Shown here in pieces: positions 1-64,000 of a DNA stretch of 64,000 nt. The notes under the pieces were generated by a model that saw only the letters and a program-made list of their open reading frames with translations, did no database searches and was not told where the DNA came from. Position 1 is the first letter of the stretch. Every line of letters begins with the position of its first letter. The position numbers and the translations under genes are program-made. The stretch is from Umbilicaria muhlenbergii (Eukaryota > Ascomycota > Lecanoromycetes > Umbilicariales > Umbilicariaceae), in NCBI GenBank assembly GCA_000611775.1, contig KK106987.1, positions 434,001-498,000 of the forward strand, read 5' to 3'.

Positions 1-1545
1 AATCAAACCGCATGAACAAGTCGCATGCTGAAGGAATAGCGCCGGACAGCTCTCGCATATTGTCTCCCGTACCTCATGACGCATTGCCTCAAGACTCGGC
101 GCTTTCCAACGGAGTACCGCATTGAATTGCTGCCCAATCTGGCAGGTCAAGAGAGTCAAAGAGGCTAGATCATAGCAGATCTTGCTCATGCCGCGAGCTA
201 AGTTTTCACTCCGTCATGCAAACATCAGCTGATATCTGCATCCAAGGTTCTCGCAATTTCCATTGCCGATCGCCTTGTGACTTCAGCTGGACCAGGGCCG
301 GTCTCAGATGAAAATCCAGAAGTATAACCGATCCCATATACGATTCTCCGATTTCAGCGAAATGAAGACTGTGTCTGAGAGGGAAGGGCGAGCGAATAGG
401 GCATCGAAACGACGGTCCAGTCCAACTTATCCCAGACGGCCGGTCCGCTCCAGCTATATTACCCTCCAGCAGCATCCAATACCGCCTGATTCCATATCCC
501 AGCCGCCGGCTCCTCATGCTACACCACAATGCGACGTTGCAGTGTCGGGAGCAAGCCTTTCATGCAAGAACAATCCAGCGTGCATGGCGCCGCGCCGTGT
601 CGCTGCGGCATGCATCTTCTCTTCCATCCAGCGTCTCAGCTAGGACCTGCACCTCGTCACAGCTGCGCCTGCGAGACTGAGTCGCAGATTGTCCGTTCAG
701 CACTCCCATCCTTGATCCGCTCTGCACATGAAGGCTGGCGCAATCGCATCGGCGATTCGCGTACACCAATCCTGGCAGCGTTGGTTTACGGCATAAATAG
801 TCGTGTGATCCAGCAGGGGTATGGCCAAGGGGCTGTGGACGACGCCAGTTCGCGCAGGATCGGACCGATATGGGAATCCGAGGGGGTCGGGCGCCATCAG
901 AAGTAAGCCTGGTCATCCATGCTGTTGCTGACGTGGCAGAGAATGATCTCCGAGGCAGACGGGTCGCGGAAACTCGTCCTTAGGGAACAGGAATTGGGTG
1001 TGACGCTGCTGCGAGGGGGAACAAAGGCTCGAGGAAGGCTGTATCCAAGATATGAAGAGTATCCAAGGATCCAAACGCTCAAGCAGGAGAGAATGTTGAC
1101 AGAGGTCCATTGGTAGCGTCGATGCTGCTAAGAGCGACGCGGCGGAAAGGGGGAGTCGCGCCGGGAAGCTAGAAGCTGAGCATTTCTCGTCCAGTCTCTC
1201 GTCGGGAACGCCGGAATGGTGCAGCGCCTGCAAGTGTTCGTCATGTCAGGTCCTGAGACATCGGAAATTAGGAAGGAAGCGGGCAGTGCAAGGCATGCAT
1301 TGAACGCCAAGGGGGAGGAAAATGCCTCACCGGTCGGGCTGAGCAGGTCTGAAAAGAGGGGGCGGCGTAGCGTTGGGAGAAAAACGAGAGTGAGAAAGAA
1401 GGATGATCGTAAAAACAGCGAGGGAAGTTGCAGTTATATGGTGGTGGTTTTGGTGGGGTCTTGGCTGACGCTAGGACCAGGGGCACGACCGCGCCTTGCC
1501 CGCAAAGGCAGCCTCCGTTTCCTGATGCAGGCATGCCGCCTGATT
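1..1545. other. GC-balanced non-repetitive segment, no recognised gene
   Basis: This is the only stretch of the window with ordinary base composition: CpG, CCA and TGG are all common. Short overlapping reading frames occur on both strands (for example 529-906 plus, 560-916 minus, 913-1233 minus, 1216-1572 plus). None shows a domain, a signal peptide or a motif I recognise, and several overlap one another in antisense, as chance frames do in GC-rich DNA. It may be intergenic DNA or an untranslated flank of a host gene lying to the left. I do not call a coding sequence here. Confidence 0.6.
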
Positions 1546-2470
1546 CTTTACTTATTTAAAATAAGTTTATAAAATAATAATAATAATATAATTAAATAAT
1601 ATATAATTTTTAAGTGTTAAATTAAAATTCAAAAATAACTTTAAATAAAACTTAATTACTTTTAAAATATTAAATGACATTAAGGTTTAACCTTTTATAT
1701 GTATTTAATAATTTTATACAGAAAAAGTATTAAATTTATTATAATAAAAGTAACTCAAATGCTTATAGCTTATAATATAAGTATTTAAAAACTTAATTTT
1801 ATTAATTTTATTAAATTTAGTAAAAATGTTTATTATAATTAATTTAATTATAGATCTTAATTATTAATTATCAAATAAATATTTATTTTAATATATATAT
1901 TAAAAATCAAGAAATATGTTATAATAAATTTATAAATAACTAATAAGATTATTAATTGAGTAATTAGTAAAATAAATAAATTTTTTATTATATTTTTAAT
2001 ATTATAAAAACTTTTGTTCTGTATTTTTTAATATAATTATTCCTTAAACAACTTTTTCTCTTATCTTAGTAATTAATTTTATAAAGGAGAATATTTTAAT
2101 TATTAAAATTAAAAGAATTTTAATAATAATTAAATATAAAGTTAAAGTATTACTTTACTTCTTTGATTAAAAGATATATATCAATCTTTAAAACTTATAA
2201 ATAAAAACAAAAATTAATTATTAAAATTAGTTATTATAAATAAAATCTTCTTTTAATATTAATAGTTTAATCAATTTTAAACATATTATAATAAGTTTAA
2301 AGAAGATAAAAAGAATAATTAATTAATATATTAAAGATAAATTATTTTTTATATATAATTAGCTGTTACTACTATCAAACTAAATTTTAATTAAATAATA
2401 AACTGTATAAACATATTTAAGCAAAGTGTACTTTTTTTATTTATTTCTTCAGTAAGGTGTAAAAAATCTG
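1546..2470. other. Extremely AT-rich low-complexity stretch
   Basis: The sequence turns abruptly to nearly pure A and T, with long runs of TAA, ATT and TTTAAT and very few G or C bases. I see no reading frame, repeat unit or domain. Unlike the retroelement fossils further right, it is rich in TpA and poor in TGA and TCA, so its composition seems to have a different origin or a longer history of decay. I found no sign of mitochondrial genes. Confidence 0.6.
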
Positions 2471-2904
2471 CAGTGAAATCAAAAAACAACTAAATTACAC
2501 ATATGATATATATATTTTTTATTTCTTCATTAAATGTGTGTAGTCTAAGACTATAACACTGTGTTATATTATATATGTGAAGTATTTATTACTTCAAGTC
2601 AACTTGTTTTGTCAATTTCTTTTGTGACTGTTATTGATGTTAAAATTATACATTTTAAATATTTTTTTTAATATCTTCTCATTCTACTTTCTGATTTTTA
2701 TCCTCAACTCCCTTTAAAAGTCACTTTTATGTAGTTATTTTTGTGTTTTAAAAATATTAAAGTATTTTTAATTTCTTCCTTTGTACAAAGTAATGACTAT
2801 AATATTAATTGTGTAAATTTAACTTTTTACATTTTCTGTTTCAGCTTCTACTGCTCTTGTTTATATTGTCTGCAATTTAACAGTAAATACTCTGAACTTT
2901 TACA

Positions 2905-3240
2905 ATGAAAATCAAAAAGCAACCAAGTCACACATATGATATATCATTGTCATAGGCCTCATAAACTACTCAGTTCAAAGACTTAAACTCTTTTTTTCAA
3001 TTCTCAAAGCCAGCAGTGATTGTAAAAGCACAGTGAATTCAAGCATATCACAAAGTTGTTGCAACACGCGCGTGAAAACCAAAAAGCAATCAAGTGACAC
3101 ATATGATATATCATTGTCATAGACCTCATAAACTACTTTACTCAGTTCAGAGACTTAAACCCTTTTTTTCAATTCTCAAAGTCAGCAGTGGTTGTGAAAG
3201 CACAGTGAATTCAAACATATCACAAAGTTGTCACAATCTT
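2905..3240 (+). repeat. Tandem dimer, unit about 167 bp
   Basis: Two head-to-tail copies begin at 2905 and 3072. Both contain an AAAGCAAYCAAG box, then CACATATGATATATCATTG, a CTCATAAACTAC box and a TTCAATTCTCAAAG box. They end near a CACAAAGTTGT motif. The copies differ mostly by transitions and one short insertion. A diverged third start of the unit lies near 2473-2515. No coding potential was recognised. Confidence 0.8.
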
Positions 3241-3245
3241 TACAC

Positions 3246-4230
3246 TAAAAATGATCAAAAATCAAAAAAACAATAACACAACAATCACAACACCTTTTTT
3301 CTTGACTTGTCATGTAAGAAATAGATTTAAATCTATCTTACACTGCTTTTACAAATCACAAAACATCAAAAACACATTGTTATTCACTGCTTTTTGCTTT
3401 TATTACTTCTCAACACACGTCAAGCTGCGGTTCTTGAGAATTTTGATGAGGTGTAAGCACTAAACCTTAAATCAATCACCTTGCAAAATATTATGAAACT
3501 TCACTTTTTTCATATTTCCTTAGTGCTTTACAATACTAAAGGTCATTCTTTTTAAGTTTAACATAAAGAACTGTAAAAAGTTCAGATTAACAAAAAAGCC
3601 TGCAGAGGAAAACACTATTCTGAGTATAAAAGATATGAAGAACTTTTATCAAGTATTTCATATATAAAGAGTAAAGACTAACAAGTTTATATCATTTTCT
3701 ACTTGAATAAACTCAGATTAAGCAAGGCTACAGGTGATTTTAGAGGCTTTTATAAGACTTAAATTTCTAAGAATCATAGGGGCTACTTATTCTGAGTACT
3801 AAGAATAGAAAATGAGGCCTTTAAACTCTTAATTGTGCTTGAGTTTATAAAGGAAGGGATATTAAACTTGAGGTAATTTCAGGATACTTGTATCATCAGG
3901 ACTGAGATGCAAAAAACATCAAAAAAAATATTATAATGAATATAACATCAGACATGAAGTCTGAAAACAGTAGTTAATACACTACACCTACGTCAGCAAC
4001 ATCTATAACAAAGGAAAACTACTTTATTATAAATAGCAATCAACACAGCTCATTCACCTTCTCACAAACACACAGGCAAATCAAAAAAGTCACATTGCAA
4101 GATAAAAAATGCAAAAACATCACTCCCTCACAGGAAAATCAATCAGTGAAGGTGCATATTCAAAGTTTAATGAAAAACAGTGAAAATTCACAAAACAGTG
4201 AACAGAGTAAAAGTGGAAAAACATAAAATT
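3246..4230. other. Unassigned AT-rich spacer
   Basis: About 1 kb of A+T-rich sequence in which I recognise no domain. Short open frames occur (for example 3251-3463) but show nothing identifiable. From about 4040 to 4230 the sequence is rich in CACAAA and GTGAAA words, which lead into the tandem dimer that follows. Confidence 0.5.
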
Positions 4231-4520
4231 TAAGACATAAAATCATGAAATCAATGTATTTAGCAGTCAATTCAGTGTTGTTAAATCTAGTCAATGCATC
4301 ACACCTGTCGCAAAAATTTGACCTAAATCAGGCAATTTTCCACCTCACAAAGTCACAAAACTCACAAAATGTGATTGAGACACAAAATGATGAAATCACT
4401 GTATTTAGCAGCAAATTCTGCGCTGCTAGATTCAGTTAATGCATCACACCCGTCGCAAAAATTTAACCTAAATCAGGCAATTTTTCACCTCGCAAAGTCG
4501 CAAAACTCACAAAATGCGAA
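4231..4520 (+). repeat. Tandem dimer, unit 145 bp
   Basis: Two direct copies of 145 bp start near 4231 and 4376. Each contains the ATGAAATCA box, GTATTTAGCAG, AATGCATCACACC, a CGCAAAAATTT box and a CCTAAATCAGGCAATTTT box. The second copy keeps several CpG sites (GCGCTGC, CGCAAAGTCG) where the first has TG or CA, so the first copy is the more mutated. Both sit just left of the hAT-like element. Confidence 0.8.
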
Positions 4521-4560
4521 AAGTCCACAATTGGCAAATTTAGACACAAACGTGCAAAAC

Positions 4561-5232
4561 TAGGCTGTCACTGTGGGTCGGGGCGACACTGAGTCGGGCC
4601 GGGTCGGGCCGGGTCAGGTGGCAGTGTCTCAGTGATTTTGAACCCACCTTGGCGTGTCAGGTCAGGGCGGGTAATGAAGGCAGACACTGAGGGTAATTAG
4701 AACACTGAGAGCCGCAATAATTAGGGCTAAACCGTTCCATAATTTAATATATTATAGAACTCAACGCGCCCGTCAATTCTATGCAAAAATCATCAAGAAC
4801 GGATCGCTGCGCATTAAGTTATGTGAGTTTGAAAGTTGACACTTTCGTCAAGTTGATTGATTGAAGATGTTCACCACCCTGAACTTCAAACCCACACAAC
4901 GCAATGCGCCGAGATCAGTTTTTGATGATTTTTGCATCAAATTGACGGGCGCATTAAGCTCTACAATTCAATAGAGTTGAAAAGAAATCAAGTTGCAATG
5001 TCATATTTAATAAGGGCATTACCTTGCGGCCTTATCTATTTTTTGAAGTTCGCGGCTCAAAAATTAAAGTTTAGCGCGCGGGAGTTAACCTGATTGAGTT
5101 AGTTCAGTGTCTATGTGGGTACCTCAGGGTCGACCCGGTTGGCCACTGGATACCGGGTCCGTGGAGGGGCCGGACTCATGGGTCAGGTCTTTGACCATGG
5201 ACCCGGCCTGACTCAACCCAAATGACAGCCTA
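4561..5232 (+). mobile_element. Non-autonomous hAT-like element (672 bp)
   Basis: The element starts TAGGCTGTCACTGTGGGT and ends ACCCAAATGACAGCCTA, a terminal inverted repeat of 10 perfect bases followed by a looser match. Its subterminal DNA is strikingly GC-rich (repeated GGGTCGGGCC words at the left end) and almost unmutated in an otherwise RIP-affected neighbourhood. About 135 bp of its right end and about 125 bp of its left end match, in reverse orientation, the two ends of the 36-kb insertion at 27373-63590. No transposase is encoded. The eight bases on either side (TGCAAAAC and GTCAGAGG) do not match, so the flanks were probably rearranged after insertion. A hairpin element is nested inside. 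Confidence 0.85.
4755..4963. mobile_element. Nested hairpin MITE flanked by TA
   Basis: Two inverted arms of about 80 bp (near 4757-4836 and 4880-4961) share a GCGCCCGTCAATT box and an ATGCAAAAATCATCAA box. The spacer between them is about 45 bp. Both outer ends abut TA, as expected of Tc1/mariner-type non-autonomous elements that duplicate TA. It has no coding capacity. Family assignment rests only on the TA flanks and the hairpin form. Confidence 0.6.
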
Positions 5233-6191
5233 GTCAGAGGAGCTGAAGAAGAATGAAGAAGATGAAAAGAATGATGATAATGATGAAGATGAGTAAATAA
5301 TGATTTATTGATGTTTTGCTGATTTTGTATGATAATTCTTTCAGCCTGCTCTGATTCACTGTTGTGATGATAATAATATTGTGCTTTTCTTGTACTTTGC
5401 TGATGATTCATCTTTTTTAATGAACTTGTCACTCTTGACCCTTGCTGTAGATCACTTATAAGGTTTTAATAAAATCTGTAAAACTTCTTGAGGAAAATCA
5501 GAAAAGATTATTTTTATGACATCAGTTAAATCTTTTTAAATCACCTCCTTCTGCACTCATTTAATTCATTATTAAAGGTTGTTTACATTTCCTGCACACC
5601 TTTTAAGTTCTTTTTTAACACTCATTGATTATATTCTTCTGATCAACCTTTTCATTTCACTTTGTACAAGATTTCATTCCTGAATTTCTAATGATTCAGA
5701 ATCTCTTCAACTTCATATTTCTCTTCATCATCAATTAACTCTGAAGGCGGCAGCAATGATTCAAAGTTATCATCAGCTCTGCATTGATACAGCTTCAGGT
5801 AAAAGATGTAAAAAATGTTATAAATTTGATAAATAAGTGATAAAGTTAACTTGTAAGCTTGCTTCTTTATTAAGTCTTCAATTTGAAATGATTTAATGAA
5901 TTTGTGAAATAATTTCCTGCTCAAGCGCTTCTGTCATAAGTTCTTCATGAATAACATTATCAAGTCTCTCACATTATGAATTTTGCCAGGAGTTTATGTT
6001 TAACATTATAATATTTGACTTAAGATTTAATTACATTTTCTCATCATTGTGACAGTGCTTCCTGTATGTCATGAAATTATTTCACTTAATTTTTAACTGC
6101 AGGTACCTCTTCTTTCTTGAAGTAATTCTCAACTTTAAATCTCACTTTCAAATAATATGCATACATGACATAAAAAGAGCTACACTTAATT
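5233..6191 (-). mobile_element. Gypsy element A, distal (3') part, fossil
   Basis: This is a Ty3/gypsy fossil of the chromodomain type, read on the minus strand. The integrase C-terminal domain and the start of the chromodomain lie at about 5688-5924, with a PPSELIDDEEKYEVEEIL stretch typical of the group. The whole segment is closely similar to 7520-8430 of element B. On the left it runs into the hAT-like element at 5232 and lacks its own LTR. On the right it is interrupted by element B and continues at 13031. It is broken many times. Confidence 0.85.
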
Positions 6192-6419
6192 TGTCAGACT
6201 ATAGCGTTCCTTACTAGAAAGGGAAGTATAGTCAAGGTTCATGACAGCGTGAGATATAGATGTATAGAGGTTATATGATTTTAACTATATAAAACTAATA
6301 ACTAAGGAATGAAGGTGAGATTGAGCAGTGCAGAGTTTTCATGTGACTCATTAACACTGTCAAGCCGCTTGTAGAGTGCATGCCCTACGTGAGTCTCAGA
6401 TTATCATTAACTCATGACA
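6192..6419 (-). repeat. 3' LTR of gypsy element B
   Basis: 228 bp with TG...CA ends (TGTCAGAC and CATGACA on the plus strand). The paired copy is at 12803-13030 and a third copy, in reverse, is at 25422-25649. It keeps more CpG sites than its partner. Confidence 0.93.
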
Positions 6420-7068
6420 ATTGCCTCCCCCCTATGCAGCAGCCCTTCAGCACAGAAAGGTGAGTGACTGTTAAAAGGCTCAGTTAACAGTTGAATCAGT
6501 GATGTGATGTCAGCACTGATTAAGTGAGATGATAATGAAGTGAGCTTGTCACATGACAGTGAAAACCCTGAGGAGTGAAGAGGCAGCAGTGAAGTCATGA
6601 CAGCATAAGTGTGACAGCGCTATGATAGCATAATCAAGGCCTCAGGTGATGATATCACAACAAGAGCTTCAAAATATAAATACTGTTAACTCCTCAGCCT
6701 TCTGTCATCAACTTTTGCCAGAGCAGTGACTCATCACTGCAACATCATTAATGCACCCTCAAGATGCATCATTTTCATCACTGCAACATCAGTCACTATG
6801 CCTGTAAGTCAGAGAAGCTGACTCCGCAGATGCACTTCTAATGTGAGTCATCATATAACACTCACTGATTGTTAAGTGCTCTGCTGAACCTTGTGCACAT
6901 CTTATTGAACCTTTCTGTCTCTGTTGTTCTCATCACTTCATGGACGACATGACTCAGGTATGTGACATCAGGTTGAATGTTAAGTGTGCATATTACATAA
7001 ACTTACATAAAGCTTATCTTCTGATAAGTTTAACCTGCTCACCTGTTGTACATCACTGATGATTTAAA

Positions 7069-7332
7069 GTGCCTGTGCATTTCACCTGCAAGGTTAACAC
7101 CTTGATATGCTTAATTAACAGAGTTAATATTAACACTCCTTCACCTGCTCTCCTGACCGCTCTCAAGGCGCGTCAAAAGTGTTATAATAAGAAGATTACA
7201 GTGCATCTTCATGTTGCTGATTGTCATCAGAAGCTGTTTAAATTGAAGTTTATCATCAAGATCAGTCTTCTGCTCCTTGAGCAGATCAAATGCATCAACA
7301 ATGCACTTGAAGATATCTTGAATATCATGTGA
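7069..7332 (+). CDS. Antisense open frame in the 3' region of gypsy B
   Basis: An 87-codon open frame runs on the strand opposite to gag-pol, between the chromodomain and the 3' LTR. Its predicted product is basic and leucine-rich (KARQKCYNKKIT, then LHVADCHQKL and a hydrophobic SLLLLEQI stretch). A second copy, in element D (24470-24757), is also open and similar over most of its length. Further along the same strand, at about 7423-7542, is a strongly acidic stretch coded by a GAT run followed by Ser/Glu codons, also present in D. I do not join the two stretches. Antisense genes have been reported for some fungal gypsy elements (I recall one in Botrytis Boty elements), but I cannot verify homology. 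It could equally be a shadow of a lost sense frame. Confidence 0.35.
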   Translation: MPVHFTCKVNTLICLINRVNINTPSPALLTALKARQKCYNKKITVHLHVADCHQKLFKLKFIIKISLLLLEQIKCINNALEDILNIM

Positions 7333-10300
7333 TATTCAGTTTAATCCCCTTCTCTTCACCCTTGACATGATGATTATGAACAGTTAATGTGCATTTTATT
7401 TTAAAAGTGTTTGCCTGTCATTGTCAATGATGATGATGATGATGATGATGAAGATTTCTCTTCTTTTGAGTCAGAGGGGTCAGAGGAATCAGAGGAGAGT
7501 GATGAAGAGAAGAAGAAGAATAATGATGATAAAGATGAGTAAATAATGTTTTGTCAGCAGTTTGCTGATCTTGTATAATAATTTCTTTTTCCTTTGACCC
7601 TGATCAGGTACACTGCTACAACAATAATAATATTATGTTTCTTATGTGTCTTGCTGATGATTCACCTTTCTTAGTGAACTTGTCACCCTTGACCCTTGCT
7701 GTAGATCACTTATAAGGCCTTAATAAAATCTGTAAAACCCCTTGAGGAAAATCAGGAAAGAGTGTTTTTATGACATCAGTTAAATCTTCTTAAATCACTT
7801 CCTTCTACACTCATTTAATTTATTATCAAAGGCTGCTTATATTTCCTGTGCATCTTTTAAGTTCTTTTTTAACACTCATTGATTATATTCTTCTGATCAA
7901 CTCTTTCATCTCACTTTGTACAGGATTTCATTCCTGAATTTTCAGCAGTTTAAAATCTCTTCAACTTTGTATTCTTCTTCATCATCAATTAGCTCTGAAG
8001 GTGACAGTAATGATTTAAAGTTATCACTGACTCTGCACTGATATGACTTCAGGTAAGAGATGTGAAAGACATTATAAATTCAATAAATGAGTGATAAAGT
8101 TAACCTGTAAGCCTGCTTCTCTATTAAGTCTTCAACTTGAAATGATTTAATGAATTTGTGAGACAGTTTTCTGCTTAAACACTTCTGTCATAAGTTCTTC
8201 ATGAATAACATTATCAAGTCTCTCACATTATAGGTCTTGAGTTTATGTTTGACATTATAATATTTTGTCTGAGAATTAATTACATTTTCTCATTATTGTG
8301 ACAGCGCTTCCTGTATGTCATGAAATCATTTCACTTAATTTTTAACTGCAGGTACTTCCTCTTTCCTGAAGTCATCCTCAACTTTAAATCTTACTTCTGA
8401 ATGATAAGCATACATGACATAGAAAGAGCTGCACTCTATTGATGTCTGTGTTTCATTGTTATAAGTGAATTCTGTCAAGGGTAAAAGGTTCATTCAGTTG
8501 TCTTGTTCATCTGAGCAGTAACAGTGAAGGTAATGTTTCAAGGTTTAATTCTGTCATTCTGTCTGTTCATCTGTTTGCAGGTGAAAGGCAGTGCTTAATT
8601 GATGCTTCATTCTTAAATAGTAGCACATTTCTGATCAGAAAGTGCTTGTGAAAACTGATCTCTGATCAGAGACAGCCTCTTTTAATACATTGAATCAGCA
8701 TATTATTTCCTCATAAAATAAGTCAGTCAACTCTGTTGCTGTAACTGTTTTCATGATTTGAATGTATTGAGCCATTTTTGTATACTGATTCATAATTATT
8801 AAGATTGCATCATAGATGCAACCCTTGCACTTACTTGACAGCAAGTTAATGATAAAATTCATTATGACTTGCTGTCATGATTCTTCTGACTGAGGCAACA
8901 CCTGTAGCTCATCATAAGGATGATGTTTAAGCACTTTCACCCTTTGACAGATGTCACATGACACAACATAATCTTTAACATCTTGACTCATATCAATTCA
9001 ATAATATTTGCAGTCAATCAATTCAAGGGTTCTTTCTACTCTGAAATGCTCTGTCAAGACATCATCATGATGATGTTTCAAGATCTCTGCCTTTACAGAC
9101 TCTTCTTTCAGAATGTATATTTATTCCTCATGAAATAGAAGGCCTTCAGAGTCAAATCTTCAGAGACTTTCAGCTTTAGCCTTGCACTTCACTGATGTAT
9201 AATCAGCATTGCATGTCACTTCTACAAATGAATCATCATTTTGTAGAGTTCAAATTAAATCTCTTAAAGATAAACTCAGGCTTTCATCAGCTGTTTCATG
9301 AATGACAAGATCTCTTATCATCACATGTGAAATGAGTTGTTTGCAATCAACAGTTTCAGTGACAGAGTTAAGCTGTTTCACAGCTACATCACAGTCATCA
9401 TGAGTAAATGTTTTGCTGTCACCTCTTCAGCATTCTTTCTGAAGTTTAAGATCTTTAATCTCAGTCATTCTCTCTGCCTCTGTGAGCAGCTGTCTCACAA
9501 TAGGGGCATATTTGAGTGAGAATACATTCACAAGAGTGATTAACTTTCTCTGAAGTGTTGAGAGTAATTTCTTCATAGTTTCACTCACCTCTTCAACATC
9601 CTCATAGTCTGATCACCTTGACAGCACATCAGCAGGGTTGGTCTTTTCAGATTAATGCAGAATATTGAAATTAAAAGCAGTGAGCTTCATTGCTCATCAT
9701 GCTTGCCTGTCATTCAATTCCTTCACATTCATAAATCCTCATAGATTGTTATGGTCAGTTAATACCTCTATGATATGACAACTGCCTTCAAGGTAGTGTC
9801 ATCAGTGTTTAAACATCATAATAATGACAAGGAGCTCCTGATCATGAGTTTCATATTAAGTCTCTGAAGGAGACAGCTTTCTTGATTAAAACACAATTGA
9901 ATATCACTCCTCATTATTCAACAGCTGAGACAGGATGTCAGTGAGCTCAATGATTAATGCATCAGTTTTCACCTGTATCTGTAACTTCAGATTAAAGTGA
10001 ACCAGGATAGATGCTGTCATAAAGATTTCATGAAGGTGATTAAACACCTCCTTTGCATCATGTGAGAATTCAAAAAGCTTAAACTTCTTTTCATCCTTGC
10101 TACCTTTCATAAGATTTGTCAAGGGGGCTGCAACTTGTGAATAACACTTAATAAAGCGTCTATAAAAGTTCACAAAGCTCAGGAAGACTTGTACTTCCTG
10201 AAAAGTCCTTGATACTGATCAGTCTCATATGATGTTCACTCATCATGAATTCATCACTACGCCTTCAGTTGTGATAATAAACTCTAGGAATTTCATCTTG

Positions 10301-12802
10301 ATAATGAAGAATTCACACTTCTTAAGGTTCATGTAGAGTTGAAATCAGCAGAGTTGATTTAACATCTGCTTAACATGCTCTCAGTGTTCTGCTGATGATC
10401 CTGAATATATAAGAATGTCATCTAGATAGACAACACAAAAGACATTCACAAGCCTCATCAACACTCAGTTGATGTAAGCCTGAAACATAGTCAGCGCATT
10501 TGTCAATCTGAAAGACATGATCATATACTCAAAGTGACTGTAACACATGTGAAACACTGTCTTTCACTCATCACCCTCCTTGATACAGATACAGTGATAA
10601 GCATTCTTTAAATTTAGCTTCATAAATAGCTTGACTTCATTAAGCTGATTCAATGTTTCACTTATAAGAGGTAATGAGTGCCTGTTCTTGATGATCACCT
10701 TGTTCAACCCTTGATAATTAACACATAACTGCAGCCCTTCATCTTTCTTTGAAACAAAAAGGATGAGTGCCCCTGCAGGGCTCATGAAGTGATGAATTCA
10801 ATCTTTCATTAAGATGTCATTCAAGTATTCTCATAGCACCTCTAATTCAGTATTGAAGAGGTTATACAAAGGGTCATAAGGTGAATCTGTGCTGTTCAGG
10901 TCAATTGCATGATCACTGACTTTATGAGGTGAAAGGAGGTCAGCATTCTTTGTTGAGAACACATTCACATAATCAGTGTACTTCTCAGGTAAAGCTTGTG
11001 TTATTTCAGCACTTTGTATGTGCACCTCTGATGCAGCATCATCACTCAGACTGACTCATATCATGATGTAGACAGCAGAGTGATTTTGAATCTTCCTTGC
11101 AAATTCATCAAGTGACTGTAACTCAATAGACTGTTCTTTAATATTGAAGCGCCACGCCTTCATTCTGCAGTTAATTCACACATGTTCAGTCTTTAATGCA
11201 AGAAGTTCAAGGATAAGGGATGATCCTGACTTATTTAATATGTAGAATACATGTTCACATTTGTGAGACTGTCCTCAACTGTCAATAAGCTGATAACACA
11301 CATGATAAGCATCAAAGCAGTAAGCCTTCTGATCATTCAAGAATTAAGGTTGAGGCAATAAGCCCTTCATATGAGTCAATTGATGCTCAATAATGAAATG
11401 TTGCAAAATCACATTGACTTCAGCTCCCGTGTTCAATAAGGCTTGCATGAGTATGACATCATCATTGTGAAGAACTTGTTCATCAACAATTAAATTAAAC
11501 TCTGAGGATACTTTTGTTCAGCACTTCAGCAGTGCAGAGCCTTCACTGAAGCATTTTCATTTTTTAATGCTGAAACAGCTGCAATCAGGGTCTTATTCAG
11601 GTCTGAGTTTTTCACAGGTTGTGAATAATCAGAGGAATAATGTCTCTTCTGATTGCAATTTTAATAAGTCATGTGTGACAAGTCCTTTGTTTCAGGAGCC
11701 TTCACTGATTCACTTTCATATTTATTATCTTACTTGCTCTTCATCTTGCCCTCACTGAGCTTATGATCCTTATTCTCAGCAGGCTTCAACAGTGACTCAG
11801 GTTTGCAGCTGAGAGTAGCTGTCATATTAGAATTTACTTTTAATTTCATGACACCTCTCAAATGTAGGTTATTCTTCAGGCATGCAGTCAAGGTGACAGT
11901 TTCCTTTTGAGTTGTGAGTAAATTCTGATAATTCATCAAGGCTGCATGAACCTCAGGCTTCAATTTTGTGAAGAAGTGAGTCCTCATGTGCTCTTCACTG
12001 TAAGAAGGTAACTGAGCTTTCAAGGTGCTTAAATAGTTATTGAAAGCTTAAACTGATTAATGAGGTAATTGAACAGCATCATTATACAGCTGAGTGATGT
12101 GAAGCTGATGATTCACAGAGTCCTCAATAATGTTGAGCAGAAATTTAATAAAATCATCTCAAGTAACAGTGAAATAATCTTTAATCTCATCATCTTGCAG
12201 TCACACCTCCTTTGATTCACCCTTTAAGTATTACATGACATAAATCACCTTATCCTCCTCATGAGGGAAATCAGCTGAGTTAAAATGAAAGGTATTTCTT
12301 GCATCTCACATTTAATTCAGGTGCTCTTTCACATTCTTATCATGATATAGTGACAACTCCTTTGCCTGAATCCTTGATCATACATTTCATATTAACAGTG
12401 TTTTGTCAGCGCAGCGCTTGCTCATTACAGACTCAGCATTCATAAAGTTAAGAAATCTCTCAGCTGAGGTATCAACATGAGTAGCAGGGTCTTTAAGTAG
12501 ATTAACTTTCAGTGTTAAAACTTTCATTCAGAGCTGCTGCAGCTCTTGTTGCTTAAAAAGTTCATCTCATTGTCATTTCACTTGCATGATCTCATCATTA
12601 ATGTTGTGCATCATTTTGCCTGAGGATCCTTCACTCATGAGGTTCACTTCACTGATGTCAGAGGAAATGAGTGATGTTTTATGATCATTTTGCTGATTCT
12701 TTATCATCATGTCTCATTCTGCTTCAGAAGTTTAATGTAGTTGGTTTCAAGTCTGCATCTTATCTCAGGCCATCACTCTTTAAAAGGTAGAGTTATTAGA
12801 AC

Positions 12803-13030
12803 TGTCAGACTATAACATTCCTTATTAAAAAGGGAAGTATAGTCAAGGTTTATGACAGTGTGAGATATAAATGTATAAAGGTTATATGATCTTAACTATA
12901 TAGAACTAATAATTAAGGAATGAAGGTGAAATCAAGCAGTGCAGAGTTTTCATGTGACTCATTAATGCTGTCAAGCTGCTTGTAGGGCGCATGCTCTACG
13001 TGAGTCTCAGATTGTCATTAACTCATGACA
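12803..13030 (-). repeat. 5' LTR of gypsy element B
   Basis: 228 bp, the same length as the LTR at 6192-6419 and about 90% identical by eye, all differences being transitions. The flanking TAATT at 13031-13035 is the right-hand target duplication. Confidence 0.93.
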
Positions 13031-15754
13031 TAATTAATGCTTATGTTTCATTATTGTAAGTGTATTCTGTCAGAGGTAAAAGACTTATTCAGTTGTCTTG
13101 TTCATCTGAGTAATAATAATGAAGATAATATTTTAAGATTTAATTCTGCTGTTCTGTCTGCTCATTCATCTGTGAATGAAAGGCAGTGCTTAACTGACAC
13201 TTCATTCTTAAATAATAACATATTTCTGATCAGAAAGTGCTTGTGAAAACTGATCTCTGATCAAAGACAGCCTCTTTTAATACATTGAATCAACATATTA
13301 TTTTCTTATAGAACAAGTCAGTCAATTCTGTCACTATAATCATTTTCATGATTTGAATATATTGAGTCATTTTCATATACTGATTCATAATCATTAAGAT
13401 CACATCATAGATGCAACTCTTGCACTTACTTAACAACAAGTTAATGATAAAATTTATTATAACTTGCTGTCATGATTCTTCTGATTGAGGCAGCGCCTGT
13501 AACTCATCATAGAGATAATGTTTAAGCACTTTCACTCTTTGACAGATGTCACATGATGCAACATAATCTTTAACATCTTGACTCATATCAATTTAATAAT
13601 ATTTGCAGTTAATCAATTCAAGGGTTCTTTCTACCCTGAAATGTCTTGTTAAAGCATCATCATGATGACATTTCAAGATCTCTGCTCTTATTAACTTTTC
13701 TTTCAGAATGTATATTTGTTTCTCATGAAATAAAAGACCTTCAGAGTTAAATCTTCAAGAACTTTCAGCTTTAACCTTGCACTTCACTGATGTACAATTA
13801 GCGTTGCATGTCACTTCTACAAATGAATCATCATTTTGTAGAGTTCAAATTAAATCCCTCAGAAGTAAACTTGAGCTTTCATCAACTGAAGTGTTTCATG
13901 AATGACAAGATCTCTTATCATCACATGTGAAACAAGTTGTTTGCAATCAACAGTTTCAGTGACAGGGTTAAGCTGTTTCACAGTTACATCATAATCATTA
14001 TGAGCAGATATTTTGTCATCACTTCTTTAGTATTTTTTTAAAAGTTTAAGGTTTTTAATCTTAATCATTCTCTTCATCTCTGTGAGTAACTGCCTCACAA
14101 TAAAGGCATATCTGAGTGAGAATATATTCACAAGAGTGATTAACTTTCTCTGAAGTGTTGAAAGTAATTTCTTTATGATTTCACTCATCTTTTCAACATC
14201 TCTGTAGTCTGATCACCTCAACAGTGCATCAGCAGGGTTGATCTTTTCAAATTAATGCAAAATATTAAAATTAAAAGCAGTGAGCTTCATTGCTCATCAT
14301 GCTTGCCTGTCATTTAATTCCTTCACATTCATAAATCCTCATAAATTGTTATGATCAGTTAATACCTTTATGATATAACAACTGCCTTTGAGGTAGTGAT
14401 GTCAATGTTTAAACATCATAATGATGACAAGGAGCTCTTGATCATGAGTTTCATATTAAGTCTCTGAAGAAGTCAATTTTCTCAATCAGAATGCAATTAA
14501 ATGTCACTCTTTATTATTTAATAACTGAGACAAAATGTCAGTGAGTTTAATGATTGATGCATCAGTTTTCACTCATATCTGTAACTTTGAATTGAAGTGA
14601 ATCAGGATGAGTGTCTTTGTAAAAACTTTATGAAGGTGATTAAATACCTTCTTTGCATCACTTGAGAATTTAAAAGATTTAAATTTCTTTTCATTCTTAT
14701 TATCTTTCATAAGGTTTGTCAAGCGGGCTGCAACTTGTGAATAACACTTAATGAAGCATCTATAAAAGTTCATAAAGCTCAGAAAGATTTATACTTTTTG
14801 AAAAGTTCTTGATACTGATCAGTCCTGTATGATGTTCACTCATCATGAATTCATCACTACGCCGTCAGTTGTGATAATAAACTTTAGAAATTTCACCTTG
14901 ATAATGAAGAATTCACACTTCTTAAAGTTCACATAAAGTTGAAATCAGCAGAGTCTGTTTAACACATGTTTAATGTGCTCTCAGTGTTTCACTGGTAATT
15001 CAGAGTATATAAGGATATCATTTAAATAAATAACATAAAAGACATTCACAAACTTTGTTAATATTTAATTGATGTAAATCTGAAATGTAACTGAAGTATT
15101 GATCAATCTGAAAGACATGATCATATACTTAAAGTGACTGTAACATGTGCAGAACATCATTTTTCACTCATCACTCTTCTTTATACAAATATAATGATAG
15201 ATGTCCTTCAAATTTAACTTCATAAATAATTTAACTTCATTAAGTTGATTTAATGTTTCATTTATAAAAAGTAACAGGTACTTGTTCTTGATGATCATTT
15301 TATTTAACTTTTAATAATTAATGCATAAGTGCAGCTCTTCATCTTTCTTTAAAACAAAAAGAATGAGTGCCTCTGCAGAGCTCATGAAATGATGAATTCA
15401 ACCTTTTATTAAGATGTTATTTAAATATTCTCATAACACCTTTAACTCAGTATTGAAGAAGTTATACAAAAGATCATAAGATGAATTTATGCTGTTCAAG
15501 TTAATTGCATGATCACTGATCTTGTAAGATAAAAGAAGGTCAGCATTCTCTGTTGAGAACACATCTGCATAATTCACATACTTCTCAGGTAAAGCTTATA
15601 TTATATTAATGCTTTATAAGCACACCTTCAGTGCAGTGTCATCACTCAGATTAACTCATATCATGATGTAAACAGCAGAGTGATCTTGAATCTCTTTTAT
15701 GAATTCATCAGGTGACTGTAACTCAATAAACTGCTTCTTAATGTTGAAGTGTTA
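13031..15754 (-). mobile_element. Gypsy element A, proximal part, fossil
   Basis: This continues element A after the B insertion. The sequence parallels 8450-11150 of element B: integrase from about 13040 to 14150, RNase H about 14250-14780 (NFYRCFIKCYSQVAARLTNL stretch at the RT/RNase H join), and reverse transcriptase about 14800-15500. Similarity to B stops near 15754, before protease and gag, where the LTR-like sequence of element E begins. The copy is more degraded than B, which agrees with its being the older host of the nest. It has dozens of breaks. Confidence 0.85.
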
Positions 15755-16176
15755 TGTTAAGCTGTTATTAAACTCATGTGTGTGAAAAGGATTGTCTTTT
15801 CTAAAAGCTTTTATAAGTCAACTAAATACTACCTAAAGTGAGGCAGTAAACTAAGATGACTTTAAGCTTAATCAGGCAATAAGTGAATACATAAAGTAAG
15901 CATAGATGTGTTATAACAGTGCTCACATTTTAATAAGACAGCACTTCATGTCTTATCTTGCTCTCAACACCTTATCTCCTCTCTATGACTCATTCATAGT
16001 CTTTGACAAGGTTAGGTGCATTGATGAGATCATTTATAATACATCATTAATCATGTTCAGGCTCATACCTCAATCAGCAGGTGAAGTATTGCATGAAGAA
16101 ACTGCAGTCTTTTCATATGATGTGTTTATTTAATAAATACTTAATTTCATGTTTCTGTTCTTCATCAACCTCAACA
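15755..16176 (-). repeat. Inferred 3' LTR of element E
   Basis: 422 bp running from TGTTAAG to CTCAACA, which are inverted repeats of one another apart from one transition. It starts exactly where similarity to element A ends and precedes the integrase end of E. No second copy is in the window because the 5' end of E is missing, so this is an inference from position and termini only. Confidence 0.45.
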
Positions 16177-19100
16177 GCAGGTGAGTGAGTTGATCAGAGT
16201 CTTTTAAATGAATCTTTCACTGATGATGAGGCTGATTCAAGCATGATGATAATGAAGACTGAATGAATCTTTTAAACAAGTGATATATTGAGCTTGTAAA
16301 TTAATTTTTCAACTCAGTGAATCACCTTGAACAGGCTGATGAATTATTGAGTGAGCTTTAAATTCTTCTTCATGACTGATAATATGTAGCCCTGATGTAA
16401 TCTCAAATTGATATAATTTTTAATTTTTAAAAACATTGCAGTGTGCTTCCTGTTGTAATACTGCTTTATTTATATGTTAATGAAGTTGATGACTTCTCTG
16501 AGGTTAATTCAGTAAGAGGCTTCAGTGTTTGAATTAAGTATTTAAAGTAAATTAATTAATTCAATGATCTTTCTTCTGTAAAGGACTTCATTCAGTGATT
16601 GATCAGTTGATTTTAAAGTTAAGTTGTTAAGAATCACCTGCATCCTCAGTAAGATCATGAGTTAATCAGCAGGCTTTTTAAGGCTTGTAATATAATGATG
16701 AAGTGTTATTTTAAACATCTGATTCATCCTCTCTGACTGACCGTCTGACTGAGGGTGATAAGTTGTATTATAAAGCAGTTGAACACCTTTCTCCTTAAAT
16801 ATAATCATTTAAATTTTATTAACAAACTTTTTATCCTGATCTGATATAATAACCTTCAGTAAGCCTCAGTCAGTGAGGTTCAGATGTTTCAGTAATAAGT
16901 GAGCTCATTATCTTACTGTATACATTGTCTTTCCTGATATTAATGCTATTCACTTGCTGAACTTGTCAGTTACACTCATGACTGAGTTAAAGTCATCTAA
17001 GAGCAGTGACTGAGGAAGAGCTACAACAAAGTTAATGATTATGATATAATGCAGCAACACTGACGTAGCAATTGACTGTAATGATTTATAAAAATTATAT
17101 CATGAGTTAATCATTATCTGACAGTCTGAGCAGTGCTGTATGAATTCTTAAAAAATGATATAGAGTTTCTGAATATATAATGATTTAACAATTCATTCAT
17201 AAGATCTATAAAAGTCTGAATGTTCAATTTCATCATGAGTCAACTGTAAGACATCTCTTATGAGATCATCATGCTTTAAAATGCACAATCTCTGAACACT
17301 TTCTGAATCAACATGATAAAGTAAGCCTGTCTTACTCAGTTCAAATGATAGAACAGCTTGATCAGCCTCATTAAAACAGTTGTTTGCTTGAAGAGTTTAT
17401 TAAACTTTGTTTCAAGACTTATCTGCTGTATAATCAGTGAGAAGACAGGTCTTGAAGGTGTCACTCATTTTAATTAAAATTATAATATAAACATATGCCT
17501 CTCTGAAAAAGCTGTCAAGGATGTCATCTTTCATAAGAAAACTCTGATTGAACTGCTGACTCTTCAGTTTAAATAAGGCATTTAACACATAATTCATTCA
17601 GCCTTTCTTATAATGTACCTCAATGTCAAAATGTTGAATGTATTCAGAGGCTCAAATTAAGTGCTTATTTTAATGATCACTCAACATTGCTGAGAGATTG
17701 ATTTGTTTAATCAGATTAATGAATGCTTCATGATCAATATAAATGATTACCTGCTGTAGTGAGGATTTTATTAAATGCTTAATCTTCATAACTATTTATA
17801 TTAAGTCTGCAATTTTAAGCTCAGTCAGTCAATAGTTCTTTTCAGCCTTGTTAATGACTCAGCTTAAAAAGAGAATAAGTTAAATTTAACTCTTTTGTGA
17901 TTTCATCATGCTGTCATCCTTGACATGATAAATCATGATGTTTATACTCAGCTGAAAAGCATTAAGGTTTAAAAACATTGATTTGATATAATTGTAATGA
18001 GTCAACATGATTGAATGAGTGAATAGTGATTGCAACTGATGAAATGATTTTAATTCTGCTGATGTAGAAGTGAAGATATTAATTTTAATTAACTTAATCT
18101 TCTTGACTCAACCTGATAAAGAGATGCTCTTTAAAAGAAGAGTTTTTCATGACTGCAGCAGAGTTGAAATCTGAGCATAAAAAGATATGTACTGCTTAAG
18201 GTAATTGATCATATCAAGAATATCTTTAATTGCTTCAGTGATTTTAAGAATTCTAGCTGAGAGATGACCTGTAATTTCTCTGTTGCAGTAAATAAATTGA
18301 ACATGTTCATCTTCTGACTTAAAAGCTGAATTGACAAGTAGTTTATGAATGACTTTGTTGACTTTAGAGTGATGTTGAGCTCATAAAGTGTTCAGAAAAT
18401 GACTTTCAGGTGATCAATATGCTTCAGTAATAATTTTGAGTAAATTATTATGTCATTCATGTAAGCTCTTGAATAAGCCTGATGAGGTCACAGGATCTGA
18501 TCAATTATTCATTAAATATAAAAAGAGTTATTACAATAATTCATGACAGCAACATAAAACATCTCCTGATCACAGTGACTAATGATGACTAGATGATGAC
18601 AGTGTTCAGTTTTAACACATCACTGATAAAAGAATAAAGAGCAGTTCACTGTTGATATCATGATTGAATCATAAACTGCTGCTATAATGTCTGACTGTAA
18701 CAGCATGAGATATATGTCAAAGATTGTTATCTGATTTAAAGATCTGATATCAACAACTACTTAACTTTTTCAGAAGCCGTCAGACATCATTCTTCAAACA
18801 ACAAAGCATGAGTAATTAAATGAGGTAAGTTGATCAGATCATTTCAGCTTTTTCTGCTCTTGAAGTTTATTAAATTTCTTGTTCACCTCATCTTTATCTG
18901 TCTTACTCAGAGGGTAAACCTTTGCCTTGCACATGTACTTTGATTGTCAGTTGTTGATGAGTGATATAAGCATTCAATTTCACTCTGAGATGTTCATAAT
19001 GTTGTCATGATTCTCTCACAACCTGAGGTATGCTTGAACAACTTGAGTCAGGTGCTGAACTGCTTTTGAATTTATAACATTATGTATTATAATGCTGTTC

Positions 19101-19997
19101 TTCAATAATATTGTCACTGTTTCAGTGTTGATGTTCTCAATTAAATTAAGCATAATAAATTTCATGTTTACAGCAGTTAATAATGCTTCTGCTGTAATGA
19201 AAGTTTTAATAAAGTGTTTAACTCAAGAACCTTGATTTCTTCTTGACTTAATAAAGATTGCAGTCAGAGGTAGATCATTAACTTCAGCATGAAAACACTC
19301 TTCTTCATCATACTCAATAATTGAGCTCAGCCGGCTGTTTCACTGAATCATGATTGTTTTGTTTGTATCATTTTGAATCATTATGTTAGTCATTGAGCAG
19401 TTAATGACATGAGTAAAAACACTTATGCCTTTCATTTTATGCTTCAGTTCAAACAGGAGGTCTTGATCAGTGAGTAAAGTTATAAAATTGTCATGTATTT
19501 GTATTGATATTGACTGTGTTGAAAACAGAGCTATGAAGACTTCTGTTAAGTCAATCACTGAAACCTGTGTTCTCTGATTCAACTGTGATGAGACACTGAG
19601 GTTGATCTCAAGTCTCTCACAGGAGTGTATGACTGTGACTTAATAAAAAATATTAATGATTATACTCTTCAGTCTCATTATATTCACTCTTATAAGCAGT
19701 TTAGCCTTGAGGTTATTGATTAAATGAACTTCATGAGTAATCTTCACAGTCTGATCATCCTTTTCAGGTATGTAGAGGTCAATGATGATGAACTCTTCAC
19801 ACTTGTGTATAATGAAGCCTATGCCTCAGACTGATATGAGTGAGGTCATTCACTTGATTGATATGTGTGAAACTTTCTTTTTTAAGTACTCATGATTCAT
19901 CAGTGACATTATGCAGTCTGTGTTGAGGCAGACTGCTGTATTGCCCTGAGCAGGATGCAACTTCATCATTATAATGACATAATATCATTCTTGAAAG

Positions 19998-20964
19998 TAC
20001 GCTGCACCATGGGTTGAGTTTTACCCAGTGGGTTTGGGTTTGAGTTGAGTTTGAGTTGGGTTTTGAGGTGAGTTATACGTGTCAAAACTCAACTCAGAAA
20101 AAACCCAACTCATTTAACTTAAACTCAGAAAATTCTGAGTTAACTCAGTACATACAAATAGTTATGATAGTCTTTATGATAGTCAAGAAAGTCAGTTCAA
20201 AAGGTGCCTTCTCAAGTCATTTTCAAGATCATTTTTTGAGGCCGTCATTGAAGTCATTTTGAAAGTCATTTTGAAAGTCACTTTGAAAGCTGTTTTTCAA
20301 GGCTGTTTTGAAAGTCATTTTGAAAGCAAAGCTGTTTTTTGAGGTCATCATTGAAGTCATTTTGAAAAGCTGTTTTGAAAGCTGTTTTGAAAGCCATTTT
20401 GAAAGCTGTTTGTCAAGGCTGTTTTCCAAGGCTGTTTTTCAAGGCTGTTTTCCAAGGCCCTCATTAAAGCTGTTTTGAAAGCTGTTTTGAAAGCCATTTT
20501 GAAAGCTGTTTGTCAAGGCTGTTTTCCAAGGCTGTTTTTCAAGGCTGTTTTCCAAGGCCCTCATTAAAGCTGTTTTGAAAGCTGTTTTGAAAGCCATTTT
20601 GAAAGCTGTTTGTCAAGGCTGTTTTCCAAGGCTGTTTTTCAAGGCTGTTTTCCAAGGCCCTCATTAAAGCTGTTTTGAAAGCTGTTTTGAAAGCCATTTT
20701 GAAAGCTGTTTGTCAAGGCTGTTTTCCAAGGCTGTTTTTCAAGGCTGTTTTCCAAGGCCCTCATTAAAGCTGTTTTGAAAGCTGTTTTGAAAGCTGTTTA
20801 AATGAGTCATATACGTGAACTTGAACTGGGTTACCCAGTGAAAACTCAACCCAAACTCAAAAAAACTCAACTCAGTGTGACTCAACCCAAAAAAAACCCA
20901 ACTCAGTCTGAGTTGAGTTACAATAGTCAAAACTCAACTCAAACTCAACCCATGATGCAGCGTA
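19998..20964. mobile_element. hAT-type non-autonomous element with minisatellite
   Basis: 967 bp with inverted ends TACGCTGCACCATGGGTTGAG-like at the left and its complement at the right. It is flanked by the perfect 8-bp duplication CTTGAAAG (19990-19997 and 20965-20972), diagnostic of hAT-class insertion. Subterminal regions repeat AACTCAACCC words in both orientations, probably transposase-binding arrays. It has no transposase. CCA, TGG and CpG sites are intact, unlike the gypsy sequence around it, so it inserted after most of the mutation of element E. The centre is a tandem repeat. Confidence 0.88.
20220..20800. repeat. Minisatellite with a perfect 100-bp higher-order unit
   Basis: The repeat is built from a degenerate 11-13-bp word of the form AAGGCTGTTTTC or AAAGCTGTTTTG. 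From about 20369 these words are organised in a 100-bp unit repeated without change at 20461, 20561 and 20661, with partial units on both sides. To the left (20220-20368) the words are irregular. Reading frames through it (20229-20429 and 20739-20930 minus) only reflect the repeat. Confidence 0.92.
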
Positions 20965-21865
20965 CTTGAAAGCCGTAGTCATTGATTTTCTGATCACTGA
21001 TATTTGATTTGATGATTTCAACAGAGGTGATTTTGCTGTTAAGTATAAAGACTTTGAATAACATGCTGTTGATGTTTAATACAGTGACTTCAAATGACAT
21101 CTTGTTGATGTTCAGTATGATCATGATGTATGCTTTTTTCTTAAGAAGTTTCTTGCTTAACTGTACTCTGAAACATTCTTGATGAATGTGCTTATGTAAA
21201 AGATTATTGAAAAGAAAGCTGTCCTGACAGTTTTAACATTATATGCTTTTTATTGATGAGACATAATTAATGTTAACATCTTCTTCAGTGACTTAATCAT
21301 TGTTATCTTGAACATTTCCCTCTTTCTTATTATAATCTTCATTGATGTACATTCTTTCCTGTCAATAAGTGTTGTTCATGTTGTAGTAATCATCTATGTA
21401 GGTTTGGTACACGTATCACTCATCAGGCTCATAAAGCTTACTATGCTCAGTGATAAGTGTAAGCATCATGTGGTAGGCTTTAATAAGCATAGAAGGTGAT
21501 TGAGACTTATTCATACAACTGAGATACAGCTGCCTTGCATTTACTGATATTAATATAAAGCTTTACATCAGCAGGTAATAATCTGCAACAGGATTTTAAT
21601 TTTAATTTAAGCTTTGTTGTTCATGATTAAATCAGAGCCTTGCTTAATCAGATTATTAATTATTAAAAGCAGGTGAATGAAAAAAATTATTATTATTTTC
21701 AGTAAATGAAAAGAAATTGCTGGCACCTGCAGAAGGTGAGTGAGGAATAAAAAATGTATTAATAAGAGAATTTGAGAAAAATGATTAATTCAAATTGAAT
21801 CAATTAAATTAATTTAAGTATTGATTAAACTCTTGCTTGCCTTAATATCTGTTGCTCTCAGCTCA

Positions 21866-23247
21866 TCAGCAATTTAGCAAGTTAACTTTGAGTTAGTTTT
21901 TAGCACTTTGAGTGCTCTGAGCTTCTGATCTCATGTCTCAGCTAACAGCCGCTCTTAGCATCCAATGAGAACTATGAGCTCAACCTTAAATCTTGAGCGG
22001 AACATCAAAATTTTGTGATAAAAAAACAGTTATTAAAACAATTGTTTAAACAAGTACACACACAGTGTTATAATAACAGTAAAACTTATAATAAGTAAAC
22101 TTTTGCTAAAATTCACTTTTCTGCAATAAAAAATCATGATTTGTTGAGTCTGAAAGCACTCTATAAGTGTTGAGTTCTGAATATTTAAAGAACTTCAAGA
22201 TTTTCATCACTTAAAAATTTACACACTCTAATAACTTTTGCACCTCAACAGATATAAAGAAACTTTCAATGCATAAATTATAAAAAACAGTATTATCTAT
22301 TAATGTTAAATTAAAAGTTTCTTCATAACTGCTGTTGTTCTTAAGTTATATTTAATTCAAGTTTTCAACAGCGAAAAATCTTTCAAAAAAAGTCACATAC
22401 TTTGAATAACTATTGCGCTTTTATACTTATAATATAACTTTCAGTCTATAAGTTGTAGAGAAGAAGCTATTAAACAGTTCTATAACTTAAAGTTTTTTTA
22501 TAACTGTTGTTGTTAAAAAGTTACATTGATTTCAAACTTCCAGTGACGAAAATCACAACATTAATAAACAGACTTTTAATGACTTTTGAATAACTCAACA
22601 ACAACAACACATAAAAAGAAAGTTTGTATAAGAAAACTCTTAAACAGCTTATTCTCTACAACTTATAAACTGAAAATTATATCATAAGTATAAAAGCGCA
22701 ATAGTTATTCAAAGTATATGACTTTTTTTGAAAGATTTTTCGCTATTGAAAACTTGAATTAAATATAACTTAACAACAACAGCAGTTATGAAGAAACTTT
22801 TAACTTAATATTAATAAAGAATACTGTTTTTATAACTTATGCATTGAAAGTTTCTTCATATCTGTTGAGGTGCAAAAGTTATTAAAGTGTGTAAATTTTT
22901 AAGTGGCGAAAATCTTGAAGTTCTTTAAATATTCAGAACTCAACACTTATACAGTGCTTTCAGACTCAACAAATCATGATTTTTGATTGCAGAAAAGTGA
23001 ATTTTAGCAAAAGTTTACTTATTATAAATTTTACTGTTATTATAACACTGTGTGTGTACTTGTTTAAACAATTGTTTTAATAACTGTTTTCTTATCACAA
23101 AATTTTGATGTTCCGCTCAAGATTTAAGGTTGAGATCAAAGCGCTCAAAGGGTGCTAAGAGCAGCTGTTAGCTGAAACATGAGATCAGAAGCTCAGAGCG
23201 CTCAAAGTGCTAAAAACTAACTCAAAGCTAACTTGCTAAATTGCTGA
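21866..23247. mobile_element. Foldback element, copy 1 (1382 bp)
   Basis: A long palindrome with arms of about 590-620 bp (near 21866-22455 and 22658-23247) and a central spacer of about 200 bp that itself pairs partly. The ends read ATCAGCAATTTAGCAAGTTA and the complement. Shared internal marks include TGAGCGGAACATCAAAATTTTG, ACACACACAGTGTTATAATAACAG and ATTGCGCTTTTATACTTATAATAT, quoted here only as landmarks in part. It has no coding frame. CpG is kept in GAGCGGAAC and TTGCGC, so mutation is light. A second full copy lies at 49533-50937, and half copies at 23689-24307 and 61187-62037. No clear target duplication is visible. Confidence 0.88.
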
Positions 23248-23688
23248 TGAAGACAAGTGAAAAAGCCTATTACAGCTTAAAAACCATGACTACAAAGTAA
23301 TACACAGATTGCAGATATTCAAGTTTCAGCAGAAACAAAAGAAATCACAATTAAAAAACACTTTGCTCAAGTAAAGCAATTGATTGCATGCAAAACATCA
23401 GTCTTTTACACTGATGAGTCAAAAATCAGTGTAAAGACAACACAAAGTACAAAAGACCACATAGGAGCTGAAATTTACTGTATAAAAGACAATTATATAA
23501 GTACAAAAAGCTACTTTCTAGATCAATACATGAAAGTATCATACTAGATGCAGAGCTTTATGCTATAATGCAGGCTACAAAACAAGCAATATAAACACAG
23601 TTTTTAAGAAAAAACATCTGAATATTTACAGATAGTTAAACTGCAATACAAAAATTATAAAAGCCTGCAAATACTGAAGTGTTACAAC
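23248..23688 (+). pseudogene. LINE RNase H fragment
   Basis: A plus-strand remnant of the RNase H domain at the end of a LINE ORF2. The stretch SVFYTDESKIS near 23400 corresponds to the first catalytic strand (YTDGSK in intact enzymes), and LDAELYAIMQATKQAI near 23540-23600 to the helix bearing the second acid residue. A frame change separates the two parts, and the copy lacks everything before and after. It is bounded on both sides by foldback sequence. The nearest LINE (25650-27372) runs on the opposite strand, so this piece may be an inverted part of it. It matches I- and Tad1-like fungal LINEs in type. I cannot prove that both pieces are one copy. Confidence 0.7.
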
Positions 23689-24307
23689 TTCTCTACAACT
23701 TATAGACTGAAAGTTATATTATAAGTATAAAAGCGCAATAGTTATTCAAAGTATGTGACTTTTTTTGAAAGATTTTTCGCTGTTGAAAACTTGAATTAAA
23801 TATAACTTAACTTGAATTAAATATAACTTAACAACAATAGCAGTTATGAAGAAACTTTTAATTTAACATTAATAGATAATACTGTTTTTTATAATTTATG
23901 CATTGAAAGTTTCTTCATATCTGTTGAGTTGCAAAAGTTATTAAAGTGTGTAAATTTTTAAGTGATGAAAATCTTGAAGTTCTTTAAATATTCAGAACTC
24001 AACACTTATACAGTGCTTTCAGACTCAACAAATCATGATTTTTTATTGCAGAAAAGTGAATTTTAGCAAAAGTTTACTTATTATAAGTTTTACTGTTATT
24101 ATAACACTGTGTGTGTACTTGTTTAAACAATTGTTTTAATAACTGTTTTTTTATCACAAAATTTTGATGTTCCGCTCAAGATTTAAGGTTGAGCTCAAAG
24201 CGCTCAGAGGATGCTAAGAGAGGCTGTTAGCTGAGACATGAGATCAGAAGCTCAGAGCGCTCAAAGTGCTAAAAATTAACTCAGAGTTAACTTGTTAAAT
24301 TGCTGAT
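23689..24307. mobile_element. Half foldback element
   Basis: Only one arm of the foldback family, ending TTGCTGAT at 24307. It carries a short internal duplication (TTGAATTAAATATAACTTA repeated near 23795-23832) that is absent from copy 1. The same duplication occurs, in reverse, in the left arm of the copy at 49533 (near 50013-50052). This arm is therefore closest to a left arm in flipped orientation. Confidence 0.85.
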
Positions 24308-24469
24308 GCATTATCATCTTTCTTCTCATTTTCATCATTCTTCTCTGATTCCTCTGACCCCTCTGACTCCTCAAAAGGAGAAAAATCTTCATCATCATCA
24401 TCATCATCATCATCAATGACAGCAGGCAAACGCTTTTAGAATTAAATACAGATTAACTTATCTTAGCAG

Positions 24470-24757
24470 TTAAGAAAAAAGATGCAGAGAAGGAGATTGA
24501 ACTGAGTATCTCATGATATTCAAGATATCTTTGAGAATGACATTAATGCACTTAATCTGCTCAAGGAGCAGAAGGCTGATCTTGATAATAAACTTTAATT
24601 TCAACAGCTTCTGATGATGATCAGCAACATGAAGATGTGCTGTAATCTTCTTATTATAACACTTTTGGCACGCCTTGAGGGTGGTCAGGAGAACAGGTGA
24701 AGGAGTGTTGATATTAACTCTGTTGATTAAGTGAATTAATATGTTTATCTTGCACAT
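24470..24757 (-). CDS. Antisense open frame in gypsy D
   Basis: A 95-codon open frame, homologous to 7069-7332 of element B over about 80 residues, again on the strand opposite to the retroelement genes. Shared features are the basic KACQKCYNKKITAHLHVAD segment and the leucine-rich KISLLLLEQIKCI segment. Both copies remaining open in RIP-affected DNA is unusual, but TGA and TAA can be avoided by chance over such a length. The acidic stretch expected next to it lies at about 24340-24420. Function unknown. Confidence 0.35.
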   Translation of the reverse strand: MCKINILIHLINRVNINTPSPVLLTTLKACQKCYNKKITAHLHVADHHQKLLKLKFIIKISLLLLEQIKCINVILKDILNIMRYSVQSPSLHLFS

Positions 24758-25421
24758 GAACCGCGCAGGGACCTTGAATCATCAGTGAAGTACAACAGAT
24801 GAGCATGTTAAACTTATTAAAAGACAAGCTTTATAAAAATTAACACAATATGCGCACTTGACATTCACATGAGTATCACAAACCTGCGTGATATCTTCAG
24901 TGAAACAGTGACTGCATCAGAGGCAAAATGATTTAATGAGGCATGCATGAGAGCCTGTGAAGCACTTGATAATGAATGAGCACTATATGATGTCATGCAT
25001 TAATCATGCATGTGCAGAGCCTGTTTCTCTGACTTATAAGCATGATAACTGATGTTGCAGTGATGAAGAAGGTGTGATTTGAGAATGTGTAAATGATGTT
25101 GCAGTGATGCATCACTGCTCTTGCAAAGGTTGATGGCAGAAGGTTGAGGAGTTGATAATATTTATATTTTGAAACTTTTATTATGATATTATCACCTGTG
25201 ACCTGAGTAGTGTTATCATAACACTGTTATGATTTCACTGCTGTGACTTCACTGCTGTTGCTCTGCTCCTCAGAGTTTTCACATTCATGTGATTAACTCA
25301 CCTCATTATCACCTCACTTAATCAGCGTCAGCGCTGTCTCATCAGTTCAACAGTTAATTAAGTTTTTTAATGATCACTCATCTTTCTGCGCTGAAGGGCT
25401 GACGCATAGAGGAGAGGCAAT

Positions 25422-25649
25422 TGTCATGAGTTAATGATAATTCAGAACTTGCGTAGAGTGTGTGCTCTACAGGTGACTTGACAGCATTAATGAGTCACAT
25501 GAAAACTCTGCACTGCTCAATCTCATCTTCATTCCTTAGTTATTAGTTTTATATAATTAAGATCATATAACCTTTATACATTTATATCTCATGCTGTTAT
25601 GAACCTTGACTATACTTCTCTTTTTAATAAAAGACGCTATAGTCTTACA
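25422..25649 (+). repeat. 3' LTR of gypsy element D
   Basis: 228 bp starting TGTCATGAGTTAATGATAA and ending GTCTTACA, matching in reverse the LTRs of element B. The LINE frame resumes immediately afterwards. Confidence 0.9.
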
Positions 25650-27060
25650 CCTGATATGCTTTTTGAATAATAGCAAAGGAAATATCATCTGATTCAGGTG
25701 CTTTCTTTGCAGAGGATGTAAATATAACTTGTTTAACTTTATTTTCTGTTAAGTTTAATCAATTTACATGTATTGTGTCTTGATTATTATTAATTTCAGC
25801 TGTAAAAGGTTCTGAATACATTGCTGTAATGAATGCTTGACATTTGTCTTGAAAATTCTGACATAATATATCATTTTGATCTTGTATTGATGATATTTTC
25901 TTCATAAGTTGTGACTTTGTGTATTTATATACTTGAAATACATCTTTTCCACTTGCTTCTGTAAGAAATGTTGTTCAGGGTTTTTGTTTTGCATTTTTAA
26001 TAACTTGAAAGTACTCAGATCTGCTTGTTGTGAATTTAATTCACTGTCTTTCAGATTAATTCCTTTTGTTGTAATGTCTTCTTGCTGTTAATATTTTTTT
26101 TCTCAGCCTGATGAGGTCTTCTGTTCATCACACTTTAAATTTGTTGCATGATTTATGTCTAGAAATATTGTTTTCCGCAGTTTATGCAATTAAGTTTTTT
26201 AAATTTTCAGTCATTTGTTTTAATGATTAATTTAAACTTATTGCTTTTACATTTTGCTGTAATTCCTTTGTAAAGTTCTCTTAATCCACTTTTTGTATAT
26301 TGAACAACATGTTGAAAGAACTTTTCATCAGTGTAAGGTTTTCAGTAATTATGAAAAACTGAATAATCTCATGATCTGAATCAGTATACACTTCTTCATT
26401 AACTTGTTAATCAATTATTTCTGGTATTAATTGATTTATTGCAAATGTTAAATCTAGAACTGATGAATATTATCTGTTTACAATATGTCTGATGAATGTC
26501 ATGACGTCTGATATATTAACTAAATCACAGTGATTTGTTTGCAGTCATTGTAATAAACTTTCTGCATTTTTTGCCTCTGTAATTGTAGAATTTCATCATG
26601 TATGATGTGCATTAAAGTCTTCACAAACTAATATTTTAATTGTTGCACTTATTTGACTTAATGCTCTTTTCATTGTTCATGTATTTAATTCAGGCTGAAG
26701 AGACCTTTCATTATATACATTTAACAGTAGAATTTCTTTTAAATCTGATGCAGAAATAAACAGAGCTTGTAAATCTGCATCTTTTGATATATTTAATCTA
26801 GGCGTGCATTTTATTCCTTTGTTTATTTTTATAATAAATGTTAAAACTCATGATCTGAGTTCTGATGTTGAGATAATGCTAGTAAATGCTGAGTGTGAAA
26901 TAATATTATTATTTGACTCAATTCATGATTTTTGAATTAACACAATATTTATTTTCCTCACTGCAGCTTTTAAACATGATTGCATGACATTTGTTGATTT
27001 ATTGCAGTTATGTTGAAAAATTTATATTTTAAATAATTCCTGCAGGTCTGTGTTTGAATG
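25650..27060 (-). pseudogene. LINE ORF2: APE endonuclease and linker to RT
   Basis: Minus-strand ORF2 of a non-LTR retrotransposon of the fungal Tad1/I type. The endonuclease shows the EDFNAHHT motif near 26600 and DSDHE near 26370, both signatures of APE-type nucleases; intact relatives usually read GDFNAHH. The SVLDLTFAINQLIPEI segment lies between them. Downstream is the linker leading to the reverse transcriptase, ending in SFAIIQKAYQ at 25650, where gypsy D is inserted; RT itself is absent here. Most stops are TGA at positions where relatives have Trp or Arg, as expected from TGG-to-TGA and CGA-to-TGA change. Codon structure is otherwise well kept, so this LINE is less decayed than the gypsy fossils. 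Confidence 0.88.
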
Positions 27061-27080
27061 CTGTGTGTTTATATTACATA

Positions 27081-27372
27081 TTATTTATTTATGATTAAAG
27101 GGTCTCTGTCTGCTGAATAAGGTTCAACTGCTTTATAATATTCACAGTCTTTGCTATTTACCTGGTGATTTTCTTTGCAATTTACACACTTTATTATTAT
27201 GTGACTGCATATTGCTTGTTCCTTTTTGCAAATAAAGCATGTGTGCTTCCTGATATAATGATTTTCAGTGCATATTTGGCATTTGACTTCATGCATGCAT
27301 TTATGCTGTGTGTGGCTGAATCCTTGATATTTAATACATTGTTCATACAGTTTACAATCTGTGTATTTCATG
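27081..27372 (-). pseudogene. LINE ORF1, C-terminal zinc-knuckle part
   Basis: Open on the minus strand. It contains consecutive Cys/His knuckles (YEQCIKYQGFSHTQHKC, CQICTENHYIRKHTC, CSHIIIKCVNC), the nucleic-acid-binding domain of Tad1/I-type LINE ORF1 proteins. The first knuckle has Tyr where Cys is usual (CIKY rather than CxxC). At its N-terminal side the frame is interrupted at MKY by the left end of the 36-kb hAT insertion, and it resumes at 63598 going right. The eight bases coding for part of the Met-Lys dipeptide are duplicated at both borders. The RNA-binding role is known for the family, not shown here. Confidence 0.9.
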
Positions 27373-27382
27373 TAGACTGTCA
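27365..27382. other. Left target duplication and TIR of the 36-kb hAT insertion
   Basis: ATTTCATG (27365-27372) is followed by TAGACTGTCA. The same octamer follows the mirror terminus at 63591-63598. The next 135 bp match the reverse complement of the right end of the element at 4561-5232 with numerous C-to-T and G-to-A changes. Confidence 0.92.
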
Positions 27383-28269
27383 TTTGAGTCAGGTCAGGTC
27401 AAGTCAATGATCAGAGATTTAACTTATGAGTTCAACTTCTTCATGAACTTGATATTCAGTGATCAATCAAGTTAACTCTGAGGTACTCACATGAACACTG
27501 AACTAATCATATACAGTTAATTTTGCTTAATCATCATAACAGTAGTAAATTTAATATAAGTAATAACATCACTTTTCTTCTCATGTTATCACAGCTTTGC
27601 ATTATGTTGTTATCAAAGATAAGTATTGTGATAATTGAATACTTTTATATATTTATAATTGAATTATTAATCTGCAAAGACTGATATTATACATTGTGAG
27701 CACTGTGCAAACATGAAGAAAAACATGATATGTTAAAAAAGTAATGCTCAAAGGTAATACTCAAAGGTAATGTTTATCTAGAATTTGTGATGATTATATA
27801 CTTTTTTTAATTTTGCAGACTGTATCTGTAGTTGATCTTGTAACACAACTTAATGTTGATCTGCAGACAGCAATATTGATTGATTGATGCTGATAATGAT
27901 GCATTATTCATATGTTGAATTCATAAGTTGCTTATCTCAACTGACGGCAGTTGATCTTCTCTGAGCTTCACTTATTCATGCTGAAGTGAGGAAGGTTATC
28001 AAGTCATCAGATGATAAAAATATATTAAAATCATCTTACTCTCTGCCCTCTGACACATCTTCAATCACAATAAAGATGTTTAAGTCATCATTTTACTTTA
28101 TTTGTGCTCTCATCTGATGCATATCAGCAAGTTCATCTACTTTCATATCATTCAAATTGTTCATGTCAGACTCATCATGACTATTGCTGTTCATTGTCAT
28201 TATTTTATGCTTGACAGAGGTAAACTTTCTTCATTGAAGTGTTTTTATGAACTCATAAGTCTCCTCCTC

Positions 28270-29838
28270 ATTTATTATAATTAACTCATTCAGAACAGAG
28301 GCTTCTTAAACTCAGATTTCAGAGATGCTGACTTTCTCATCATTGTTATCATCATCAACAAGGTCATTCAACAAGGTGTTTCACTCATAATATTTAATTA
28401 AACAGAGCATACATATAATCTCAGTGCTTAAATATTCATGTCATCAATTGCAGATGTCTTTAATCATATTGAAGATGCATTTCACATTTATTTTAAAGAC
28501 ACATACAGCAAGAACATCTCTTGTCATTTAAGAGAAACCTTTAAGATCACTGTAGTTGACACTTCACATCTAATGATGTAATTAACTCAAGCCTCATATT
28601 GACATTACCTTTGAGCATTACCTTTAGTGAATCATTAGCATAATTGATTGACATAAAAAAATACTTAAAGATATCATCTTAAATATTTATTCATTATTAA
28701 TCCTTCAGCTCTGTCTGTTTAATTAATATGTTAAAATTCATATTCTGTGATTGATCTGCAGTGATAGTTGAGTTTATAGTCAGACTCTCATATTTCAAGT
28801 AATGTAAATCATAGTAGTCTTGAAATTATTGATTTTATTTAATTTCTTAAGATTTTGTTACTTCTTTCCTCTATGATGTATTAATTATGATCAAGCAGAT
28901 ATATGCATTAAAGTTATCTTATACTTGATCATTTTATATGACAGGTTTAAAACAGTTGTAAGATTATAAATTCATCATTAATTTGTCTGTGAATTTTTAT
29001 AACAATCTCTCAACTTATCCTGGCAGGCTTTCAGAGCAGTGATCAGTTTATGTTTTTAAAAAGTAATTTTTAATTACACTCAGCAGCAGTGATCTGCAAT
29101 GTGATTAATGAGTTGATTATACACATATCAGGTTTTATGTATTGTAACTTCAGTAATTTTTAAAAGTGCTGCAGTTCAGTCTTTAAATAATTTTAATAAT
29201 ATTAAAAGATAACAGACCTGTTCTCATTTTGAATTAATGATTATAAGAACTCAGAGCTTTCTATCTTGTTCATTAAAGACAAAGTTGCACAAGGTCTCTC
29301 ATAGAACATAAATTTAAAAAAGCATGTCATATGTGAAATTTCATCACATCTTGACATCTTGAATCATTTAAAGAAATTTTTAATTTAAGTTGTTTATATA
29401 AACTTGTTATTGAATATCTGCAAATCATTTGAATCTCTGTGAGGAAGAGTTGATTATGATTAAAAGATATTAAATCTGTCACATGTTGTTAATATTCAGA
29501 CATTATCAATGAGCATTATCATTTCACTTGCTTTTTACATGATGTTAATTAAAGATACCTTCTCTTGAATCTTTATCAACTTGTTCATATTTTATATCTT
29601 CACATGATGATTGTTTCTGATGTTTACATCAAGTGACTTCAATAAAGCCTTGACAGCAAGAGCTAAAACATGTGTCATACATGATATTATTATTTCAGCA
29701 TTATCTCATTAAATATCATGATCACTGCTCAAGACTGACTTCAGATGTGTGCACATAGTGATGTTATTAAAAACATTATTCATAATGATAATGAAGAGCT
29801 TGTCCTTGATTTTAAATGTCTTCAAAACATTAAGAACA
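28270..29838 (-). pseudogene. hAT transposase, central and C-terminal part
   Basis: The minus strand shows successive hAT landmarks. Near 29840-29740 the segment LKTFKIKDKLFIII and MNNVFNNITM stand where intact enzymes have YGIxDKL and TDNASNN, so the catalytic Asp region is damaged. CMTHVLALAVKALLKSLDV lies near 29683-29615. LLILLKLFKDWTAALLKITE, with the TGA read at the presumed Trp, and TIHKTWYVYNQLINHI (same reading) lie near 29235-29100. KLITALKACQDKLRDCYKNS lies near 29050-28990. The C-terminal dimerisation domain (SRMARDVLAVCVFK-like and CIFNMIKDIC) lies near 28565-28400; intact relatives read ARDVLAVPxSSAGVERIFN. An acidic tail follows (28390-28280). Stops are mostly TGA and frame shifts are present. 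The N-terminal part is displaced to 44984 by gypsy H. Confidence 0.85.
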
Positions 29839-30797
29839 TGTGAGCATTTAATGTATAAAACTCATCAGGTGCTAATTCAGAATAAAAAGAATTATATTCA
29901 ATAATGATGCAGTCTTGTGAAGATAACTTTCACTAGCAGATCATTCTCATGAGGGAGCTCAATCATAAATATCACTTCTGACACTTCATGAAAGTGATTA
30001 AAGAAGTCAACATCATTGATGACACCTCATGAAAATGTGATTCAATAATGAACATCTTGTAAAAACAGCTTCATTAAGGTGACTGCTTTGCATGAATCAA
30101 CCTTGTAAGAGAGCTCAGTCAATGAACATTACTTCAACACTTCATGAAAATAATTAAAGAAGTCAACATCATTGATGACTGTGACTGTGAGCATTCAATG
30201 TACAGAACTCATCAGGTGCTAATTTAAAATAAGAAAAATTATATTTAATAATGATGCAACCTTGTGAAGATAACTTTTGCTAATAAATCAACCTCACAAG
30301 AGAGCTCAACTAATGAATATCACTTTTAACACTTCACAGAAGTGATTAAAGGAGTCAACATCATTAATGACACCTCATGAAGATGAGATTTAGTAATAAG
30401 CATTTTGTGAAGACAGCTTCACTGAGGTGACTGCTTCACATGAATTAACCTCACAAGAGAACTCAGTCAATAAATATCATTCTCAGCACTTCACAGAAGT
30501 GATTAAAGAAGTTAACATCATTAATGACATCTCATGAAGGTGTGATTCAATAATGAACATCTCATGAAGACAGCTTCATTAAAGTGACTGCTTCATAAGA
30601 TCTTCCTCAGACTGATTAACTTCAAAAGAGATATATTATGAGGTTAAAGTGTGTCTTACTTTCTTTCTTAACAATAATTCTCTACTTACTAGCAATATCA
30701 TACTATTGTGAATTATCAATTATAAGTTTAAGTCATTATTGTCACATAGCTTCATAATTCCTTAGTTAAGATATTACCTTATGATAATACACTTACA
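29839..30797 (+). repeat. 5' LTR of gypsy H, expanded
   Basis: Begins TGTGAGCATTTAATG and ends ACACTTACA. It is built largely from a unit of about 165-170 bp carrying ACTTCACAGAAGTGATTAAA and CAACATCATTAATGAC boxes. The LTR leader (TGTGAGCATTCAATG) recurs at 30188, so this LTR is a partial duplication of itself and is about 190 bp longer than its partner. Confidence 0.85.
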
Positions 30798-31938
30798 GTT
30801 TTATTGCTCTGATTCATTATAAGGATGCTGTTCAGCAAAAATAACTGAAAACTCATGAGCTTCTCAATTAATCTTCACAACAATTTCACAACCTGCTTCA
30901 GAAACTTCACAAGCAATAATTAATAATGATTTTATTATTTTTGATTCTCAGTCATGACACGTCACTTCTACATTCTCTGAGAAGTTCATCATGATGAATA
31001 TCAAAATTCAACTTGTGAAAATTCAACTCATGAGTGAGAAGGAATGTACTAAGCAGACTGAGTTTAAAACTTGCAGATGATTTACATTAAATTTATCTTC
31101 AACTTTAAAATGCACCTGTTATGAAAAGTGAGTTAAAGATGAAGACCTTTATCATATGAAGAACTACTTTCACTTTCAACAGTATGTACATTAAATTAAG
31201 CATCTTCCTGTGAAGCTTCACTTTAAAGAGTCAGATCACTATCTGAATTATAAAATCATAAAGTGATGAGTCACACATCATGAAGAAAAGAGCTTAAAAG
31301 ATACCTGAGAAAGTCAGAAGAACTTTTTAAAGTTTTTTTTAAAAAATCATGATAATTAAATGTATAATGCATGAATGAATTAAATGAATTGTCACAAGTT
31401 AAATAATGAATTTGATGATGAGTATCTTCACAAGTCAGATAAACTTCTGATTTAAATAAAAAATGACATGAAGAATTATCATTAAATTCAGTTAATGATC
31501 TTCTTCAAGGGCTTGAATCATGTCATGAAGCAGAAGATTCATGAACACTCTGTGTTTTCAAACTCTCATGAAGATTTAATTACACTCATGAAGAAACTCT
31601 GTCTCAGCATCAAGACTGAAACTCACTTGTGAGTAATAATCATGAACAATGATTTCAGTGAAAGCACCTCTGTGAACTCTGTGAAGTGAAAGGATCACAA
31701 ACTTACAACATTCATCATTACTACATCACATGATTCAGAATCTTCATGAGGAGTATTCTTTAATGAAGACTGCAACTACTGTGATAAGCATGAACATAAG
31801 GAACTGAACTGTCTTAAGAAGAAGTCAAACAACACTGTGAACAGAACTCTGTCAATTGATTTAATTAATAATAATAATCATGTCATGACAATCTCTGAGG
31901 TTATTATAAAGGTCACTGTGAAGCCTAAATTAAAAAAA

Positions 31939-33622
31939 GATACATTATTTAAAATGAAGACATGATTATGACTCACAGTACATCTTGCAGAAAGATTACT
32001 TTCAACTGTTCTTAATAATATTAATGATCTCAATCTCCTTCATAAGAATATTGTGAAGAGCTTATCTTCAGTCTTTAAGATGTTATCACTTCATTATGCT
32101 GAAGGAGATATCTTGCAGACTTATTTTATTTATCATGAAGTAATAAAGGTTCAGGACTCTTTTGAAGTTTGAAAATAAACTCATGAATCTTTTACCTCTG
32201 CTGACTTAAAGATATCAGTGATCTTAAGATTATCATGATTATGATGAAATAATTCAAAGGTTGACTTCATTAATCTTACAGTACAGTGAAGATCAGATGC
32301 AGAGAACTTTTTAATAACTTCACTGCTAAAAAAGATTATCATAAAAGGCCTCATGAGAAAACTCAGAGATTTTAAGATAAACTACATGATGCAGAGATTA
32401 CAGATGATAAATTTTAATGAATTAAAAAACTTTATGAATCTGATTCCTGAAGCTTACAAGAGCCTCATGAAGGTTTTTTTAAAAACTTAAGTGAAAACTC
32501 TGCCTCCTCATTGTGAAAAAGATCACTCAATTAATTTATTAAAGAAAACAACATCATCTTTTGATCTTATGTACAATTTTTTCATGAAGGAGTTGACTGT
32601 ACTACAGAAGTATTTAAATATTAATCTTGTAAATGAGTTTATTCAGCTGTCATGATCTTCTGCAGAAGCATTAATACTCTTTATATTTAAAAATGATGAA
32701 GACTTGCAGCTCTGCATGAATTATCAGAGGTTAAATGTTATTACTTAAAAGAACTGATACCCTTTATCATTAATTAATGAGATGCATTTTTTAAGATGAA
32801 GACATGATTATGACTCACAGTACATTTTATAAAAAGATCATTTTCAATTATTCTTGACAGTGCTAATGACCTCAATCTTCTTTATAAGAATATTGTGAAA
32901 GGTTTATCTTCAGTCTTTAAGATGTTATTACTTCATCATGTTGAAGAAAATACCTTGCAGACTTATTCTGTTTATCATGAAGTAGTAAAGGTTCAGGACT
33001 CTTTCAGAGTCTGAAAATAAACTTGTAAACCTTTTACCTCTGCTGACTTAAAGATGTCAGTAATCTTAAAATTATCATGATTACAATGAAATAATCTGAA
33101 GGTTGACTTCACTAATCTTACAGTACAGTGAAGGTCAGATGCAAAGAACTTTTTAATAACTTCATTATTAAAAAAGATCATCATAAAAGGCCTCACAAGA
33201 AAACTCAGAGACTTTAAGATAAACTACATGATGCAGAGATTACAGGTGATAAATTTTAATGAATTAAAAAACTTCATGAACCTGATTTTTAAAGTCTACA
33301 AGAGCCTCATGAAGGTTTTTTTAAAAACTTAAGCAGAAACTCTGCCTCTTCATTACAAAGAAGATCACTTAATTGATTTGTTGAAGAAAACAACATCATC
33401 TTTTGACCTTATGTACAATCTTTTCATGAAGGAGTTGACTGTATTATGAAAGTATTTAAATATCAACCTCATGAACAGGTTTATTCAGTTATCATGATCT
33501 TTCATGAAAGTGTTAATGCTCTTTATATTTAAAAATAATGAAGGCTTGTAGCTCTGCGTGAACTATCAGAAGTTAAATGTTATTACTTAAAAGAACTGAT
33601 ACCCTATATCATTAATTAATGA
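31939..33622 (+). repeat. 842-bp tandem duplication inside gypsy H
   Basis: Two direct units, 31939-32780 and 32781-33622, span the protease-to-RT region. They share the ATGAAGACATGATTATGACT start and the AACTGATACCC...ATTAATTAATGA end. Differences are scattered transitions, so the duplication arose before much of the mutation. Confidence 0.85.
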
Positions 33623-36224
33623 GATCATGAATCATGTCTGTGATGCTCAAATCTTTACAAAGATTGATGTCAAAAACACTTATTATCACATTCACATACA
33701 TGAGGGTGATGAGTGAAAGATAGCATTTTGTATCAGGTATAAATTGTATAAATATTTAATTATATTTTTTGAGCTTATTAATACTTCTGTGAGTTTTCAG
33801 TCTTATATTCATGAAGTTCTTCATGAATATTTAAACATCTTCATGATTGTATTCCTGAATGATATACTGATTTACTCAACAGAAGAGAGTCAATATGAAC
33901 AGCATGTTTAAATTATCTTGAAAGCTCTACTCATGACAGAGTTGTTCACAAAGCTTTTTAAATACTTATTTAATGTGAAGCATGTGCCCTTCTTGAGATA
34001 TGTTATCACAGATACAGAGGTTGAAATGAAAATAAATCACATATTCATCATTGTCAACTGATCAGAGTTAAAAAGTATATGTGAAGTGCAAACATTTCTG
34101 AGCTTCATGAACTTTTATTAAAGATTCATACAAAGCTTCTCATGTATCACTGCACCTCTCATAAAGATCATTAAAGGGTTTAATGCAAAATCAAACAAGA
34201 AGTTGATTTCATGAAGAGCAAGTTTTCTGTTTTTGAAAATACAGACTGTCTTTAAAGTTCTTGTATAAACTTTCATTATCACTCTGTTCCTGCAGCATTT
34301 CAACATCACATTATTAATACAGCTTGAAATGAATGCTTCAAGGTATGTGATCTCAGGCATTCTCTCACAAAAGCACTTTGATGAGTGAAGAGTTACAGTT
34401 TATTTCTCATGAAAGATGATACCTGTGAAATGAAAATATGAAACTCATGATGAAGAGCTGCTCATGATAATTGAGAATTTTCATCATTAATGACATTATT
34501 TAGAAGGATTCACTCATTCAGTTGAAGTACTATCAGATCATTTAAGCTTATGAAGCTTCATGATTACTCATAAGCTCTCATGAAGACAGGTTTGATAAGT
34601 GTTGACTTTATCAACTTATGATTTTGTTATCACTTATTAAAAAAGAAATTTAAATTCTATTAACAACCCTTCATGAAGACTTGATCATTAATGTGAAGTG
34701 AAACAAGAGGATCAAACTGAGAATATTTTAATATTGTAACAAATGCTGTTCCTGACAGTAATTTTAATTTCAGTTAAACTTAAAGATGACTTATTAACTC
34801 AGGAGGTACATCTTCATGAGGTATTAATTGCAGGCATAATGAGTTCCTGGCAGTGAAATCAACAGAAACAAGCCTCTGAGACTGTTTTAAATGAAGAACT
34901 TTATGAGGAGGTTGATATCTCTCTCATTAAAATGTTACTTGAATTCTTGCAGATTGATCCTCTCATAAAGCATATGCTGAAACAAATCACTGCTCATGAA
35001 GTTAATTCAAAAATGTCAGGTTCTCACTCATTTTAATCATGAAGAAATGACCTTTTATACTTTAACTCAGTGCTTTATATACCTCATGTGAAGTCATTAT
35101 GACTTGAGATTATTAAAAAGCATCATGATGAGTTACTTGCAAGTCACCTCATAACAGAGAAAATCTTTACTTTGATACATGCAAAGTACTACTGATTGAA
35201 CATGCAGAAGCAAATTCAGAAATATTATAATTTTTATCTTGTCTGTCAAGAAGTCAGAGTCATTCATGAAAAATAATTTAAATTATTACAGCTCATACTT
35301 ATTCTGAAAGAACTCTGAGAGGTATTCACTTTAAACTTCATAACTGATCTTTCAGAGAGTCATGCTTATGAGGGTGTGTATGATGTCATATTGATGATGA
35401 TGTGTAAATTCTCAAAAATGACACATTATATTTCAGCCAAAAAGGACTGAACTGCTGATTAACTCATGAAGACCTTTATTAAAGAGATTATTAAGCTGCA
35501 TGAAGTCATTTAAGCTTTAATTTCAGATCATGAATTTGTTTTTACCTCATGACTCTGAGTCAACCTGATGTTCATGTTGAAGATTAATCACTGATTGAGC
35601 ACTGCCTTTTATTCACAAACTGATGAGCAGATTGAATAATAAAATAATATGTTAAAACAGTACCTGTGAAGTTATGTTAATTATCAACAGAACAATTGAG
35701 CCTCACTTTTAACATTAATTGAGTTTATGTACAACATGAGCTTATACTCTTTTACTGAAAAGACATCATTTAAGATCATCTATGACTTCATATTTAGATT
35801 GAATATGCTCACTGCAAAGGAACTTATGAAGTATTCTGCAGTTAAAGAAATTATCACTGAAGCTGAGCAGCTTGTGAAGCATTTTTATAAGATTTAATTA
35901 AAGTCTGCAGAGCTCTTGTGAAGTTTTAAGAGTATCAAGTTAAGCATTATAATCAGTCTCATCTTGATGTGATTTATAAAGTCAGACAGTTGATTTGATT
36001 GAAGGTTAAAAACATAACCTTGAAGTGATCCTCATGAAAGCTGAATTAACAGTGTTATGAACTCTTTCAGATTATAAAGAAGATTGAGAATATTGTTTAT
36101 TAACTGAAACTACTGAAGAAACTTTATATTCATGATGTGTTTCATGTTAATCTGCTTCATGATCATAAAACATGAGCAGATGAGGATACATCAGAGTTTA
36201 AATTACTTCACTTCACAGAGGACT

Positions 36225-36390
36225 TGTTATGATATGATTATGATTTTATCAATAATGCTTTTTTCTTTACTTCATGAGCGCCTTCCTTTGCTACGTGATA
36301 GCTCATACTAGTAATGTACTTATATAATCACAGTTCTATGAGAATGATTCATTAATAATACACACACTCATAATTGATCATATCATTACA
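36225..36390 (+). repeat. 5' LTR of gypsy F
   Basis: 166 bp, TGTTATG to CATTACA. It keeps an unmutated GCGCCTTCCTTTGCTACGTG core and a TATATAAT box that may be its promoter; both are conserved in the partner LTR. Confidence 0.9.
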
Positions 36391-39300
36391 AATTGATAAC
36401 AACACCTCATTCATAACATCATTGACTGTCTATGATAATCAGGCTGATTGTCATCAGATTAAGTCTTTCAATAATTGACCTCTCATGCAATTTTTGTCAA
36501 ATATGATAGCAGGTTTTTATTAAACTTTTTCATTGCTTCATCTGCTTCATGAACTGATGTGATTACCTGCTGCTGCTGATTTTTATTCTCTTTCATTTCT
36601 GCTTTTATTATTAAAAACTGATCTTTCATCTGTTCTTTCAATCATCAGTTTGTTAAAAACTTGTCTTTCATCTGTTCTTTCAATCATCTGTCTCTCATTT
36701 TGTTGTTTGACTTAAGATTCCTCATTCAGCCTCATTGAGTCTATCAGACTCATTGCAGTCATCATGATTACTTCATCAGACTCTTCATCACTTTCCTCAT
36801 TAATAGCTTCAGAAATTACACATTTAGCTCAGCAGGTGAATGCCTTTTTACAGAGTGAACATGCCTGAGCTATTAAGGTTAACTCATCTGTCAAGCAGTT
36901 CATAACTCAATTCTTATGATCTCATGATATACTCAGAGTAGCTGATCCGTCTATCTTTAATACTTAAACTCAATTGAAGTTCAGGGAATCACTCTTTTAA
37001 TCAGTGAATTGAGTCATTAATCATCTCAAGTTATGTCAAGCTATTCAGCGCTTGCTTGAAGTCATCAAAGGTGTTAAGAACTTTACATCATAATTTTTCA
37101 TGACTCATCTCAATGAGATCAGTTCTGAGTTAAGTTCAGCTTCTACTGAAACAACTTCCTCAGGAGCAGGTATGAGATGATTTAATGATGTTATTAAAAA
37201 TATACTCTGCTTTAATTCAATGACTCAGGCTCATGAGGGAACTGATTTCTTCACAGATCAATGATGTTCATTATGAAAGCTCATGACAGCTCAATCAGTC
37301 AAATCATCTGTTGAATAATTATTCAAGAATCAACATCCTGATAATGACTGAAAAGCTGATGATGTTGATTTCTTCAACTCAGAATATGAAGGAAATGAGC
37401 TGATTGTTAATTCAGAATGACACATTTTCTATAAGAATATTTATATTTTTATTAATTAACTAAAGGATCTGACTCCTCAGAGAGGTGAACTCAAGTTATG
37501 TACAGTTTTATCACAGTGTCTTCATAAAACTGCACTTATCTGACACTCAACAGAGCTCATCAATCTGAAGAAGACTTTACTCTGAGATGCATCTCTCAGT
37601 ATCTGATATGTCATCTTGATTAATTGATTCAAAAAGTATGACTTAGTTGCTCTACAACATCTACAAACTGAGTATTATACTATGACAGATGCATGAGATG
37701 AAAGAAGTTCATGATTTTACACTCAGAATATCTTTCATCATGTTAAAGCTGCTGAGTTAAGCTTTATTTACAATCAGTTGATCATGACATGAAATAACCT
37801 TGCTCTGAAGTTCTGTTGAGATATTTCAGAACTTATCCTCACAACTATTATAAATCAATTCTTAAAACAACTGAACAGTAAGTTGAACATCTGATATGAG
37901 ATGATCAGATGAGATCAGCTGAATCAGCTTCATAAGTCTGCAAATCAATTTAACAGGAATAAGCAATTTGATCAGTATAAGAAGTTTTCATCTCATCAAA
38001 ATCCTTATTCAAGACAGCCTGTTTTTCCTACTTATTCAGCATATGAGTAATCATATGATACTTTTCCTTCTAGTTGACCTTTCTATTCTAGTTATAACAA
38101 TAATAATCAAGATCAACAGTCACAGTCATTAACATCTCAGCTGCTCATCATCAGAGCTTCACTTCAGATCATTGATGAAAAAAACATGTTCACTGAGCAA
38201 GCTCAACAATCAAAAGGATTGACAAATTCAGGGTGAAACTATCAAGATCAAAGACAGTCATGATGACTTAAACTCACTGCTTATGTTGCTGATAAATGAG
38301 ATGAGTTAACAGCTTACAAATCTCCTGCATCTGATGAGCTCAGTGAACTGAGCTCAGATGAATCATTATTATACTCATCATTCAATGATGAATATGACTA
38401 CCCTACTGATTATTATGCTGTTAATTTAAATCTGAAATATTATAACTCTGACTACTATAGACCTGACGTTGACTCAGGTTATTCACATGACTTCATGAAA
38501 GACTCACATAACTATTTTGTGACCTTCATCATGAATATTAACTGTCAACATTGCAGGGAGGAATTTCCCTTCAGGAATAAGTTACATAAGCACTTTAAAG
38601 AAGGCTGTTTATGAAGTGTCATTTCACTGAAGAAGCTCACAGGAAATGCTTTTCTTATTAAAGCACTCATCAAAGTTCTTCATATCAGTGCAAAAGTAGT
38701 TACTTCATCAGTCAATTCAGCTACTGATATCAGGACAGGCTATGACTTCAGAAATTAACATTACATTATAACAGAGGTCAAGTTAGCACCTGTATGTTTT
38801 TAAAAGCAGTTTATCTGAACACTGAATGTTCAGTCACCTTGATTAATTAAGCTTTTTTACACAGTCAGCTACCTACAGTCCTCATACAGATCATGACATC
38901 ATCAATCTCAGTATGAAGCATTAACTCAAACAAGCATTCAATCAATGAATATGTCATACTACTCATCTATTTAGCAGGCAATAATGACAATGAGGATATC
39001 ATAAATGCCCTGATTATGAGAGAAGCTCATATCATTGATGAGCTAAAAGTGAAAATGCTAATTGAAATGAACATTATGAGGCTGAAGCAGATGAATATTA
39101 TAACATTTAAGAAGTCAACTTACATTGACAGCTGCAAGACAATTATAATCATTAATACTCAATCACAAGGACCTCTGATTCAATGAACAGTTCATGCAAA
39201 ATTCATTATAAACATTTTATTAAATACTCAGCTGATTATTCTGATGCATCACACAACTTTACCTGAAAGCAGAGACTTTCTTTTTAAGTTGAGTGAGAAC

Positions 39301-42300
39301 ATGTATCTGTCTTTATACACTCACTTAATCAATGCCACCTTCAGTGACATAATGATCAAAAATGACTTCAGTAAGATCATGACAATACTTCACAACTCAC
39401 AGCTGAGTACTGTTCATGAAATCAACTATGATAATTGTTATCATGTAAAGGAGGACATGTTTGATCTGATTATTTAAATACTTAAATCTACACATCAAAA
39501 GAGTTAAATAAAAAAGATGTTCATCACCTGCAGAATTACTTTATTGATCATGATAGTATCCTCATTAACAACTGAGTTAAAGTCAACTACAGTCAACTTG
39601 AACTCAATCATGTTGAACAGAGCCTTCAAGATCATTCTACTCAATGAGGTCATCATTCATGATGACAAAATCATGTTACATGTCATCATGCAGGTGATTG
39701 ATGACTATTTTACTTTATGAAAGAACTTTAACTCCTTCATTAATCTTTCTGAAGAGCATTGAATGAAAATATCATTGAAGGCAGATTGAGAGTTGAAGAT
39801 CTTTAACAGAGCAAAGGTATATTCACTTAATATTTAAGATAAAGAGGTTGTGAATAAGATGTTCAATGCTCTTCATGAGCAAGATTGAATGAATTGAATT
39901 AAAATTAACACCTTGTTCAGTTATCCTGTCTTCATTATGTGAAAGACCCTATCAACTGATGAAAAGAAAGGCTGAGCAGTTGTGAATATTCAAGAGTTAA
40001 ATTAAATCACTCAGTTGAATGTTTATCTTCTTTCTCTACAATTTAATATAATAGCTGTGATAAAGGGCTGTGAATATATCACTGTCATGAATTGTGCTTC
40101 TTTCTTCTACCAGTGGAGAGTCTGTTCAGAGGACAGACACAAGTTAACAGTGATTAATCACTGAGGTTAGAAGTCATTCAATGTAATGATTATGAGTTAT
40201 AAAAACTCATCAGCTTATGTTCAGCAACAAATTGATAAGTTATTACAGTCATACCCTTACATCAAAGCTTATGTTGATGATGTGATCATATTCTCAAAGA
40301 CACTTGATGAACATTTATCTCACTTATGAAGTATCTTCTTCATGTTTATCAAATTCAGCATATTTATTCAGCTCATCAAGGCTTATCTAGCTTACTTGTC
40401 AGTTCAGTTACTAGGGCAGAAGGTCAACTCCTTGAGATTATTAACAACATCAAAGAAAAAACTTCTCATTATCTTGAAGCTGAAATTCCCCTGAAGTCTC
40501 ATGAGCTGAAGATGTATTTAAGCTTCATTAAATGATTATGAGAATATGTTCTGCATTACACAGCAGTTATCAAGCTTCTACAAGAGTGAAAAACTGAGCT
40601 ACTAAAGTCTTCACTGAAGGCAGGAAATTAATGAAGATCTTTTACTTTCAGGATCTGACTAAATGAATTAATCACAACAGAGGTAATTTCATTCTGTACA
40701 CTTCAAGACTTACTCTTTAAATCTAGTTACCTCATTCATTTCAAGCTTACTAGGCAACTATACGTCAACCTTGATGAAAGCAAAGAATTCAGATTCAGCG
40801 TCATGATTTATCATATTAAAACAGAGTGAAATTATGATACTGAAGATTATTCTTCATGAACTCAAGTTAAACTGATCTTGTTTCTGAGCAGACTACTCAG
40901 TGTTGCTGAAACAAGATATTAATCTACAGAGCTGAAAATAACTGAAATGATATGAGTGATAAAGAAAATCAGGCATATAATTAAATCTTTTCAAGCAAGT
41001 ACTGTTATTTATACAGATCATGATGCTTCTCTGAGTATTATGAAGCAGATGACCTTGTTCATCATTTTAATTAATAAGTTTAATTTTCAACTTATGAGGG
41101 CTTCTGATTACCTGCAGCAGTTCAACCTTGATATTCAACATAAATCAGGTAAACAACATATTATCTTAAATGCTTTATTCAAGTTAATCAGCGTGAATGA
41201 GAGATCATCAAGTCATGAAGAGAAGCTTGATGCACTTCATGATTATGTTTACATTACCTCTCTGATGAAAATGAGCCTGGAATTCAAGGATAGCCTGATT
41301 CAAGGATATGCTGAGAACTCAGCATGAAAATGAATATTAAATTTACTTGATGATAATGAGATCTTAAGCATCAAGGATGCTGTCAAACTTTCTTTCATAT
41401 GAGAGAACAGCTTCATTTTTCATATCAATGACTGTACTGATGATCATGCTTTTCAGCTCCGCCGGCTATGCATTTTTAAAAGTCAGATTAAGGAGATATT
41501 TGTCATCAATTATATCAGAGATAAACATTCAGGATTTGTGCACTCCTTTGAATGAATATCTTCATCATGATACATTCACGGCTTATTTAAATACTTCAAA
41601 GACTATTTGAAACACTGTCCTGAATGTCAGATGTATTAAACTTAACAACATTAATCATATGAGAGCCTGCAGCTCATAGAAACACCTTCAGTCTCATTTC
41701 ACATTATTACAATTGACTTTATCCTCACTCTACTAATTATTAATGAAGACTTTGATATGGTACTGTCAGTGACTGATAAATTCAGCAAACAGATTACACT
41801 GATATCAGGGAAATCAACATGAACAGTCAAACAGTGAGCTATCACCTTACTTGATCAACTACAACTAGCTGACTGAGGTCTACCAAAAGTGATACTCTCA
41901 GACAGAGATCACAAATTCCTTTCTGAAATGTGAATGACAATGTTTAATCACCTGAGAGTTCAGCTGCTTTATTTCACAGTGTATCATTCACAGACTGATG
42001 AGCAAAGTGAGTGTATGAATTAAACAACTGAAATAGCACTACAGTTTTATATAATGATTTTAAATGAGCTTAAAAAATGACCTGTGGTTTTATCATGCCT
42101 TCAAGTTAATATGAACAACTCTACTAGTTCTACAGAGAAGTCATCAAATGAAACAGTTTATAAATTCACCTTGAATTAAGCTTTGAGCTTGACAGGACCT
42201 GAGTCAGCTGATTTATTTTTAATACATGTTTAAGTAGAAGCCTGAGATGCCATTAATTTCATCAACATGAATGTTAAACATCATTATGATTGTTGACATC

Positions 42301-43103
42301 AATTGTTATTTCTTGCTGTTAAAGACTGAGCTTTACTACGCCTGCACTGCAGTTATGTCATATCATCAATAATTAGTAAGAAGTTAAGCCAGCAATATGT
42401 AAGCTCTTTTTAAATAAAGAAACATATAAGCTGTTTGATTTATTAACTTGACATGCTCACTGACTGATGAATTCATTTCATTTTCATGATGACACAGCTG
42501 AAACCATGCCCGCTGTTTAATTCAAACTCATATGATAAATCACAGTCAGATCACTCACTGTCAGTTTTCATTGAAGAAGACACTGATAACTGAAAGTCAT
42601 GAGAATTAAAAAAGATTCTTAACAAGCAGATATTCAAATGAGGCTGTGATATGATCACAAAGTATCTGATTAAATAAAAAGATTATGAATCTGAGTTTAA
42701 CTGCTGAATGAATATAAAGGACCTTCAAGATGCTTTAAAGCTTGTAAGAGATTATGAGAAGATCATTGCAAATCAAATTGACTTAACATCAGCACTGAAG
42801 AAAGTCAGTTCACAAAGTGAGTTGCTTAAATGAAGTTGATCAAGGACAAAGGCCCCTGCGCTTAACACAACACTCATGATATCAGTCATCAATATGAGAG
42901 CATTACTCATGCTGATTATTATTACAAAAGCACTGCTTGCACTTAACTTAATGATGTTTGCTACTGTTATGAAAGCACTCATCATGCTCAGCTCATCAAC
43001 ATCTTTAATGCTTATCAGACTAAGACTTAAAAAAGTATAAATCATGAATTTATCAAACATAATGATGAGAGCATCAGCTTTCTTTCTTTTGTTGTGAGCA
43101 GAT

Positions 43104-43269
43104 TGTTACAGCATGATTATAATTTTATTAATGATGTTTTTTTCTTTGCTTCATAAGCGCCTTCCTTTGCTACGTGATAGCTCATACTAATAGTGTACTT
43201 ATATAATCACAGTTCTATGAGAATGATTCATTAATAATACACATACTCATAATTGATCATATCATTGCA
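43104..43269 (+). repeat. 3' LTR of gypsy F
   Basis: 166 bp, TGTTACA to CATTGCA, the same length as the 5' copy. Element H sequence resumes at 43270. Confidence 0.9.
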
Positions 43270-44211
43270 AGACTCAGCTGAAAAGGAGTGAAAGATTAAA
43301 ATTATAATCACCTCATGAATTGTGATCAGCTCTGAGGATAAACCTGTTCTACAATACTGCATTATGTGAAAAAAATTCTTAAAGATCACTTAAGAGTCTG
43401 TGAATAACATCTGCAACTTCAAGAAATTAATTAAAAAGTTTCATGAGAACTTTCTTGAAGCTCTATGAGTCATAATTAATGCTATTACATGTTCATGAGA
43501 AAATTAAGCAAAGGGTTAAGATCTCTTCTGCTCATCAAAGCATTAAGCTGCTAAAGAACTGAAAATGAAATCACTTCACAGAGGTCAGTCATGAAGCACT
43601 CTCATGAAGAGTGATTATGAAGAATATTTACAGACTGCTCATGATTTTGTTTATAATCAGTGAGCTGAACAAGCTGCTCTGAAATGATGCAGTCACAGAG
43701 CTGAGCCTCATTGTGAAAAGTTACCTCACAGGAGGTATGATTACATGAGACATTATTAACAACTTGTATGAAGAGAGGAAATAAATAAAAATTATTATCA
43801 TGAATTTACCTGATGAAGGGTGAGAAGTGATTGAAGTTGCAAAGATTGTTGATAATGAAAACTCTGACCTTATGATCTGCATGAAGTCATTCATGAGGCT
43901 TAACAAAGTGAATTTAAATGATCTCATGAACAGCTGAACAGGCTCACAAATGAGCAATAATCATTATGAACACTGAGTCAGTGTATAAATTAATCATAAC
44001 TTCATAAACATCTTGCAGAGGGAGACTCTTTTTCTTATTAAGTTTTAATGAGCTTCATGATATATTTTTTTATTTTATATTTTTTTTCTGATCTACAGGG
44101 TCATTTTTTTTTACTGTTATTAATGCATTATGAAACACTTCTCAGTGAAGGCTTGCAACTGTGAATGTCATCATACTCATGAGGATATGAGCCTTTAAAG
44201 GAAGAAAATAA

Positions 44212-44978
44212 TGTGAGCATTTAATGTATGAAACTCATCAGGTACTAATTTAAAATAGAAAAGATTATATTTAATAATGATGTAATCTTATAAAGATAAC
44301 TTTCATTAACAGATCAACCTCATGAGAGAGCTTAATCATAAATATCACTTCTGACACTTCATGAAAATGATTAAAGAAGTTAACATCATTGATAACATCT
44401 CACAGAGGTGTGATTCAACAATGAACATTTTATAAAAATAACTTCACTGAGGTGACTGCTTCATGTGAATTAATCTCACAAGAAAGCTCAGTCAATGAAT
44501 ATCACTTCAACACTTCACAGAAGTGATTAAAGAAGTCAACATCATTAATGACATTTTGTAAAGATGAGATTCAGCAATGAGCATCTTGTGAAGACAGCTT
44601 CACTGAGGTAATTACTTCACATGAATCAATCTCACAAGAGAACTCAATCAATGAATATCACTCTCAACACTTCATGAAAGTGATTAAAGAAGTCAACATC
44701 ATTAATGACATCTCATGAAGATGTGATTCAGTAATAAACACCTTATGAAAGCAGCTTTATTGAGGTGACTGCTTCATAAGATCTTCCTCAGACTGATTAA
44801 CTTCAAAAGAGATATATTATGAGATTAAAGCATGTCTCACTTTCTTTCTTAATAATAATTCTCTACCTACTAGCAATATCATACTATTGTGAATCATCAA
44901 TTATAAGTTTAAGTCATTATTGTCATATAACTTTATAATTCCTTAGTTAAGATATTACCTCATAATAATACACTTACA
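44212..44978 (+). repeat. 3' LTR of gypsy H
   Basis: 767 bp, TGTGAGC to CTTACA, with three copies of the roughly 165-bp internal unit. The target duplication GGACA follows. Confidence 0.88.
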
Positions 44979-44983
44979 GGACA

Positions 44984-45600
44984 TGACATGTCAGAGTGAC
45001 TTTAATATGTGACTCATTTACATGCTCAAATCTCAATAAGGCCTCATTGTAGTTTCAGTTATTATCAATGTAATAAGCAGTAATCATCAAGAAGGATAAG
45101 TGATTATGAGATTAATAATTTAAAATTAATAACACTTTACTGTTTATCTGAGCAAGACTTTTTTATACAGTGAGCATCACTTTTTGATATTGATCTGTGA
45201 TAAGATTTTAAATTTTATTGTGACAAGATATCTAAATGTCATCTTAAAGCATCATAAGAGTGATATGAAGCTGCTTATTTTTAATGAATCAAAAGAAGGT
45301 GTTCATAAATATGAGTGCATTAATAATTTACTGTTCAAAGGCCTTCTTTATATATATAAGAATGTCAAGGTTGCATACTGTTCATTTTTAAGAAATATCA
45401 TAAAGGCATTAGCTTTCAATATTAATACTGATAAGAAAGATAATACATAAAAAGAAACAAACTTACTGTTGACTGCAATAATTCATTTAATGTAAATTGT
45501 GAGTGCTTTCACTTAAGTGATATCTTGCAGTAATTTAAACATAAATGCTTTTTTATAATGCTGAAATCAATGTTCTTCATATTCAGGTGACTGATGACAG
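44984..45600 (-). pseudogene. hAT transposase, N-terminal part
   Basis: This is the upstream part of the transposase, continuing from 29838 after removal of gypsy H. On the minus strand, near 45340-45180, the pattern FEQ-x-IINALIFMNTFF, QLHITLMML and NKI-x-NLITDQYQKVMLTV follows the hAT order (the F-x-x-W-I region, the R-x-x-L-x-x-D-I helix and the KVSLTLD strand before the catalytic core). A zinc (BED) finger expected further upstream is not recognisable. Several stops and at least one frame change are present. The plus-strand frame 45184-45450 is a shadow of this region. Confidence 0.65.
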
Positions 45601-46670
45601 CTTGATAAAGTTTGCATTATAAGTTTAACTTTTCACTCTGCATGACTGTGACCTGCTCAAACAGGTTTCAGTGGTTGAAGGATTAAGTAATGAATTTTTA
45701 TTTAAAATTGCCTTTCAGTTTGTCATGAGTGTGAAGATCATGTAGAATTGACTTTCATCACTCATGAAAAAGTTTCACATATCACTTGTCACTTTTTCAG
45801 AAAACATGTGTCTTGAGAGTGTTGCATTGAAGTGCAATAAATGATGATAGATTTTAAAGAACATGAGGTAAGATTTAAGTATTCTTAAATTCTTGAGAGG
45901 TTTGTGATTATGAAAAAGAAATAAGAATTTCTTCTGCTTCTAAGAGAGAAAAGTCATTATCATATTAAAACATATTAATAGAAGTGTATGCAGAAATTGC
46001 AGTGATGAGTGATTTAAGAAAGAAGATATTATTGTGTAAAAATAATTACATTTATATATATATCAAAAGAGATGTTGAATAAATATGTTACACAAAAAAC
46101 CCTCTTTACTCTTGAAAGATAATGCTGAAAAATAATGATTAAAACATGTATATGAGGCATGTGTAACCCTGCAGTGTAATTGAACAGATATCAGATTACA
46201 CATACTTTATATTAAAATACCTCTTTGCTCATTAAAGATAATCATCATGTTACATGTAATCCTGCAGTATTAATATTTGATTATATTTATGATGCATGAA
46301 AAAGCCTGTTTGTGCAACAAAGATGATGATCATGTTATAAATAATCTTACAGTGACTTATAATGATCTGTTAAAAGATATTAAGCTCATTCATTTTCAGC
46401 TTATAAAATCAAGTAATTAAAAAGATGCTAAAAATCATGAAAATGAAAGAAGTTGTGAAACAGCTGTGATTAAATGAAATTTAAGATTTCAACATGCTAC
46501 TCACTTTAATAGAAATAATTATATGCTAAGAGGAACACATCTTCTCATTATAAACTCATGATTTTAATTTTTGTGTCAAAGCATGATATTATGCATCAAT
46601 GAAAGTGAGCAAATGATAATGTCAGTAGTTAACACCTGAACTTATTGTATAAATATGCAGTTAATAAAAA
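45601..46670. other. Unassigned AT-rich stretch of the hAT insertion
   Basis: No recognised gene. The segment 46060-46400 contains three loose repeats around a TAATCCTGCAGT-like box (near 46165, 46257 and 46345), spaced about 90 bp. It could be subterminal or regulatory DNA of the hAT element, or a very decayed insertion. Confidence 0.4.
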
Positions 46671-46674
46671 AAGA

Positions 46675-47295
46675 TTAAACTTTAACTTCTTCTTTCAATG
46701 CAGATGTCTTCTTATACTTTAATTTTAAACTCTCATTTTTTTTAATATCATTCACTACAAAGTTCTCCTCATTATATGTTAATAAGTTCTTCATGAAAAG
46801 CTCATGATCTGTTATTGAATCATTCTTTAATATTTTAATAATTTTTTTCTCAATCAGTACTTTCTTCTTCACTGATTTTTTAACTGTGTGAGCATTGTTC
46901 TTAACCTTCAGATCATTCTTCAACTCATTAACATCATGTGCAATGTATGTAGGAAAATGAAGATCCTTTTAAAAGTTTATAAATTCCTTTTTCAGGTTCT
47001 GTATTTATGTTAAAATCAAGCTCATTAGCATTATCTTCAAGCATTACCTCAGAGTCAGCTTGCTTCAATAACTCATAATCAACATGATATATCAGTCATT
47101 CAAGACACTGCATAATTGAAATATTATATTTAAAAATTACTTCTTTGATCTCCTCTGACATCTATACTCATTGATCAGTAGATAATGTTAATAAATAATG
47201 CTCATATCTGCTTATCTTCTTCTCTTCATCATCAGCATCAACATTATCATCATCTTCATCATCATCTATATTTTCTTCATCATCAATGTTATTGT
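46675..47295 (-). pseudogene. Unknown gene remnant, acidic N-terminus and lysine-rich end
   Basis: On the minus strand, an Asp/Glu-rich run (about 47290-47220, DDEDDDNVDADDEEKK) is followed by a segment with EPEKGIYKLLKGSSFSYI near 46995-46940, then an open frame of 82 codons (46923-46675) rich in lysine and asparagine. Stops lie between the parts. I recognise no domain. Position between the hAT transposase and the gypsy fragment leaves it open whether this is a second gene carried by the hAT element, part of the transposase's upstream exon, or the tail of another transposon. It is not a confident gene. Confidence 0.35.
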
Positions 47296-47299
47296 TCTT

Positions 47300-49532
47300 G
47301 TTAGGACTATGCAGATTATGAATTAATGCATGTGTTTAACAGTTGATATTTAGCTACAGAGAAGAATTTTAGTCTAAGAAGCAAAAGAAAGAAAGAGTAT
47401 AAAGATTAAAACCTTTGTGTGCATGCTAAGCTTATTAATCTAAATCATCATTAACTCATTCAATCATTCAGCGCTAACTCATTCAGTCATTCAGTTTGAT
47501 ACATTATTTGAATCATTTAATTCAGTTTAATGTTCAAGTGTAAATCTGACACTACTCTCTCCTTTATTTAATGAGCTTCATGAGCTGATCATCTACTTTT
47601 CTTCTTTGTCATTAATATATTCAGTGACTTAATCAGCTTATTTGAGTACTTCTCATGAAATGCCTCTTTCAGTTCAAGTGAGTGTTTGAATTCATCAGTG
47701 TTGTATCAAGTCTTATCAAGTGAGTACTTTTTTCATGTCACTTTATACTGTAGTTTGTCTTTTCATCAATAATTATCATTAATTTGTTCAACTTCTCATT
47801 TCAGTTCAGCCTGTTCAGTTATTACTGATGATGGTGATGACTCAATTTTGAACAAAATGACTGACTGTTCAGTTCATTCAGAGTCAGTAGTAGAAGCATG
47901 CAAGCAGTTTCAGAGTCTTTTAATGTTTAATATGTTTTACTGTCAGCTGTTCATGAGCTTCCTGAATCAATCATCATCATAATTCATTTTAATTTAAATC
48001 ATTATTAACTCTTAAGACTCATACCTGTTCCTGATACAGTAATCAATCATTTGAATTCTCAGTACAGTCATTAAGAGAGATTTTAATTAAATGTCTTACT
48101 CTGATTTGTAATAAACTTAGAATTTCCTGACAGAAATCATCTGCTTTCACATAATGAATAATCAACTTGTTTAAAGTCTCATTCAGGACCTGTTCAGCTG
48201 GTTTATTTAATGCTGATTCATTTAAAACTGATTCATTCAAAGTCTGTTTAACTGATTTTAAAAGATGAGGAGCTCTTTTCTTTTGTTTAATAATAATACA
48301 TAAGTTTAAGCAGTGACTCAGTAGCATGATTTAAGATTAATATCATAATCACTCATCATTTTTATTCTTCTTTAGTTGATCACCTGAGTGTTTAATGAGT
48401 GTATCCGCCTCTTCATTTTCTTTGCCAGTTCAGTAGGTGATCACAAAGTTGAATTATAAGAGAAATTCAACTCATCTGACTTGTCTGTGAGTCAATTTCT
48501 TGATCATCATAAAGTACTTCAGGGCTTTATGATTTGTTAAAATTTAAATCAATTCCTCTGTTTCTGCTAATTCAGCACATCATTCCTCTAAACTTTAAAT
48601 GATGATCAATAATTCTTTGTCATAAATCTCATAATTACATTTAGCTGATATGAGTTTCTTAAAGAAAAATATCACTGAATGCATTAATTTTTAATCATCT
48701 TTCTGAGATAGTACTCCTGTAAATATCAGATCAGATGAGTCACATTTAAAATAACATGTTCAAGTTCAGTTGAAGTGTTGTAATATTAACATGTTAATCA
48801 GTCAGTTCTTTAGTTTATTAAATGTTTGAAGACATTATTCAATTTACATATTAAAGAGTATGTTTTTGCCTGTCAGTCTGATTAAAGGTTTTATGATTTT
48901 AGAATATTCCTTTATGAATTGTTGATAAAAGTTACAAAAACTTAAGAATATCTGCAGTTGTTTTAAATTAATCAGTACCTCTTAAGTCTTAATGACTGTG
49001 ATCTTTTCAAGGTTCACTCAGATGTCATGACGTCTTATGATCAGTTTTAAATATTAGGTTTCAGTCTTGTGAAATTCAGACTTTTTAATTTCAGTTTATA
49101 AATTTGCCTTCCTCAGTCATTCTAGAATGATTCAAACATGAGTTCAGTGTTCAGACAAGAACTCTGAATAAATCAGGATATCATTTAAATATGTTGTATA
49201 ACAGATGTTCAATAAATTAAGCAGTACATCATTAATAAAGTGTTGAAAGATGACTGATTTATTAATGAGTCTGAAAGGCAAGATCTTATATTTGTAAAAA
49301 TCATGTCTTGTTCAAAAAGTTGTCAGGTCTTCAGAATCAGGATTCATTCATATACAATGAAATGCCTGTTGTATATTAATCTTGATGAAGTATTTTGTCT
49401 TTAAAATCTGAGTCAGGGTTTCCTCAATTAAAGATAATGAGTATCAGTCTTTCTTCATAATTGAATTCAACTTTCAGTAGTTGATGCACAGTCATAAAGA
49501 CCTGTCTTTTTTTTATATAAACAAGATCAGCA
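47300..49532 (-). mobile_element. Gypsy fragment I, fossil
   Basis: A third gypsy family on the minus strand. Reverse transcriptase and RNase H run from 49530 to about 48380, with recognisable segments such as NPDSEDLTTF, LNDILIYSE and the RNase H end YDKELLIII. The integrase N-terminal part lies at about 48330-48040. The left limit is uncertain; TGTTAGGACTATGC near 47302 could be an LTR start. The 5' side is cut at the foldback at 49533. It is broken many times. Confidence 0.7.
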
Positions 49533-50937
49533 TCAGCAATTTAACAAGTTAACTCTGAGTTAATTTTTAACACTTTGAGCGCTCTGAGCTTCTGATCTCA
49601 TGTCTCAGCTAACAGCTGCTCCTAGCATCCTCTGAGTGCTTTGAGCTCAACCTTAAATCTTGAGCGGAACATCAAAATTTTGTGATAAAAAAACAGTTAT
49701 TAAAACAATTGTTTAAACAAGTACACACACAGTGTTATAATAACAGTAAAACTTATAATAAGTAAACTTTTGCTAAAATTCACTTTTCTGCAATAAAAAA
49801 TCATGATTTGTTGAGTCTGAAAGCACTGTATAAGTGTTGAGTTCTGAATATTTAAAGAACTTCAAGATTTTCACCACTTAAAAATTTACACACTTTAATA
49901 ACTTTTGCAACTCAACAGATATGAAGAAACTTTCAATGCATAAATTATAAAAAACAGTATTATCTATTAATGTTAAATTAAAAGTTTCTTCATAACTGCT
50001 ATTGTTGTTAAGTTATATTTAATTCAAGTTAAGTTATATTTAATTCAAGTTTTCAACAGCGAAAAATCTTTCAAAAAAAGTCACATACTTTGAATAACTA
50101 TTGCGCTTTTATACTTATAATATAACTTTCAGTTTATAAGTTGTAGAAAATAAGCTGTTTAAGAGTTTTCTTATACAAAGTTTCTTTTTATGTGTTGTTG
50201 TTATTGAGTTATTCAAAAAGTCATTAAAAATCTGTTTATTAATGTTGTAATTTTCATCACTGAAAGTTTGAAATCAATATAACTTTTTAACAACAACAGT
50301 TATAAAAAAACTTTAAGTTATAAAACAGTTTAATAGCTTCTTCTCTACAACTTATAAACTAAAAGCTATATCATAAGTATAAAAGCGCAATAGTTAATCA
50401 AAGTATGTGACTTTTTTTGAAAGATTTTTCGCTATTGAAAACTTGAATTAAATATAACTTAACAACAACAGCAGATATGAAGAAACTTTTAGTTTAACAT
50501 TAATAAAGAATACTGTTTTTCATAACTTATGCATTGAAAGTTTCTTCATATCTGTTGAGGTGCAAAAGTAATTAAAGTGTGTAAATTTTTAAGTGGCGAA
50601 AATCTTGAAGTTCTTTAAATAGTCAGAACTCAACACTTATACAGTGCTTGCAGACTCAACAAATCATGATTTTTTATTGCAGAAAAGTGAATTTTAGCAA
50701 AAGTTTACTTATTATAAGTTTTACTGTTATTATAACACTGTGTGTGTACTTGTTTAAACAATTGTTTTAATAATTATTTTTTTATCACAAAATTTTGATG
50801 TTCCGCTCAAGATTTAAGGTTGAGCTCAAAGCGCTCAAAGGGTGCTAAGAGCAGCTGTTAGCTGAGACATGAGATCAGAAGCTCAGAGCGCTCAAAGTGC
50901 TAAAAACTAACTCAGAGCTAACTTGCTAAATTGCTGA
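49533..50937. mobile_element. Foldback element, copy 2 (1405 bp)
   Basis: The same palindromic family as 21866-23247, with complete arms and the same ATCAGCAATTT ends. The left arm has a short duplicated segment (about 50013-50052) not present in copy 1. By eye the two copies are very similar. It separates gypsy fragment I (minus strand) from a gag-type knuckle piece (plus strand). Confidence 0.88.
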
Positions 50938-51560
50938 TAAACAACAGATAAAGGAAGAATGTTGTTTTAAATGCAATAAACAGAGGCACCTTGCCTTAAA
51001 TTATTCAAACAAAGACAAAAAGAAAGAGACTTCAACATTAAAATGCATGCAATGAATCATATTCAATTTCTCTCATTAATGCATGTTAAGTTATGCTCAA
51101 TTTTGTTACTTTTTCACAGCAAGGCTTGAAAGAACTCATTTTTCACATCTTCATGCTTAAAGATAATCTTGTTTCAGATACTCATGAGATTTTGTTTAAG
51201 TCATTTCATTATAAATGTAAATAATTTGCAAAATGAGCATTATTTATTAACTTTACCTGACAACTTCTTCTTGAAATATTTCACAGACTTGATTTCTCAA
51301 GCATTTTTCATTAAAACTTGATGTTCATCATGACTCATTTCATTTCAACTTGATGTTATTTTTTATATTTTTTAATGACATTTCAACTTAACCTGCTCAT
51401 CTGCATTCTTAGCACGTGCAATTATAATTTAATTATTAATTTCATTATAATACTTTTGCTGCTTTCTGATCATGCTTTCATGTTGATTATATTCACTGAG
51501 GTGCTTTTATGAAGTGATTAATGCAACATTTATCTTATGTTGACTTGCTCATCAAGGCGT
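50938..51560 (+). mobile_element. Gag zinc-knuckle fragment, plus strand
   Basis: Immediately right of the foldback, the plus strand encodes a retroelement CCHC-type knuckle (CFKCNKQRHLALN near 50950-51010) followed by about 500 bp of AT-rich DNA that may be the protease region. Orientation is opposite to gypsy fragment I. If this piece were flipped, it would take the place expected for gag and protease of fragment I. Broken, with no LTR seen. Confidence 0.5.
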
Positions 51561-51727
51561 GGTAGGTAGACTAATCATGATGAAGTGAAAAGAGAACTTA
51601 ATTACATTATTATTACATAAATTAATGATCTGTCTCTTATGATGTGAGTATTATCTTTGATCATTACTTTGCTTCTGACATAAGAGAGTGAGAGAGCGGG
51701 TGATCAGATGTATTAATGAAGAAGTGA

Positions 51728-51871
51728 TGTTGTAAATGATAAAGATGTCAATTCTATCTACTAAGAAGTCAGCTTTTATGCTGACTTCATTAAGCTATGT
51801 TAAGTTAAAGTAAGATAAGATAAGAGATGATGAAGCTCTGATAAAGCTGAGGCTTTGATAAAGTCACAACA
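51728..51871 (-). repeat. 3' LTR of gypsy G
   Basis: 144 bp, TGTTGTAAATG to GTCACAACA. It contains a short palindrome AAGTCAGCTTTTATGCTGACTT. A purine tract on the complement (about 51876-51888) adjoins it. Confidence 0.9.
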
Positions 51872-54800
51872 AGTGCCTTCTTTCAAACATGCTCATAGCC
51901 TTTATGAGCTTTTCACTTCTTTAGAAGCATGTTTCATTTTACTTAAATGCATGTCATTAAGGTTTCTGCATGATAATATCATACTGATCAAGACTCACTT
52001 GCTAACATAGAAAAACAGGAGGTAGAAGAAAAAGTGTTGTAATGATTAAAAATCAAAATAAAGAAAGAGCAGGAGGTTGAAGTTCATAATGTTAAATGAT
52101 GTTTAAATTTCATTCTTCACTGACTTTCTTGTGACAGCTTCTTCATCAGCTTATGAGGAGTACTTGATGATTTTCACAGTGATCATTGCTGATGACAGCA
52201 TGATTAAATCAGGAATGAATTATTGAGTTTATATTCATTTTCTTTGAAGACCCTTGCAACTTTAACTCAGTAATCAAGCTTGTCTGACATGCAGATGTTG
52301 ACATTGGTGCTGATTGCATCACTGAGGAACTTCACTCAGCAGAAGCTCACATTTCACTTTCTCTGCATTAAGTTTCATTCTCAAGTCATTCATGTTTTAA
52401 TAAACATGATTCAGTCCCTCCGCCACTTGGCGTAGGCTTGGTAAAGTCATGTGCAGTGATCATTGCACATTTGTACAGAGTGAGTGACATACATTTTCTT
52501 GATTTAAAAGTTTACAAGTCAGATGACTTTATTCTCAGTGATGAGTGATCCTGTCACATCTGATATATGATATTTGCAGGTGACTTATATGTCTCATGCT
52601 GAATCCTCAGATTCATTAGTGATCTTAAACTCTGTATCTCTTATAACTAGATAAGTTATATGACTCATGAGAACTTGATACTTCATAACTCTCTTGTCCC
52701 CTTTCTTCAGACCTTTTCATTGTTTGTGAGTTTGTTCATCATGAACAATACTGCATGAAACTCTCAAGATCACTACATTCTTTTCTGATTTCACTGAGAA
52801 AGACCTCAGAGCATTTTCTGCTACAGCTGACAGAAGACTGAGTAGAAGAAAAAATGCTGTAATTATAAATTTACATACATCAAATAAATATTGAATTATT
52901 CACTCATGTTTATATTTTTTTATATTCATGTGCAGTCATCCTCCTTCCTTTGAGTTCATTCTTCAGAATGAATTTATTAGAATTTAAATAACTTTCTTCA
53001 TATTCTCATCTGTTATCTGCATTATTTCATTAATACTGAAATCCTCCTCCCTGTGTTCATTTGCCCTCAATCAAGCTCTATGATGATTAATTTTGTTACA
53101 AGTGATGTTGAGTGACATCTTAATTAATTTTAGAGGCTCATTGCTGTCATCATCATTGTTGATGTTCTCTGTAATTTAATTAACTGTGACTGACTTTGTT
53201 GTCATTTCTGTAAAAGCGCTCATGGTAACTTCCTGTGAATTAATCATGATTTCATCAGGTCAGCTAATCTTGATGAGCTCATCATCTTCATCATATAAAT
53301 TGCATGAGCCTCTGTCTTCATCTGCATAGTACTGAATTTCATCTTCAGGGTTTACTTCATCTCTGTTGTTATAATAAAGGTTCTTGAAGTTATGCCTGCT
53401 TAATGTGCTCATGTGATAAATGCATGCTGTGAGTTGATCTCTCATCACAACATCATGTGATTTCACCATGATTATTTCTTCCTTATGAGTGATGAGTAAT
53501 GATAAGTAACTGATGATTGATCTGAGGCTCACTGTAGAATGTCAAGCAGTGATTATATGATGATGCTGTATCATTTGTGAACAAGGGGAGGCTCACTGAA
53601 TTAATTGTGACAGAGGAAGTGAGGTTCTCTGACATAATTTGTTGAACAGTGAGGAAAGTGAGGTGTAGAGCTCACTGTTTAATAATGAGGCAGTGAATTA
53701 TTCTGACCTCACACATCATCTGATGAGGGATTTCTCTGAGCATGCCATGTATGATGCTTTGTAATATGATAAGTATGCTTCACTAAGTGTTATTTCATAG
53801 CACACAGAGCAATCAGAGTCATGTGATGAGATTTTAAAAAATCTCAGAGGATCTTCTATTGATTTCTTCTTAAAAGTGTCAGCTTTCATCACTGACTGTC
53901 AATGCTTCAATCTGAGCTCTCACATGTGTGTCATCATATGCCTTTATGAGATCTCTTGCACTCCTCAGATCTTTAATGTTATACTACATGTCATGTTCAG
54001 AGCTATAGCCTTTTCATCATATAAGGTATTCAGTGATTATTCTGCAGTCATCACATTTAAAGCGCCTTGTTCTCTTCTTGAGCAGGCATTCAATTTCATA
54101 ATGATTTAAATCATCATTCATCATCATTAACAACAGGTGATCTGACCTCAGCTGATTGTATGAGTCAGCTGTGATTGCACCTTTCAGGTGAGTTATTGAT
54201 ATGATGTCATGAATTTGTTAATGAGGGGAGAGATTTAGCTTATAAATTAAGCGTTTAATTCTCTTGATGACTTTAAATAAGCTCATGAACTGCTGTTTAA
54301 TCTTCTTGTTCTGAATGCCTGATATAGTGTACCCTCAGTGTAATCATAGGTTGATCATGTCATTAACTTTGAAGAACTTCAGTGTATGCCTGTCATCATA
54401 ATATTCCTTCATGTGAATGATGATGAAAGTTATAACATCTTTCATGTTAACTGCTGTAAGCTTGTATTCTGTCATTTCTGTCATTGAGTCTGCAGGATTT
54501 GCATCTTGAATTTCTCTTGAAGCTGCCTCATTTGTAAACTCACTATTCTCATTGACTCATAAGAGGTTGAGGACTTCATGAGTTCAAAATTCATAAAGGA
54601 CCTCAGTTGACGTTTTAATGATGTTGAAATATTTTGTAAAGTTGTTCAGGGCTGCCTGCATTCTTAGTAATATTATGACTCAACTGTTAATGTCTTTCAA
54701 TGACATCAAAAAGTATCACAGCGCAATTTTCATTATCTGATTTGTGATTTCAGAGCTCTCATTCATTTGAGAGTGATACACTGTTGATAATAATGATTTA

Positions 54801-57800
54801 ATCTTTAATTTCTCAAAGATCTTCTTTCACATTTCTGTTATGAATTTTGAGTCCCTGTCTGTCAAGATTGCCTTGAGGAGGCCTCAGTTTATAAGAGTTA
54901 AACAGTTAAAAAACTTTATGACTCATTGTACATTCTTTCATGTGATTTTGCTGAGGATAAAGCTTATCACTTTGCTGAATTTGTCTGTTAAAGACATTAT
55001 GCAGTCATATTTTTTCAGCAGAGGTGTTACAGGCAGTCCTAGTATGAAGTTTAATGAAATGATGTGAAAAGGTTGTGAAGACATCAGAATTGATTGAAGA
55101 GCACTGTATGATTTATGCTTGAGTATTTAACATAACTGGCATTGAGGGCATGAGTGAATAAACTCATGAAGCTTTTTGAAGAGGTTGAAGAAGTATAATT
55201 CCTCAGTGAGATGCTCATGCATTCTTGCATATTCAGAGTGTCTCAGCTCATCATGTGCTTGCTGAAACAGTTCCTTTTTCAAGTCATTTATTGATGAAAT
55301 GTTTAACTGAAGGCTGATTTCTAAGTCCTTGTAGTAAATCAAGCTGTTTATTATCTTATATGATAAAGCTGAGGTGTTCTCTTCTAATCTGATGTTTGTT
55401 TTTATCATGATTTTAACTTTGATTCACTGAGCGTCCTGATCATATCTGGCAATCAGGCGCTCTTGAAACTCTGAGTTTAACTTCATCAGTGAAATCAGGT
55501 ATGCCATCATGTTGTAGATTAATGACATGTAGAGAGCATCAAGGGTTGAAGTATTTAACTCTTAATAATAATTCTGCTCTGTCAATCTGAATAATACATC
55601 TGATATCACATTGAATTTATCAGGCTTGTAGTGAATGTCAAGTTAAAAGTGTTGAAAATATTTGAATGCTTAAATGAGCTGTAGGTTCATCTTTTCAGTT
55701 GATGTTGTTAACAGACTTGATTAACATACTATGTTGACTGTTGCTGCATGATCAGTATATATGATAATGACCTTGATGACTGATTCAATCATGTGTCATA
55801 TTTTCTGAACAACTCATATTAAACTTGTCATCTTCAACTCAGTGAATCAGTATTTAGTCTCTGCATCTGCAAGCAGCCTGTTGAGAAAACATATAAGTTT
55901 CATTTTTTTTTGTTTCCCCTCCTGAGTCAGTTCTGCCTTGGTTTCACTGTCACTTTGATGATGATAAACATGAGCACTGAACCTGAATTCTTTTGATGCA
56001 TTTAGATTGATGTACAGCTGACAGGCTGAATTGAAGTGAGTTAATATAATTAACTGAGAGAACATTGCTTGAAGTTGATTAAATGCTTGAAGCTCTTATG
56101 AAGTTGACATGTTTATCTTTACTTTTTTAATCATCTTTTTTCTTGCTGTGCCTTTGAATGATTTACCTGATCACTTCTTAATGATTTTATTTAGCAGTGT
56201 TTTTTGTTTCTGAAGTGATTTCAAAATAACTGTGTACTTTAATATGTATTGTCAAAGGTACCTGATAAGATCAAGGTATTTCTTAAGAGCGCTCAGTGAT
56301 TTAGAGAATTTTAATTATGTAATTGCTGTGAGCTTTTCTTCTACTGTTATTAATTCTAGAGCATCAACTCTCTGATTAAGAAGCTTTACTGAGGGATAAT
56401 CAAGAAATGACTTCTTGAGAAAGAGACAAATATTCTTCTCTGTTAACACTCTGAATACATTATCTAGGTGATGTAAGTGCTTATTCAGCATGTTGAAGAA
56501 TATAACAATGTCATTCATGTAAACTCATGTGAATTTGTGTTGCTCTTGAAGGACTTTGTCTATCATTCTTTATATATAAACTGATGAGTTTTTATATCTC
56601 ATCATCATCACTTTGAATACTTCCTGGCCTCAGTGAGAGGACATGATAAGCTTGTGATGTGCCTCTGATTTTATTCTTCATTGATGAAAGAAGCTGCTGC
56701 AGTCTACTGTGAATATGTAGTTGAACTCATGTACTGCTGTGAGGACTTCAACTTGAGACAGCACTGAGTAGACGTCTGGCATCATTATTTATTTAAAGCT
56801 CATATATTCATGACAACTCTGCTTTTACAGCCTTCTTGAGTATCTCTTCACATGATGAAACAAGGGTATGTGAACAGGGTAATGATTGACACTCATTTTA
56901 AGTAATTTTCAGTGTGTAGCTTGTTGAATATTTTATTAATGAGCTCTTTGTCTTGCTTTTTCAGTGAGTACACCTTGACTTGCTCAGCCTTATAGAGCTC
57001 TCTTCAGTTATCAAGAAGTGATATGTTCATTCACTCTGACTTCAGAACATCAACAACATTGTTTTAATCTTCTCATAACTGAGGGTATTAATTGATGACT
57101 TTGATAATCTGATACATGATGTTCACATCACTACACACAGTGATTCTGTTCAGTAGCAGGCTCTCTGCAGATGATTATGATAAAGATGAGAAGTTTCCTG
57201 TGAATAAATCATTCATGACTATGTTGAATGCCGTGACTGCAGTTAGAATGCTTTGAAAACTTCAGCATGCTCAACTCTCATTATCTCTTGAGTGAGTCTT
57301 CTGAGCAGCAAGCATTGAGGTGTTTAAATAAGCTGAGTAATAATCATCTGCCTCATACTTCACTACCTGACTTAGGTGAGTCTTTCAAGGCAGGATCACA
57401 GGCTTTTCAAACTCATTATAAATCAGTACTTCAGACATCATGTGATTGATGATGTGAGCATAAACCGTGAGTTCAATGCTAATATCATTAAATTTAAATA
57501 AGAGGTCCCTGTCCTTGAGGAGTTCAATCTCATGAAACAAGATAATGAGTACTGCAATTTAAGCCTGTGGTGAAACCACAGTGTACTCATTAAACATCAC
57601 TGTTTTATTCATTCAGGCGTTAAATCTAGTTGTTACATGTAGTGAAATGATGATATTTTGACAGCTTTTTATCACAGTCACTGAGTTCTTTAATTGCAGC
57701 TTGACTGTGACCTCCTTTGCTGTCAGTATATCTGTCTCAATAAGCATGTTTGCTTTGAGGTTGTTAATTAAGTGAAATTCACTGCTGATGTAAGCTGTCC

Positions 57801-60204
57801 TGCCGTCAGTGCCTGAGAGGTAAATATTCAGGATGACATACTCATTTGCTTAATAAGTTGCAGTCTCAAGGCTGCAGATTGAGATTAATGATGCTGTTCA
57901 CTTCATCTTGTGAGTCTCATTCAAGGTTAATTCATGAAAGAACTGTTTATTAATGAGGCTCATAATGCACCTGCTATCAATGCAGACTGACTCTGCAGGT
58001 GTATTCAGCTTTTCACTGAATCTCATCTTTGCTGTGAAGTATCATCAATCCTGAAAAGCATATTCTTGCATAAGCTGCTTTGGCTTGCTTGAGCTCATTA
58101 TGATAAGGTGATTAAATGAGCTTTTAATAAACTTATGATTAACTGCCAGTAGACAGCCTTTTCAGACATGCTTATGCAGTTTATTGTTTAACTGAAATTC
58201 CTCATGACAGTTCTGACAGGAGAGGGAAGATGTATAATGATTTATATTTAAGTTTTCTGATTTTTCTCTTGATTCTTTCACGGCTTAGCTGTCTTGCTCA
58301 TTATATTTGTTGAAGCTTGAGATGTAGATGTCCTCAGCATCTTGCTGATAAGTTTGCTTATAGAAATCATCTTTTCACTTCTGATAAGTTGACTGCTCAT
58401 CTTCATCAGGCTCCTCATGATAAGCTTGAAGATGATTAAGTTGTCAGTGTCAGAAAAAGTTCTTGTTTCTGATGTTTTAATTCAGTGATAAATTTACATC
58501 AGTGAATGATTTTTCATTTTCATTTGTGATTATGAGTAATTGATGTATTTTTTTAAATTAAAATGTAACTGTGATTTGATCTTGTACTTGTGCATTGTTA
58601 GAATTTCTCTGATCTTGATATGCAGGATAGCAGTCATATCCTTTATTGAATCACTCAGCATTATGAAAGGAAGGGTTATTGACAGAATAATTAATATTAA
58701 AAAACAGAGAATGATTGTTCCCTTGAAATTAAAATTGAGATGAATGATTAAAATGTTGCTTATCTTGTTGATTGCCTGACCGGTGTTCTCATTAATCATT
58801 GAAGGTATTATCATGGCTAAACTCTTGATCTTTGATGTACATGTCAAATTAAATATCTTTCTGGTAATTGACGTCCTCAATAAGGGTCGCTATGATAGAG
58901 TTTGATGTGAGGTGAGGTAAGTGTAGGTGTAACTCAGCATTCAGATGTTCATAAGTGATTAAAACTTGAGCTGCTTTCATTGTAACAGTTTCAGCATTCT
59001 TCTCATGCAGAATGATGAACTGTATATAGAAGGCTGAATCTTGATGACATTTAACATCATGAACAGTGTATCATAGAGCCTCTAAAGCTGTCAGGGCTCT
59101 ACTGAGATTATTTTAAAATTTGACTTTCAAGGCATTACATCATTCAAATACCTCATTGTTGTTGTTCCTCAAGCTTATATGAGAAAGGTGAGTGAGTTTC
59201 TTTATGTATCAGATGTTCACCTTTTCTAGAAGACAGATGTTCAGATTTTGCTTAAACAAAGCTGCATTCATGATGAGCACTTTAACACATAAATGATTAA
59301 TGAAGCTGAACACATTATGATAGATTTAATGATTCTCCTTGACTTCAACTGATTCAACATCTGAATTGAGGTCAAAATAATTGATATTTCAGAGCTTAAA
59401 TGTTGAGTTACCTCTGATTTTGTCATTTATTGAATCAACAGAATTAAGAAGTTCAACTTCATCTGATGATCCTGATGAGCCTTGTGAGCTTGCTTAAATG
59501 TTAATCATGACTGTTGTTACTGCTGCTTAAACATTGACTTGAATAAGCTGCTGCATCTCTTCTTGAGAAATTCCTTCATCATTGTTTGTCATGCCTGAAC
59601 CGTGAGATGACCTTTATTCATCATGTATTAACTCAGTTTCACTTGTGATTTGTTAAATGATGAGCTCATTGAATGATCCTGACGTGAATGAGTTGTGAGT
59701 AAAGGAGTCAGGATGATGTCTTGTTGAGGAATGACATTCTCATTCTCATGAGCTTTGATGTTGTGTATGAGAGAGTACAGCAGCTGAAACAGCTTCTAGA
59801 AGTCTGCAGATATCATGATTTAATCATGATTTATCTGTGACTCACTCAGGTGATCAAGTGAGGAATTCTTAAGATACTGCTTTAATGAATTAATTAAATT
59901 CCTTTAATTGAGCATCTGCTGATCTGATGTTTTCTTGAACAACACAGGTGATGACTTGTTTCCTGACTGCTGAGATGTCTTCAGCTTAATGATGATCTGA
60001 GTTGATGAAGTCTTAAAGTTGATAATTAAATGCTATCATAGCTTGATTTAAAGCCAGTCAATTAATGTCTGATGTGAACATCAGATTGATGATTTACATG
60101 ATAAAGTTAAAGCTTTAATAAAATTAATGCTAGGTAAGAAGACCTAGCTGTTAAAGCAGTTTATGATACCTTAATGATCATTTATGATGATGTTGCTATC
60201 ATTT

Positions 60205-60348
60205 TGTTGCAAGTGGTAAAGATGTTGATTCTATTTACTAAGAAGTCAGCTTTTATGCTGACTTCACTAAGCTACATTAAGTTAAGGTAAAATAAGATAA
60301 AGGGTGATAAAGCTCTGATAAAGCTGAAGCTCTGATAAAGTCACAACA
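60205..60348 (-). repeat. 5' LTR of gypsy G
   Basis: 144 bp, TGTTGCAAGTGG to GTCACAACA, with the same palindrome as the 3' copy. AGTGA follows at 60349. Confidence 0.9.
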
Positions 60349-60353
60349 AGTGA

Positions 60354-61186
60354 TGTAAATTAAACAGTAAATGTTAATAATTGTCATTATCATTAACATG
60401 TGAGTAATACCTGAAGAAATAAGACATGCTACTAAATGATGAAGAAGAATAAATGTTAAAAAAAGTTAATATACACAGCTGATAAATTATTCTTTAACTT
60501 GTGAATTTTGATACTGAGGCTTATGTAATTAAAAGCGCTGCTAAACAGGATCTGATGTTGATATTAACTTACAACATTATTTAAATGATGAGGTGAAGTG
60601 TAAATCAAATGATGATAACATGAGCAGAGGTGAGTTGCACAAGAAATGTTTATATTTATGTATTTTAATCATGTTTTTAAAAACTTATATTGATATCACA
60701 GCATCCTGCCTCTGCAGTGAATGCATCAAAAGTTAAATGTTGATGTCACAACATCTCATCTTTACAATGAATGTGCTGAAAGTGCTGTGTTGATTTAATA
60801 ATTTAATTACAGATGTGAAATCTGCAGCTGATTATGTTTTTTTTTCATGCACTTTAACATCTCTCTTTTACACCTCATTATTGAAGTTTCAGTTAAGTAA
60901 TGCTTTCAGATAACATTCACAACTTGGCAGCTCACTCAAAAATAAGATTTTAGTTAATAATACTTTATGTGCTCAGAGCACTCTCTGAGCAGTAAATGAG
61001 CTCATACAAATCTTACACTTTAAATAACTATTATACCTTCATGAATAATAAGAAACTTTTTATTGAAAAGTTTTAAATCTCTTTATTCTGTACACTTTAC
61101 AAACTAAAGATTTCTTCATAAGTTTTAATTTGCAATAGTTATGAATTAAAAAACTTTTAACTAATTATAAATATATTAGCATATTG
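60354..61186. other. Unassigned DNA of the hAT insertion
   Basis: No gene recognised. Between about 60940 and 61186, words such as CTCAGAGCACTC, AATAACTATTATACC and CAATAGTTATGAATT loosely recall the foldback family, so a diverged foldback relative or a mutated left arm may be present. Confidence 0.4.
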
Positions 61187-62037
61187 AATAACTATTGCGC
61201 TTTTATACTGATGATATAACTTTCAGTTTATAAGTTGTAGAGAAGAAACTATTAAACAGTTTTATAACTTAAAAGTTTTTTTATAACTGTTGTTGTTAAA
61301 AAGTTACATTGATTTCAAACTTCCAGTGATGAAAATCACAACATTAATAAACAGACTTTTAATGACTTTTTGAATAACTCAACAACAACAACACATAAAA
61401 AAAAACTTTGTATAAGAAAACTCTTAAACAGCTTATTCTCTACAACTTATAAACTGAAAGTTATATCATAAGTATAAAAGCGCAATAGTTATTCAAAGTA
61501 TATGACTTTTTTTGAAAGATTTTTCGCTATTAAAAACTTGAATTAAATATAACTTAACAACAACAGCAGTTATAAAGAAACTTTTAATTTAACATTAATA
61601 AAAAATACTATTCTTTATAACTTATGCATTGAAAGTTTCTTCATATCTGTTGAGGTGCAAAAGTTATTAAAGTGTGTAAATTTTTAAGTGGTGAAAATCT
61701 TGAAGTTCTTTAAATATTCAGAACTCAACACTTATACAGTGCTTTCAGACTCAACAAATCATGATTTTTTATTGCAGAAAAGTAAATTTTAGCAAAAGTT
61801 TACTTATTATAAGTTTTACTGTTATTATAACACTGTGTGTGTACTTGTTTAAACAATTGTTTTAATAACTGTTTTTTTATCACAAAATTTTGATGTTCCG
61901 CTCAAGATTTAAGGTTGAGCTCAAAGTGCTCAGAGGATGCTAAGAGCAGCTGTTAACTGAGACATGAGATCAGAAGCTCAGAGCGCTCAAAGTGTTAAAA
62001 ACTAACTCAGAGTTAACTTGCTAAATTGCTGATGAAT
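61187..62037. mobile_element. Foldback element, copy 3, left arm incomplete
   Basis: It covers the central spacer and the complete right arm of the foldback family, ending TTGCTGAT at about 62037. The outer part of the left arm is absent: similarity starts at TTGAATAACTATTGCGC near 61187. It is slightly more mutated than copies 1 and 2. Confidence 0.82.
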
Positions 62038-63465
62038 GCTTGTGATATTTATTCATGCTGATAAAGATTTACTTCTCTTTAAATCTTCAAGCTCTGCATA
62101 CTTTCCTCATTATTTTTAATGCACATTTTTCATGTTGTCCTTCACTTAAATACCTGTCAGTTAAATAATGTTCATAAATAATGTCTGCATTCATTCTTAA
62201 TGATTAATATTTTATTATCTTCAGATTTTATACATCTTTTTAATATACTTCTTCATCTTTAACATATCTTCTCAACTTCAACACATCTTGTCATCTTTAA
62301 TAAACTCATCATCTTCAACATATTCTGTCATCTTTAGAACTTATCATCTTCAACACATTTCATCATTTTTAATATACTCAGTCATCTTCAATTTATCCTG
62401 TCACAATCATCATGCTTCATCATATTCAACACATTTCTTTAATGTATCTCTTGTCTTTTCTAACTAGTCATACACCTTCACAACTTTTCACAAGTATAAT
62501 TAAACAAGTCAACACTCATAGTAATGCTGAAAGCTAATGCTTATTAGGTAACTGAAGTATGATGTGTATTAAAAATAAAGTTAAACATCTGTCAGCTGTC
62601 TCTTCTTCTTTTAAAGATGAGCTTCATTAAGTCAGAAAGTCAGTGAAAATTTATAAATCATTAAAGAATAAAGTTATGAAGAAGCATCAGAAAGACTTAA
62701 CATAATGATGATTAATTATATAATTTACATCTTGAGGAAAAGAACCTGCTCACTCAGAGTGATTAAAGATTTTGTGAAAAATTAAGTCAAAAAGTAAGTT
62801 TCTCATATTAATTGATAATATCAAAAGTTAATACCCTTTTGCAGTGAGAGCTTTTCATGAAATTAAACATTATCAACTTATAAAAAAGCTTCTTATTCTG
62901 AAAGCTGCATTTCAATGTTTAATACATAAAATCATAATCAATCTGCCAAGCATGCAGAACATTAATGTTAAAAAAATATATTAACAGAAGACTGCTCTGC
63001 TGATGTTACAGAAATCAACAGAAGTGTTATTGATTTCATTTTTTAAAAATAAGTTGTCTGAAATACAAAGTAATGCTAAAGTTGATGCCTTCACGCAGAT
63101 ATCAATTTACTCATCATTCATGAAAAGTGAATCATTATTTAAAGTAAGAATATAATTTTAACAAAACATCTCTTGCTTCTTGATTCAGGTGGAAATCTTG
63201 CACTGTATATTATTAAAATGCAAAATTCAAGGGCTATACCTGCTTCAAGGCAGCATGATGACTAAAGAAGTAATGTTAAATGATAATGCTTAAATTGTTT
63301 CTGTAGGATAGGATACTAGTGTAGTAATAAGAATATGAAACTTAAACTGAGATCACTCTGACCTGCATAAGTGATAACTCTAATGTGCAAAAGTAAAGTT
63401 TTAACTCTTGTGCAGATAGAATGCATCATATATAAAGACTTGATGAGTTCTGCAAGACTCTCAGT
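62038..63465. other. Unassigned DNA near the right end of the hAT insertion
   Basis: No domain recognised. From 62270 to 62410 there is a degenerate repeat of a CATCTTCAACACAT word. From about 62580 to 63300 the composition suggests a badly decayed coding region (many TGA stops), but I could not match it to a family. Confidence 0.4.
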
Positions 63466-63580
63466 GTCTTACTTTATTACTCACTTCAACTTGACATGTC
63501 AAGATGAGTTTAAAATCACTGAGACACTGTCATCTGACTTGACTTAACTCAACTTAACTCAGTGTCACTCTGACCTGCAG

Positions 63581-63598
63581 TGACAGCCTAATTTCATG
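63581..63598. other. Right TIR and target duplication of the 36-kb hAT insertion
   Basis: TGACAGCCTA is followed by ATTTCATG. The preceding 125 bp (from about 63465) match the reverse complement of the left end of the element at 4561-5232, with the same motif order (CAGTGTCA box, GACACTGTCATCTGA box, CATGTCAAG box). Confidence 0.92.
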
Positions 63599-64000
63599 AT
63601 ATGTAATGAGTTTTCAGTCACAATTAATTTAGTTCTCAAGGCTTTTTCAGCCTCTTGACTGCTTGCAAAGGCAATGACTGCAGATGAGTGTTTTTTAAAT
63701 TTTTTACTCTCTGTTGTAAACATTCAGCTTGATTTACACATCAATTTTAAATCTTTATTAAAGATTTTCATCTCATCTTTTAGCAATTGTATTCCCTCTG
63801 CCTTGTTGAAAATCTCTGTAGATACTTCATGTAAAATTATTTTATATCATTTCTGATCTTTTTGCACATAAACTAGATTCAGGTTTAATTCTGGCTTTTA
63901 AATATTTTTATGTTGTAATAACTCTTCTGCACTGCTCTCTTTTATCACAGTGAGGATTATGTTATTTTGTGATCTAGAAATAATAACTGTTGTGATCAAC
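63599..64000 (-). pseudogene. LINE ORF1, N-terminal side of the hAT insertion
   Basis: Minus-strand coding remnant of the same LINE ORF1 whose zinc knuckles lie at 27081-27372. Reading toward the border: ITTVIISRSQNN near the window edge, LVYVQKDQK, IILHEVSTEIFNKAEGI, SSAVIAFASSQEAEKAL and LIVTENSLHIMK, which joins to KYTDCK across the insertion. The helical AEKALRTKL segment precedes the knuckles as in Tad1/I ORF1 proteins. It is interrupted by a few stops, nearly all TGA at likely Trp sites. The plus-strand frame 63674-63856 is a shadow. The protein start lies beyond the window. Confidence 0.88.

Follow-up and report, generated by a model that had tools for sequence, protein, structure and literature searches.

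A 36-kb insertion in a LINE of Umbilicaria muhlenbergii, read as a decayed hAT-type transposon expanded by nested retrotransposons

Introduction

Within 64,000 nucleotides of contig KK106987.1 of Umbilicaria muhlenbergii, the whole stretch that we analysed and here call the window, a LINE is interrupted by 36 kb of other DNA with hAT-like ends. Is this a single insertion, what kind of element made it, and how did it come to be so long? Our answer is that a hAT-type transposon very probably entered ORF1 of the LINE, itself a dead mobile element, decayed, was expanded to 36 kb by nested insertions and is now dead, with no recognised cargo. A word search of the literature gave no title about this element among the matches listed.

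Results

One bounded insertion in a LINE

The borders and the interrupted host element are as follows.

27373–63590, no strand: whole insertion, 36,218 bp, read as a hAT relic plus nested elements
27365–27372, no strand: left 8-bp target site duplication, ATTTCATG
63591–63598, no strand: right 8-bp target site duplication, ATTTCATG
24309–27372, minus strand: left portion of the interrupted LINE, with an endonuclease domain from Pfam and what we read as the end of ORF1
63599–64000, minus strand: right portion of the interrupted LINE, read as an upstream segment of ORF1

The tips of the insertion, TAGACTGTCA at 27373–27382 on the left and TGACAGCCTA at 63581–63590 on the right, are short terminal inverted repeats with one mismatch in 10. 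The flanking duplication is perfect over 8 bp, and the probability that two random 8-mers from the same window are equal is 7.7e-5. A first-pass annotation had reported these end motifs and 8-bp flanks; both are borne out, except that the right motif ends at 63590 rather than starting there. It had also claimed that removing the interval restores the LINE frame from LHIMK to KYTDCK, and this holds: joining the flanks without 27373–63590 gives a stop-free minus-strand frame of 138 codons across the junction, reading ...NSLHIMKYTDCKLYEQC..., a length matched by 7 of 5000 random joins within the window. These results confirm 27373–63590 as a real bounded insertion, as first noticed.

We take the interrupted frame to be ORF1; neither of its two pieces gave anything above the Pfam cut-off, while an endonuclease domain (PF14529, 26362–26733, E 3.6e-14) was found by Pfam on the same strand of the left LINE part. 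The evidence that the same LINE copy lies on both sides consists only of frame continuity and the 8-bp duplication. A second copy of the target part of the LINE was sought in 1701–24300 and not found: the best score was 43.5, and five shuffles reached up to 44.0.

The paired ends recur on a short relative

27373–27506, plus strand: left end, starts TAGACTGTCA; homologous to 5232–5099
63457–63590, plus strand: right end, finishes TGACAGCCTA; homologous to 4694–4561
4561–5232, minus strand: non-autonomous relative of 672 bp with both ends, TAGGCTGTCA...TGACAGCCTA

The left end is identical to 5232–5099 at 95 of 134 positions (38 transitions, 1 transversion), and the right end to 4694–4561 at 99 of 134 (33 transitions, 2 transversions). 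Searching for TAG[AG]CTGTCA and TGACAG[CT]CTA found four sites in the 64 kb, namely both ends of the insertion and both ends of 4561–5232. Since the two 134-bp ends stand together and correctly oriented on 4561–5232, they are ends of one family. Independent occurrence of the two ends had been named in advance as a possible refutation of a single insertion; the opposite was found, with the pair recurring on the 672-bp element. The flanks of this relative, TGCAAAAC and GTCAGAGG, show no matching 8-bp duplication. Its ends were presumably mobilised by the same kind of transposase. Non-autonomous relatives with both ends are usual for hATs without being strictly defining.

Could the two ends nevertheless derive from different insertions, the duplication and the frame agreeing by chance or rearrangement? 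The right-hand LINE is visible over 402 bp only, with no second copy for comparison, which leaves this reading some room. Against it stand the perfect 8-bp match and the 138-codon joined frame, at the random expectations given above, as well as the recurrence of both ends on the 672-bp element, and we regard it as hardly credible.

A decayed gene with hAT-like motifs

Having taken the interval as one insertion, we turn to the kind of transposon that made it. Two minus-strand pieces of a putative transposase gene lie on either side of a gypsy-type element, F, described below.

44984–45125, minus strand: decayed transposase, upstream piece (..FLMITAYYID..HVL); hAT by reading, cut by F
29580–29838, minus strand: decayed transposase, downstream piece (..IIMNNVFNNITM.. 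and ..ISCMTHVLALAVKALL..); hAT by reading

The pieces fall in one frame once F and one duplication are removed, the split point being 29838/44984. The junction frame across F spans 66 codons, and 656 of 5000 random joins reach the same. A 12-residue pattern for the hAT catalytic block, written to allow C-to-T and G-to-A changes, has a single match in the 64 kb (minus strand, 29789) and none in 200 shuffles of the interval, while a 7-residue pattern alone is weak, being present in 26 of 200 shuffles; it is important to note that the hAT motif patterns were composed after the peptide had been seen. Taken singly, the second-block pattern (3 sites in the window) and an ITAHYID-like pattern (11 sites) are also weak. 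Nevertheless, two hAT-like blocks, at 29789 and 29687, lie in one frame at a distance of 102 bases, and a third, which is weak by itself, lies upstream on the other side of the F junction. Our reading is that this decayed gene probably encoded a hAT transposase.

Profile and structure searches recognised no hAT transposase. Across all six frames of the interval, and again in shorter pieces, Pfam identified neither a hAT nor a BED nor a dimerisation domain. In the PDB the downstream piece matched no transposase, its five hits all being to nuclear RNA export factor 1/TAP, the best with E 0.066, and the upstream piece had no match. A tolerant C-terminal W-W-P pattern has 0 minus-strand matches in the window, a result in which decay or loss looks the same as absence, and the numbers of minus-strand matches to BED (23) and C-terminal S-E-R-F-S (78) patterns make those patterns uninformative. 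hAT transposases for comparison were sought in viral contigs (19 stretches, 0 of 19 hAT by eye) and in bacterial and archaeal genomes (none, then 11 stretches, 0 of 11 hAT by eye). With no recognition by Pfam or the PDB and no C-terminal motif, the hAT label thus rests on the motifs, the ends and the duplication.

The alternative is a transposon from another superfamily with 8-bp duplications, such as P or KDZ. Duplications of 8 bp are not exclusive to hATs. Moreover, hAT ends have G at the fifth base as a rule, whereas the ends here have C, and Pfam recognised no hAT domain. On the other hand, two hAT-like blocks lie in one frame with the third, weak one upstream, and no domain from any other DNA transposon was recognised. 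We consider a non-hAT origin unlikely, and continue with the hAT reading.

Nested retrotransposons fill the interior

29839–44978, plus strand: gypsy-type element F; LTRs 29839–30797 (959 bp) and 44212–44978 (767 bp)
31938–33625, plus strand: 846-bp tandem duplication inside F
36225–43269, plus strand: gypsy-type element a, inserted within F; LTRs of 166 bp at 36225–36390 and 43104–43269
51728–60348, minus strand: gypsy-type element b; 144-bp LTRs 51728–51871 and 60205–60348
47845–49512, minus strand: pol relic D; reverse transcriptase (RT) and RNase H above the Pfam cut-off, integrase zinc finger below
49531–50938, no strand: palindromic repeat P1, adjoining the RT end of relic D
61184–62036, no strand: palindromic repeat P2 (partial)

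The LTRs of F, a and b have TG...CA tips, the left LTR of F (959 bp) containing an internal duplication. Element b is bordered on both sides by a perfect AGTGA duplication, while those of F (GAACA at 29834–29838, GGACA at 44979–44983) and of a (GGACT and AGACT) each carry one mismatch. The domain order in F, b and a alike is RT, RNase H, integrase. Above the cut-off are RT, RNase H, integrase zinc finger and Tf2-1-like SH3 domains in F, the first three of these in b, and RNase H in a, where RT, integrase zinc finger and SH3 fall below it. For D, which is classed as a pol relic only, ten comparisons among the five residual pieces in both direct and inverted orientation revealed no LTR pair; two of the ten pairs (27373–29838 with 50939–51727, and 44984–49530 with 62037–63590) scored slightly higher than all of their 40 dinucleotide shuffles. 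Rfam gave 0 matches above gathering scores.

These elements bear on the length of the interval. The first-pass annotation had proposed that a hAT of about 10 kb or less grew by nested insertions; this is supported, F, a, b, D, P1 and P2 making up most of the 36 kb. Removing the recognised insertions leaves 10,186 bp, including about 1.7 kb of pol relic.

The alternative is a large hAT that, like ToxhAT, carried cargo and transposed in one piece, at a length far beyond 10 kb. Cargo-bearing hATs of fungi have been published (PMC12506042, PMC6710886), and the 10,186-bp residue exceeds the 2.5–5 kb stated for hATs in PMC3942097. However, the only domains above Pfam cut-offs in six frames of the interval are reverse transcriptase, RNase H, integrase and Tf2-like SH3, though a decayed or unfamiliar cargo gene would evade Pfam, and the bulk consists of retrotransposons with duplications of their own. 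Of the matches below the cut-off (DUF6236, DUF4143, RapZ-like_N, DUF7667 and rve, E 0.058 to 0.67), we regard all but rve as noise; rve agrees with element a. As had been thought at first, then, a cargo-bearing giant is the less likely explanation, and we rate it most unlikely; from its sequence, the interior looks like retrotransposons rather than cargo. A related reading, which we also think very unlikely, is that the transposon already contained some of this DNA, be it relic D or another part of the residue, when it jumped for the last time. The unit that moved and left the perfect 8-bp duplication would then have been a hAT of well over 8 kb, and perhaps of more than 10 kb.

Order of events and base changes

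The outer duplication, the inner duplications and the joined frame make this a clear nested insertion and give a partial order of events. A hAT-type DNA transposon would first have entered ORF1 of the LINE by cut-and-paste, duplicating 8 bp of target; ends, duplication and frame are observed at this step, and the preference for hAT over other superfamilies is our reading. Gypsy-type retrotransposons and palindromic repeats entered it, one of which interrupted the transposase gene, until 36 kb was reached, as the LTR pairs and 5-bp duplications show. Filling by retrotransposons is an ordinary fate of old repeats.

After its insertion into the LINE the copy was changed mostly by C-to-T and G-to-A. 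A transition excess is observed: summed over both end pairs, the large copy differs from 4561–5232 by 71 transitions against 3 transversions, and at 65 of the 71 transitions it has A or T. The LTR pairs differ by 90 transitions and 1 transversion in F, 14 and 0 in a, and 17 and 0 in b, and the copies of the 846-bp duplication in F by 107 and 2. The cause may be a repeat-mutating host process.

Relation to known elements

For annotation, the case warns against taking every 36-kb interval with hAT-like ends for a giant cargo transposon; Pfam by itself, moreover, overlooked what appears to be a decayed transposase. Three published systems offer comparisons.

The hATs of Pseudocercospora fijiensis and related fungi (PMC6710886) have short inverted ends, 8-bp duplications and a full length of about 9.5 kb, and show heavy decay by repeat-induced point mutation with a CA-to-TA bias; fragments of histone H3 are present in them, as is a recognisable DUF659, with a dimerisation domain not identified. 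The insertion at 27373–63590 shares with them the short inverted ends, the 8-bp duplications, the decay and the lack of an identified dimerisation domain. It differs in that we found neither a captured gene nor a Pfam hAT domain, in showing no rise in TA, and in its expansion by nested retrotransposons.

ToxhAT, a 14-kb hAT of wheat-infecting fungi carrying a host-relevant gene (PMC12506042), is likewise an unusually long fungal hAT, whereas no cargo gene was recognised here.

BuT2 of Drosophila differs in host, sequence and length: PMC3942097 gives 2,775 bp with 12-bp ends, and describes long copies, short copies with the outer ends only, and one long copy whose size was increased by inserted DNA, likely a mariner element. 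The window presents the same pairing of a long copy enlarged by insertion and a short copy reduced to its outer ends.

Probable insertion into a single LINE copy

The best explanation for the 36,218-bp interval 27373-63590, and one that we hold with considerable confidence, is that a hAT-type transposon entered a LINE and was later enlarged by nested retrotransposons and palindromic repeats. The interval begins with TAGACTGTCA, finishes with TGACAGCCTA and has ATTTCATG directly outside it to the left and right, confirming the tips and 8-bp duplication reported in the first-pass annotation; the chance that two random 8-mers of the window are equal is 7.7e-5. Its claim that removing the interval restores a LINE frame is also borne out: without the interval and one duplication, a 138-codon minus-strand frame crosses the junction, as in 7 of 5000 random joins within the window. 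The left LINE part carries the endonuclease domain PF14529 (Pfam) on the same strand. We take the joined frame to be ORF1, the two pieces of which gave no Pfam match above cut-off. No second copy of the target LINE part was found in 1701-24300; thus the conclusion that both flanks belong to the same LINE copy rests on the joined frame and the duplication.

The first-pass annotation had named independent occurrence of the two ends, beside unrelated DNA, as the finding that would speak against it. Comparing the window with itself answers this point, since the ends travel as a pair: 5099-5232 is similar to the left end and 4557-4694 to the right, both reversed, on a 672-bp element (4561-5232) with TAGGCTGTCA at each tip. 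Its flanks are TGCAAAAC and GTCAGAGG, with no duplication. The ends of the large copy differ from those of this short relative by 71 transitions and 3 transversions, with A or T in the large copy at 65 of the 71.

A putative decayed transposase

A minus-strand frame from about 45125 (..FLMITAYYID..HVL) is interrupted at 44984 by F, a gypsy-type element, and picks up at 29838 (..LNVLKTFKIKDKLFIIIMNNVFNNITM.., then ..ISCMTHVLALAVKALL..); these segments are presumably three hAT transposase blocks. The stop-free frame over the F junction, 66 codons, is equalled by 656 of 5000 random joins and is not unusual alone. Block patterns were composed after the peptide had been seen. Allowing C-to-T and G-to-A changes, the 12-residue catalytic-block pattern has a single match in the window (29789, minus strand) and none in 200 shuffles of the interval, and the 7-residue form with the next block in frame within 200 bases likewise occurs in 0 of 200. 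Given that the 7-residue form by itself matches in 26 of 200 shuffles, the second-block pattern at 3 window sites and an ITAHYID-like pattern at 11, these patterns mean little singly. The C-terminal transposase pattern was not found.

Searching Pfam and PDB with the in-frame pieces found no transposase. The empty in-frame PDB search makes the hAT reading slightly less sure, and makes it slightly likelier that the interval is a transposon of another superfamily with 8-bp duplications. We consider the latter improbable. According to published accounts, hATs measure 2.5-5 kb and have duplications of 8 bp (PMC3942097); there are also fungal hATs of ~9.5 kb, decayed by repeat-induced mutation (PMC6710886), one hAT of 14 kb (PMC12506042), and short relatives of hATs in the case of Mar (PMC3517528). 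In BuT2, a long copy has grown through insertion of another transposon, and there are short copies that retain the ends only (PMC3942097). The interval and its 672-bp relative do not depart from these described kinds.

Nested elements

Elements within the interval
29839-44978: F, gypsy-type, with LTRs; duplications GAACA / GGACA
36225-43269: a, gypsy-type, nested in F; duplications GGACT / AGACT
47845-49512: D, pol relic, the fourth pol; integrase zinc finger under Pfam cut-off
49531-50938: P1, palindromic repeat
51728-60348: b, gypsy-type; AGTGA duplication at both sides
61184-62036: P2, palindromic repeat

Pfam was searched in six frames over the whole interval, stops as X, in pieces 27373-30002, 30001-36224, 36225-43271, 43271-51729, 51729-60353 and 60353-63590; only RT, RNase H, integrase zinc finger and Tf2-1-like SH3 exceeded curated cut-offs. 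In a, RNase H alone does so, with RT, integrase zinc finger and SH3 under it. No LTR pair was found for D. The data show that F lies inside the hAT and that a lies inside F. The hAT would have entered the LINE, F the hAT transposase, and a F; b and the palindromic repeats would have entered the remainder, and these and D may each have arrived before or after F. Once F, b, P1, P2 and two 5-bp duplications are subtracted, 10,186 bp remain; setting D's pol aside as well gives, by arithmetic, about 8.5 kb, the most that the hAT part can span.

Beside P1, on the strand opposite to D, 50957-51004 (plus strand) encodes CCFKCNKQRHLALNY, which to our eye resembles a gag zinc knuckle.

Transition excess and other repeats

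Gaps not counted, 90 transitions and 1 transversion separate the two LTRs of F; the counts are 14 and 0 for a, and 17 and 0 for b. Copies of an 846-bp tandem duplication within F (31938-33625) differ by 107 transitions and 2 transversions. The excess suggests a host that mutates repeats, possibly a fungus; repeat-induced point mutation is described as fungus-specific (PMC6710886). The CA-to-TA mark of its classical form is not seen, which counts against it: TA in the interval is 0.68 of expectation, CpG is 0.07, CA and TG are raised, and transitions spread over several sequence contexts. The transitions may instead come from loss of methylated C. In the first 1.7 kb of the window, CpG is 0.99 of expectation. 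The window starts at about 45% G+C (1-2000) with normal CpG (1-1700), and beyond is 25-37% G+C and CpG-depleted; its first 1.7 kb (1-1700) may border on a region that carries genes.

Palindromic repeats, about 1.4 kb in length and in some cases incomplete, lie at 21863-23250, 23688-24309, 49531-50938 and 61184-62036, with ends like CATCAGCAATTTA; the parts 23689-24309 and 49530-50150 are 99% alike. Between the copies at 21863 and 49531 there are 59 transitions and 56 transversions, unlike the LTR differences, which are nearly all transitions, so these repeats seem younger or exempt. Two large direct duplications, about 84% identical, occupy 5233-6191 / 7479-8440 (128 transitions, 17 transversions) and 8438-11149 / 13033-15749 (396 and 19); adjoining them, 6192-7528 is similar to the host LINE. 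At 20366-20794 a perfect 100-bp unit is repeated 4.3 times inside a degenerate 12-13-bp repeat.
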